Source: Climacium dendroides
Taxonomy: Eukaryota > Streptophyta > Bryopsida > Hypnales > Climaciaceae
Length of the DNA stretch: 64,000 bases
NCBI GenBank assembly: GCA_950106755.1
Contig: OX467090.1
Coordinates: forward strand, 7,812,001 to 7,876,000
Direction: 5' to 3'
Shown: piece by piece, positions 1-64,000 of the stretch
How the letters are laid out: each line of letters begins with the position of its first letter
Position numbering within the stretch: position 1 is the first letter of the stretch
The notes under the pieces: generated by a model
Told to the model about the DNA's origin: nothing
The model's input: only the letters and a program-made list of their open reading frames with translations
The model's database searches: none
Position numbers and translations under genes: made by a program

Positions 1-1151
1 TGCTCTGAGACCCCATCCGGATGCATCAATAGTTACGTGAAACTCTTTTTCCCAATTTGGAACAGAAAGTATGGGTGCCTTGGAAAGCTGAGTCTTTAGG
101 TCTTCAAATGCCGACTGTCGCCTTCCGGTCCAATTGAATTTTGTATCCATCTTGAGCAACTCTGTAAGGAAAATGGCTTTCTTGGCATATCCGTCGATAA
201 ACCTTCGATAGTACCCTACACAACCAAGAAATCCGTGAACCTCTCTTACATTGGTTGGAGGCAACAAAGACAAGATCACTCTTACTTTGTCTATGTCTAC
301 CTGTAATCCGGCTTGGCTTACAATATGTCCAAGCAAATGCCCGAACTCATTCCAAAGAAACATTTCCCTAGATGGAGTTTTAGATTGGTTTCTCGACATT
401 TCTGAAATGTTTTCTGTAAACAATCCCGATGACTTATCCGGTTACTAAAAACCGCGAAGTCATCAATGAAGACTTCAAGGAAATGTCTCAAAAAGTCTTT
501 GAAAATATCCATCATTAGCCTTTGAAATGTCCCTAGCGCGTTGCATAACCTAAATGGCATCCGTGTAAAAGCATATGTGCCCCATTCCGTTGTAAAAGTG
601 GTTTTCAGTTGATCACACCATTGGATGAAGACTTGATTATACCCAGAGAATCCATCCAAGAAACTGTAACATTCATGACCGGAAACATGGTCTAGAATAA
701 CATCTATGAATGGAAGAGGAAAATAGTCCTTTTTAGTGGCGGCGTTTAGTTTTTGGAAGTCTTGACAGACTTGGATCTTCAACTTTCCATCTACTCCTAC
801 TTTCTTTGGTCCCACTACAATAGGAGATACCCATTTGGAATTGATAACAAGATAGATGAATCCTGCTTCCAACAATCGATCAATCTCTTCTTTGACCATC
901 AACGAATATCTGGGGTTGAGCCAATATTGTCGTTGGTGGACAGGACTAAATCCTTCCGTCAAGTCTATATGGTGTTCTCCCAAATGAGAAGGGATTCTAG
1001 TCAAATCGGATGGACTCCATGCGAATACATCTAGATACTCCTTGAAGAATTCGGCGTATTCAGATCGATCTAATTTTCCTAAAAGCTTGCTTAGGAATAA
1101 GCTTTTATCCGGTTTGACCTCAATCTTCTGATAATCTGTAGGTGAAACCAC
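1..1151 (-). pseudogene. pol: Gypsy reverse transcriptase / RNase H, decayed
   Basis: The open part (1151-318, 277 codons) is a Ty3-type reverse transcriptase. It shows a YSFLDGFSGYNQ block (about residues 163-173), an MPF.LCNA.GTFQR block (198-211) and the catalytic FIDDF motif (228-232), the gypsy form of the YxDD box. Near 335 the frame shifts. In another frame bases 317-1 encode the RT thumb/connection and the start of the RNase H-like domain (F.VTIDASGWG). Upstream, the same frame runs from 1666 to here with one TGA at 1353, so pol was one polyprotein. The frameshift and stop make this copy inactive. Confidence 0.88.
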
Positions 1152-1352
1152 AAATTTGATTTTCTCCGGATGGGTCTCTTCAAGTTCAGCGAGTAACTCG
1201 CTCCATCTTACCTCACCAGTTTTAATCTGGTTTGGCGGAAGGTTTCCTTTCCTAATCTGAGGATCAACCCATTCCGCTGTGAATGGAACATTTGACTTTT
1301 CTAGAGATCTATCTTCCGGAACTATGGAACGTGCTATCTGTGAGGTAAGTTC

Positions 1353-1666
1353 TCAAATCGCATTTGGAAATCCAAAATTCACTTCGGATTCTTGTTCAAA
1401 TGCATCTATAAAGTAACTTGGGGGAGAATTGGAATTTTCTGGATTTGTCCAATTCGAGGTATATCCCTCTGATTCACTTGTTTCTCCCAAGTGTTTTTCT
1501 GTAGACCAAGGAATTCGGACTGCAGGTTTCCCTACTATGACCTCCTTGGCTCCCCAATCTACAAGTACTCGGGTAGTGTATAGCCAAGGTCTCTCCAATA
1601 ACATTCGAAAAGGCCTTCCCTTTCGTACCCAAATAATAACATAATTCAATAGACAATCTTTTCCTC
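1353..1666 (-). pseudogene. pro: Gypsy aspartic protease, C-terminal half
   Basis: The translation contains a LLERPWL block followed by VDWGAKEVIVGKPAVRIPW, the conserved stretch after the retropepsin domain of plant gypsy elements (usually LLGRPWL; here G is E). The N-terminal half, with the active-site motif, is at 14105-14299. Element A (1667-14047) was inserted between the two halves. The frame ends at a TGA at 1353 that looks like a decayed CGA, because coherent pol sequence continues beyond it. Confidence 0.82.
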
Positions 1667-1690
1667 CAAGGTTGTCTCGGACGTACGTCC
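1659..1690. repeat. Element A left terminus with 8-bp target duplication
   Basis: TTTTCCTC at 1659-1666 is repeated exactly at 14048-14055, giving an 8-bp target-site duplication. The element starts at 1667 with CAAGGTTGTC followed by GGACG motifs. The left ends of B (16597) and C (42632) read CAGGGTTGTC and then the same ACG..CGTCC..CGAAAT..GTCCAAAAT order, so the three ends are homologous. An 8-bp duplication with CAGGG-type ends is the signature of the hAT superfamily. Confidence 0.93.
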
Positions 1691-1965
1691 ATCACGAAAT
1701 CGCGTCCAAAATCCGGACGTCCGGACGTTCGTCGTCCAGGCGTCATGGACGCGGCCAGACTGTGGTCGGTCGGCGTCCAGCGGTTGGTCGAATGGTCGTG
1801 GGAGCAGTCGGGCAACCAGCGGAGCGGTCGGGCGTGACGTCGCAGCGGTCGGGGGGACGTCCGACGGAGCGGTCGGGCGGACCGCCAGTCCGCAAGTTCG
1901 GGAGCAGACGGACCGTCCAATCGAACGCCGTCCGCAGGTTCGGGGTAGGTTCGCGTTGTCCGGGG
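1680..1965. repeat. GGACG array, left end of A
   Basis: Dense GGACGT / GGTCGGGCG / GGCGGAC motifs give strong GC richness in an otherwise AT-rich element. The array lies between the terminus and the fusion-gene promoter, so it could serve both as subterminal transposase-binding sites and as an upstream promoter element. Open frames in it on both strands are low-complexity artefacts. Confidence 0.85.
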
Positions 1966-2007
1966 TAGATTCGGGAAGACAAGTTTTAGGTTTGGGTGCG
2001 GACGGCT

Positions 2008-2215
2008 ATATGAGGGGACGGCCAAGGCATTTTTCCTCACTTCAACTCTCCTCCTTGGAAAACAACACCACATCGGATGTGCTACTGTTGCCTCACCGCG
2101 CCAGTTGCTCCTATGTGGTAGAGAGTTGGGGTTATACATCTTTGATTATACCGGAGGGGTTTTGAATCGGTCATTTTCACACGGTTGAAGAGAAGAATCA
2201 AGGCATCAAGTAGCT
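2008..2215 (+). promoter_or_regulatory. Promoter and leader of the A fusion gene
   Basis: A TATATGA box (2008-2014) sits directly after the GGACG array. The following 130 bases, ending near GTTGCTCCTATGTGG, match the minus-strand leader of the RING gene in B (28935-29059), which also has a TATA-like box at the array edge. Retention of this block in two divergent elements, in opposite orientations, supports a real promoter module. The first ATG is at 2216. Confidence 0.7.
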
Positions 2216-3470
2216 ATGGAAGAAAAGGGCGGCATTAAAGGTGAAAGCAGCAAGAGATCGAAACAAAAAGGAGCTCGTCACGAGCTCCGTCTTGACATTT
2301 TAAAGGATGAGAACATTTTAGCAGAGCCTGAGTGGGAGAAGGTGGTCGATGAATACTGGACTTCCAAGTTGTGCAAGAAATATGTGAAGATGTATCACAT
2401 TGGGAAGTTGTGGCCTAAAGAATTACATACTGGTCACACTCGGGAGTTTTCTTTTAAACCCGCAAGTTGTCTCAGCCCTCATTTTGTCCATCGTTCCGTA
2501 GAGGTGTGGCGGGCTCTCTTCGGGGACAAATCGATGAGCAAGGGTAGAATTAACTACACCATAGCAAGCATGGTGTATACAGAATTGAAGTTGGCTCGCA
2601 AGGTGGATTGGAGTACGTACCCCGAGACAATAGAAACACTGCTTGTGCTTCCTGATGGCCAGAAAGATATTCCCGATACGTTTGTTTCAAAGGGACAACT
2701 TCTTCAAATGGTTGAAGGCAATGCTACTTTACAATGGCCAAGGCAGAAATGACAACATGCAGAGGTCGCAACGTCCAACGAATAACGATCCTCCACTCGC
2801 TCCATGCTCATTGTTGAACGGTGGAAGTGGTAGTACTACTCTGGGGGGTTCAGCGAGTTTTCTACCTACATTGCAAGCTTCCAACATTCAAGAAGAAACT
2901 GTGAAGCGGAAATTCACTAGTTTAGAGTGTACTAGTGATGGGGAAGATGAGACATTGGAATCAATGTTCAAGAGCATAGCAAGTCGCCCACCACAATGTT
3001 CTCAAAGACTAGAGGACATGAAACTGCGATCTCTGAATGAAATAACAGCGGTCGCTTGCCAACGGAGGCAACAAGCAAAAGAAGCAATGGTAGAAGAATC
3101 CGCTAAACCTAAGAAGAAACGAGTGATGGAGCCATTTGCTATCTCCCCAAGGAAGAAAGTACATGGAGGAAGAATCCCCTTGGATACACGACTATCCCTT
3201 CCAACTCTTCCCGCAAGGAAAGGACGATTGGCCAGTGGTCTTTGAGAACACATCCTCGATAAGAATTTCTTACGGAGGAAGGATGATCCAAACATAGGCA
3301 AGGGGAAGAAAGCTTCTACATCTACGGAAATAAGAGGAAAAGAGAAAGAAAAGTTATTGGCTTCATCAAATGATGAAGACAATACTTTCGACAATGAAGA
3401 CGACGGATGGATATCAAGAGACTATAGTAGTGGGGCAGAGGTAAAAGGAGATAGTGATTATCATCCTTAG
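2216..3470 (+). pseudogene. KLWP-module / transposase-tail fusion protein, decayed
   Basis: The N-terminal 178 codons (2216-2752) hold a Lys-rich start, HELR.DIL, W.SKLCKKYVKMYHIGKLWP, HTREFSFKP, HFVHRSVEVW and ARKVDW. I call this the KLWP module. It recurs in the B RING protein (28780-28241) and, more distantly, at the N-termini of the Gly/Tyr-rich proteins. A frameshift near 2700-2750 leads into a second part (frame of 2643-3245) with CSLLNGGSGSTTLGGS, DGEDETLESM and KKRVMEPFAIS, then a TGA at 3243 and an acidic end GDSDYHP. This second part matches the C-terminal tail of the hAT transposase in B. The function is unknown; nucleic-acid or transposase interaction is inference. Confidence 0.72.
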
Positions 3471-3855
3471 GAATTGAATCTTTCATTCTTAGAACGGGTT
3501 AGATTAGAATACGTTACATAGATAGTTCTTCAAATCTTTATGATTTGAATTTGGAAGACTTTATGAACGCAGGAGAAATGAAGTTTGACATTTGACACAC
3601 ATCGCTCTATAATAGGAATTTGCGTGTTTATTTTGAAAAATATAATAAACCTTTTTTATTCATTATCTTTGGTTGAATGGTTGAATAAGAAATTGAAGAA
3701 GTCTTCACTGCATGTATTTTGGTTATTCATTCTCCATGTACAAAATAAATAAATCAGATAATTTCTTGGGAAGCGTTAGAAATAATGAACCTTAGAAAGA
3801 AAGCTTGCATAGAAACTGAAATCTGTAAATACCAAATTACAAAATTGAAGATCGT
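3471..3855. other. 3' flank of fusion gene, no further gene seen
   Basis: AT-rich sequence after the stop codon. It has AATAAA-like strings around 3640-3650 and 3742-3750 that could act in polyadenylation. I see no coding region. Confidence 0.4.
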
Positions 3856-3859
3856 GGTT

Positions 3860-4240
3860 GGCAGAATGGCGGGGGCACAACGGCAGCACTGCAGCAGACT
3901 CTCTGACCGCGTGGAAGGCCGTGGATGGGCCGACCGCAGGTCTGTAGCAGACCGTCCACGAGAGAAAGAGAAGAGAGGCAGAGGCCGCGGACTGGCCGAC
4001 CGGGCCTACCGCAGGTTTAACGACGGTCCGACCGGCGACCACAGCGGACGGGGCCGACTGATGGTTCGCAACGGACTGTCCTACCACGCGAATGGGACGA
4101 CCGCACCAGACGGGGCCAACCGATGGTCCGTAGTGGACTGTCGGACCGCGCGGATGGGCCGACCGCGCCGAACGGGGCCAACCGATGGTCCGCAACGGAC
4201 TATCCGACTGCACGGATCGGCCAACCGCAGCGGCCGCATA
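3860..4240. repeat. GC-rich array with 62-bp tandem unit in A
   Basis: A unit of about 62 bp containing AACCGATGGTCCG..GGACTGT and GGATGGGCCGACCGC is repeated roughly three times between 4056 and 4235, with looser copies upstream. It differs in unit from the promoter arrays but shares GGACGG/CCGACC words. It lies behind the fusion gene and no recognisable gene follows it. Overlapping frames here are artefacts of repeat periodicity. Confidence 0.75.
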
Positions 4241-4249
4241 AAGGTGACC

Positions 4250-7200
4250 CAAATGATTAAGAGGTCATCTGCCATTCGGGAAACTGGGACTTACTATGAT
4301 TCTTGTCTTCAGGTCTCAGGTCTAAGGTTCGATCACTTGAGTTTATGCGGTGGTATGAGGCTTGGTTTCAACTTCCAACAACCAATTCCCATTTCTCAAA
4401 AATGGGTGATCTATTCATTCTTTGTGGAAAAGGGGGGGATGATTGGACGAATGAATTGATCCTCTTGCTTAAGTAGATGTTCCTATAAGGTTGGAAGAAG
4501 TGAAAGTTGAATTCCGTTCAAAGATTTTCGTATCACTATTATGATTCAGAAGTCTCCGACCGGAAGGCAAAAATCATCCCTTCCAGCCTTCAGGGAACGT
4601 CAATACCATATTACCATGACATTTTTTTTTTTTGGGGGGGGCGGGAATTTGGTTTAGCAAACTGTACAAATTATACATTTATACATAATTTGGGAATGAA
4701 CAATAACAAAGCTAAAGCCCTTGCCAACGAATCTTGAATGAAACCTACCACTAGAAAATGCAAAGAGTAAATTACTTAAATATTTTTCGATTTCAGGGCT
4801 ACAGTTTTTCACGGCCAGTCGGCTATGTCACCATGTAGCATTCTTTACAGAATTACAATGCATATATTTATATGGTCAAACTATAAATGGAACCGGTTTT
4901 AAATGAAAACAAGGTTTCATATAGCGGAGAAAGCTCTATGTGAAATCCCTACATAAGTACATTTGTATTCTTTGTAATTTGAAACCTCCAACCAAATTGT
5001 TCCGCAAAATATTTAATCCAAGCTGGAAAGCTCAAATGAATGAAGAAACACCTATACTATTTACTATCTCACCTTGCATGTTGATTTGTTTGTTGGCCAG
5101 AAATTCTGCATTTTAGATCTACATGACTCAAGATTTATTAATAAGGTATTTATAACTATTTTATAGCTTATCTAATTTCTTGGCAATTTTAATATTTGGG
5201 ATTTTTAGGACTATTTAGTACCCGAATAAACAAATTTGAATCTGAGATTTGAAGAAGATGATTTTGTAGCAAACTTAAAGGAATCCTAAAAATATTGAAT
5301 TTTATGTGGTGTACAAGTTCACTAAATGAACTTTTTTATTAATGACTTTTGAAACGCGTAATGTTCTTTGAATGGTTCTTTTCATAAATGACCATCTTCA
5401 GAAAATTGTTACAAATGGGATTTTTATAATATTTGTATAGTTTTTCCCTTTTTTTTTTAATTACATGTTAGAGCATATATTTTCTTGAAATTGGAACTAT
5501 TCTAGAACTTTCTCCTACTTATAGAATTTTTTGGTGGTTTTATTTTTGGTAATTGCCTTCATCTTGAAAGTGAATACATTGGACATTACTTGGACCTATT
5601 TCTTCAATGTTTTTTGAATATTTTTCTTTTAAATTTTGAAAGTATTCTACAAAAAAATCATGAGTATTGGACGAAGCACAACAAAATTATCAAATGTTTC
5701 TTGCAGTCACCTAGATCCATTAGAAATTAGAAAAAATTTAGAATTTTCATTGTATTTTATTTACATTTCAATGTCAAAAGGCTCCCAATTCTATATTTGG
5801 AATGATGAACTAAGTGACTAGGAAGATGTTTCATCTAAATCAAGATGTTTTATCCAAAATGATTCTGGAGAGTGCAAACCTTTAATGACCAATTTGATGA
5901 AATGGAGGTAACCAATAAACCAATATGTACACAAACAATAGAAGCAAAAATATACAAGATTTAGAATATTATTCTTTTGTTAAATTACTAACAACAACTT
6001 CAAGGGGCTCTAACTCTAATTCCTCAAGTTGACTTCACATAAATACCTAAATATGACCTTTAAACAGAAACCGAATTATTTAATGCATTATTGCATTGAG
6101 ATTTGTAACTTTAAAGGACAGTTTGTTTAATTGTTTAGATGCAATTTTATGAAATGGAATTGGAGTTGGAGATGGAATAAGGTCATTCTATATTTAACTA
6201 TAGTGAAAAGTGATTGAATGAGTATTTTACCATAGTTTGTAACTTTGTATAATCATACTTTCTTAGTTTTTGTTGGATTTTATTCACAATTGAAGGGTGA
6301 TTTTAAGAAATACTCATATTATTTTAGAGTCATGTATTGAGCGCTTGCAAGTTGCAATGTCTTTTTTTATAACTTTTCATACTTGATTTTTTTTGAGTTT
6401 ACTAAAGTTTTGACTACTAAAAGCAATACTTTTACTCTTTTAGAAACAAGCTTTTACAAGTTCTAAAGTTTATAGTTCAGATTTTAAGTATTTCACAAAG
6501 AATCATTATTTTATGATTATATGCATTAGAAAATGACTACAAACTTCACTTTTCTTCAATTACATATTTTTAAAATTTACCATGAAAAAATGAAAATTTA
6601 GTCTCTCTCCCTCTCTATATATTTATAGTTTGTACTCAAAGTACTTATAAGATGTAAGAATGAGTCAATTGCAAACATATTTGATGAAGAGAAATATCGA
6701 AATTCTAAAAGTGAGTAGTCATCAAAATTATGGATAGGATTCATGGTTTTTAGGTAACCCGGGTGGGTGGGAGGGACATCCCTAGAAGGGCCTTTCCTAT
6801 AAATAACAAACAAATCATAATCTAAAAAGTATTTCAAAGATCATGGATAGTACAAAGTAGAATGGAGGTCACTCACATCCAACTATTAAAGTATCAAATC
6901 CATCAAGTCAATAAAATCTTTAGCAAAGATGTATTGTACATAGGATTAATTCCATCAAGTCAATAAAATCTTTAGTAAAGATATATTGTACATAGGATCA
7001 ATCAAGTCAACGTAATAAAATCCTTTACAAAGAAATTTTTATGTACATCAAGTCAATAAAATCTTTTGAAAAGAAATATTAAAAAAGGATCAAATCAAGA
7101 ACATCTTTAGATCCTTTCTAAGTAAAAATACCAATAAGACATGTCAATAAATTATAGACAAATCATGTAGTGCTCTAAATCCAAAAACACATCATGATTT

Positions 7201-8330
7201 AGAACCCAAAGAGAATAGAAATTTGTTGTCAAGGTCTTGGAAAAAAGCTGCCATGTAGATTTTTACCAAAGAGGCTGTGAACCTCACCTATCCCCATGAC
7301 AAACCAAACATCGGAATGTTAGTAAATCGTAGACAAGGTGTCTTCAGTTCACAGCAGCGTGTTATAGCAGTCACAAAAGCAGAAATCAAACATGAAAACT
7401 CAAATCACAAGAAACTTAATTAACAAATTCTAGTCTAGCATCCTATGCAGCATAGAAGACCTGTGTAGACGCCATCTCTAGTCCTCACACCAACTACTCG
7501 CAGTCCTTTCCAAAGCTAGCCAACAACAGCAAGTTGTGAGGGCTTGTTGAATTGGTCCAGACCTTTATACCCAAGTAGAGGTATAGGTAAGCTATTGCTA
7601 GAGTAGTCCATACCTAGGTCCTCCACGAAACCCCCAAGGAAATTTACCTTGAGTTTCTAGAAACTACGGCCTAGCTTCCAAGAGATTATAGCTAGGGACC
7701 TAGGTATACAGGTCAAATATCTTCTAGAAGGCTCCCAAAATTAGTGGAAATCAACCGTTTGTGAATACGCGTTGACCCAGACCTCTTCTAGAAACTAATA
7801 GCCACCACTCGTTGAACTGGTATGGAACTTCCCATCATGTGTCAGCCCATCACAAGTGTGAACACCAAGACTAGAAAGGAGACTAATGGTCTCAACTTTG
7901 CCACATGTCATCCTACATAGAAGATTCTAATTTTAATCCCTATGTAAGGTTAAAACTTAACCAAGAAAAAATTATTATCTAGGTGAAGTATGACAATATT
8001 TACCCTATGGCAAGGAAAAAATCCCTTTATTGTAAATCAATCTTATTGGTGTTAGGAAAAAAATCCTATAGCTATAAATTTCAAAAATTCATGGAAAGTA
8101 GACATACGGGAGGGTGGGAGGGGCTTCAATGAACCCATAAATCATATGGTAAAAATCTGAAATTTTCACCAAGGATTATAAACAACAAAAATGGTGCAAA
8201 ATTGAAAACCATTTAACTTGTAGTGGAATTTTTATAAGGGCCAACCCCTCATAACCATCCCTTAATCAAAGGAGTATAATTACTAATTCCTTTGATAGAA
8301 CTAGGCTCTATAGGTACAAACTATGGCATA
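4250..8330. other. AT-rich interior of A without recognisable genes
   Basis: About 4 kb of AT-rich DNA. All open frames are short and none shows a recognisable domain. It contains a poly-T/poly-G run (4621-4645) and a tandem repeat (6895-7100) listed separately. It has no clear counterpart in B or C that I could match by eye. Confidence 0.5.
6895..7100. repeat. Imperfect tandem repeat, unit about 60 bp
   Basis: The phrase CATCAAGTCAATAAAATC followed by TTTAG.AAAGAT.TATTGTACATAGGAT recurs three to four times with drift (near 6900, 6955, 7010 and 7050). It is noncoding. Confidence 0.75.
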
Positions 8331-8338
8331 ATATAGGG

Positions 8339-8366
8339 TTTAGGGTTTAGGGTTTAGGGTTTAGGG
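8339..8366 (+). repeat. Interstitial telomeric repeat (TTTAGGG)4
   Basis: Four perfect tandem copies of the plant telomere heptamer, preceded by a partial copy. It lies inside element A, about 200 bp upstream of the array of the Gly/Tyr-rich gene. Short telomere-like blocks in plants can be repair scars or telo-box promoter motifs. Confidence 0.95.
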
Positions 8367-8534
8367 CATGGAGTTATTTTTCAAGTTTCACATTGAAGGG
8401 GCAAAATTCCCGCCTTCAGTTTTCAAAGTTTTTATGTCCTTACCTGAAGTTCATGACGAACTAATGGTCTAACAGGCTGCCAGCTCACTCCTTTGGATTC
8501 TCTACTCACAAATAACTAAGTTTGGAGAATCCAC

Positions 8535-8830
8535 AGGTCGTGGGCTGCCTGGCCGTCCGCTCGGCGGACACTGCGCCAACCAAGCGATCGGCGAAAGCAG
8601 CGACCCGTCTGTTGAGCGGATGGGCCGACGGCCGATCGGTCGGGGCAGATGAAGTCCGTCCGTCCGCCCATCCACCCGTCCGCTCGGCGGACGGCCCGAC
8701 GGCCAAGCGGTCGGTGCGTCCGTCCAACTCAGCCGTCCGTACGTCTCTGTCGACCGTGAGATGGGAGATGTGGATTCACGCTGTCCGTCCAATCTTGCCG
8801 TCCGACCCTCAAGCCGACAACGACGTCCAC
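8535..8830. repeat. GGACG array upstream of A Gly/Tyr-rich gene
   Basis: Interleaved CGTCCGCTCGGCGGACGG words on both strands, ending 12 bp before the TATA box at 8843. The position equals that of the array at 31535-31740 in B and 46875-47060 in C. Confidence 0.85.
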
Positions 8831-8842
8831 CTCGTCGGTCGG

Positions 8843-9048
8843 TATAAAAAGCGGAGTGGACGGCTCATTCCGCACAATTGTTTCCCTTGCGGAGTGGGTG
8901 ATCTAGCGGCTATTGGTCTCTGTGTGCGCCTTCCGCCTTGGTGTGTGAACAATTGTGAATGAATGAGTGGTATTCACTAATTATTATAATTTGAAACCAC
9001 TACACATTAATCATTCTAACATTGAGGTCATTTATAGAGAAGGGTACT
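8843..9048 (+). promoter_or_regulatory. TATA box and leader of A Gly/Tyr-rich gene
   Basis: TATAAAAA lies at 8843-8850. The next 100 bases (GGACGGCTCATTCCGCACAA, then a CTTGCGGAGTGGG block and GTGTGAACAA.TGTGAATGAAT) are conserved at 31742-31865 in B and 47063-47190 in C. This is the best-conserved noncoding block shared by the three elements and should mark the transcription start region. Confidence 0.82.
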
Positions 9049-10245
9049 ATGCCTCGCAAAGGAATTCCGTTTCTTTCCAATTCTTCGAAGAAAAGTTCGA
9101 AGGGGAAACCACAAGAACTAGATTGGGATGTTTACTTTGATGAATTCAATGTGGCAAAGGAGGGGTGGGAGTACGAGTCCGACAAAGTGTGGACTTGTAT
9201 AATGTGCAAGAAATATGTGACCATGTCACACATAGCCAAACTGTGACCAACAAATGACAGTTTGGAGAAGCAAGTGAGACGGTGGGAAGACCCTATGAAG
9301 ACGTGTATGAGTAAACACTTTGTAGAGAGATACGAAGAAATTTGGGCAGCTTCAAATCCAGGTCCCTCGAAGCCTACCATCATGAACTATTCTACCATGA
9401 CAATGGTTTGGGCGGAGATTGTACTCCAGAAAGACGTTGATTGGCATACAGTTATAGGGATGAATAAAGAGACGAAGATGACGTGTCATTCAACTGTGGT
9501 GTTCACTAACTAGCGTGGCGAAAGTGATTGCATGCCGGCTTGGTCGAACCGAGGTCAATTTGGGTGCCCAAGTTGGCCTATGCAGGATGCAGAGGACAGT
9601 GATGCTGACGATGATGAAGAACCAGCTAAACAGTTGCCACCTCCACCTCCACCTCCGGAGAGGCACGAATGCCGAGAAGAACGCGAAGACATAGAATACG
9701 AGAATCAAATGCGGGAAGCATTGAGGAGGAGTGTCAAGGATCAAGGCCGACCTCGTGGATATCACACTTCACCTCGTCGTGAACGTGATGTATATGGCTC
9801 ACGACATGGAGGAAGTAGTTCACACTATAGCAACAACCCTCGAGATGGTGGTCCAAACGTAGAAGGAGGCTATAGAACTACGACCTATACGGACTACGGT
9901 GGTCTTTCACATGGCGGCCCTCAATATTACCCAGGAACAAGGGGACCTCATGGAAACACCAATTATACAGATTATGGTGGTTCGGAACAAGGTGGCTCGC
10001 GAAATTATCCGGGAACAAGAGGACATGATTTGTATGGGCCTCATGGAAGTTCTTACTACACTGGTTCAAGCCATGGAGGGACTGGAGGCTCACATGAATA
10101 TGCTTCAGTTCCACCTCCAACTTTTGGAGGTCCTTATTACGAAAATTATGGACAAGGGTGACAATCAAGCGGATATGGGCCATATGGTGGCTCCGGTTCT
10201 ATGCCTCAAAGTCAAAATCATGATAGTAGTTCTGATTCTGAATGA
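9049..10245 (+). pseudogene. Gly/Tyr-rich low-complexity protein, A copy (decayed)
   Basis: One frame of 399 codons from ATG 9049 to TGA 10243, interrupted by in-frame stops at 9244 (TGA), 9511 (TAG) and 10159 (TGA). The B copy has Trp at the first two and Gly at the third, so the stops look like point changes. Layout: a KLWP-like module (W.C..C.KYV.MSHIAKL, HFVERYEEIW, NYSTMTMVWAEIVL, VDW), an acidic patch, a PPPPPP run, a charged segment, then Gly/Tyr/Ser repeats (YTDYGG.., YYPGTRG, SSYYTGSS) and a DSSSDSE tail. Such tails resemble prion-like or condensate-forming domains. The role is unknown. Confidence 0.78.
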
Positions 10246-11920
10246 AGTATAGTGTTATTTTGTAGAAAAAAACAAGGTGCCATTATGTAGTTATGGACTT
10301 TGTTTTTTAATGTGGTTTTTAGTGTAATGCATTGTCAATTTGTCATTTGCCATTTGGAAACAATGCAATAGTTGTAGGAATGTAAGTATATTCGAACACG
10401 TGAGATGTATGAAGAACTTGTTTTAGCCCCCAAAATGAAAGTGGTACAGGCTATAAGACTATTTTATAATATAATAAAATTATTTGTTTTTTACCTTGTA
10501 GAGTAAGTAGAGTTCCATACTATCACTCCAATATGAATGGTTAATTGTTGCAAGTGTTGAGTATGTGAATGATGTGGTGTAATGTATTTGAACATCGGAA
10601 GTTACGTATTTTGGTCATTTGTAATGAATGCGTACTGAAAACCATGAAAGTTACGTGCTTGTATGTAGAATTGCAAATGTACGGTTGTTTTTTGAGACAA
10701 AATGGTGTGACCAAATCATTTTTATAAAACCTTTGTCGAATAACTCAACACCTTTTGGTATGCACCAAAAGAATTTTCTTTATGTAATTAGCTTTGATGT
10801 TGTACTTCCCAAATGCTATTTTAAGTATTGGACCTTCACGACAACAATTCAAGACTTATTCTTCTTCAGGTATTTAACACTAGAAGAGTAAAAACAACAA
10901 GATGTCTTGTTGTTGAAATTCATTGATGAAATGAATTCGAGTTCTCTGGATATTGGATAGGCAAGAATATAATGTACAAGTAAAAAATTAAAAATTAAAA
11001 ATTAAAACAAGTTGCAATTATTTTCCTACCTACTATGACCTACTAGGCTACTACCTAGTGCAGTAGTGCCTACACTCCCCCCCGTCCCTTGTTTTGAGCA
11101 ATTTAGGTCATAACTTCTATTCCCGGTCACTGATTGTGGAAAAAATGAGGTCTCCATTATCCCATATAGCTTAATAAGCTTATCAATTTTTCCATCTTCA
11201 GAAAAAGTTTCAAAAAATCACGACAAAATTTCAAGTTGTAAGTACCTACCTAATAACCCCTAAACCCTCGAAGGGACCCTAAGCCCTTTACAAGTGAACC
11301 TTCAACTCACAATTAGGCACTCACATACAATCATACATTCATACACGATGTTTCCTTCGGTCCTTTAGTTGCCTTCCATCGTCATATCAATTATAGAGAC
11401 ATAGAGGTAAGTAAACGCTTACCATTTTTTATATCGTCATTGACATTATTATAATGAACATCTTCAATCACATTTACTATACCACACAAATGAAGACAAG
11501 GACTTGTCAACCTAACAATCAGTGAATCATTGAATCATCAATCATCAATTAAAAATTGAATGAATAAAGAATTGCAAATTATTTCATATAATGATTTCAA
11601 GATTTCCAATTTTCCATCCAAACATACGATGACAAATGGCGTAAAGACTTCCAAGTTCTCCAAAATCATTGTAAATTAAAACATGCTCATTGATTACAAA
11701 TGCTGAGATGCACCTTGCTGTAAAACAACATTCACAATCAATCCAATCATTGGTGATGACACTGAGGTATATCATCCGTACATACTGTACTACTATGTAA
11801 TTGACATGTAACTTAGTATATGTCTTTGCCTCTATGAATAGTACATACTATAAACACCTATAGGCTATAGTTAATTACTTATATATGATATATTAATATC
11901 ATTAAAGACTTAAACTACAG
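10246..11920. other. AT-rich spacer between convergent genes in A
   Basis: This lies between the ends of the Gly/Tyr-rich gene (plus) and the kinase gene (minus). It contains AATAAA-like signals (for example around 10475) and AAAATTAAAAATTAAAAATT-type simple sequence near 10985. No coding region is recognised. Confidence 0.45.
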
Positions 11921-13405
11921 CTCCAAAGTGGCGGAAGTGTTCATCTGGTATAGGCCAATGAAACGAAGAAGTAAATCACGAAATCACTTGCGCCAAACTA
12001 CTGTGGCCATTGGGACCATCTTCGCAAAGTCTCCCCAAATACACTTGAAAGACTTGTGCTAAGTCGTGATGCGAGTACAACACATGTTTTTTGCTTCCAC
12101 GACCTTGCAAACCGTAGTATGTCTCTGACATACATGTACTGTTGATTCTCTTCGCTATTTGATCAACAGAAAATTCTTCGGACTTAATGGTAAGTACGGG
12201 TATGTTCTCCACATCTGCATCTCTTCGATGTACGTATGTAATCTTTGGATCGATCCACCACCTCCTTTTCAGAACTTCGTCCCGATCACTTGTTGATGTG
12301 AATGTATACAATGACTTCATGGGCTTTGTACTAGTCGTGGTCATCCCCCAATCGCAAATTCCAATGAAAACCTGCGACTCGTCTTCCGGGAAATGGAACA
12401 TGATGTTGTTTGGAGAAATGTCGTTGTGAAGATGTCCGGCACCATGTACCGCATTCATAATATGCAGTAGTGCCCAAGCAAGCTCCATACGCTTTGCTCT
12501 CCATCGCTTTAGACGATGAGCACAAATGACATCCTCGTTGCTAATTTTGGGGTCACACATAATGCGTATGGCGATATTGTTTGGATAATCGTTATCCATT
12601 CTCAACATTTCACGCAAAGTACCACCATTCCACCACAATGAATAGCCTTCGTTCCAATTTGTGTGGACTACAATGAAGCGTATGACTCCATCGTGCGGAA
12701 TCCGCACCGCCATCGATTCAGTTTGGTATTCCATCTTTGGAAGCTCAGGTCGTCGACCCTCTTGGAGAGACATCTTTGCTGCAAATTCCCAATGTGGTTG
12801 AAGTTCAGGGCACCCTTCGATTCGCACCCTACGAATTGTGGCATAGCCTCCGCGTAGGACAATATTATCTTGTGGAATCACCCTTGCGGTTCCCGGGAGC
12901 GCTATAAATGGCGAAATACAACTCGCATGTTGACTCTCCCTTTGTGAGTTGTCCACCAACTCATAAATCCACTTCTATTTCGTCTTGAAGCAAATGGTCT
13001 CATCCGACTCACGAACATGTCCACTTTTGTAATCACGTGCGTGAAGGCTTCATCATCAATGCGATGAACCTTACCAAATTTTTCGACGGTCCCTTTCGCA
13101 TTCCATAGTGCATCATGCGCCCGTTTGTCCAACTAACTAGTGAAATTCTTCTTTTCCATTTCTTGATACCACCCTCCCACCCGCAACGCTTCATGCATCA
13201 TGTCCTTTATATCGCCTTTGAACTTCTCAATGCCCTCCTCTTGATAACGAACATACTTAGAGTCAAAAGACATGGTAGTTTCTCTCTCATAGAATTCAAC
13301 AATGCATTTTCTCAAAAATGCGGTACAAGTGTGCGAGGGGTTGTCCATGATGTCGGCCTTAGTAGATTCCTCCACAAACTTCGTTTTCTTCTTCGCCCTT
13401 GGCAT
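11920..13405 (-). pseudogene. Divergent protein kinase-like gene, A copy (decayed)
   Basis: The start is ATG at 13405 (MPRAKKKTK), matching the B copy at 34340. The N-terminal 165 residues are helical and charged with no known domain. A stop at 13133 and a frameshift near 12945 break it. Then comes a kinase-like core: a Gly-loop-like RGGYATIRRV, FAAK (candidate VAIK lysine), catalytic loop HLHNDISPNNIM (H.D....N) and DWG in place of DFG (ICDWGMTT). A final TGA at 11976 precedes homologous sequence ending near 11920 (WPIPDEHFR). The His-Asn-Asp-Ile-Ser pattern recalls FunK1-like and other atypical kinases. Substrate unknown. Confidence 0.75.
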
Positions 13406-13560
13406 CTTGATGAATGTCGCACGATTCAAGAAAAAAAATGGCAAAGGTCCCCCCAAGATTTCACCTTTACCCTCCCGAGGAGAGGAGGCAATAGGGCCCA
13501 AAGGCACTAAGCTTCTCCGCTCTCTCTTGCAAGCAAGGGGGAAGGTAAAAGTGAGAGGCG
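13406..13560 (-). promoter_or_regulatory. Leader of A kinase-like gene
   Basis: On the minus strand a CCTCTCACTTTTACCTTCCC / CTTGCAAGAGAGAGCGGAG block precedes the ATG. The same block precedes the B kinase gene (34175-34220). The TATA position (CATATAAG in B at 34150) reads CATACAAA here, suggesting a decayed box. Confidence 0.6.
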
Positions 13561-14040
13561 GACGGCTCGACCGCCTCTTTTGTATGAGGCGGACGGCTGA
13601 TCGGGTGCCCCGTTGGGTCCGTCCGATTGGCCGTCCGATCGGACTGCCGACCGGTCGGACGGGCCACCCGATCAGCCGACCGATCGGTCTGCCCCATCTG
13701 CCCCGTCCGTCTGCTCGGTCGGCCCCGTCCGACTCGTCCGCGCGATTGGCCCCATCCTCCCTGTCCTCCCCATCCGTCCGTGCGGTCGGCTTCGACCGCC
13801 CCGTGGTCCGCGTCCGTCCGGTCGGTCTGCCCCGTCTGCCCTATCCGCCCCGTGCTCCGCGTCCATCCGCTCGGTCGGCCCTGTCTGCTCCGTCTTCGCC
13901 GTCCGACCGCTCGGTCGGCTCACTGAACCGGCCGACCGCCCGTCCACTGGACGGACGCGAGTCCAAAATTTCTATGTCCCCGAACGCTCGAAAACCTGTG
14001 GACGCGGACGTTGAAAGTCCGGGCGTCCCAACGTCCGTGC
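13560..14040. repeat. GGACG array, right end of A
   Basis: About 480 bp of CGTCCGnnCGGTCGG words. It serves at once as the right subterminal array and as the array upstream of the minus-strand kinase gene. Five overlapping open frames run through it on both strands; they are low-complexity artefacts. Confidence 0.85.
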
Positions 14041-14055
14041 AACCCTGTTTTCCTC
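14025..14055. repeat. Element A right terminus with target duplication
   Basis: The element ends GTGCAACCCTG at 14047; its reverse complement starts CAGGGTTGCACGGACG, the inverted counterpart of the left end. It is followed by TTTTCCTC (14048-14055), identical to the left flank. Confidence 0.93.
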
Positions 14056-14620
14056 TAATCCGAGTTGGAATTTGAAAAAGTCTCCCAACCAAATTTACTC
14101 TGGACTAATCTGCCATCCGTAGAACCTGTTCTGTCGCCTCAAAGGATGTGAATCCTAAGTTGAATGCTGTTTCTTCCAACATCAGGTTTACTCCCGATCC
14201 ACCATCGATCAGAACACTAGGGATCGAATATTCGTCAATTTCTACATTGATTTTAGGAGCTCCAGAATCTTCCGGTCGAGAAAAATTAACAGCTACCAAG
14301 GGTAACTTAACTTTCCTTCGTCGTCTCCTAGTCTATGCTTCTCGAATCAACTTCTGATAATTGACATTATTATGAAGGAGTTTTCCAATCGTGACATTGG
14401 CCTTCCGATCCTTGATGTTTTGGACAATGTTATACTCATGTCCTCGTGTATTTGGGTTGATAATCACAGGAGCGTCGTCAAAAGTAACTGACTTCCGGGT
14501 TGGTAGAACATTCGCCTTGAAAATCTCCGCCCACACTTTAATACTGATGTCCCTAGGGATTCGGTCGACTGCGACCCCTTCCTCAAAGTGTCCCTTCTCT
14601 CGTTTTGGCTCCCTCAATGC
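14048..14620 (-). pseudogene. pro: Gypsy aspartic protease, N-terminal half
   Basis: The minus-strand translation shows VLIDGGSGVNLM, the retropepsin active-site region (canonical D-T/S-G; here DGG), followed by the LG..S...T.QVLRMAD block. Upstream is TFDDAP..NP...H. An in-frame stop separates 14617-14333 from 14299-14105, and another TAG follows RMAD before the A junction. Element A interrupts the domain at 14047; the other half lies at 1666-1353. Confidence 0.85.
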
Positions 14621-14775
14621 AGGAGGTAAATTAGAGTCATCGTTAGACCCTAACTTCCTTCTATATTTCTTCCTCCCTTCCTACTCTGGATTGGCCGCTC
14701 TAGTTGTGCTTTGGTGGAACTGCGAGTAGATACCCGGTTTACCTTCTCCTCTTCTGGCAGCTCCACCTCCCACCG

Positions 14776-15567
14776 TCATTTCTCTGGTTTCTCAATCGCA
14801 TCTGAATGACCGTAGTTGAGTGTCGTTTGCTCTCTGGGTAGTATCTGTACTTTCTTGTAAACCGGCCTAACTCGTACAGGGTGTGGACATTTACCTTCCG
14901 GATGTCCGTACTCTTGACAATTTTGGCATGGAAGAATCTGAGGTGCTCTTGGTGCTTGTCCTTGATTAGGACATGCATTAGCATAGTGACCCGGTTCCCT
15001 ACAACCATAGCAAATCACAACTTGCCTACCTGGATAACTTGTGGTTTGGATAGGTTGATACATCATCAGTCCTTGACTTGGTCTAGGCAAGAAATTCCGG
15101 TTCAACGGGTTGGACCGCATCGGAATCGCAATTCCTTTTCCTCTCTCGTATGTCGACTGCACTTGGTAAACTTCTTTTTCTTCATCACCTTCCATAGTGT
15201 AGTAGATCTCCTCCTCTTCCGGGTATACATAATGTATTGCCTTGTGAGTGGCTCACTGACACTCATGAAGATAGTATCCCGGTTCTCCACATCTTCTGCA
15301 CCATACATTTTCCCTAAAGGTAGGGACTATCCGTCTTGGCTTCTGATTTTCCACGAGATTTACTTTGATGGCCTCCAAAGACTGTTGGATACTCTTCATC
15401 ATCTTCTTAGAATTCGGATCCTCCGTCTTGACTTTGACAACAGCCTTCTCGCGCATACCCTTGGGTTTCAATGATCTTCTTGGAGGTGAAACACTCCTTT
15501 CTATGTTGGAGCTCGAAGAGCTAGAATCCGACTCTTTGGATTTAGAACTCTCGGAGCTACTATCCAA
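14776..15567 (-). pseudogene. gag: Gypsy nucleocapsid region with three zinc knuckles
   Basis: The first knuckle (minus order) is C-RR-C-GEPG-Y-YLHE-C, in which the His is Tyr. The second, CYGCREPGHYANAC, and third, CQNCQEYGHPEGKC, fit C-x2-C-x4-H-x4-C exactly. Upstream is a Ser/Glu-rich linker (15567-15480). The frame is broken between 15253 and 15195. In gypsy elements this part packages genomic RNA. Confidence 0.85.
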
Positions 15568-15644
15568 ATCAGAAATCCTCTTCCGGTTCTTCGACCTTCA
15601 ATCACACTTCTTCTTCTTTCCCTTGTCTCTCTTCTTACTTCTCC

Positions 15645-16596
15645 TCAACGACTTTTGGAGAGACTGCGCCAAATTTTCATAATTGGTGCACTAGTAGAAA
15701 ACGCAGAAATTTCTGTTGTTTCGGTGACGTTGTTTTGGTCACCGAACAACAGATTTCTGTAAATTTCAGCAAAAATTTGTTGTTCGGTGACCAAAACAAC
15801 GTCACTGAAACAACAGAAATTTCTGCGTTTTCTACTAGTGGTGGCAGCATCAATCGCTTCCCAAAGTGTTCTTGGTCTAGCCTGCCGGATTAAGAATCCC
15901 ATGGATCCCGGTAGTCCATCCATATACCATTCTACCTGCAAACTAGGAGCAATTTCCGTTGTTAGCTTTTGGATCAGAGCTTTTACCCAATGTCCATACT
16001 TCCGTACAGATTCGGATGACCTCATAGTCATTATACTTAGTCTTCCTAGAGCTCTAGCTTCTCCTCCCGTTTCTCGAAAAGCTTGAAGAAATTCCGTTCG
16101 AAGCTGGTCCCAGTTATTTTGGATAGGGTCCAGAATATCTTGATACCATTGCAGCGCCTCTCCTTTCAGCAGATCTTGAAAAATACGTCGTTTGGCCGCT
16201 TCATTATCCTGATTTGCCGCTGCGATTGCTTCGAACTCGCACATCCACTCATTTGCATCTTGATCTCCGTCCCCTTCAAAGCGCTTATACTTTAGGCAAG
16301 CCATATAGTACTCCCTTTCCAAGAACGAATCTTCTTCTCCTTCCGGTCTTAGATCTGGCTTTGAATTTGGAGGTGTAGGAGCAGATCTAGGGTCCGCTTC
16401 ATCAGGTCTCCCTACCAACACCGGATTATCCTCATGATCTGTCGTTTCTTGATCACTAAGATCCGGTCTTGACGATTCCTCGGCTTGCTGGTTCTTCTTG
16501 ATTCGCTCTGACTTCCTTCCTGACACTGTTTTTTTTTCATTAAATAGGATTCCAGTTTCTGCAACAATTTGATCTCCGGTTCCCCAGAAAATCAAC
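15645..16596 (-). pseudogene. gag: Gypsy gag (capsid) region
   Basis: Retrotrans_gag-like core: YKRFEGDGDQDANEW, A..AAKRRIFQDLLKGEALQWY, W..L...FLQAFRE, LG.L..M.....ESV..Y, followed by LWEAIDAAT. This is the capsid domain of plant gypsy elements. The frame is open from the B junction (16596) to the MITE at 15840. The true start lies upstream in the leader (37753-37854), now separated by insertion B. Confidence 0.86.
15686..15843. mobile_element. CACTA-type MITE (152 bp) in gag
   Basis: The element is 15689-15840, starting CACTAGTAGAAAACGCAGAA and ending with the inverse. It is almost fully palindromic. It is flanked by GTG at 15686-15688 and 15841-15843, a 3-bp target duplication as CACTA/En-Spm elements make. 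It is too short to code and interrupts gag. Confidence 0.92.
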
Positions 16597-16660
16597 CAGG
16601 GTTGTCGTGGACGTGCGTCCGCGGCGAAATTGCGTCCAAAATCGGACGTCCGGACGTCCG
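16589..16660. repeat. Element B left terminus with 8-bp target duplication
   Basis: AAATCAAC at 16589-16596 recurs exactly at 37753-37760. The element begins CAGGGTTGTCGTGGACG at 16597 and is nearly identical to the C left end at 42632 for the first 45 bp. Confidence 0.95.
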
Positions 16661-16910
16661 GACCCTACGGACGCAGACGGACGGTCCTCGGTCGCCGTCC
16701 TGCGAGCGGGCGGGCGGACGGACAGCTGTTTTTATTGGCGGACGGGCGGACGGGCCAACGGACGGATGGGCGGATGGGTGGACGGATTGGCGGACAGGCA
16801 AGCGGACGGAGTGGCGGATGGGCGGACGAGCGGACGGGAGAGCGAATGGATTGGCGGATGGTCAGACGCGCGAACGGTTCAAGGGCCAAGGGGTTTAGGG
16901 AGTCTGGGAG
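16605..16910. repeat. GGACG array, left end of B
   Basis: GGCGGACGGGCGGACGG-type repeats, G-rich on the plus strand. The right-end array is G-rich on the minus strand, so the two subterminal arrays are inverted relative to each other. The C left end (42640-42900) has the same layout. Confidence 0.88.
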
Positions 16911-17273
16911 TGACCGACTAAGAAAGTGAGGGTTTGTAACTTTGCATTTTGAGATTTTGCATAATTTTCAGTTTGTTTTAGGGTTCTTCTTACATATTTG
17001 TGAGTTTTGGCACTTCAGAAATTTTTACGTGCTACACACTTGACATTGAGAACAAAAAATAACACAATGAAGATTTTTTCAATATTACTTGGGACAAAAT
17101 CCCCCCAAAATGATAGTTTCATTAATTCTTTCAAGATAATTTGGCAACCTTGTACTACTATGAAATGCTCCGAGAACTAATAAATCTTAGCTATTCATCT
17201 CTCTAAATCGTAAGCATTTGAGTACCAAGTTCTGTAAATGTTCTTTATTCAAATCCTTTCTAAATTTGAATGC
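16911..17273. other. 3' flank of the B transposase gene
   Basis: Noncoding AT-rich DNA, nearly identical to 42935-43289 in C. It lies between the left array and the transposase stop codon, so it probably holds the transposase 3' UTR and polyadenylation signal (minus-strand AATAAA-like sequence around 17240-17250). Confidence 0.55.
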
Positions 17274-17552
17274 CTAGGGGTGGTAATCACTATCTCCTTT
17301 CACCTCTACCTCGCTACTGTACTCTCTTGATTGGAATCCATCATCTTCATCACTCATGGTGTTCTCTTCATCGTCTGATGAAAGTGTTTGAGTTTCCCCT
17401 CTTTTTTCTTGTACTGTTGAAGATACACGAGCTTTCTTAGGCTTGTCCATCATTTGCTCGTTCTTTGCTTTCATCAAGGTTTTCCCTACACGTTCTCGGA
17501 GGTGGTCAACCGCTTTTCCTTTTCTCAACGGAAGTTCTGGAATAGACGGACG

Positions 17553-20500
17553 CTTATTGTCGTACGCGTAGTTAGCCGTAAGTATCCTTACACCCACAAA
17601 TTGTTGCAAGACGACACGAATTATCGTTCCAGGGAACTTCTAGTGTGATATCGATAGAGTTATAAGCATTCGGATTTAGATTACTCACTTGATTCTCTTT
17701 CTTTCACTTACCCTACCTCATTCCGGAAACTTAGTACCTTCCGGATTCCGATCCAGATCCGGACACACCCGGAACTGAGTTCCGTCTCTTTTCCATCACT
17801 AGTTTTTGTTGCCTCTGTTTTACCCTCAGAGGTTCCGCCCTTGATCTAGAAAGGGGTGGGGACTCACCACTTGTGCAATTATCCTCTCTGTATTCTAAAT
17901 CTACTAAACAACACACCCAAGGCAACACAGTTGTAGGAGGAGGAAGGAGTATTCTCTCACAGTTTCCGGATTGGTTGATCCGGAATCAGGTCACACAGAG
18001 CAATTCTCACACCTCCCTTTACTACAACGACGGATTCGAACTCATAGATAAAAGGAACAGAGTTTCAAGGGGAAGACAATGTACCAAGGGGGAGGTTGGT
18101 AGACCTTCCAAAGTAGCAGGAGTTTCTTTCCTTTGGCGGTTGCTTATCTCCGCACAGAACCCTCCTGGTTCTGGACTCGCAAGGACCTCTACCTTCTTAC
18201 CCGGATTGCCGTTCCGGCAGTTTAAAGGCACATCACACTTACACTCCCTTATTCAATTCACATCTCTCCCACTCAGCTCAACACCAAGAGATCCGTAGCT
18301 CAAGATCCGGATTCCTCCTCTTCCTCCCTTCTTTTTCTCCAGTACAAGGATACACACACATGCATACACTGAGCCAAAGATTCCGTCTAAACAAAGTACA
18401 GCTAGAGGCACCCTGACTGACTTAGATTAAGAAAAGGGAAATCATAATACATACGTGAAAGCACTAAGGTCGAATGGAGTAGAATGGAATGGTAGACAAC
18501 TAACTTGCCTGCCCTTAAAATACTAACACAAAAAAAAAATCCAAAGTCAACTCCTAACAACTTGAAAAGGAAACCCGGAAATCTAGGCAACCAATCTCTG
18601 AAAACCCCGGGATATCCGGAAAGATTGCTAACTGCCGCCCGAGATAACCAGATCCCTTACTATCCGCCTAAGATCCCGGAAACCGGATTCATGCTCGGAA
18701 CCCCATTCCGGACCCTATACTTCTTTTCCTACCAACCCTAATGTCTTGGTTTCCGTCCTTTCTTTGAACAGCTCTCTACTTGGCTGGTAGGCGTCCCCTT
18801 TGTATTCTTTGTTGGTGTAGTCTTTGCTGTGGTCCGAGTCTGGATATGACGCGTTGCAGGAGACGGATCGCTGTCGTCTTCGGTTCCGAAAGTGGAGTGG
18901 GCACTCTCTTCCTTAGAATCTTCGATGACTTGAATTTCTCCTTCTTTCTTTGGTGTGGTATCCTCCAATGTTGCGGGTTTGCTTCTTTCCCCTAGTGTGG
19001 TCTCCTGCATGTGCACAAATCCCTGTGGATTAGACCGAGCCGGATTGGTCATTCCACCGATCCGGCTGATGAGATCTCCCCTGACTTGTTGTCCTGGAAC
19101 CTTGAACGTCCCAGTCATCAAATTCGGCATTGTTTTTGCCTTGGGAACTTCCAGAGTTGAGAACTTAGATGGCACCGGAACCGTTTTCGCGCTAGACTCC
19201 GGTTCCGGTTCCGAGGCTGGCCTCAAATTCAACTCCGTCATCCGTATCTTACTGGCGGAAGGCTCGGCTGGTGTGAGTATCCCCCTCAAGCCCTCCATCC
19301 GCGTTGCCTGATCCGCCACTGGTTTCCTTGGGGTACCTGCGACAAAAGGAAGTTCCGGAAAGGTGGAGAAGTCCATTGCATGGTTTGGGTCGATGGCCGC
19401 CAACAACTTCTGTATCTCCTTGAAAATCCGCTCTATCCTCGCGGTGAAGTCTACGAGGATGGTAACTACCTTGGTTCCAGTAATGTGGCCTTCCGATATC
19501 ATCTTTGAGTCAAACAAGGCAGCTTTTGTGATGATGTCAGCTTTGATGTTGACTGCTCCGGTTAGATTCTTGACCAGAGCGAGAGCCTCTTTCTCTTTCT
19601 CCTTTGCAGCTACCATTTCCCCTTCCGCCCAATTCACCCGGGTTTGGAGTAGGTTCCGTTCTGCCTCCAACTCCTGGATCCGATCCTCCCTCTTCTTTAG
19701 ATCCTCTGGCTTGGGCAGTCACTTGACAGCTTCCACGATCTGATCCGGATCCACCTTCAACACTTCCGCGGTATCTATTACCAAGTCTGACAACCCGTCG
19801 TGAAGTACCTTGGCTTCACGTATCCACTCGAGCCCCGCATTAAAAAATGCGGATTCTGTTTCCATTTCAGGTCCTCTGCTGGACTCCCCCCTCTCCATTG
19901 TCAGTGGCTTGATTCTCGAACCCGGATCGGTTGACTTCCTCTTCTTGGTCCTTGGATCCGTCAGACGTTCCTCGGGAAGCTCCTCCGGCTCAGACTCGAC
20001 CGGATCTTCCGCTTCCTCCCCGGAAAGTCCGTATGACAGGAGCGTCTTTCTGGTGTCATACTGAATTATTTCCGCCGCACTCAAAAGTTCCTGCTGATGG
20101 TACAGATGAAACAAATAGGTGCTAACTGGACTCGCCTTCGCTCGGGTCACGTGATCCGCTAATTTAGCCACTATCCCGGCTATGACCCTACCCCAGTGCA
20201 CTACCCGGTTCTCCATAGCCCCAAAGATGGTATTGGCCACCATAATGGTAACCCGCGTTCGCTTTTCCGGATACAAGATCGGAATCAGAAACTCTAGTAT
20301 CCGCCTATGTCTCTCGTCCTTGCACTCGCTGATAGCGAATCCGTCTTTAGGGTTTGCAGACCCCGCGAACTTCCCAACTACAAAGCGGTCCGTCCTCGAT
20401 ACTAAGCCGTTCCCACTCTTCCGGAACTGATATACGTCCGCCCAGATGTCCTCGGTCCACGCAACTGGCCGTCCTCTCAAAGTAAGCTCGTACTGGTTCG

Positions 20501-21121
20501 GAACACCGTGAAGTAGTTCTTGGATCATCTCTTCACTCTTGAGGTTCCATGGTCGGTGTAGTAAACCGACACATCCTAACCTAGTCAAGTCCTCCTCCAA
20601 TTGCTTGTGTAGTTCCGAGCTATCCGGAATGGCCGGAGAGATAACCCGGGCGGATACCGCTACCTTCCGTACTAGTCCGGATGCCATAAGATCTAAGTGA
20701 GAACAAGGAAAAGTAGTTCTACCTCAGTCGCTAATTCACCACTCTTTCTCTCAACTACTCACACAAACAGTCTCAGGAACACCGAACAGAAAAAGTGAAG
20801 AGGGATCCCTAAGAAGACAGCTTAAGTACTAACCCGTCTTTCTACGGTTTTAAGGACAATGGCTACAGGTCCGTTGTCTCAACGGTATCCTACTTCCGTA
20901 GCTACGAGACCTATACGGTGGTTCCTATGTTCCGGATGAGTCCGGATTCCGGATCCGGATAAGTTCCGGTTTAGGGTTGTGCCGGAACGCTTATTTTCTA
21001 ATTCAAGCTATCTGGTCCAAAAAATCACAATCTAACTATTATTTTTTTATTTTCTTTTTCTTTTTCGCACCTACTTCTTGTGTTATTGCTCTATTTCCGG
21101 ATTCCGGATTCCCACATTTAT
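17553..21121 (-). mobile_element. Element D, TG...CA element inserted in the B transposase
   Basis: The element is 17558-21116 (3,559 bp). On the minus strand it begins TGTGGGAATCC and ends CGTACGACA. The flanks are ATAAA and ATAAG, a 5-bp duplication with one mismatch. Removing it restores homology of the transposase tail to the A protein (LD.R.S.P.L). I find no internal direct repeat, so D has the format of a solo LTR, yet it contains a 650-codon ORF. C lacks D, although C has deleted the insertion point. Confidence 0.68.
18738..20687 (-). pseudogene. Element D ORF, LTR-borne protein family of unknown function
   Basis: One frame of 650 codons, ATG at 20687 to stop at 18738, broken only by a TGA at 19719. 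The N-terminal 200 residues carry RPWN, W.EDIWADVY.F, RTDRFVVGKF, NPKDGFAISECKD.RHRRILEFLIPIL.PEK, NTIFGA and YLFHLY. The same pattern occurs at 40753-40163 and 52155-51571. The middle is a coiled coil (QELEAERNLLQTRVNW) and the end is Lys/Arg-rich (SKKGRKPRH), perhaps nuclear. I cannot assign it to a named family. It is not an RT, integrase or protease. Confidence 0.6.
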
Positions 21122-24100
21122 CAAGGGGGGGGGTCCTACATTCACTTTCTTCGCTGAAGAGATAGCAAATGGCTCCATTACTCGTTTGTTCTTTGCTTTA
21201 GAGGGTTCTTCCATCATCATTGCCATCCCTGCCTTTCTCCCTTCTTTAGTGAATGCCTCTAGCATTTGAAGATTCTAGTGTCGGGTCCGCTAGCCTTGTT
21301 GAAGATGTTGGTAAGCGGTTTCCTTGCTTCTTTAACATTGAAGCCAACGTTTCATCTTCCTCGTCATCGGTGAATGAAGAAATCTGCAATCTTCGATTTT
21401 CAGTACGTTCTATTTATTTCGAAATGATGGAAGCTCGTGTCGGACATTGAGAACTTCCTGAACCCACCAAAGTAGTGCTTATACTATTAAATAGTGAGCA
21501 TGCACCTATTGGAGGAATGCTACACGGTGGACGTACAAAACTTGTCATGTTTTCCTTTGTGCCTTGGCCACTGTGAAGCAAATTCGGACTTCCACATTCT
21601 ATCAAACGCGAATGTACATTGTCTTGTGTCCCACTCGCTTCATGGTTTAGGCTACTTGGTTCTCCGTTGCTTTTGCTTGCCAATCCTCCTAGAGACTCCA
21701 TGCTTATCTTGTCCACATTCATTTGCTCGCGGTCCTCAACGTTGTCATTCTTTTCTAGTTGGCCCACTAATATGGATGGAGACCTACCGCTTCCAATCAC
21801 TTCATCTATTTCGGAAGTTCCAGCATTGGATGCTATGGTTCCATTAGAAGCCAAGACTTGGACATTTGCGTCCTCTTCGTTTAGATTGAGGACCTTGTCA
21901 CTACTTAAAAATCGGTTTCCATCTACAAATCTTGCTATGGAAGGTACGCCTTCGTCGTTTCCACAATCATTATCGTCCATTGAAAAGTCGTACTCGTCTT
22001 GGTCATTGTTGCCCATGTCATCATCATCCATATTTACTCTTCCAAACAGTTCACCTCCAAAATTGTATGTGTTGCCATCAAAATCTTCTTCTTCATTGAA
22101 TATTGGGTCGTATCAATTTGCTTCTTGTCCATGTGCTTCATTCCCGTCCACACGAACACCTTCTTCTTCATCTTCGTTGCTCTCGTCATTTTTGTTTGGT
22201 CCCTCTGATTCTTCTGAATCTACATTTTCAAGGTACCACTTCTTCTCATCCCTCTCCTTGGATGCGGCCAACACTCTTGAATTAGTATACACATACACCA
22301 AATCCGCAGCTCTCTTTGTTCTCAACTTATTCCGAGATTTGTTGTGAACAAAAGAATAGCTACTCCAATTCCGTTCACATGAAGATGAAGATACCGGTTG
22401 GCCCAATATTCTCCTTGCAATTGGAGCAATGAGCTTCCCACATGCGCCTTCAAAATCCCACCAAGCGTGTGCCGATAATTTTTGTTCACTTGGATCCAAC
22501 ATGTTGTGGAAGGGAGGCTCCCTATGTCGAAATGCCATGAATTCCTTGACGACGTCCGCGTAGTCCGTAGGTTTACATATTCGTATGAGAACACGCTTGC
22601 ATGCCTTGGTGGCCTCTGAATCGTCGACTAGTTCTTTATCGTGCAAAAGATAGGGATTCAAAAGAGCTCCTGCATATTGGAGATCGGTCTCTACCATTTC
22701 CCATCTAGCGTTGAACGCCTCCTTCAATGGTTTGGCAAATTCGGGGCTCAATAGAAAAGGCGGATTTTCTAACCCCCCCACATGTGACCGTATCTTCCTC
22801 ATAATATGCAAAACTTTCCCTGAACATGGCGTCTTTGCATCTAAATCACGAAGGCCATACACAACAACGCCCATCAACTGCACAAAATTCGTGCAACGCC
22901 TCTAGAAATGCTCATTGTTTATTATCTTCTTTGTACACCGAGACTTTGTACGGTTCTTCTTTTTCTTGTCATCCAACGTCCTCACATATTGTTCCCAACG
23001 CGGATCTGTCACACTCTGTTGAAGTGCTCCCTTCACTTTCAACAAGCGTTCAAGCGTAATGAAATTTGAAGCAAATCTTGTTTCGCCTGGCATCAATAAG
23101 CTGTGCTTTTTTTCGTATGAACGAAATATTGCAAGCGGCATGTGTCGCTTTCTAAAAAACGTAAGAACCATACGAGCTTTGGCCACGACATCCGCCACCC
23201 ATGCTTCCTTCCCCCAATCTTTTAGCAACAAATTCAAGGCGTGCACCACACAACCTTGAAAAGAAATGTGAGGATATTTGTCTTTTATGATTCTACATGC
23301 TCAAGGGTTTACAGGAGCATTGTCCGTTGTTATTTGCACCACATTATGCGGACCCACCTCCTGTATGAATTTGTCCAAAATAGAGGCCAAATACTCTGCG
23401 TTTTTTACGAACCCACGTGTGTCCACCGATCCCCAAAATTGCTCCCCTGCAGAAGATAGAAGCATACAATTCACCAATGGCCGATTTGTAACCGAACTCC
23501 ATCTATCAATAGACAAGGTTGCTCCAAACTTTTTGATACTATCCTCGGTCCTCTTCTGCAACTTTAGCTTGACATCTTCTTTCGCTTCTTCTAGTAATTT
23601 GGTTCGTAGAGCGTCATACGATGGTGTGCTGTATGGCTTACCAAACTCAGCTGTTTTCTTCATTGCTTCTTTGAAGGCCTCACTTCGAGCTACCGCAAAT
23701 GGTATGTTGGCTGAATAGAAGAAATTGGCCCACAGCGCATTCAAATTGCGTCTATCAGCTTGTTCAAACCCATCTACTAGCCGACTTTGTCTTCGGGTCC
23801 GATTGATGGAAGAGGGTGGAGTTGGACATTGTTCACTTGATGTTTCCACACTTTGATGTACCCTTGAAGACGCACGATGAATTTCAGACGGCGCTGCACA
23901 CGAGTCCTCTTGTATTGAACGTGAAAAATCCCTTCCATTTGAGGCATTGCTTGCAACCCTCCCTATGTTTTCACCATCTACATTGTCAAGGGCTGATCTT
24001 TGTGGAAATAACCCATTACAATCGGCAAAAAGAGTTTGAATTGACGAAGTCAATTTTAGACATATGCTTACCCCCCTGTCGCGAACACCGTCTTTGCCTT

Positions 24101-24464
24101 CATATCCAAGGTGGCTCAACATGCGACACTTCCGATTTGCAAACACCAAGTCACATGCCTTGCACTGCACTTTACCGCTTGATGGAACAACATACCAACC
24201 AGAAAAATCCTTACTCATTGTGGAAAACTCCGTTCAAGTCCAAGTTCAAGTTCCAATCTTGTCTTCAGTTCCAAATGTTTAGGTTCAAATCACCATGTCA
24301 CATGTATCAAATATAGTCTGTAAGCAAAGCCTTGGAAACCAAAGCCCCCCTATCTACTGAACTATGCATTACCAAGCAAGGGACACAAAGATTGTAGCTC
24401 CTAGCCCTTGGAAATCTTAGCGTTCAGTTTCTCAGAAGTGCTTGTAAATGCCTTCTTCCTTGCT

Positions 24465-24470
24465 CTTATA
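24465..24470 (-). promoter_or_regulatory. TATA box of the B transposase gene
   Basis: On the minus strand TATAAG lies about 60 bp downstream of the GC array and about 250 bp upstream of ATG 24218. The wording matches the kinase-gene TATAAG (34150). A long leader with no gene lies between. Confidence 0.5.
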
Positions 24471-24524
24471 CTCCTAACTTGTTGAATGTTCTATGCCTCA
24501 GAAGTAACCATTGCCAACGGTCAG

Positions 24525-24710
24525 AAAACCCGGCGGACGAGGTGGGCGGACAAGGCGGACGGATGGTCGGTCGGGTCGGTCAAGGCGGACGGCTGGTAGG
24601 ACGGGGCGGATGGGCGGGCGGACGGGGCGGACGGATGGGCGGGCGCCCCAGACGGGGCGGACGGGCGGGCGGACGGGTCAAACGGGCGGTTGTGCGGACG
24701 AGGCGGTTTT
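24525..24710. repeat. GGACG array upstream of B transposase
   Basis: GGCGGACGGATGGGCGG words, G-rich on the plus strand, directly upstream of the minus-strand transposase transcription unit. Confidence 0.85.
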
Positions 24711-25153
24711 AGCCTTTTAGGGTGGTCAATTTTACTTAGTTACTTCTTTACTTCGAACTTTTGGGCTCTTGGTTCAGTTGGTTGCATTCCATCCTAGGGA
24801 TAACTAGATTACGAAAGTAGTAGAAAACAAGTGTTAAGTACTACAACAAAATTCTCAATCAAAGACACAATTCACTAAAAATTGGGCATAACATGCACAT
24901 TTCAATAAAACTTAGTCCAAGAAAATGAATTTTATGATAAAAACATAATACATATATATATATTCAAATAAATAAATAATTACTTGCAACATGTTTTTCT
25001 TTACTACATGTATATGCAATATTAAAAAGTCATGATGGACATGGTGGACCACGTACAATACTACTAGTCATAAAAAAAATGAAGCCCACACTACATAATT
25101 ATATCTTGAGTGCCATTAAAATACGACTACATAGGAAATTAAACATTTCACAA

Positions 25154-28100
25154 TTACTTCAACACACTATTATCTTCTTCGGCATCACGAGATGTCCCCT
25201 CCCTCGCCATGAGTCTTCTACTTGTTCGACGAGGCACCGGTTGCGGACTATTTCCATAGCTGCTCCCTCGGCGGCTAGCTTGTACCTGCATGTCAACCCT
25301 CTCAAATTGTCGTTTGGTTTCCGGAGAGTGGTCATCCTCCTCTTCAATCTTCCGTTTATTCTTCTTCTTCGGAGACAACTCCACTTCGTGGGCCTTCAAA
25401 GCCCTCACAGCACAATCTATGTCATCCATCAGTTGTTTTATCATTTCATCCTCACTTTTCATCATTCAAGCTTGTTCGCCTCCCTCTCCTAGATACTTCC
25501 TCCACTTGGTTATAATGTCCTTCATGTTCATGTCAAATGCCCTTGCAACGTCTTCCATCTTATGCTCTGTAGATGATTTACCGTTTAGGTCCACCACAGA
25601 ACGAACTCTTGCTGCTTCTTCCAACTTCGACAAAATGAGGGCCCGCCCTATCAAATCCGTATTGTATCCCTCAAATTGCTTTATGACTTTTGGATCACGC
25701 TCAACCTCCACCAAGAGGTCATTTGGACCCTCTCTCTTCCATTCCTTCTCGGGAATTCGAAAGAACTTTTGGTGCTGTGTGCTCCAATGTCCGCCCATGC
25801 TGCGACAGAACAACTCTCGAGCCTCGCTGTTCTTAATCTCGAAGGCACGCAACTCAACCTCCACGTTAGACGTCATCCAAAAGAATTTATCTTTGGTGGG
25901 AAATGGGCCATCGTATAGCTCATATATTTGTGATCGAGCATCCCACTTCATTGGTTTCCCCCAATGCAAATAGTTCTGAAATTTGTATGGCTCTTGGTCA
26001 AGTGGAAGGTTCCATCGATTGTATTCGTGCCCCGTAGGCATACGGTACAAAATCCCTAGCATTTCATACAGCCATGGACTCAGAGGAATACGGCATTCGG
26101 GACAACGGCGTTGAAATTCCGCCAATCTTTGAATGCAAAACATATGGAATGTATGGCAACACTGTTCCAATGCTATAGCTCCTTCGGGCCTAAAACAACC
26201 TTGGCAAAGAGAACAATGACCCTCCAAGATGGGAGTATTTGGAAAACTTCCTAGCACAAGCTCCTTCTCATGTTGCTGGAAGTGAGTTGACAACGTGCCA
26301 TAAGGGACCCATCCTTCCTCCGCTTCCAAAATCCAATCAATGTTCTCCGTATCATAGGTCTTTCCGTGGTTTAGCCGCTCATACATCCTATCCATGTTCC
26401 CCCAAACCGTAAGTTTTAAATCAGGGTCCTTTCTTTCCTCCTCCAATTTCTCCACAAAATGCTCATAAGAACTCTTGACATTCTTGTATGCTGTGTTTGA
26501 TTGCAATGCATACCTCAAGAGCCCGTTCATGAGTCCGAATGATACTGAGGAATGATCTTGTAGTTGTTGTGCCCACATCATCTACCGTAAATCCGCATTT
26601 TCCTTTGGAAGGATTTCACTTAGTACCCCTACTTCCATCATTCGTTTCATTGTTGATTCAGCCTCATTCTTTCCTCGAACTGCCAAGTCCAATTGATGCC
26701 TTAACTCTTCAACTTCCGGATTTTGTAACTACATGGAAGCATCTTCAAATGAGGGGAAAACTATGGATTTTGGACTCGGAATGCGCTGTCGGAGTTCTAC
26801 GGTCCCATCCTCAGCTTTGCCCTCGTCAAGAGGAAGAGATAGTCGATCGCTCTCTTGTGTTGGTTCACTTGCCTCTAATAGCCCTATTCCACCAGGCGAT
26901 TGTTGACCTGCCTTCTCGTTCTGTAATGTCCACAATGTTTTGCAATGCTCTTCTAATATCTCTTTGCATGTCTTCAACTCCAACACCAACTTCTCATTCA
27001 TAGCCTTGAGATTCTCATTCATGGCCTTCAAATTGTCATTCGTTCGCTTCAAAGTCTTGTTATTTTTCTTGACACTCTCATAGTCATTACCCAAGGGCTT
27101 CAAGTTTGGGGTTGGCCTCCAATACAATGTGTTGTATTTGCTCTCCAATATCTCATACTTTGCCTTGAGGTCATCATGATCTTCTTTGGAGTAACGCACC
27201 TCCTTCAACTCCAAATTCCGTTGTTCCAAAATTTTTTTATACTTAAGGTCTTCCAACTTCTCGTCTTGTAGTTTGTCCGCAAACTCGACAAACTTTCTGA
27301 AAGCCAAAGCACCATGAAGAACGGATGGTGTCATTTTCGTAAATGTATCAGTTATTTGCGCAAGAGCAGGCGTCAATATAGCCACAACTCTAGCTGTACA
27401 TGATAGAGAATACGCCGTTCTAAATATCTCGCCAAATCCTGATGTTGAATTACCTGAAGTGGAGCTGCGTCCTTCATTTGTAGTGCCACCTTCATTAGGA
27501 TTTCCTCCTACATGCTCAGGGTCACCTTCGTTTATAGTGCTCCCTTCATTTCCGCCATTTGTTGCTTCTCTCTGAATTTCAAATTGATTCCATCGGAGGG
27601 AACACTGCAACAAGTTCTCCATCTCTTCTAGTGGAGGCATCTTTTGTAGAGTCTTTAGATCCTCTGGGCCCAACAAAGCTAGCAACAGATGATTTTGGAT
27701 AATCGGGGTCTCTTTGTCGTTGTTTACAGCAGCCTCGTCTTGAGAGTCCATCCTTACATCTGTCGGTTGAGTTGAATGCTCTTCATTTTGGTTTGGTGAA
27801 GTCCAAATTGCATTTTTAGGTCTGGACAGTAGGCTTCATTTTTTCCTTGATTTAAGAGACGGAGGGACATAGAACATGATGTCTTGTGCTGTGTCTGCTA
27901 AAAATCGGTCAATACAAGCGTGAGCCTCCTTCACGTCTTGAAGGTCTTCTCTATCTTCAATGTCTTTTATAGGATCCTCTTCTTGGTGCTTCTGTGACAT
28001 CGATGTAGATCTATGTTCTGTTGGCCGAGGGAGCTTCATTGCAACGTTGCTTTCTGGCACCCCTTCTAACACGTTTTGTGTAGGGTTCAAATCCGTTGGT

Positions 28101-28780
28101 GGAGTCAAAAACACCTCTCCCTCCACATCGTCCACAAGACAAGTGCTTCCTTTTGTGGGGTCCCCCATACAAGCCGGTTCTACCGCCATTTTCTTTCCAT
28201 TCAGCACTTCCATACGACGCACTTGGATTTCAAGAGGGATCTAAATTGATTCCACAGCATCCTCTAATGCTTTCTTTTTTTCACTTGCTTTAGGAAGTTG
28301 CGCCTTCAGAACAAACATATCAGGGATATGTTTCTGATGTCTGCCAATCCCAAGTGGCAATGTCGCTACCGTAAGATACATACTCCAATCCACTCGACGG
28401 CCTAGTATGAGTTCAGCGTAAACCATGCCTGCCAAACTGTAGTTAAATTTGCCCTTGCTCATAGCCTTCTCCGGAAATAAGGCCTTCCACACCTCCATCA
28501 AACGATGCACAAAATGATCATTGAGGCAATTCAATGGTTTAAAACAATATTCACGGGTGTGAAGAGGGTGACACTCTCGAGGCCACAACTTCCCAATGTG
28601 ATACATTTTCACGTATTTGCAGCACAATTTAGAGGTCCAATACTCCACATCCTCTTTTTCCCAACCCATCTCAGCCTTGATGTTGACGTCATCCAAAATG
28701 TCAAACCGTAGCTCATGACCAACACCCTTCGGCTTTGACTTCTTCTTGCCTTCAGTTGCAGCACTACTTACCCCCGCCAT
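25154..28780 (-). pseudogene. KLWP-module / coiled-coil / RING protein, decayed
   Basis: A single frame of 1,209 codons from ATG 28780, with in-frame stops at 28241, 27836, 26729, about 26584 and 25466 but no frameshift. Residues 1-180 are the KLWP module (HELRFDIL, YWTSKLCCKYVKMYHIGKLWP, HTREYCFKP, VDWS). Residues 340-680 contain heptad-like coiled coils (NDNLKAMNENLKAMNEKL). Near residues 856-896 (about 26093-26215) is a RING-type cluster C-x2-C...H-x2-H-x2-C...C-x2-C (CSLCQGC..CCHTFHMFC..CPEC). A basic KKKNKRK tract follows near the end. RING proteins are often E3 ubiquitin ligases; that role here is inference. Confidence 0.75.
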
Positions 28781-29059
28781 GACTGCTTGAGTGTCGAGTA
28801 CTCACTTGCAATTTTAGAATGGAAATTTCCAATATATAATCCCCATTCTCTCAAAATATATAATGTGCTTCATTGTCTCCAAACGTATGTAAGTAACCAA
28901 GGACCAAAATCCAATGTAGTATGATCAAAATATGACCCCCACTCTTCACCACATAGGAGCAACTAGCGCATGAAGCAATAGTAGCACATCCAACATGGCA
29001 GTGATTCCCAAATGGAAGAGTGAAAGTGAGGAAATGTATGTTGGCCGTCCGCCAATATA
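28781..29059 (-). promoter_or_regulatory. Promoter and leader of the B RING gene
   Basis: The minus strand has a TATATTGG box (29059-29052) at the array edge and then a leader matching that of the A fusion gene (2008-2130), including GTTGCTCCTATGTGG. Confidence 0.65.
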
Positions 29060-29415
29060 CCCGTCCGCTCCCAGACCTAAAAGAGGCCTGGGAGCGAACC
29101 TATCCCGGGGACGGACAGACGGAGCTGCCCCATCCACCGTCGAAGCGGATGGGCGGCCCAGCCGTCCAGGTCCGCTCGGCGGACGGGTGGACGGAGCTGC
29201 CCCGGCCGCCGCCGAAGCGGACGGCCGGCCCAGTCGTCCAGGTCCGCCTAGCGGACGAGCGGACGAAGCTGCCCCGTCCGCCGACGAAGCGACTGGCTGG
29301 CCCGGTCCAGGTCCGCCCGGCGGACGGGCGAACGAAGTTGCCATGTCCGCCGACGAAGCAGCCGGCGGACGGGCGGACAAAGCTGCCCCGTCCGCCTCGT
29401 CCGCCTAGCCCGTCG
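29040..29415. repeat. GGACG array upstream of the B RING gene
   Basis: A unit of about 57-66 bp (GACGAAGCTGCCCCGTCCGC...GGTCCGCCCGGCGGAC) repeats about five times. A shortened version is at 43565-43835 in C, fused to the transposase tail. Confidence 0.85.
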
Positions 29416-31530
29416 CCTATTATTTTGAGGCGTCCAAATTTTTTCTAATTTGGCATGAAACCTAGGATTCTTCTCGTCCGCCTTTACTTACTGTTAGTTT
29501 TTTTGGGTCAATTAAAGTTTCAACATCCTATGCTTTTCTCATTAACCCAGAAAATAAGAAATAGACAAGTTATAATCAGATTTTAAATAATCATTTAGAG
29601 TTCTTTGAAGTTTACAGTAAGACCCTAAACCCTAGAACCCTAGAACCCTCAACTCTTAGTCTCCTACATTTCAAATTACGCCATTGTTTTGAGCAAATTG
29701 TAAATTTGTAATATTCATTTGAAATTGTATGCATACAAATTTTAACTAGATATAAAGGATATTATTTATTTATTTATTTTTTCATCATGTAGGATATTTC
29801 AAAGGGAAAGAAAAAAACAAGAACATGATCAATATTAGTGATGAAGTGAAATGTTATAATTCCCAATTGACCAAATTGAGATGGTGCTACAATCACAACA
29901 ATTACTTCAAGGGTTTTGGTTTTGGTTCTAGTTTTGAACCTCATGGACAATTTCCATTGACTTCAAGGTGTTTTGTACATATAGACTTATAGAGAAGCCA
30001 AAAATGTATATAACTTATACATGTCACACACTGCAACGCCATGTTTGTACTGTATTTTGTAATGCCCTTTTTTGATTAGGATTGTTTTAAAAGTAAGGGT
30101 ATACAAAGAGTGTAAGACTTCACAACATTTCTGAAATTAGTAGAACTGTGAAATCCTTACTCATTGTGAAAAGCATTATAATCTTCTAATCTATAAAAGA
30201 TATGTTTTTTTGTTTTTTGTTTTGTTTTGTTATATATATTTTTTATTTTTTATTTTTTATTTTTTTTCTTGGAGAATTTGCAACGTGAAGCAATAAAAAA
30301 AATTTAGTTTCTATTTGTATAATGTATAAGTTCTTCTTTTATCTAAGGCTGGGTTTATACTGTGCCTAAGGCTAGATGAAAGTCTGGCCGGATTTGCCTT
30401 CGATCCATTCTTCAATCCGGCCCCAGTTTTTTCCATCCGGCCCTACTTAATCTAAAGTCTAAACCCCTTGGGCCGGATTTTCAATGCATGTGCTCTTCAA
30501 TTTTATCAAGGCTCAATTAAAAAACGTCAATAAAAATATGCATGTTTATCTTTTATTTCTTTTTTAATTAAAAACAAATATTTTTTCTTTTTTTTCATTT
30601 TTCTTTTTGTTTCTATACATTTTATTTCTAAAATACAAAAAGAAGTTTATTTATTTATTAATTAAAAATAAAATAAAAATTTAATATTTTGGTTTTCCTC
30701 TTACATAGAATATGCATTTGTAATCAACATGTTTAATGCTAAAACATAGGTACTTTATTGTAGTCACTTAGATGATTTTCCTTTAAAATTAAATAAAGTA
30801 AATCCATAAGGGAGTTGCTCTAAGAACACCCGTGCTCTAAGAGTGATCATGACGGAGAGGTACATTTTGCTTTAGTGAATGTACTAACACATTTTAGGAC
30901 ATGGTCACTTTTAATGACCGTTGCCTTTCAACTTATTCGCCCTCCATAACTAATTACAGAATGATTTAAAAAATACGAAGGAAATCAAGTCACCAAAAAA
31001 ATATGAGGATGAAGGGCCTAACGTGCATTTTAAAATCTACTCTACAATTTTTTAAATGAATCTTTAATGTGGTTTTTTCTCCAAGATTTAGTGTATTTGA
31101 GGCTCATTTCCAAAAGCCCTGAACACTATGAAAGTCAAGTTTGTGATGGAAACTCTTGTACAAAATCTTGAATAAGGAAATCATAATCAATCATTTAGAA
31201 AATTGGATTTTTGATGCTAAAGTTAGATTTAGAATAGACTTATATATATATATATATACTACTAAGAATAGCAACTTGGTTAAGTATTATTAGACTTAGA
31301 ATCTCTATTCTCATAGATAATTTTCTTTCTTATTTAGTATTTAGGAAGCTTTAATTCATTTAATTAAGATTTGTTATGAGATTTCAATTTGTTTTCATCA
31401 AATTTTTTTGAGATTTCAACTTATGTCCTATTATAAATTCTGAAAATTTCACTACATGCCATATTTATTTTATTTTTTAACGAATTTGACTCGAGCATAG
31501 GGTATTCCAAGTGATGAACTTCAATGTGTA
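29416..31530. other. AT-rich spacer between divergent RING and Gly/Tyr-rich genes
   Basis: Nearly the whole block recurs at 43840-46870 in C. It contains degenerate telomere-like words (CCCTAAACCCTAGAACCC at 29622-29650), a (TA)n tract (31241-31258) and poly-A/T runs. Around 31080-31140 a stretch is an inverted copy of 36575-36635, near the right end. A 54-codon frame at 29827 (MINISDEV...) is partly kept in C at 44248, but neighbouring noncoding DNA is equally similar, so I do not call it a gene. Confidence 0.5.
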
Positions 31531-31534
31531 TAAG

Positions 31535-31740
31535 AACGGCCCGTTCGCCGTCTGCTCGTCCGCCGTCCACCTGTCCGCCCGTCTGCCGTCCGCCGTCCGT
31601 CCGCGGGCTCCGTCCGATGCAGTCGTCTGCAGTCCGGCGAGGCCGTGCGATTGGACACACCGGGGCATATTGCCCGTCCGATCTGGCGGTCGGCCCGTCC
31701 GCCCGTCAGATTTGGGCAGTGATGTCAGCATCGGCGGACG
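31535..31740. repeat. GGACG array upstream of B Gly/Tyr-rich gene
   Basis: CGTCCGCCGTCC-type words, C-rich on the coding strand, ending at the TATA box (31742). The conserved counterpart in A is 8535-8830. Confidence 0.85.
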
Positions 31741-31741
31741 G

Positions 31742-31962
31742 TATAAAGAGGGGCGCGGACGGCCCATTCCGCGTTGTTGTTGCCCTTGTGGAGTGGGCAG
31801 ATCCAACGCCAATTGGTATCTGTGAGCCCCTTCCGACTTGGAGCGTGAACAACTGTGAATGAATTAACTTAATTTTTGTAATCTCTTCATCACCTTCTCA
31901 ATTATAGAAATTGTAAACTTCTCACTCAAACATTGCATTCGGTGTGGAAAAGAAGGATTACC
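31742..31962 (+). promoter_or_regulatory. TATA box and leader of B Gly/Tyr-rich gene
   Basis: TATAAAGAGG starts at 31742, followed by GCGGACGGCCCATTCCGCG and the GAGTGGGC..AT..TGTGAGCCCC leader conserved in A and C. The ATG at 31963 lies in a good context (ACCATGGC). Confidence 0.82.
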
Positions 31963-33069
31963 ATGGCTCCAAAAGGATTTCCCAATCCGCTGAAGAAGAG
32001 TACAAAGGGAAAATCACAAGACATGGATTGGGACGCCTACTTCAACCACTTTTGTGTGGCTGAAGAGGGATGGCAATACGAGCCCAAAGTAGTATGGACT
32101 TGCACAACGTGCCGAGAGTATGTGAAAATGTCACACATTGCGAAACTCTGGCCAGTAGATAACACGGCTGTATTAGAGAGACAAGTGAGACGGTAGGAAG
32201 GTCCCATGAACACTTGCAAGAGTGAACATTTCAAGCAGAGATACGAGGAGATTTGGGCATCTTGCGGTCTAGGTGCTTCCAAACCAAATATCATGAACTA
32301 TTCCACCATGGCAATGATTTGGGCAGAGATTGTACTCCAGAAAGATGTGGATTGGCGTACGGTGCCTGCAAAGGACAAGAAGACCAAATTGAGCTGTGAC
32401 AAAGCGGTGATAAACACCAATTGGGTTGGCCCAAGCGATTGCATGCCAGAGTGGTCTAATCGGGGTCAATTTGGATTTCCTCCGGAACCATTGCCAGATG
32501 CAGAGGACAATGATGATGATGACGAAGAAGACTTACCACCTCCACCTCCACTTCCACAAAGGCACGTACGTCGAGAAGAGCACGAAGACTTGGACTTCCA
32601 AAATCAATTGCGAGAGGCAACAAGAAATAGTATTTTGGATCAAGGTCGCCCGCGTCAACAACGGTCACCACCTCGTCATGATTGTGATGTGCGTTGCCCG
32701 CAATATGGAGGAGGAAGTTTGCATTTTAGCCCTGGCCCCCATGATGACTTCCAAAACATACGAGGAAGCCATGGAAGCACAAGGTTCACGGACTACGGTG
32801 GATCTCAATATGATGGGTCGCAATTCTATCCGGGGACGGGAGGGCCGGACTCATATGGGCCTCGTGGAAGCTCATACTACACCGGCTCAAGCGAACGAGG
32901 AACAAGAGGGTCCGAGGCAAATGCATCACCTCCTCCACCTCCACCATTTGGAGGTCCATACTTCTCCAATTACGGACAAGGAGGAGGGTTTGGCGGATAT
33001 GGGCGATGTGGTGGCTTCGGTCCCACACCCGAAGGTCGAAATGACGATAGTAGTTCGGATTCAGAATAG
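31963..33069 (+). pseudogene. Gly/Tyr-rich low-complexity protein, B copy (one stop)
   Basis: 369 codons in one frame with a single in-frame TAG at about 32194 in place of Trp; otherwise it looks intact. The N-terminal KLWP-like module runs from WTCTTCREYVKMSHIAKLWP to NYSTMAMIWAEIVLQKDVDW (roughly residues 30-145). Then come an acidic run (DNDDDDEED), PPPPPLP, charged RREEHEDLDFQNQLREA, and a Gly/Ser/Tyr tail (FTDYGGSQYDG, PRGSSYYTGSS, GGGFGGYGRCGGFG) ending DSSSDSE. About 60 percent of residues are shared with the A copy, including the tail, which suggests selection on a low-complexity protein. If the TAG is read through or recently acquired, it may still act. Confidence 0.75.
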
Positions 33070-33269
33070 AGTATAATGTAGTTTAACTATTTAAGGGTAG
33101 AGTAGAAGATGTCTTTTGACTTATTCGGAGGTTATGGATTTACTATTATTGTTTAAATGTATTTTGGTGACCACTTTTGTGACCATTAGTGGTCAATGAT
33201 GTCACTATTTAAAATTTTGAACATGCACATCTATTGAACATGTTTAGTTGTAGTATCAAAAATCTCTTT

Positions 33270-33860
33270 TTGGAAATGCTTGACAGTGTTTTTTCTTTTT
33301 TAGATTTAGTGCAAGGGTACCGAATGCAATGTTGACTTTCTGTATTCTTTACCTGCTCTTGGAAGTTGGAAATGAGATTGAAATGCAATTAGTTCTGGAG
33401 AATAAATTAGAATCCAAATTCATTTGGAAGAATTGTATAATAGTATTGTGGATTTTGATTAGCCCTAATGTAATTGGGCTTATACACATTAAGCCTTCCA
33501 ATTTTTTGTGTCATGAAGTTCATAGGTTTGACTTGCAAAAAATATTTGAACTCTTTTTTGCAATTTGAACACCCTCATAAGTAAACATTATAATTTTTAA
33601 CTCCATAAGGGATATTGTTGTGCTTTCTTTTTTTCCATAATGTCTAGCATGTCTAGTTTGAATTTGTACAGTTCAAAACTCGAAATTCCAAGAAAATGAT
33701 AAATGTAATGAAAATATTGACATTTCTTTAGAAGTAAAAATTTCAAGAAATTGAAGGAAGTTGAGAAGAAGCCTTAGGTCTATTTTTTTAATTATTAGGC
33801 ATTGAAATGCCCAAATGCCCAATTCCTCCCAAACAAGAAGACCTACATGAAGCTTATTGA
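33270..33860. repeat. 3' module downstream of B Gly/Tyr-rich gene
   Basis: AT-rich noncoding DNA that is a diverged direct copy of 36530-37080, the 3' flank of the kinase gene: shared GCAAGGGTACC..TGCAAT.TTGACTTT, GATATTGTTGTGCTTTCTTT and GTCTAGTTTGAATTTGTA. This suggests the gene cassettes were duplicated with their 3' flanks. Confidence 0.65.
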
Positions 33861-33904
33861 ATGAAAAGGGGGAAAAATCACCCTAAAAATGAGACGGTAG
33901 AAAT

Positions 33905-34185
33905 GAAGCGGACGATCTAAAAATCGCCCCCTCCGCACCGTCCGATCACGCAGACTGTCCGTCCGCCCGATCGGACGGCCTCTGTTCGACCGTGCGGACT
34001 GGACGAGGCATCCGCCAACCCTAGAGCGTCCGATCGGACGGCCAGTCCATCCACCCGATCGGATGGACCCGACGGGGCGACCGATTGGCCATCCGCCCGA
34101 TCGGACGGCCTCCGTCCGTTGTAGGACTGGAATGAGGCCGTCCGCCTCATATAAGACAAGCGGACGGACCGTCCGCTCTCACTTT
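33905..34185. repeat. GGACG array upstream of B kinase-like gene
   Basis: GCCCGATCGGACGGCC words in both orientations; a TATAAG box is embedded at 34150-34155. The downstream CTCTCACTTTTGCCTTCCCC and CATGCAAGAGAGAGCGGAGA block is shared with the A kinase leader. Confidence 0.83.
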
Positions 34186-34339
34186 TGCCTTCCCCCTTGC
34201 ATGCAAGAGAGAGCGGAGAGCTGGTGGTTTGACCTCCAATGGCTCCTTTCTTTGGGTAGGTAAGAGTCTAATATTTGGGGTAACTCTTGCCAAATTTTTT
34301 ATAAAACTTTGACGTTCATCATTCTACCGGGTTATCAAC
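34150..34339 (+). promoter_or_regulatory. TATA box and leader of B kinase-like gene
   Basis: TATAAG lies at 34150-34155 within the array edge, followed by the leader block shared with A and ATG 34340 (CAACATGCC). Confidence 0.7.
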
Positions 34340-35826
34340 ATGCCGAGGGCGAAGAAGGCTTCCAAGGAGCCGAAGGGAAAAGAAGAAGCCCCCTCTATTC
34401 AGTGGACAAGGGAGAATCCCTCGGAGAGTTGCAAAGCATTCTTAATCGAATTGATTGTGAAGTTTTATGAGACAGAGACTACAGTGTCTCTTAACACTAA
34501 ATATATGCGATATGAAGAGGACTGCATCGAGAAATTCTTCGTGGATATGAGGCAGAGGATGTTGGACGCCTTGCACGTACCACAGTGGATTGATGAAACG
34601 GAGAAGAAGAATTTCCCCAAATTTCTTGACAGCAAGGTGCATGATGCATTATGGAATGCTTCGGTCATTTTGGATAAATATTGGAGGAAGAAACACGAAA
34701 ATGATGAAGCCTTCGAGCATGTCATTATGAAAGCGGATTTATTCACCAAAAGGTGCCAACCATTTAAGAGGAGGCAGAATAGAGCAGGGTCAATTGGTTG
34801 GTGGACGAGCAAGCCTGGAATGGACCAAGCACAAATTACACGTCGCCTTCTAATAGTCCTTCCGGAAGCGGCCATGGTGATTCCCGTAAATAACAAAATC
34901 ATGCGGGGTGGCTATGCTACAATTCGAAGAGTGCGAATAGAAGGATGTGTGGAGATTCATCCATCATGGGAGTTTGCAGCAAAGATGTCTCTCCAAGAAG
35001 GTGAACGACCTGCTTTTGCAAAGATGGAACACAATACTAAGACTATGGCAGTAAAGATTCCGCATGCTGGAGTGATACGTTTTTTTGCAGTGCATTCCAA
35101 AAAGAATGAAGGATATTCATTTTGGTGGAACGGCGGTACATTCCGTGAAATGATGCGTCGGGATGACGACTATCTAGACAACATAGCCCTTCGAGTGCTG
35201 TATGAGCCGCGTATAACAGAAGAAGAAATCATTGCTGCTAAAAATCTGAAGCGATTTAGAGCCAAATGCGTGGAGCTTGCATGGGCATTACTGCACATCA
35301 TGAATGCAGTGCACACCGCTGGACATCTCCACAACGACATTTCTCCGGACAACATCATGTTTCATTTTCCTGAAGATGAGTCCCGGGTTTACATTGGAGT
35401 TTGTGATTGGGAGATGACTACAGTGTTGAGTGAGCCCATGAAGTCGTTGTATACATTCACATCAACGCTGAAAAGGACGAAGCTATAAAGAGGAGGTGGT
35501 GGGTGGATCCCAGTATTACTTATGTACACAAAAGAGATGCGGATGTGCAAAACATCCCTTCTCTTTCCATGCAATCCGAGCAATATGCTGTTGCTAAATT
35601 AGCTGAACGGATCAGTAGGCAGTGCATGTCGGAGGCATATCACAAATTGCAGCGTGAATCAAGTAGCTCACATGTCAAGTACCTCCATCCACAATTTGCA
35701 CAGGTGTTTGATACTTACTTGAAATGCGTTCAGAACAAAGAGAGTACTTTGGCACAAGTCATCTTCCGTTTTAGTACTTCATTCAACTGGCCTATTCCGG
35801 ATGAACACTTCCGTGGTTCATATTGA
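34340..35826 (+). pseudogene. Divergent protein kinase-like gene, B copy (one frameshift)
   Basis: Open for 382 codons from ATG 34340, then a one-base loss near 35476 (relative to A) moves to the frame of 35503-35826, ending after WPIPDEHF; total about 495 codons. Residues 1-165 are basic and helical. Kinase-like motifs are Gly-loop-like RGGYATIRRV (189-198), FAAK (Lys 215), HLHNDISPDNIMFHF with Asp 333 and Asn 338, and CDWE (Asp 356) for DFG. The A copy has DWG here, so Glu is a B change. The key Lys, Asp, Asn and Asp remain, so catalysis in intact relatives is possible. FunK1-like kinases are the nearest pattern I can name. Targets unknown. Confidence 0.76.
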
Positions 35827-37385
35827 AGTTCAAGAATAGTTTATATAAGTATATAGGCTGGTAGTATGCATAGATGCCAAGTAGTATGTATGCGAATTAC
35901 ATAGTTGCATAGCATATGTGCACCATTTTGATTTTTTAAGACCAATGAATGCCAATGTAGTTGGATTTTTATGTGCCTTTGTAATTGACGAGGATATTTT
36001 AATTGATAATAATTTTTAAAGTGTGAATTGTCCCTATCTTTTGTCATTGTTGGTTTGCAATTTTGCATAGAAAAGTCTAAAACCCTGCAATTATGGAAAT
36101 TGTGATTTTTAAGTTGGTATTTGCAAGATTGGGAAGTTTTTGTTTTAAATTGTATGGACTTCCAATTCTTCAATTTGCCATGTATGGTTGAAGATATTCA
36201 ATTGGACAATGTATTATGTATAATTGTAAATTGTCTTCTAGATTCTAGAAGCATGGTTTTTTGTTTGGTATCAATGGTGTGTTGTTAATTTCTTGAATGC
36301 AATGGGTTTGTCGGCTTCATTAAGATGTTAAAAAAAAATAGTAATTACCCCCAAAATGCTTGAGGTACCAAAATATTAAATATGGTGTTTGCAAAACTTA
36401 GAAGTTCAGTAAAACCTAACTATTTTTCATCATTTTAGTGAGGTAATAATTTTGGGAAATTCTTTTTGAAGTCTACTTTTGGCTCCAAAAGTCCGATCTT
36501 GCAATTAAAGGACAATGATTTTTCTAAAAGAGATATTATGCAAGGGTACCTTGTGCAATCTTGACTTTTCTTTTGTGTTAAGAGCTTTTGGAAATGAGCC
36601 TCAAATACAGTAGATCTTGGAGGAAAATTCATATTGGAAATTCATATTAAAAAATTATAGAGTAAATTTTGCAAAGTTGTAAATTGATTGGGGTAGTGCA
36701 AGTTTGGCCCATTAACCTCATATTCTTTCATTCTTTGGGTCCCCAACATTTTAGATTTGCCTTGCCAAAAAGGCTTCAACTTTTTTTTGTGATTTTAACA
36801 GCATCATTGTCAAATGTTATAATCTTTCACTGTACAAGTGATATTGTTGTGCTTTCTTTTCCTATGCAATCTCTAACAAGTCTAGTTTGAATTTGTATGG
36901 TTGCAATTCCAAAAAAATTGATACATCTTACCAAAATGTGGGCTCTTTGTTCAATTTAGAGCAAATTAAAAGAAGTTTAAATTTGAAAATAAGGCTTCGA
37001 CATGTAGGGGTTACAACATCCTATGGTTATTTGGATGATTGAATTTGTTTGAACCATCAACCATTGTTTTCTTGGGCCAATTGAAGGCCCAAATGCCTAA
37101 AAAAAAATAGACTGCACCAAATCTATAGGTTAAATTTGAAGAAAAATTGGATGATAATGCCAAATTGCTTGAATTTGAAAGAAAAAAAATTGGATGAAAT
37201 TGCACACATCAAATGTAACTCATCTAAATATGTGGATGAAAAGATAATTCTATCCAAAATATAAATGAATACTAAAAACTTTAGTAACATTATTTTGTCA
37301 TATATTGCCACTTTAGCAATTCTTCAAAAATTGGAAAAAAACCCATGGTTTCATCCCTACACGGAAGTTTACCCCATTTTCCGCC
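35827..37385. other. AT-rich right-hand region of B
   Basis: Noncoding. Bases 36300-37385 are nearly identical to 47195-48280 in C. They contain the 3' module also seen at 33270-33860. No gene recognised. Confidence 0.5.
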
Positions 37386-37389
37386 AGAT

Positions 37390-37760
37390 GCCCCGATCAG
37401 ACGACCCCACACTGACTCATTTGCCCCGTCCGCCTCCCCGTTTGCCTCCCCATCTGCCTCCTCGTCTGCCTCCCCATCCGCCCTCCCGTCCAGCTCCTCG
37501 TCCGCCCTCCCGTCCAGCTCCTCGTCCGTCCTCCCCGTCCAGCTCCCCATCCGCCCTCCTGTCCGCCTCCCCGTCCGCCCTCCCGTCCAGCTCCCCATCC
37601 GCCCTCTCGTTCAGCTCCCCGTCTGCCCTCCTGTCCGCCTCCCCGTCCGCCCCGTCCGCTGGACGGTCAGAACGTCCTATGTCGGCGGACGTTCAGGAAC
37701 CAGCGGACGTAGACGTTGGACGTCCGAACGTCCGGACGTCCATGTAACCCTGAAATCAAC
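37390..37760. repeat. GGACG array and right terminus of B with target duplication
   Basis: CCCGTCCGCCCTCCCGTCCA-type array (37420-37665), then GGACGTCCATGTAACCCTG ending at 37752. Its reverse complement starts CAGGGTTACATGGACG. AAATCAAC follows at 37753-37760, matching 16589-16596. Confidence 0.93.
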
Positions 37761-37854
37761 AGAGGAGTTAATAATTACTGACTTTGCTTATTTTTCAATT
37801 CAAAGTAACACTAACAACTTTAGAGTCCCAGGCAACAGCGCAAGATTTTTGCCA
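37753..37854 (-). mobile_element. Gypsy E leader with primer-binding site
   Basis: On the minus strand the LTR ends GTGCTGTGACA (37855) and 11 bases later TTGCGCTGTTGCCTGGGA (37843-37826) follows. It matches 15 of 18 positions of the TGGCGCCGTTGCCGGGGA primer site typical of Athila/Tat-type plant gypsy elements. The leader then runs into the B insertion and continues as gag at 16596. Confidence 0.8.
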
Positions 37855-40800
37855 TGTCACAGCACAGGGTAAGTAAAATTCCCTATTATGCTCACAAAAA
37901 CCTATTTAAAGCATAACAAAGTGACTCTAAAGATCAAACCCAAGAGACTCTGTGAAGTGCTTCATGCTACTAGGTGCTTTGAGGAAAATTCTCAATTCAA
38001 ATATTCTTCTTTCTCACTCTTTATTCTTTTTCCAAATACCGGACAATTCCTTTCTATTACCGTAGGCTGATCCGGTCTATGCTAATACTTGATCCAAATT
38101 AAAATCCATTCACACAACCAACAAGAATCCAACCGGAACTCACACTCCCGACCGGATCTTTATCACTTTATCCGAGAAACTCATTTTCCTCGGTTTCTAT
38201 TCCGGTTTCGCTTAACCTTTGTTGGCACTTCAGAGGGGTCTACCACTTGTTCTCAGAGAGGTAGGCCCTCTTCTCCTTCTGGTCTTTATAGTGACGGAAG
38301 ATTCACTCAACTAATCTATCTTCCTATTCTAACAGGATCCGGTTTGATTTTTCACAGCAAACTAGAAATACTCCCAATCTGTAGGTCACGCAAAAATCCC
38401 CTGTACGATCCTCACCAAGTACAACGACCTTACTGTCTCCTCAGATCCGTACAAAACTAAGGTAGTTACAAGTGTGTCCGCCCGTACTAATACAATCTAG
38501 AGCTCTTCCATTTACTTCTTCAGATGGCGAGACCTCTCAAGTGTTCGGAGGCTAACCCAGACATTCCATCTGGTAGCTCTAGTGTAGTTTGAGAATCCTC
38601 TCTCTTACTACCTAGCCTAGTACTGGCTATTTCACCCGGAATAATGAATTCTAAATCTACTGAGGTGTCATGACTCACTCCTAACACTTATAACCTGTCT
38701 ACATACACATGCAATCACAAGAAGATACCAAGGGGAGAAGCTCCTCTCACAATCTGCTCATCTATACTCAATCTCTCCCTCTCTCATCTAGTCAGTCCTT
38801 GGGAAGACAACGAAAACAATAGAAAATACAAAGGAGACAGTATATGCAAAAAGAAGAACTCCTCGTCTCAGTCTTGAGACTCAAATTATATACAAAATTT
38901 ACAAAAAACTGTTCCCGGAAATCCGGCACTGATTCGGCCGAGATTTTTGGATCTGAACTTTTTTTATCTTTCCGAGATAAGGTCCGGTCTAACAAAATTT
39001 CCTATCTCTAAATTCCTAACTACCTACTCATCCTAAGGGGGTCCACCACTATTTGGAGTTGCTATAGGGGAGAGTTCACTCAAGTTTTTACTCTTATCCC
39101 CCCCTTCCAGAACTCGTTTCGGTTCTGCAGAGGAAGTCACCCCTGTCATCGCCCGCAGAGCCACTAAAGTGGAAGTTCTTCCTCCCTCCTTCTCCTTTGA
39201 GACTGGAGTTTCAAACTTCCCATCCAGGATTTCCACCTCATTGAACTCATCCAGGATTGAAATCCCGGATAGAGAGACCAATCCACTCTGGAACTTCCGG
39301 ATGTTGTCCTTCAACCCTTTAGTGTCTTTCCGGAATTCCTTCATGGTCTCCTCTACCTCTCCGGCAAAGTCAGTTAAGATGCGAGCGATGCGGGTACTAG
39401 AAGGTTTCTAATCCTTGTGCATTCCCTCATCAAAAAGCTTGGCCTTTGCCATCACGTCACCGGATGCCCCTACTACTGCTGTCATCCGGTCCATTGCCGC
39501 CTTGGTCTCCTTTTGCAGGGACATTGCAGCCTTCACTTGATCGCGACTAGCATCCAAGTCCTTCCGGAAGGCTTGGATCTCCCCTCGCAACCGGATCACT
39601 TGCTCATCCGTCTCCCGCTAGTTGATGTTCTGTTTCAACAACCTTTCTTTTAATTCTCGAACATCGTCAGGGTTGTTGATGCAGTTCGCCACGGCTTCCG
39701 GTAGCGCACTAGTTGGAGTACTTTCCACCAAGTCCGCCACTTCACGAAGCGTAGTGGTCTTGATCTCCCAATCCGCTCTCACTACACTGAGAATCCGGAT
39801 TAGGTCGTTATATGGACCTGTCAGGTCCGTCATCTGAGACACTGAAGTGGGTCTCTAGTTGACCACCTCCACTGGCTTCTGCTTCTTTGGGACGACCGGC
39901 TCCACCCTTTCCACCAGTTCTGGTCCTTTGTCCCTACGAGGCACTAAAAGAGAGCCCCTTAAACTCGGCGTCCGTTTGGTTCTCCTTTGGTTGAGAGGGG
40001 CTTCCTCTTCCTCCTTTTCTTCTTCCTCTTCCCAAGCCCTCTTGTTAGGGTTTTCACCCTCCGGTTCCGTCTCGGATTCTTCATCCAAATATCCGATCCA
40101 CCGCACGTCCGGAGAGCCATTTGAGCTCTCTATTCCTTGTTCTCCTTTGAAGCCAGGAGACTCTAGTCCTTGTACAAGTGGAAAAGGTAGGGGCATACCA
40201 GAGTAGCCCTACTCTTTTCCACATTTGAGACTAGGACATTCACCAACATGTGAATGTAGCCTGCCCAATCCATCCTCTTTTCCCCGCTCAGGGTTCCAAA
40301 AATAGCATTTCTGATTGTGGGGGTCACTTGGGTGGATTTTTCTGGATGCAGGATGGGCACTAAAAATTCAAGCAGCCACTGGTGTCATGCATTGACACAG
40401 TCTTTGATGGTGAATCCGTCCTTGGGGTTGGTTGTTCCTCTGAACTTTCCTCGCACGAAGTCTCCCTTCCGGTTGGCTTGCGTTGTACTGCCTTTCTCAA
40501 AGTCATAAACTCTCTTCCAAATCTCCCGCATCCACATGGACGAAGCCGGTTGAAGGGAGTTATCAAACTGGTTAAGGGCTCCTTCTATGAGCTCCGTAAC
40601 TATGGCTTCACTCCGGAAGCCCCAGGGTTTTCCAAAGAATCCCGCGCATCCCGTGGCGGAGAGGTCTTCCATTAACTCCACTCTCTCCCGCTCGTTACTG
40701 GACTCTAAAGGTGCCACCTTTCTCACCTTGATTTCTATTTTGTGTGCACTCATCTATCCCTAATTTCTACCACGATTTAACTGCGGCATCCGTCTCCTCT

Positions 40801-41436
40801 CCAAATCATTACCTCACTTTTTTCCTGGCCGCACGTCCCGTTTCCTTACAACTCGCTTCCTCGGTCTCAACCGAGTTATCTCCTGTGCCAATCTTCACGC
40901 AGATTCTCACAACGCTCACTCGTCCTCAATCGGTCGCTCTCAAAGATACGCAGCCAATTCCTCTCCTCACTTAGTGCAAAGGAACCTCAATCACTCACGT
41001 AGAAGAAAGTAGATTTACAGAAGCTTACACCCTCACAAACACCTTCATTCTTACAAAACCCAAAAACTCACAACACACTTGTACATTCTTATAAACAGAA
41101 ATCATTGAGAGCGTGGTAAGTACGCGAGTGCTCCCAGGTGAAAATGAGAGACTAAACCCTAAAGCAATCTCTTTTGTACCCTGGAAACCTAATCATTACT
41201 TTTTTCCGATTTTTCGGGCGCAGATCCCGGATCCGTTCCTTCGGTCATGGGACTAGACCGGATTCGTTTCCGACATCCATTCCGCTCCATACTCCGGTTC
41301 ATTCAAGGCTACTTCCATAGTCTTCCTAACTTTTAGCTTTTCCTTTCTTTCTGTACCAATCCGGGTATACTTTTTCCGGATTCCATGTTTCAAAACACAA
41401 TAGAGGAAAAAAAATCAAAAAGTTTTCCTTCTAAGA
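37855..41436 (-). mobile_element. Gypsy E 5' LTR (3.58 kb), ORF-bearing, left palindrome arm
   Basis: On the minus strand it begins T(C)TTAGAAGGAAAAC and ends CCCTGTGCTGTGACA just before the primer site. The inverted copy at 41853-51592 begins TGTTAGAAGG and ends CTGTGCTGCGACA, so both ends are defined by comparison and fit TG...CA (one mutated base here). The unit carries an ORF family (40753-39033) flanked by long untranslated parts. LTRs of this length exist in Athila/Tat/Ogre elements; an ORF within is unusual. Confidence 0.68.
39033..40753 (-). pseudogene. LTR-borne ORF, left arm copy (decayed)
   Basis: From ATG 40753 (MSAHKIEIKVRKVAPLE) the minus strand shows the family pattern: KPWGFRSEA, W..EIWKRVYDFEKG, KGDFVRGKFRGT.NPKDGF.IKDC, then a stop, LEFLVPILHPEKSTQVT, NAIFGTLSGE.RMDW, YLFHLYKD, a charged linker (EEEEEKEEEEA), and a coiled-coil part (DEQVIRLRGEIQAFRKDLDA) to about 39033. 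Several stops interrupt it. The same protein is on the plus strand in the right arm with only scattered differences. Confidence 0.62.
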
Positions 41437-41852
41437 AGGAATTGGAACAAGAAATAAGAGAAGAGGTTCAAAGAGGGAAGAGAAAAGAGGAGGATCCAAT
41501 CTGGCATAGTGATCTTGTTGGGTTGGTCATCACAGAGCTTACTCAGATCCAAGGGAAGTATGAAAAAGAGAGGAACACCTTGAAAGGGGTGTGCAAGTTG
41601 TTAGGTAATATCCTGAAGGCTAAGTGTGAGGAGCAAGTCCGGAACCTAATTCAGGATGTTGGGGGAAAGCCGGAAAGGTTGACATCCAAAGGTTCATGGA
41701 TGACTTGCTCAAGATAAAGGAGATTAGTGGTAAGCAGCAGGAGAATGAGAAATAGACTTCTATCTAGTCAAATGAGACACTTAACCAGATTAGAGAGTTC
41801 ATCACCCATCTTATAGAAGTGATGAACAAGGCTAGACTATTCAATGAGAAAA
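41437..41852 (+). other. Palindrome spacer with fragment of a related ORF
   Basis: About 416 bp separate the two inverted LTR-like arms. A frame running through it (from 41385) has a coiled-coil stretch (LTQIQGKYEKERNTLKGVCK) resembling the middle of the LTR-borne ORFs (DLIR...ADWEIKTTTLREV). It may be a remnant of another, older copy of the family into which the arms were inserted. Confidence 0.45.
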
Positions 41853-42623
41853 TGTTAGAAGGAAACTTTTTGATTTTTTTTCCTCTATTGTGTTTTGAAA
41901 CATGGAATCCGGAAAAAGTATACCCGGATTGGTACAAAAAGAAAGGAAAAGCTAAAAGTTAGGAAGACTATGGAAGTAGCCCTGAATGAACCGGAGTATG
42001 GAGCGGAATGGATGTCGGAAACGAATCCGGTCTAGTCCCATGACCGAAGGAACGGATCCGGGATCTGCGCCCGAAAAATCGGAAAAAAGTAATGATTAGG
42101 TTTCCAGGGTACAAAAGAGATTGCTTTAGGGTTTAGTCTCTCATTTGCACCTGGGAGCACTCGCGTACCTACCACGCTCTCAGTGATTTCTGTTTATAAG
42201 AATGCACAAGTGTGTTGTGAGTTTCTGGGTTTGGTGTTTGTGAGGGTGTAAGCTTTTGTAAATCTATTTTCTTCTACGCGAGTGATTGAGGTTCCTTTGC
42301 ACTAAGTGAGGAGAGGAATTGGCTGCGTATCTTTGAGAGCAACCGATTGAAGACGAGTGAGCGTTGTGAGAATCTGCGTGAAGATTGGCACAGGAGATAA
42401 CTCGGTTGAGACCGAGGAAGCGAGTTGTAAGGAAACGGGACGTGCAGCCAGGAGAAAAGTGAGGTAATGATTTGGAGAGGAGACGGATGCCGCAGTTAAA
42501 TTGCGGTAGAAATCAGGGACAGACGAGTGCACACAAAATAGAAATCAAGGTGAGAAAGGTGGCACCTTTAGAGCCCAGTAACGAGCGGGAGAGAGTGGAG
42601 TTAATGGAAGACCTCTCCGCTAT

Positions 42624-42700
42624 GGGATGCACAGGGTTGTCGTGGACGTGCGTCCGCGGCGAAATTGCATCCAAAATCGGACGTCCTGACGTCCGTACGT
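42624..42700. repeat. Element C left terminus with target duplication
   Basis: GGGATGCA (42624-42631) pairs with GGGATGCG (48796-48803), 7 of 8 bases. The empty site is seen in the other palindrome arm near 40640, where CCACGGGATGCGCGGGATTC (reverse complement) is uninterrupted. The element starts CAGGGTTGTCGTGGACG at 42632. Confidence 0.92.
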
Positions 42701-42905
42701 CCGGACCCTGTGGACGCAGACAGACGGTCCTCGGTCGCCGTCTTGCGGGCGGATGGATTGGCGGACGGGCCGGTCAGACTGGCGGACGGACGGCCGTTTT
42801 TATTGGCGGACGAGCGGATGGGCGGGCGGGCGGACGGGCAGGCGGACGGGCGAGCAAACGGAGTGGCGGTTTTACGGACGGACGCGCGAACGGTTCAAGG
42901 GCCAA
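42640..42905. repeat. GGACG array, left end of C
   Basis: Homologous to 16605-16910 in B, with different copy number and order of GGCGGACGG words. Confidence 0.87.
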
Positions 42906-43289
42906 GGGGTTTAGGGAGTTTGGGAGTGACCGACTAAGAAAGTGAGGGTTTGTAACTTTGCATTTTGCAATTTTGCATGATTTTCAGTTTGTTTTAGGGT
43001 TCTTTTTACATATTTGTGAGTTTTGGCGCTTCAGAAATTTTTACGTGCTACACACTTGAAATTGAGAACAAAAAATAACACAATGAAGATTTCTTCAATA
43101 TCACTTGGGACAAAATCCCCCCAAAATGATAGTTTCATTAATTCTTTCAAGATAATTTGGCAACCTTGTACTACTATGAAATGCTCCAAGAACTAATAAA
43201 TCTTAGCTATTCATCTCTCTAAATCGTAAGCATTTGAGCACCAAGTTCTGTAAATGTTCTTCATTCAAATCCTTTCTAAATTTGAATGC

Positions 43290-43555
43290 CTAGGGGTGGT
43301 AATCACTATCTCCTTTCACCTTTGCCCCACTACTGTACTCTCTTGATTGGAATTCATCATCTTCATCACTCATGGTGTTTTCTTCATCGTCTGATGAAAG
43401 TGTTTGATTTCCCCCTCTTTTCTCTTATACTGTTGAAGATACAAGAGCTTTCTTAGGCTTGACCATCATTTGCTCCTTCTTTGCTTTCATCAAGGTTTTC
43501 CCTACACGTTCACGAAGGCGATCAACCGCTTTTCCTTTTCTCAAGGGAAGTTTTG
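43290..43555 (-). pseudogene. Transposase tail fragment in C
   Basis: The minus strand encodes PKLPLRKGKAVDRLRERVGK and an acidic end as in B 17557-17274. Upstream it is fused at about 43556 to the RING-gene promoter array, so the fragment is a deletion scar, not a gene. Confidence 0.78.
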
Positions 43556-43564
43556 GAATAGGCC

Positions 43565-43840
43565 AATATACCCGTCCGCTCCCAGACTTAAAAGAGGCCC
43601 GGGACCGGACCTGTCCCGGACCACGCGGACGTAGCCCGAGCCGGCGGACGGGAGGACGAACCTGCCCCATCCGCCGCCGAAGCGGACAAGCAGACAGCGG
43701 ACGACTCGACTGCGTCCGACCGCCCTGTCCGCCCGACCGCCCTGTCTGCCTTGTCCGCCCTGTCTACCTTGTCCGCCCTGTCCGCCTTGTCCGCCCAATT
43801 GCCCCGTCCGCCCCGTCCGCCTAGTCCGTCGCCTAGTATT
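43565..43840. repeat. GGACG array in C (from RING-gene promoter)
   Basis: It starts with the CCAATATACCCGTCCGCTCC box shared with 29052-29071 in B, then CGGACC and CTTGTCCGCCCTGTCCGCC repeats that drifted from the B copy. Confidence 0.83.
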
Positions 43841-45657
43841 TCGAGGCGTCCAAATTTTTTCCATATTGGCATGAGACATAGGATTCTTCTCGTCCACCTT
43901 TATTTACTGTCAGATTTTTTGGGTCAATTAAAGTTTCAGCATCCTATGCTTTTGTCATTAACCCAGAAAATCAAAAATAGACAAGTTATAATTAGATTTT
44001 AAATAATCATTTCGAGGTCTTTGAAGTTTACAGTGAGACCCTAAACTCTAAACCCTAGAACCCTAAAACCCTCAATTCTTAGTCTCCTACATTTCAAATT
44101 ACGCCATTGTTTTGAGCAAATTGTAAATTTGTAATATTCATTTGAAATTGTATGCATACAAATTTTAACTAGACATAAAGAATATTATTTTTTTATTTAT
44201 TTTTTCATCATGTAGGATATTTCAAAGGGAAAGAAAAAAACAAGAACATGATCAATATTAGTGATGAAGTGAAACGTTATAATTTACAATTGACCGAATT
44301 GAGATGGTGCTACAATCACAACAATTACTTGAAGGGGTTTGGTTTTGGTTTTGGTTTTGAACCTCATGAACAATTTCCATTGACTTCAAGGTGTTTTGTA
44401 CATATGGACTTATGGAGAAGCCAAAAATGTATATAACTTATGCATGTCACACACTTCAACGTCATGTTTATACTGTATTTTGTAATGCCCTTTTTTATTA
44501 GGATTGTTTTAAAAGTAAGGGTATACAAAGAGTGTAAGACTTCACAACATTTCTGGAATTAGTAGAACTCTAAAACCCTGCCGTAATGAGAAAAACATTA
44601 TAATCTTCTAATCCATAAAAGATATGTTTTTGGGTGGTTTTTTTGTTTTTTTTGTTTTTTTTTGTTTTTTTTTGTTTTTTTGTTTTTTTGTTCCTGGAGA
44701 ATTTGAAACGTGAAGCAATAAAACATATTTAGTTTCCATTTGTATAAGTTCTTCTTTTATCTAAGGGTGGGTTTATACTGTGCCTAAAGCCGGATGGAAG
44801 GCCAGCTGAATTTGCCTTCGATCCAGCCTTCAATCTAGCCCCAGTTTTTCCATCCGGCCCTACTTAATGTAAACCCCTTGGGTCGGATTCTGGGGCCGGA
44901 TTTTCAATTCATGTGCTCTTCAATTTCCTCAAGGCTCAATTAAAAAAATATATAAAAATATGCATGTTTATTTTTTATTTTTTAAATTAAAAACAAAGAT
45001 TTTTTTATTTTTTTTCATTTTTCTTTTTGTTTCTATATATTTTATTTCTAAAATAAAAAAAGAAGTTTATTTATTTATTACTTAAAAATAAAAAAGAAAT
45101 TTAATATTTTGGTTTTCCTCTTATATAGAATATGCATTTATAATCAACATGTTTAATGCTAAAACATAGGTACTTTATTGTAGTCACTTAGATGATTTTC
45201 CTTTAAAATTAAAAAAAGTAAATCCATAAGGGAGTTTGCTCTAAAAACACCCATGCTCTAAGAGTGATCATGATGGAGAGGTACATTTTGCTTTATTGAA
45301 TGTACTAGCACATTTTAGGACATGGTCACTTTTAATGACCGTTGCCTTTCAACTTTAAAAAATTCATAACTAATTACAGAAAGATCTAAAAAATATGAAA
45401 GAAATCAAGTCACTAAAAAAGTATGACGATAAAGGGCCTAACGTGCATTTCAAAATCTACTCTACAATTTTTTAAATGAATCTTTAATGTGGTTTTTTCT
45501 CTAAGATTTAGTGTATTTGAGGCTCATTTCCAAAAGCCCTGAACACTATGAAAGTCAAGTTTGTGATGGACACTCTTGTACAAAATCTTGAATAAAAAAA
45601 TCATAATCAATCATTTAGAAAATTGGATTTTTGATGCTAAAATTAGATTTAAAATAG

Positions 45658-45703
<46 letters not shown>

Positions 45704-46870
45704 CTAAGAATAGCAACTTGGTTAAGTATTATTAGACTTCAAAGTATAGTTCACACCAAAATTTTGTGCCTTGGATATTTAGAAATTTAGAAAGATTTGG
45801 AAAAATGCCAAATAAAAAAGAAATTAAATTTCTATTCTCATAGATAATTTTCTTTCTTATTTAGTATTTAGGAAGCTTTAATTCATTTAATTAGGATTTG
45901 TTATGAAATAGTTATAGACATTCTTGTAAAATTGGGCAATTAAAGCATCTTTTTTAAAAAAATATCTCACAAAATTCATTTGCGAATGCAATTTTTTCAT
46001 TTTTCCAATTTTCAATGTAATGCCCACAAAATTAAGTTTTTTTGGAATTTTGTTTTTTTCTTAGATTCTCAACTCAATTCTCTACTATAAAGATTTACAG
46101 CTCAAAACTCTATAGTGCAAAAATTTGAATTTAAAAATGTTCTAAGTCAAGAAATGTAGTTTTTGCATTTACAAAGTGGTTTTGGTACCGTACGTTGAGG
46201 TCAGGTTCGTCAGAGCCAAAATGAAATTGTTTCTTTTTTAATTGAATTATCTTTCATTAATTGAATTTTGAATTTTCAAGATTTCATATATTTTAAATTT
46301 TCGATTGGGAATATTTAGTTAATTGTAGCTATGGTCCTCCTTTAATACGGAATTGCAAGCTCAATATGACACAAGGCATCACGGAATCTTGCTTTGGGTG
46401 GCTAAATTCAAGGCATACTTTTCAAAATCTTGTTTTATTCAAGCTAAATCAAGCCTTATTGCGATGAAGGCCTTAATGCAAGGAAGGCTAGTAATCCATT
46501 TTAGGCTCCAATTTAAATCACCATGATTTCTAAAGCCAAAATTAAGTCTTCACAAGTAAAGCTTACAATAAGGTAATCAAACTTTACAAGTAAGGCTTTA
46601 TAGCATAGTTCTCTATGTATAGAATATTATTTTATATTGTTCTTTTTATTTTTTAAACACATTGACAATATTGTTTTTCATTTTTCATCATTTATGAAGA
46701 TCTTTTTTGAGATTTCAATTTGTTTTCATCAATTTTTTTTGAGATTTCAACTTATATCCTGCTATAAATTCTGAAAATTTCACTACATGCCATATTTATT
46801 TTATTTTTTAATTAATTTTTAACGCATCTGACTCTCGCATAGGGTATTCCAAGTGATGAACTTCAATGTG
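43841..46870. other. AT-rich interior of C
   Basis: Homologous to 29416-31530 of B, with extra pieces near 45730-45850 and 45905-46730 not matched in B. It contains a G/T simple tract (44630-44690) and a (TA)n tract (45663-45698). No gene recognised. Confidence 0.5.
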
Positions 46871-46874
46871 CTAG

Positions 46875-47195
46875 AAAAATGGACCGTCCGCCCGTCCACC
46901 CGTCCGCTCGCCCGTCCGCTGTCCGTCCACTATCCGTCCGACCATCCAACCGTCCGCAGGCTCCGTCCGATGCAATCATCCGCAATTCGTCGAGGCCGTG
47001 CGATTAGACGCGCCGGGGCATATTGCCCATCCGATCTAACGGTCAGCCCGTCCGCCCGTCGGTATAAAGAGGGACGCGGACGGCCCATTCTGCACAATTG
47101 TTTCCCTTGCGGAGTGGGCTGATCTAGCACCAATTGGTATCTGTGAGCCCCTTCCGACTTGGAGTGTGAACAACTGTGAATGAATTAACTTAATG
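46875..47195 (+). promoter_or_regulatory. Orphan array, TATA box and leader of a lost Gly/Tyr-rich gene
   Basis: Array 46875-47060, TATAAAGAGG at 47063 and the full leader to GTGTGAACAACTGTGAATGA are kept, but the coding region is deleted: the sequence jumps to the right-end block at about 47195. If active, this promoter would transcribe noncoding right-end DNA. Confidence 0.75.
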
Positions 47196-48280
47196 AAATG
47201 GGTTTGTCGGCTTCATTAAGATGTTAGCAAAAAATAGTAATTACCCTCTAAATGCTTGAGGCACCAAAATATTAAATATGGTGTTTGCAAAACTTTGAAG
47301 TTCAATAAAACCTAACTATTTTTCATCATTTTAGTAAGCTAATAATTTTGGGAAATTCTTTTTGAAGTCTACTTTTGGCTCCAAAAGTCCGATCTTGAAA
47401 TTAAATGACAATGATTTTTCTAAAAGAGATATTATGCAAGGGTACCTTGTGCAATCTTGACTTTTCTTTTGTGTTAAGAGCTTTTGGAAATGAGCCTCAA
47501 ATACAGTAGATCTTGGAGGAAAATTCACATTGGAAATTCATATTAAAAAATTATAGAGTAAATTTTGTAAAACCATAAATTGATTGGGGTTCTACAAGTT
47601 CGGCCCATTAACCTCATATTCTTTCCTTCTTTGGGCCCCCAACATTTTAGATTTGCCTTGCCAAAAAGGCTTCAACTTTTTTTTGCGATTTTAACAGCAT
47701 CATAGTCAAATGTTATAATCTTTCACTCTACAAGTGATATTGTTGTGCTTTCTTTTCCTATGCAATCTCTAACAAGTCTAGTTTGAATTTGTATAGTTAC
47801 AATTCCAAAAAAATTGATACATCTTACCAAAATGTGGGCTCCTTGTTCAATTTAGAGCAAATTAGAGGAAGTTGAAATTTGAAAACAAGACTTGGGCATG
47901 TAGGGGTTACAACATCCTATGGTTATTTGGATGATTGGATTTGTTTGAACCATTGTTTTTTGGGGGGCAATTGAAGGCCCAAATGCCTAAAAAAAAATGG
48001 ACTGCACCAAATCTATAGGTTAAATTTGAAGAAAAATTGGATGATAATGCCAAATTGCTTGAATTTGAAAGAAAAAAAATTGGATGAAATTGCGCACATC
48101 AAATGAAACTCATCTAATATGTGGATGAAAAGATAATTCTATCTAAAATATAGATGAATACTAAAAAATTTAGTAACATTATTTTGTCGTTTATTGCCAC
48201 TTTAGCAGTTCTCCAAAAATTGGACCTAAACCCATGGTTTCATCCCTACACTGAAGTTTATCCCATTTTCCACCCAATCG
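47196..48280. other. Right-hand AT-rich region of C
   Basis: Nearly identical to 36300-37385 in B. Noncoding. Confidence 0.55.
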
Positions 48281-48284
48281 GACG

Positions 48285-48803
48285 ACCCCACACCGACCCG
48301 CCTTCCCGTCTGCCCCGTTTGCCTCCCTGTCCGCCCTCCCGTCCGCCCCGTCCGCCCCGATCGCCTTCCCGTCCGCCCTCTCGTCCGCCTCCCTATCCGC
48401 CCCGTCCGCCTTTCTGTCCGCCCCGTTCGCCTTCCCGTCCGCCTCCCCGTCCGCCCCGTCCGCCTCCCTGTCCGCCCCATCCGCCTCCCCGTCCGGCCCG
48501 TCCGCTTCCCCGTCCGCCCCGTCTGCCTTCCCGTCCGCCCGTTCGACTTCCCGTCCGCCCCGTTCGACTTCCCGTCCGCCCCGTCCGCCTTCCCGTCCAC
48601 CCCGTTCGACTTCCTGTCCACCCCGTCTGCCCCATCTACTTTCCTGTCTGCCTTGTCCGAATCCCCGTCCACCTTCCCGTCCACCAATCCACCCGTCCGC
48701 TGGACGGGGATAGTCGGAACGTCCTATGTCGGCGGACGTTCGAGAACTGGTGGAAATGGACGCTGGACGCCCGTCCGGACGTCCATGTAACCCTGGGGAT
48801 GCG
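48285..48803. repeat. GGACG array and right terminus of C with target duplication
   Basis: CGTCCGCCCCGTCCGCCTTC-type array of about 430 bp, then GGACGTCCATGTAACCCTG ending at 48795 and the duplication GGGATGCG. Several long frames on both strands are artefacts of the repeats. Confidence 0.92.
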
Positions 48804-51570
48804 CAGGTTTCTTTGGAAAACCCTGGGGCTTCCGGAGTGAAGCCATAGTTACGGAGCTCATAGAAGGAGCCCTTAACCAGTTTGATAACTCCCTTCGACC
48901 GGCTCCGTCCATGTGGATGCGGGAGATTTGGAAGAGAGTTTATGACTTTGAGAAAGGCAGTACAACGCAAGCCAACCGGAAGGGAGACTTCGTGCAAGGA
49001 AAGTTCAGAGGAACAACCAACCCTAAGGACGGATTCACCATCAAAGACTGTGTCAACGCATGACACCAGCGGCTGCTTAAATTTTTAGTGCCCATCCTGC
49101 ATCCAGAAAAATCCACCCAGGTGACCCCCACAATCAGAAATGCTATTTTTGGAACCCTGAGCGGGGAAAAGAGGATGGATTGGGCAGGCTACATTCACAT
49201 GTTGGTGAATGTCCTAGTCTCAAATGTGGAAAAGAGTAGGGCTACTCTGGTATGCCCCTACCTTTTCCACTTGTACAAGGACTAGAGTCTCTTAGCTTCA
49301 AAGGAGAACAAGGAATAGAGAGCTCAAATGGCTCTCCGGACGTGCGGTGGATCGGATATTTGGATGAAGAATCCGAGATGGAACCGGAGGGTGAAAACCC
49401 TAACAAGAGGGCTTGGGAAGAGGAAGAAGAAAAGGAGGAAGAGGAAGCCCTTCTCAACCAAAGGAGAACCAAACGGACGCCGAGTTTAAGAGGCTCTCTT
49501 TTAGTGCCTCGTAGGGACAAAGGACCGGAACTGGTGGAAAGGGTGGAGCCGGTCGTTCCAAAGAAGCGGAAGCCAATGGAGGTGCTCAACCAAAGACCCA
49601 CTTTAGTGTCTCAGATGACGGACCTGACGGGTCCATATAACGACCTAATCCGGATTCTCAATGTAGTGAGAGCGGATTGGGAGATCAAGACCACTACGCT
49701 TCGTGAAGTGGCGGACTTGGTGGAAAGTACTCCAACTAGTGCGCTACCGGAAGCCGTGGCGAACTGCATCAACAACCCTGACGATGTTCGAGAATTAGAA
49801 GAAAGGTTGTTGAAGCAGAACATCAACTAGCGGGAGACGGATGAGCAAGTGATCCGGTTGCGAGGGGAGATCCAAGCCTTCCGGAAGGACTTGGATGCTA
49901 GTCGCAATCAAGTGAAGGCTGCAATGTCCTTGCAAAAGGAGACCAAGGCGGCAATGGACCGGATGACAGCAGTAGTAGGGGCATCCGGTGACGTGATGGC
50001 AAAGGCCAAGCTTTTTGATGAGGGAATGCACAAGGATTAGAAACCTTCTAGTACCCGCATCGCTCACATCTTAACTGACTTTGCCGGAGAGGTAGAGGAG
50101 ACCATGAAGGAATTCCGGAAAGACACTAAAGGGTTGAAGGACAACATCCGGAAGTTCCAGAGTGGATTGGTCTCTCTATCCGGGATTTCAATCCTGGATG
50201 AGTTCAATGAGGTGGAAATCCTGGATGGGAAGTTTGAAACTCCAGTCTCAAAGGAGAAGGAGGGAGGAAGAACTTCCACTTTAGTGGCTCTGCGGGCGAT
50301 GACAGGGGTGACTTCCTCTGTAGAACCGAAACGAGTTCTGGAAGGGGGGGATAAGAGTAAAAACTTGAGTGAACTCTCCCCTATAGCAACTCCAAATAGT
50401 GGTGGACCCCCTTAGGATGAGTAGGTAGTTAGGAATTTAGAGATAGGAAATTTTGTTAGACCGGACCTTATCTCGGAAAGATAAAAAAAGTTCAGATCCA
50501 AAAATCTCGGCCGGATCAGTGCCAGATTTCCGGGAACACTTTTTTGTAAATTTTGTATATAATTTGAGTCTCAAGACTGAGACGAGGAGTTCTTCTTTTT
50601 GCATATACTGTCTCCTTTGTATTTTCTATTGTTTTCGTTGTCTTCCCAAGGACTGACCAGATGAGGGAGGGAGAGATTGAGTATAGATGAGTAGATTGTG
50701 AGAGGAGCTTCTCCCCTTGGTATCTTCTTGTGATTGCATGTGTATGTAGACAGGTTATAAGTGTTAGGAGTGAGTCAAGACACCTTAGTAGATTTAGAGT
50801 TTATTATTCTGGGTGAAATAGCCAGTGCTAGGCTAGGTAGTAAGAGAGAGGATTCTCAAACTACACTAGAGCTACCAGATGGAATGTCTGGGTTAGCCTC
50901 CGAACACTTGAGAGGTCTCACCATCTGAAGAAGTAAACGGAAGAGCTCTAGATTGTATTAGTACGAGCGGACACACTTGTAGCCACCTTAGTTTTGTACG
51001 GATCTGAGGAGACAGTAAGGTCGTTGTACTTGGTGAGGATCGTACAGGGGATTTTTGCGTGACCTACAGTTGGGAGTATTTCTAGTTTGCTGTGAAAAAT
51101 CAAACCGGATCCTGTTAGAATAGGAAGATAGATTAGTTGAGTGAATCTTCCATCACTATAAAGACCAGAAGGAGAAGAGGGCCTACCTCTCTGAGAACAA
51201 GTGACAAACCCCTCTGAAGTGCCAACAGAGGTTAAGCGAAACCGGAATAGAAACCGAGGAAAATGAGTTTCTCGGATAAAGTGATAAAGATCCGGTCGGG
51301 AGTGTGAGTTCCGGTTGGATTCTTGTTGGTTGTGTGAATGGATTTTAATTTGGATCAAGTATTAGCATAGACCGGATCAGCCTACAGTAATAGAAAGGAA
51401 TTGTCCGGTATTTGGAAAAAAAGTAAAGAGTGAGAAAGAAGAATATTTGAATTGAGAATTTTCTTCAAACCACCTAGTAGCATGAAGCACTTCACAGAGT
51501 CTCTTGGGTTTGATCTTTAGAGTCACTTTGTTATGCTTTAAAGAGGTTTTTGTGAGCATAATAGGGAATT

Positions 51571-52155
51571 TCACTTACCCTGTGCTGCGACAGTCTTCCC
51601 TACCGCCTTGTACAATTTCCCTATATGGTCCCTCAACACTAGGCCCCAGGTTACTTTCCGGTCTCCGAACAGAGCACCGAAAATCGTATTTTCTAGCGTA
51701 ATAATAAATTGAGTGCCTTTGTCTAAATTGAAGATGGGAACTAAAAATTCCAACACCCTCCTCTCTCTTGCATCCTTGCACTTGCTCACTGTATATCCGT
51801 CCTTGGAGTGGGGAACATTTGGAAACTTACCCACTACAAACTTGTCAGTTCGGAAAGCTGGTGCCTCTCCTCCTTTGGGAAACCCATAAACTGCTCGCCA
51901 AACTCCCGTATTCCACTTGTCCGGAATAGTTCTCATAGTCTTCTTCCACTTGTTGGACTGTTGGTGCAGCACTTCCCGCACCATTGCCTCGTCCTTGAAG
52001 CTCCACGGTCGCTTCATCAATCTAGTACAATCCATCTAGCTCAAGTCTTTCTACAGTTTTATCCTCTTTGTTGCATCTCTCAGAATCACGGGCGAGATGT
52101 ACCTCAATGACACTCTCGAGGTTGTGGCCTCTTCCTCAGACTCACTCCCAAACAT
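51571..52155 (-). pseudogene. Third copy of the LTR-borne ORF, truncated by the right arm
   Basis: From ATG 52155 (MFGSESEEE) through two stops, then 155 open codons with KRPWSFKDEAMV, W.TGVWRAVYGFPKGG, RTDKFVVGKF, KDGYTVSKCKDARERRVLEFLVPIF, NTIFGALFGDRKVTW. It ends abruptly at the right-arm boundary (51592), where the family's YLFHLY block should follow. It is closest in pattern to the element D protein, so a related LTR-like unit was probably the insertion target. Confidence 0.6.
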
Positions 52156-52159
52156 GATT

Positions 52160-55100
52160 GACAACCACCTCTCTCTCACAGTCTCTCACTCAATACATTG
52201 CTTGGTCATTTGAATCTAAAAACTATGACAAGAAAAAACAAAAACCACTAAGCGCATATAGAGACACAGAATGTGGAAGTGAAGATAAGGAATGGCTACA
52301 AAAACCCTAATTTTCTAGCTTTTAAACCTCTTGTTCAAAACCCTTTTCTTTACAACCGTTTGATCCCACCGCTTCTTTCAGTCAACCGTTGAATCCGACC
52401 GTTCCTATTTTCCGCTACAATGACCGTTTCCGTATTTCCCGAGCTAGTGACCGTTGGTCCCACTATTCTATATTTTCCGGAAAAATGACCATTTGTACTA
52501 CCAATTCTAAATTTTTGGTACACTATAGAAGTTCCCTGCGTAACTTCTGGCTAGTTTCCGATAGTCTAGTCTTAGCTTCTAATTCCAACGACCCTGAACT
52601 TTAGTTCCGATAGGATTTTCCTAGTCCATCCAGTAATCTTGGTTCCAGTTTCGGGGAAAACTAATTTCCCGGTTAACCACTTTATCTATTTAAGAATTTC
52701 CTATCTTCCAGATTTCAATACTATGCTATATATCCGGTTTTGGATCTAGGAAATCAAAAATTTATAAAGTAAAAATAAAAAAAATAATCCTATTCTATTA
52801 TAACTAACCTAAATATGAAATTCTAGATTGCGAGAACTACTTACGACGGTTGGTGCAAGCTATTAATTTGTTTCATGAGGGGAAGCAATGTGAGCGCTTA
52901 TTTACCCACCCTTGGTAAATCAACAAACACGACCAGGTTCTTAAAATCAATCCTATCCTATGGGTGTTCTAACATTGATCCATTGTGCCTTCCAAGCAAT
53001 GGATCTTTTTTAATTTCTAATTATGTTTCAAGCATGCAAAAACCCAACCAAACCAAGTTTTATCCTATTAATTATTTGATAATTTCTAATTCTGATGAGC
53101 CGCTAAAGTTATTTTGCAAAAGATGATTCAGTTACAAAATAAGTATTCCATCTTGTAGACGATTAATTCCCCTTTCCAAAACTATAAAATTCACCCTAAT
53201 CGGACACTCTTAGCAAAAGATACAAATAGATGAAATTTGATTGCTAAATGGTTCATCAAAAACTTCATCCACGGTTTTAGTTTGGTTTCCTAATTCAAAA
53301 GACCTCGGGATTTTGAAGATATACTTAAAACATTTCTTACTACCTAACTCTGAAGTTTGGTTTTAAGTTGACACATCTATTGAAGTTTCATCCAATCCCA
53401 GCCTAGAACTTCATCCTTTAATATCTTGTTGAGTTTTTAGTCTTTTCTTGAGTTTGAAGTTCCCATGGGTTTTGATTATCCTCCTCTACAAGCTTGTGGT
53501 TCTAAGTTATCATTCTACTCTCAATTCTAAGCTTTAAGTTAGCCTTCCTTATTCTTCTTGGTTCTGGTCTGACTCTTGTTACTTTACTAATTTTAAAAAG
53601 TTTATCCTTTTTTCATGTAGTTCTCTATTCTAGGATTTTATATTGGGTTTACACTTGCTAATTGGATTTTTCTACTAGAAGTTATTGATGGATGAAGTTT
53701 GACCACTTAAATGGTTCTTCAAACTTCATCCATTAATATCTATTAATCTACAATTTGAAATTAAGTTTTTCCTTCGATTCTGGATTCTAATTAATATTCT
53801 CTGTTTTAATAATTTGACTTGTTCCAAACTTTTGGTTTTGTCAAAATTTCATCCAATTTAGACTTTAAACTTCATCCATTCCTAACTTTCTTGTTTTAAG
53901 TTGAAATTCTAAGTGTGAGATGTTTTTGGAAACCTCCAAGCAAAATCTACCATCTAATATGATTATCTTTAAATAAAAACTTTGTATTGATACTCTGAAT
54001 CCTATTTGTAATTCGGCCCTTGGTATTTTATCCTATTTTCAATAATTCAAAAGGAAGGGAAGAAATTAATGTTTTACCTCAAAGTTGGGTTTGTTGTTGA
54101 GGTAATTGTAGGCATCATGCTCCATCATCCACCATCTTCCAAAATCGTGGTGAGATAGGAGGAAACTAATACTACTTCTTGCTTGTTAATTCATACTTCT
54201 TCCTCTAATTTCTACTTCTATATGCTCTTGCTCTCGGTCTGACTTTTGACAAATTACTATTTTTAAAAGTTTTTTGTTTTTAATGGATAGAGCCTGTTTC
54301 TAGCTCTCTGAAACTATAAGACACTTGTAATTTGGACTTTCCTACTAAAAGATATGCATGGATGAAGTTTTAATTACTAATTAGTGTTTGAAATTTCATC
54401 CACTTATATCTTACTCATTTTAGCTCGGATTTCTTTGTGTTTTATGTTTTTGGAAAGCTCTTGACCTCTACTATGAGATTCTGGACTTCAATTTGTACTG
54501 ACCCCTCCTCTTAATGGTCTAACTACACCCTTGGTCTTGGCCCTGAAGAAAGGTTAATAAAAAATAACAATTTGACCAAACTAAGGCCAAAGGACCTAAC
54601 TACATAGAAAAGATCAAGGAAGTGGGAGGTTCAAAGCTTCGCCGTCATTTCTAAATACTCTAAATTCTAGTATTCCCAACTCTTTCCAAAGCCAAAAGCC
54701 AAAGCTTCGCCGTGATTTTGTCAAATTACAAAAACAACTACTATAACTTCTAGACAAGCAAAGTCAAGGCTTCGTCGTCCCCAATGGGACAAAAAATTTA
54801 AAACAAAAGAACTTTCACTTCCCACTAGAAATTAGTACAAGTTCCTATACATGTGTTAGTACAACCTTTTAAGACAATGGATTAGTACAACACAAATTTG
54901 AACAAAAAACAAAATCTTTAGAAACAAGGATTGTTAGTACAACACAAATTAACTCTAGAGACCCCCACAAAGCAGCATCGCCAAGGTACAGAGTAGGGTT
55001 TCTTTCTAAGATTAGTACAAGCCAAAAATCCAACAATAATGACCCAAAACCCAAGTTTCAATGACAAAAAACAACCAAGATGAAGCCAAGATTTGAAGGA

Positions 55101-56800
55101 ACTTGGCCAAGGACAACATGAAGGAATTAGCTTATCGAAAAAAAACACATTCATGGGCTAAAGGCTCCCCTAAGCAGCATTGCCAAGGTACAGAGGGGAA
55201 TTCATTTACAATTAGTAAGATAATTCTACAACAACTCAAATCCAACATAATAAGTCCACGAAAACACAATGACTCAAATCAAACTTGAAGGGACCCCAAT
55301 GTCCTTCAAGAGAGCTTGAAAAGTATCAACAATGAACTTAAAATGCCCGAAAAACACAAGAATTTGACAACATAGCCGGAAATTGGCCAAAATCTAACTT
55401 AATAGATCCAAATGAAATCGGGCGGTTCAAAATGAACATAAGGGGTGATTTGAGAGAAGAATGAGCCCCCTTATATACTCTTCCAAGGTGGCTCACCCCC
55501 TCTCAATTCCTAAGCCATAATCTTATCAACTAAGATTTTCATCCTAATCTCCATTTTTTGACTTTCTATGCTGGTTCAAACTTCTAACTTTTGGAGAAAT
55601 GCTCCAAATCACAAACAGATTGCGCCATTGGCTTTAGAAGGCCATTTTTAGTTTAAGAGAATCTCTCTCCCCTTTTCCTACGTCAAAATCACAAAGATTT
55701 CTAGTACTAACTAGATGACCTAAAGTGGATAAAAACCCAACTTTTCGAGATCAACTTTTTTAGAAAAAGTAACTAGCCTAGGCTCTTTAGTAGGTGTAAG
55801 GGAGTAAGAAAAGACCCCGCTTTAACTTCAATCCAATGCTGTATGTTCCTGATACATCGGTCAACTCCACGATTAATCTTCAATTTTGTCAATTTTGGAG
55901 GATCTTGCCAGTTTTGCATCTTCTGACTATTGGAATACCACAAAACTTATTGAAGCTTGTTATTAACACAAAAGAAGCTACTCTAATTTTTAGTGAGATT
56001 TTACCGTAGTCTGGGTAATTCCTAAGAATTTCCCATCATTACTTCCAACGATTGGCTACTCGGAAAAAAATCTTTTGAAGATCAGAAAAAACCAAGAATT
56101 TTCATGGAACCTCTCATGGAATTCCACAAGGGATGTGCAAACTCATTTTCCCATTTTGCACATCTAAAGAAGGAGAATCAAATTCTGCTATCTTCTTTAA
56201 CTTCTGGTAATTAAGGAATCTTTCACATGAAAAGGAATCTTGACGAGCCGATTGCTCCATTGGACTCCTGGCATGCTTTCCACCTTAAATTACTGTACTT
56301 AGGTTGTAGATGCCCTCCTCTGGTCCATCTTGAGTTTTTTTCACCTGCAAGCTAACAATTGGAGGTTCTACTATTTTGCCAATGAAATGGAAAAACTGAA
56401 ACCTATCTTTGGAAATTTATATTAGGATTCTCACCTAATTTCCTCGGACCAATTTCGTTAAGATTTGTCACTAAAAGGCAGGTTTAGACAAATTGGGCAA
56501 TTTCTACTAAACATGGTTATTTTGTACAATTTCTGGATTTCTACCCTATCTACATGCAGGATTTGGTTACAAATAGCAGAAAATGTCCCATCTAAGACCA
56601 ATTGCTATATTGGTATGTGACATCTCCATTCTAGTTATTCACTCTTTTGGAGGCTTTTTGTATATAAAACTATATTGAAAACTAATAAAATCCAAAAAAA
56701 ACAATTCCTGAGTCATGAGTGACCAAATAGGCACTCACAAGCATCAAGGATTCTATCAACACCCTAAACCCTGTTAATTATTCCCCCTATAACGTATAAG
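52160..56800. other. AT-rich intergenic DNA with small repeats
   Basis: No gene recognised in 4.6 kb. It holds a recurring inverted-repeat motif (ATGGATGAAGTTTGA / TCAAACTTCATCCAT; 53230-53275, 53688-53740 and 54355-54415) and a loose duplication of about 205 bp around 54930-55290 (AGCAT.GCCAAGGTACAGAG at 54968 and 55172). CAAAGCTTCGCCGT recurs near 54633-54760. Confidence 0.5.
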
Positions 56801-56806
56801 ACCCCT

Positions 56807-58045
56807 TTGTGGATCAGGGCTACTCCACCTATACAAGGATCAATTTTGAAAGAACAGTTTTTAGGTAATTATGAGGAGATGTTTGGCGATTATCAAGTTG
56901 AATACCCGATTATTAGCTGGAAAGCAATGGAGTGGATGCTTGAAGATTATAGACTTTCTGTTTCAGAAGATTATTTCTATGATAGACTATATCCGGATCT
57001 TTTGAAGGATTGGCAAGAACAACCACCTCCAACAGTATTGACAAATAGACATTTTTGTAATTGCCCAAGGCAATATAAATGGGACCCCACCGACACTATC
57101 AACTCCGTTGAATATAACTGGCCAAAGATTCCTAGCAATTTTGACACATCGGAGTAGTGCGAGCATGCATATGCCACCTTTCATCAACTACACATTCGAC
57201 ATACGGATCCATTGTACTTCCGTGCCGCTATTTCTGTGCATTTCTCTATTAAGATCCAGTACTAGAGTACCAAATATCACAGAATTGTTGAAGCAATGGC
57301 AATGATGCATTTCTTCAGTGGACCACAGTTATCTTTTATCAACGAACTTCCTTGTACCAGATTTATAGCATGGAAGACTTGGTTGGAGTATTAGAGAGAC
57401 AAAAACAAACCATTATTGGTGCAGGATGAGGACGTGGAGAAAGCTAGTGACAAGATGCTAAAATTGACATAGAAGAAATTCCATTACCAAGATCAGCACC
57501 AGAACAAATAGATTAGGCATAATTGACGAGGACGTCGATGTTTCAAAGTCGAGGGCTATGTAGATAGATTTTTCTACAATTTTGAATTTTTTTGGGATAG
57601 AAGTCAAATGGACCAGTATAAGTCAATTACAACTAGAAGTAAAGTGTGAATTGGAAATTGTAGTGGACAACAGTCCAGAGAAGCACTTCATGAACTACCC
57701 AACAAGTATGGTGCTCTTTCATTCGTGGTTTTTTGAAGGACTTGGTGCGAGTGATGAAACCCTCATTCTTAAACTTCTTCCATGGATTAGAAGGTTGCAC
57801 ATGGAGAGGCCTGTACAATTATACCCTTTCCGTAGAGACCATTCGGTGGGGGACATCCAACTCATTCATGAATTTGGCCAATTCAAGTACAAGTAGCTTG
57901 AAAGGGCGCTTAGGGTCTCTAATGATCTTTTTGATAACTGGAGTTTGTGCAACACTCGACCTTACGTGGCTCCCCAGAAGTCTCCTACAACCAAGGGGAG
58001 GTCACTCTCACTACATTTGAAGGACCTACGTGCAGCGAAGTAATT
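56807..58045 (+). pseudogene. Decayed ORF of unknown family
   Basis: An open stretch of 117 codons (56807-57157; LKEQFLGNYEEMFGDYQVEY, LYPDLLKDWQEQPPP, CNCPRQYKWDP) continues in the same frame for about 200 more codons of protein-like sequence (HTDPLYFRAAISVHF, HRIVEAMAMMHFFSGPQL, RFIAWKTWLEY) through at least six in-frame stops. After a frameshift near 57580-57720 a further stretch (ALRVSNDLFDNWSLCNTRPY) reaches about 58040. I do not recognise the family. It could be a dead host gene or an old mobile-element protein. Confidence 0.45.
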
Positions 58046-59880
58046 TTTGACCCCCTATTTACTTTGGAATATACTATAATTTCAACCTATAATTTTGAAC
58101 TTTGATTAATAATGACTATAGATTTCTATTGCCAAAAATTCCCAACTCAAATGGCATTTAAAATGACTATTATAATAGGTTGAAAAATGAACTGAAATGG
58201 CATGTTTTTCAACTCAAACATTTATAGAGAATGCATTTGGATGACCATTGCATCAATATTCATGAAAAAAAAACTTTCAATAGAGAGTTATTTTTAGGAC
58301 TTTTTTGTTCATTTTTTAGACAATTTTTTATGAAGGAAGTGAGGGGTTCAAAGTTATTTTCAGCTCTACAGTGTATCCTTTTTCTTCAAAAATTTGTAAC
58401 TAATTATTATCAATTTAAAATAATATCAATAATTCAAAATACAAACTTTCAAAGTAGGAAAACCTATTCTTTATTTTTATTTTTATTAAATTAAATTTTA
58501 TGAAAGAAGTAAGGGGTCCAAAATCTTCGCCACATGTGGATTGTGAAAATGTATAGAGTGATCCCCCCATGCCTACAACGCAATGCAAAGACCTTAGGCT
58601 AGGAGAAATTTGGTTTCGAACTTGTCTGCCTCCCGAGGAAAGGAGGTCGTAGGACTGATAGGGTATTGACTCCTCCTTAATTGTATTGGGATGGAAGTAT
58701 GTGTCTAGTGTCGGGATTAGAATATGATTGTAGGTTAGTGAAACACATGATAGTAAACGCCTCTATGTTGTGACCCAAAACTTGTATTGTAATACTATAT
58801 TACTTCAAATGTGGAGAAAAGTGTGTAACATCTATCGATTCCCTCGTTGGCTATGGACAACTTACTATGTCAAAAGGTGGAGTTCAACACATCATGTATT
58901 CGGCAGCTACGGCTCAATCTACAATGGATTTTTCAGTCATGGATGTAAATGATGGTATTGTTGATAGTCCTCCCAATGGTAGAAGCCGCTCAAAATTAGT
59001 GCACTCTCCGTCTCCTCTGAAGTCCCATCCACAGTCGATGTCTCCATGAGATAGCTTCAAAATGAATTCTAAGGCGTAGAGAAAACTCTACAACAAATAA
59101 ATGAGTGAGCTAGTGGTTGTAGAGGTGTGTTTTTAACAATCTTTGTCTTCTCAATCCTATTTATCTTTCAGGATTCTATTTCTATATTTTTTGGCTGAAT
59201 GTCTTGTATAATTTCTTGTGGCAGGTGGAGGACATAGTAGTACCTATGTTTGTTGCCAACGGTGACATTACTATCAAGGACTTGAATCTTACAAAACATG
59301 TAGAGCGTCGTTCAATATCTGAAGATATGTTGCCTCCTCGCCTTCTCCGTCTTGGTTGGGTAATGTCAAATGATAATGCAAGATACATGATGGATTGTCG
59401 CCACTTCATTTTGTTCGTCGTCCATGGGACGCTTGGGAGCAGAAGTCCTTGAAGTAGTAGAGGTGAGAGGTTGTTTGCCAAAGACTATATCCATTGCCAA
59501 ATAGCAATGGATATAGTCGAGGGCCTAAGCTATTGAAAGCAATGGAGATGTTGAAAAGTAGGTCACATTTGTAGTATACACATTTAGATCATGGGAAAAA
59601 TCACTATTCCTCCATTAGGAGAAATCCAATAAGATGTAGTCATTGAGAACATTGAGTTCTTGTTGTCTTGCTATTTTGTGGCAATGACCTTGATTTCAAT
59701 TGTTGATAGGAATAGTGGTTGTGAATAGATCCAATCTTGTTAGGGAATCCCATTTTGTTGGGCTCTACGAAGAAGAAGAATACAGTATTCATAGGAGGGG
59801 GGTGATAACTGCAACTTAGAATCATATAGTATACAATGCAAACACACTTAGGGATAGAATGGCACAAGGTTTGTAGAAGA
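58046..59880. other. Intergenic region with weak coding traces
   Basis: Short plus-strand frames at 58867-59049 and 59204-59452 look mildly protein-like (VEDIVVPMFVANGDITIKDL). The second is preceded by an acceptor-like TTGTGGCAG at 59216-59224. They could be remnants of exons, but I cannot link them or name a family. Confidence 0.3.
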
Positions 59881-59883
59881 AGC

Positions 59884-60432
59884 TTTTTCATCTTTCTTGA
59901 GGACTCTCATTGATTGCACTTCACACAATGTAGTGTGTGAAAGTTCATCTCAAGGGAGATGGAAGAATTTTGTTCTATGGAAATAGTGTGGGGTTTGTAG
60001 AACCAAAATTTGTTCCATTCTTTGGGAAGGACTCTCATAGACTGCATTTCACACAATGTGGTGTGTGAAAGTCCTTCTCAAAGAATGGAGCACATTTTGA
60101 TTCTACAAACTCCATACCTAGCATTCGTGCTATTTCCATTAGAATAGCTATACAGAATTCATAAAACCAAAATTTGGTCCATTCTTTGGGAAGGACTCTC
60201 ATAGACTACATTTCACACAATGTGGTATGTGAGAGTTCATCCCAAAGAAGGAGCAAAGTTTGGTTTTATGAATTCTATGCAGCTATTCTAATGGAAATAG
60301 CACGAAGTTTGTAGAACCAAAATTTACTCCATTTTTTGAGAAGGACTCTCATAGACTGCATTTTACACAATGTGGTGTGTGAGAGTTCATCCCAAAAAGG
60401 AAGCAAAGTTTGGTTCTATGAATTCCATGCTT
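59884..60432. repeat. Four tandem imperfect hairpins
   Basis: Four units share GGACTCTCAT.GA.TGCA.TT.ACACAATGT and then the inverse GTGTGTGA.AGT. Their arms extend outward to complementary flanks: in unit 3 GAATTCATAAAACCAAA pairs with TTTGGTTTTATGAATTC, and in unit 2 CTATGGAAATAG and GGTTTGTAGAA pair with the far side. Approximate units: 59887-59972, 59976-60144, 60145-60290, 60291-60430. This could be a small-RNA precursor cluster or a nested MITE array. Confidence 0.7.
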
Positions 60433-61160
60433 TTTTTCCTTGAGTTTATTTGCATTGTTGACCTAGGTGATATTCGATAATTATATAATTAGATGTAATT
60501 TGTGAATATTCAATGATACAAGTACAGATTCCATACATGGATTATTCTATGTTTATAATATATATGTCCATATATATTTAGTGATACTTTCTATAAAATG
60601 CTAAGTATTGGGGAATTATTATATGGATCCAGAATTTTGTAATTATATACATGTTTTGTCTATCATTTCATTGTTTTTTTGGTATTTTGTAATAAAAAAT
60701 TCTTTTGAGCTTGTGGTTACAATCACTCTAAAGTCTCTCATTTCATTGGAAAACTCCCAAAATAATGAATATGGTGTTATTGTGGCCCACATCTCACATA
60801 CTAAAAAAAACACCACTCCATGCACATGAAGAATGAATGAAATGCCATCAATCTTTTTCTCTTTTTTCTTTTTTTTATGTAAAAACAAAAGAAATTTTAT
60901 TCCAACACAAAAAGGTAGCCACTAACAACATACCAAACAGAGCCAAAGCTCTTACTAGTGATACTATACATCTTCTCTTCAATGAACAATAGTAAGAATT
61001 ATTCCAAATGAACTTCAAAGCATAATCTAAAGACTAATTGTAGTTCATCATTCATTAATATTCTATTCTTTTAAAGATAGTGTCCTATCCCTTTGAAGAA
61101 GTAAAGGTAATGAAAGTATACATTGGTAGACAGAATTGTACCACCAATAATACAAAAGAC
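60433..61160. other. Intergenic / 3' flank of terpene synthase gene
   Basis: AT-rich DNA; on the minus strand this is downstream of the terpene synthase stop codon and should contain its 3' UTR. A poly-A/T-rich stretch around 60855-60900 may be an old retroposon tail. No gene seen. Confidence 0.4.
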
Positions 61161-61167
61161 AAACAAA

Positions 61168-63810
61168 CTAGAGCCCTGGCCCTTTAGCACGAGGAAGGAC
61201 TTTCCAACTACTAGTCATGTCTCTTAGTTCAGGAAAAACTGAATCAGGCTGCCGATAGCGCAAGTCCATGCAACCAAAGTAAATATTACCAGCCATGAGA
61301 TCTTTGACATCTTGCAAGTGCTTTTGCAATGTGGGGTTCCAAGCTTCAGCCTCCAAATCCATGATCGCACGAGCATATGTGTTTGTCAAGTCTATCGCCA
61401 TATGCACCGTTTGGATAAAAGGCTTCCCTTCACATTCCATCAACACGGTGATCAAATTACGAGGGTTTTCTTCTATCAGGCTCTCCTTGTGGTATGATTG
61501 GAGATCGTTTACAAATCCAATATGGATGGAAGCTACCCTGGTTATATTTTCAAAGTACGGAGTTGTCCTCAATATGCTTGGAATGTAGGAATCATTGGCA
61601 AACTCTATTGCCATTTGAACAAATTGTCCACCAACATTTGCAGCACGCATAAGAGCATATGATTCCAAATCTTTGAAGCATAAGTTATGGCCTTGGACAA
61701 TGTCTGTATGGCTAGCAACACCAGAGCGGTGGTGTTTTACAACACATGCAACATAATTCTCCAACCATTCAAGGTTAGACAACTCCAACATGTTCCGCCC
61801 TGACTCCCACATCAAGGTCTCAATCAAAGGAGCAGAATTGTTTGGTTTCACTTGTTGACTTAAAATCGCACCCAAGTGGTCGAGGTATTTTTGAATGTTT
61901 TCGGGGCTTCCACATGCGCTTTGGTTGATGCCGTACTGGTCCAGACGAAACTCATCTGGGGTGTCGAAAAAAAGATCATCTATCAAGAACAATAATGTAT
62001 AACTCAAGGAAATTGCTTCAAGCCGATCAGAGTTGATTACTCTAGGGTGCAAGTAGCTTGCTACAGAAAGGCCTGCACGACAGTAGGATTCCATGGAAAT
62101 GACATGTGGATAGCGCTCAACATATTGGTGCAAGCATTTTTCGACCTCATCCACGTACTTGGCTTGCTGCAAAGGCGGTAGGCCATCAATGACCATGGAG
62201 AACAAGGAAGGAAGTTGATCATCCATTGTAGATGCAAATTTGGTTGATGAAATTGGATCCATGAGCTCCACATTTTTGGTCCCTGAGCAAGCTAAGTCAA
62301 ATCAAATATTAGGATCTTCAAAATTGACTCAAAACAAGAGGAGTGACTAAGGTAGTTGACTCATTTCCAACCACTTAAGCAATTAGGCATATTTGGAGCA
62401 TAGTTTTTTTGAGTGCAGAATTTTTTCCATGTAGTGAAAGAGTTTGGAAGGATTGTATATTTTTCTAAAATTTTATTATACAAAATATAATTATCATGAA
62501 TTTTAGTGAAAGATTCTCTTTGACTTGTAATGGTGATATAGACCTTTCAATTTCTAACTGTAGGCTAATTGCAAAATCAACCAAGGACTAATTGCAATAT
62601 TGATAGCCTTATAACCAATCATAATGCACCACAACTGCTCCTCAAACTCCACAATAACTTCACATAAAGAAAGCACAACTTCATGGAAAAAAAGCAGCCT
62701 ATAGATTGGAAATGGGGTGATAGTTGGAAATGGATCAGCTACTATAATCCCATGTTCTTTAGTAAATGATGGATGTTTATGAATTTTCTTTGTCATGCAC
62801 TTGTTTTTTTTATGAAAAATTCTAAACAAGGCAATTATAGAACATCTGAGATGCAGCCAACTAGACTCCATGGGGGACAAAATGTGCCATTGCACAATAA
62901 CGGGCTACTTTGGTGATCAAGAACTACATCTCTTTTTGCAATTTTTTTTCCAGATCTCATTAGACGAGTTTTCGATGAAAACAACTGTGAAACAGTATAA
63001 GTACATGTCAGAAACAGTTTGCTATGCTACCCTGCACCAGAACTGTTGAGACACGATCTGTTCAGCAGAGTACAGCAAATTTCAAAGGGGTGAAGTAGAA
63101 ACTACTGGAAGCTATTGTGCAAAGCCTGCATTTGCGCTGCAGTTGCAACCACACACAAGTGAAGAATCAGAAAAATACTCCGGGAAGTCCCAGGACCAGA
63201 AACACTCTGTATAGGGCAATGCTCGAGGAGGAGGGCATTTCGCAAAATAAAGGACCCACGAAGACGTCCTTTATTTTGCGAAGTACCCAACGACAAGAGA
63301 CGTTGCCTAACATAAACCGCAACCAGCAAATGTCCTGTACATTATGAACTTTCCGGATGAACTTTTGGATGTTGGATGAAATAGTCGTAATGCCCAATTA
63401 TGCAGGCAAAACTGCGTAACCGGACATTACGACCCGATTGTGCAATGAAACCCGCCTACAGAATGTGCTAGAAATTTCCTGGCGGAGGTTTCCGTACAGT
63501 GCAGTGCTCTCCCCAAATGATGGCTTCCCCTTTCTCCCTTTCAGCAGTCTACTGGGAGGGCATCGCACAGCCCTCTCCGGATCGACAACAACAAGCAAGC
63601 ACTTTCCATGGCAAATTAAACTGCAGAATGCACTGAGAAGATGCTGGACTTTGGCAGGTTCCACTCATACAGAGCATTTGCCAGATAAACAAGGGCCGTC
63701 AGAAGGGCTGGAGGCTTACCTTTCGAATCGTGCACACCGGCGCCCTTCGCAGGAACTTCGACAGCAGGTGCATCCTCGGCACGGGAGGAGAAAGACGATG
63801 CTTGCACCAT
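61168..63810 (-). CDS. Microbial terpene synthase-like (MTPSL), two exons
   Basis: Exon 1 is 63810-63720 (ATG in CATCATGGTG), with donor AAAG|GTAAGC; exon 2 is 62282-61168, with acceptor TTGCTCAG|GG. The phase matches across the intron and gives 401 codons plus stop. Class I terpene synthase motifs: DDLFFD (62, 98-103 counted from the exon 2 residue Val at 62271), NDLQSYHKE (same count, 255-263; the NSE metal-binding triad) and a downstream RY pair (338-339). No plant-type beta domain or RxW motif is present, and the length fits microbial-type enzymes. It would convert a prenyl diphosphate, probably FPP or GPP, to a terpene with Mg2+. No clear transit peptide, so probably cytosolic. Product unpredictable. 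Confidence 0.88.
63245..63285. repeat. Perfect stem-loop in the MTPSL intron
   Basis: TTCGCAAAATAAAGGAC, about 10 bases of loop, then GTCCTTTATTTTGCGAA: a 17-bp perfect inverted repeat. Confidence 0.9.
63384..63430. repeat. Second stem-loop in the MTPSL intron
   Basis: GTCGTAATGCCC pairs with GGACATTACGAC and an inner TTATGCAG pairs with CTGCGTAA, giving a near-perfect hairpin with a short GCAAAA loop. Confidence 0.8.
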
Positions 63811-63935
63811 GATGAACGAAGGGACTGTAACCTCACTGGAAGTTCTCAAAGGAAATTCTCGCAATAAATTCGCCTTGAATGTGAGCACTCTTGCTAATGG
63901 ATTGGCTCATGAAACAACAACAAAGGGAGTCTCCG

Positions 63936-63942
63936 TTTTATA
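63936..63942 (-). promoter_or_regulatory. TATA box of the MTPSL gene
   Basis: On the minus strand TATAAAA lies 126 bases upstream of ATG 63810, predicting transcription from about 63905-63910. An ATG at 63910 could start a short upstream ORF if transcription begins before it. Confidence 0.65.
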
Positions 63943-64000
63943 GGCCACACTGACCCAGGAAACCAGCAGGGTGGGACCATTGCTAAACACTGAAATAGAA

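Follow-up and report, generated by a model that had tools for sequence, protein, structure and literature searches.

Three transposon copies in the window

The window, as we term the whole 64,000-nucleotide stretch of the Climacium dendroides genome analyzed here, contains three copies of large hAT-type transposons. Element A (1667-14047, 12,381 bp, forward strand), with ends CAAGGTTG...CAACCCTG, lies between exact 8-bp target duplications (TTTTCCTC, 1659-1666 and 14048-14055) and is an internal-deletion derivative of a family here termed A. On the forward strand it retains the N-terminal KLWP part of a gene for a KLWP/coiled-coil/RING protein (KCR; 2216-2731), truncated by the deletion, a remnant of the transposase C-terminal tail (2731-3469, ending in SSGAEVKGDSDYHP), identified by alignment to a full-length copy and present also in the transposase alignment, and a KLWP/Gly-Tyr-rich gene containing in-frame stops (9049-10245); a kinase-like gene survives in broken pieces on the reverse strand (11979-13405). 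The full-length copy that serves as the family-A reference (C41:27151787-27168479, 16.7 kb) has all four genes, with the Gly/Tyr-rich gene open over 398 aa and the kinase-like gene uninterrupted. The KLWP gene of A reads into the transposase tail because some 6.7 kb between them have been deleted, and the element, having lost most of its transposase, is defective.

Element B (16597-37752, 21,156 bp, forward strand), flanked by exact 8-bp duplications (AAATCAAC, 16589-16596 and 37753-37760), is a decayed and interrupted copy of family B with all four genes. Its hAT transposase gene (DUF659 and Dimer_Tnp_hAT domains; 17277-24218, reverse strand) has three in-frame stops up to 22113 and is split by a later insertion foreign to the transposon (17558-21117, 3.56 kb, reverse strand, TTAT on either side), the boundaries of which were set by aligning an uninterrupted copy and reading the letters. 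The KLWP, coiled-coil and RING open reading frames, of which an earlier note on this sequence had pointed out the KLWP module, are in fact one KCR frame (28786-25157, reverse strand) broken by stops, and on the forward strand follow a KLWP/Gly-Tyr-rich gene with one in-frame stop (31963-33069) and a kinase-like gene frameshifted near 35467 (34340-35826). Family B has a native length of about 17.5 kb, and the copy in the window is swollen to 21.2 kb because of the insertion in its transposase gene; the label "giant" given to these elements was hence an overstatement, their native length being about 17 kb. Element C (42632-48795, forward strand), missed by the earlier inventory of A and B, is an internal-deletion derivative of family B that, like A, has lost most of its transposase. 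Its target duplication (GGGATGCA/GGGATGCG) has one mismatch, and an uninterrupted paralogue of its target within the window aligns gap-free to the joined flanks. All three copies are therefore defective: the view of a family with autonomous-type and non-autonomous members holds, but B, with its stops and insertion, cannot itself be autonomous.

Ends, target sites and genomic copies

The ends of A and B align as CARGGTT[GA] followed by GGACGTCC-rich subterminal sequence, so that the homologous inverted ends claimed previously are confirmed, and CARGGTT[GA] forms short terminal inverted repeats at both ends of the elements. Trying 26 end pairs within the window gave an exact 8-bp match for A and B only, verifying the duplications reported for both. 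In the genome, the left end of A was matched at the best 40 of 186 candidate places, its right end at the best 40 of 166 and the right end of B at the best 40 of 329. The search for paired ends suggested in the earlier note was productive, with exact 8-bp duplications at 24 of 29 pairs tested (11/13 in family A and 13/16 in family B, each including the window copy; pair C35:19321111, available on the left side only, was excluded). Several of these were read by eye, the end base deviating from the script pattern (family A: C40:18583244, C27:1709770, C15:156612 and C1:10819542; family B: L022, L024, L027 and L029). The five pairs without an exact duplication comprise C39:28976380 and C2:9993455 in family A and L028 and L032 in family B, where no matching duplication was seen, and L043, which is off by a single mismatch. 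The target preference of hAT elements is nTnnnnAn, and this pattern occurs at 14 of 66 target sites against 5.8 expected (p 0.0015). In the same 66 sites, position 7 favours A (p 0.00013), and the T of position 2 does not reach significance by itself (p 0.13).

Matched ends and 8-bp duplications thus occur at many unrelated places, and in the genome at least 22 copies of these transposons, about 17 kb in size, run from one end to the other and fall into two rearranged families. Both families possess the same four genes (KCR, hAT transposase, KLWP/Gly-Tyr-rich protein and kinase-like protein), with two blocks inverted in B relative to A, and open frames of the transposase, KCR and kinase were found gene by gene among the genomic copies. 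The gene set might be conceived as a nesting artefact of the window, that is, as a simple hAT element plus inserted repeats, since nested insertions do occur (17558-21117 in B, and a family-A element beside one transposase elsewhere). Recurrence of the set at independent loci of both families, with the 8-bp duplications outside the whole, leaves this explanation with next to no likelihood.

The organization of the elements is also remarkably constant. Among the pairs listed, the gap between KCR and transposase is 910-1,018 bp in 19/19 and the distance from KCR to the right end is 8.3-9.3 kb in 12/12, and ten full-length family-A copies measure 16.1-17.4 kb. Relatives of the transposase and of KCR sit on contigs of identical size (17,649 bp). 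The nearly fixed spacing, length and gene set argue for a multi-gene hAT transposon and against the Starship-like reading of the earlier note, in which elements collect and mobilize varying host genes. Such a reading would suit the length of the elements, their gene-carrying nature and the plausible host-type functions of the extra genes, but every gene-carrying copy read has the same genes, the set is common to two families separated by a dS of about 1, and the sequence evolution of the extra genes resembles that of the transposase. Moreover, Starships use a DUF3435 tyrosine recombinase (PMC12506042, in excerpt), encoded by their first gene, whereas the moss enzyme is a hAT transposase and DUF3435 was not found in Pfam scans of the element genes. 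Starship-like mobilization of cargo consequently appears very unlikely.

The transposase

The frame from 24218 (reverse strand) matches PF04937 (E 2.9e-24) and PF05699 (E 8.9e-9), as does P0066, the full-length relative used for transposase numbering, which confirms the hAT transposase proposed for B. The BED profile, the third one suggested for this frame, yielded no Pfam match at E<=0.1 in the window pieces or at E<=1 in P0066. Conserved Cys and His residues are seen near the N-terminus in the alignment; an N-terminal BED-type zinc finger is frequent, not universal, in hAT transposases. The protein, of about 1,127 aa, has a long conserved tail, and its profile matched no solved-structure sequence at E<=1. 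Three acidic residues, presumably the hAT catalytic triad (D237, D298 and E614 in P0066 numbering), are invariant in all 16 transposases aligned. Forty-one full-length relatives were scored, the best of 1,117 candidates, and 6 of 30 transposase loci lack an internal stop. End-only derivatives of 0.6-0.7 kb exist in the genome, and presumably a transposase is active that moves deleted copies as well.

Full-length copies with a transposase alone, designated beforehand as evidence that the remaining genes are accidental, did not emerge: the RING half of KCR adjoins the transposase at 26/30 loci, and of the other four one has a family-A element inserted at that place and three run into unmatched sequence. 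Among the transposase copies, 81% of changes are C>T/G>A, an excess that would be expected if the copies were methylated.

KCR, the Gly/Tyr-rich protein and the kinase-like protein

The kinase-like, Gly/Tyr-rich and KLWP genes reported as shared by A and B are real. The frame of KCR stays open over about 1,215 aa, and 6 of 40 genomic copies match its whole length without a stop. The KLWP module is common to KCR and the Gly/Tyr-rich protein. Its predicted structure matched no solved structure at E<=0.001 (best E 5.3), and DNA binding by KLWP is therefore a guess.

In the kinase-like protein, K215, D333, N338 and D356, presumed functional residues of a protein kinase, are invariant in 27/27 proteins aligned. 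Pfam scores lie below the cut-offs, and the predicted model, of modest quality (mean pLDDT 73, pTM 0.43), resembles protein kinases in the PDB with a best E of 3.8e-4 and TM-scores to the matches of about 0.2-0.3. Of 80 genomic matches, 32 have no internal stop; their division into families is by rank (the first 66 as A, the last 14 as B), and C35:13467552, among the last 14, aligns like the first group. An element right end lies within about 0.7 kb 5' of 44 of 45 family-A-type kinase genes examined among the 66 top-ranked matches (25 by listed coordinates and 19/20 by reading letters), the exception being C39:28771895, with no recognizable right end, so that cargo genes at independent loci outside the ends, the other anticipated objection, did not materialize either.

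The location of these genes also bears on whether they serve the moss, which would tolerate the element on their account. The maintained frames and the many kinase relatives in Ceratodon, where one cluster has 126 member sequences, would fit such a benefit. Set against it are the high copy numbers with many decayed copies, the lack of any examined kinase outside elements save the one unclear case, and the C>T/G>A excess, if it does reflect methylation; we consider a benefit to the host highly improbable.

Selection on the additional genes

Between families A and B, dN/dS is 0.28 for the kinase, 0.23 for the Gly/Tyr-rich gene (0.16 for its KLWP part), 0.28 for the transposase and 0.37 and 0.25 for the two halves of KCR, at whole-gene dS values of 0.92-1.19 that are close to saturation and with decayed B copies used for three genes. 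The similar dS and the dN/dS of 0.23-0.37 for all four genes indicate that the extra genes have been kept by selection and have diverged together with the transposase. These ratios sit poorly with the extra genes being passive passengers, captured once by Pack-type capture and merely copied along, as do the 32 stop-free kinase matches and the invariant kinase residues. Gene capture by transposable elements is common in plants (PMC13317346, in excerpt) and derivatives that have lost the genes by deletion continue to spread, and yet we attach very little credence to this alternative. Since deletion derivatives have spread, an element need not carry the helpers in cis.

Hence, the RING, kinase-like and Gly/Tyr-rich genes are likely to be the transposon's own helpers, not cargo borrowed from the host. 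We conclude, with a probability of roughly 0.78, that the elements are multi-gene hAT DNA transposons of about 17 kb whose three extra genes are predicted to aid mobility or escape from silencing.

Possible mode of action

GGACG/CGTCC-rich blocks occur at the element ends and in front of genes, and one such block, at about 9 kb in the A copy, has no gene following it. Their enrichment is modest, with 26 and 16 of 1,000 circular shifts reaching the observed value in a test for which the stretch upstream of the A kinase came from the wrong side, the correct stretch lying under the right-end mask. The transposase would likely excise the element and paste it into 8-bp target sites, and the KLWP module would bring KCR and the Gly/Tyr-rich protein to one place, probably these blocks, where the RING protein and the kinase might modify the transposase, chromatin or silencing factors. 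Most likely, the helper proteins would thereby promote mobility or counter silencing. A more specific and rather doubtful proposal is that of a plant hAT with its own signalling kit, in which KLWP proteins would read GGACG/CGTCC arrays at ends and promoters and recruit a RING ubiquitin ligase and a kinase to shut down host silencing and time transposition; if true, this would be the first known case of a transposon turning a kinase-ligase pair against its host. As these elements keep two KLWP proteins, a RING protein and a kinase-like protein under selection in two rearranged families, at high copy number in a moss, they lend themselves naturally to the question of which functions other than a transposase are required by a cut-and-paste element. 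Should the helpers counter silencing, they would also open new ways into the study of plant DNA methylation in lineages other than flowering plants.

Relation to known elements

hAT elements are textbook one-gene parasites, and ordinary plant members span a few kb and encode a transposase and little else. The moss elements share with plant DUF659/Dimer_Tnp_hAT elements the transposase domains, the short ends (CARGGTT here) and the 8-bp duplications, but, unlike ordinary hATs, they combine a length of about 17 kb, three further conserved genes and a long-tailed transposase. Duplications of 8 bp and inverted repeats of 5-27 bp are typical of the superfamily (PMC12506042, in excerpt). In agreement with the earlier note, our literature search, with preprints and most subscription journals beyond its reach, found no described four-gene hAT element in the papers covered. 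Pattern matches for relatives in public viral contigs (40 and 56) and in bacterial and archaeal genome contigs (236) were not confirmed by tblastn, and an Rfam search of the window gave no match.

The VANDAL elements of Arabidopsis, in which the noncoding regions of related copies carry short motifs recognized by VANC (PMC13317346; PMC10398659; PMC5735166, all in excerpt), offer a parallel as plant DNA transposons with their own anti-silencing gene, a role that the moss helpers may share. The protein encoded by an anti-silencing element of this type takes methylation off the element's own copies. VANDAL, however, belongs to the MULE superfamily and the moss elements to hAT, and the excerpts describe no kinase or RING gene for VANDAL. 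In fungi, DNA transposons that encode TET/JBP dioxygenases (PMC12730594, in excerpt) likewise have an enzyme gene besides the transposase, but the excerpt points to another enzyme, other hosts and no constant set of four genes that includes a kinase and a RING protein. The fungal Starships and ToxhAT/ToxTA are large cargo-bearing elements, and it was to Starships that the earlier note compared the moss elements. ToxhAT has been reassigned to Tc1/Mariner as a probable member, with TA duplications, and can therefore no longer serve as an instance of a cargo hAT (PMC12506042, in excerpt).

The four-gene element

A full-length copy of family A on contig C41 of the Climacium dendroides assembly (C41:27151787-27168479, 16,693 bp, with GACCTCAC flanking both ends) carries, in this order, the gene for a KLWP/coiled-coil/RING protein (KCR), a transposase, a Gly/Tyr-rich gene and a kinase-like gene pointing inward; the Gly/Tyr-rich and kinase frames are uninterrupted, and those of KCR and the transposase are interrupted. 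The earlier note had described two large elements in the window, A (1667-14047) and B (16597-37752), and an exact 8-bp duplication does flank each. A corresponds to the C41 copy minus about 6.7 kb, comprising most of KCR and most of the transposase. B harbors the same four genes, with about 66-78% nucleotide identity to the C41 copy within matching blocks, and has its KCR-transposase block and kinase inverted relative to the ends when compared with family A. The KLWP, coiled-coil and RING pieces of B form a single frame, KCR, which in other copies stays open over about 1,215 aa and is stop-free in 6 of 40 among the matches listed; a KCR relative (P0097) passes the Pfam cut-off for zf-RING_2. 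The Gly/Tyr-rich protein also begins with a KLWP module (28-30% identity, 25 invariant columns in ten sequences).

Gene spacing across copies is rigid. Among the matches listed, KCR is separated from the transposase by 910-1,018 bp in 19 of 19 pairs, from the right end by 8.3-9.3 kb in 12 of 12 cases and from the kinase by 5.6-5.9 kb in four of five, the fifth being 7.8 kb. Ten copies of family A have lengths of 16.1-17.4 kb; for twelve of family B the range is 17.1-20.2 kb, with all but two of them at 17.1-18.0 kb. The KLWP gene is present at 15 of 20 left-end loci, and five of the 20 (L002, L007, L009, L012, L018) are 0.6-0.7-kb MITE-like family-A derivatives with two ends only.

The additional genes as a probable part of the element

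The earlier note had named two observations that would mark the cargo as accidental, transposase-only copies and cargo outside the ends, and tests of both did not bear this out: 26 of 30 transposase loci adjoin the RING half of KCR (of the remaining four, one holds a nested insertion and three continue into sequence without a match), and the right end was found for 44 of the 45 kinase matches examined among 66 top-ranked ones. Twenty-five of the 66 have a listed right end at most 700 bp 5' of the kinase; in 20 more, inspected by letters, 17 right ends are exact, two have one mismatch and one match has none. This exception, the kinase at C39:28771895-28773499 (L073), shows no family-A right end in the letters nearby and possibly represents a third family. 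This locus is also the genome's best kinase match among those listed (76% identity to the protein relative P0003). Between families A and B, dN/dS is 0.28 for the kinase, 0.23 for the Gly/Tyr-rich gene, 0.28 for the transposase and 0.37 and 0.25 for the KCR halves, with whole-gene dS of 0.92-1.19. On these coding-sequence comparisons the four genes look equal in age and constraint, the pattern expected if they travelled together.

By each decisive feature tested the element is a hAT, its ends bearing the signatures typical of these transposons, and its conserved four-gene set distinguishes it from the hATs known to us. The likeness to fungal Starships suggested earlier was not sustained; in its working the element would come closest to transposons bearing dedicated accessory genes, such as VANDAL/VANC. 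PMC12506042 moves ToxhAT, which once served as the model of a cargo-bearing hAT, to the Tc1/Mariner-like elements, and the searched portion of a 2026 review on gene capture by plant transposable elements (PMC13317346) does not contain hAT, moss or bryophyte as whole words.

Distribution, decay and relatives

The 412.6-Mb assembly, in which the window occupies C39:7812001-7876000, contains at least 40 matches each to the A left end (40 scored of 186 candidates), the A right end (40 of 166), the B right end (40 of 329) and KCR (40 of 1,329), at least 41 to the transposase (41 of 1,117) and at least 80 to the kinase (80 of 782). The A left end is exact in 18 of the 20 left-end loci, whose printed flanks are mutually different. 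Exact 8-bp duplications accompany 11 of 13 family-A end pairs (9 of 11 genomic pairs plus the C41 copy and window A) and 13 of 16 family-B pairs (12 of 15 genomic loci plus window B); 22 of these 24 (of 29 pairs) are full-length and outside the window. Target sites of the form nTnnnnAn are favoured (14 of 66 against 5.8 expected). Six of the 30 transposase loci lack an internal stop. The loci differ by 2.8% on average (1.2% for the closest), and C>T or G>A makes up 81% of the changes counted, an excess from which we infer methylation-driven decay.

The 64 kinase relatives include one metagenome-assembled genome labelled Bacilli and two Ceratodon purpureus clusters, one of 126 sequences represented by P0035 (KC19_VG055000), named as a V-chromosome gene; annotated moss genes such as this may be transposon genes. 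The 31 transposase relatives are nearly all metagenomic and include two distant Primulina proteins, and KCR has six relatives. A transposase (P0069) and a KCR (P0098) each lie on a 17,649-bp contig from a shared source, probably one and the same, which suggests that their linkage is present in another plant. Searches of viral and prokaryote collections confirmed no relatives.

Proposed mechanism

Lys, Asp, Asn and Asp, whose roles we take to be catalytic, are kept at the expected places in 27 kinase-like proteins, and the model of the protein weakly resembles protein kinases. GGACG/CGTCC-type motifs are concentrated at the two ends and up to 900 bp before genes. In the A copy these zones, about one quarter of the length, hold 79% of 125 motifs, and in B they hold 77% of 212; 26 (A copy) and 16 (B) of 1,000 circular shifts were as high as observed. 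An element protein, perhaps through its KLWP module, is predicted to bind these blocks, and the RING protein and the kinase would act there. A structure search with the KLWP fold returned no solved relative.

Other features of the window

When every CARGGTT-type end of the window was considered, one further candidate emerged, C (42632-48795), whose duplication has one mismatch and which is a deletion derivative of B, since it aligns with B in separated blocks. An inverted paralogue of its target lies uninterrupted at another place in the window; the joined flanks of C align to it without gaps, and it is a natural empty site. C interrupts one copy of a gag-like ORF, unassigned to family, in a large inverted repeat (37855-42631 and 48796-51592; 97.8% identity over 2.8 kb, with a further inverted pair of 0.8 kb inside it at 95.6%). 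A and B lie within a retrotransposon that encodes domains of reverse transcriptase and gag. A run of plant-type telomere units (TTTAGGG) occurs within A at 8333-8367. B contains a 3.56-kb insertion (17558-21117) with two ORFs, one of which (19722-20723) has no Pfam match; by eye, it looks like the inverted-repeat ORF at 40388-40753. Finally, a terpene synthase ORF lies on the minus strand at 61171-62301 (PF19086, E 4.4e-15) and is probably one of the microbial-like terpene synthases that occur in non-seed plants.
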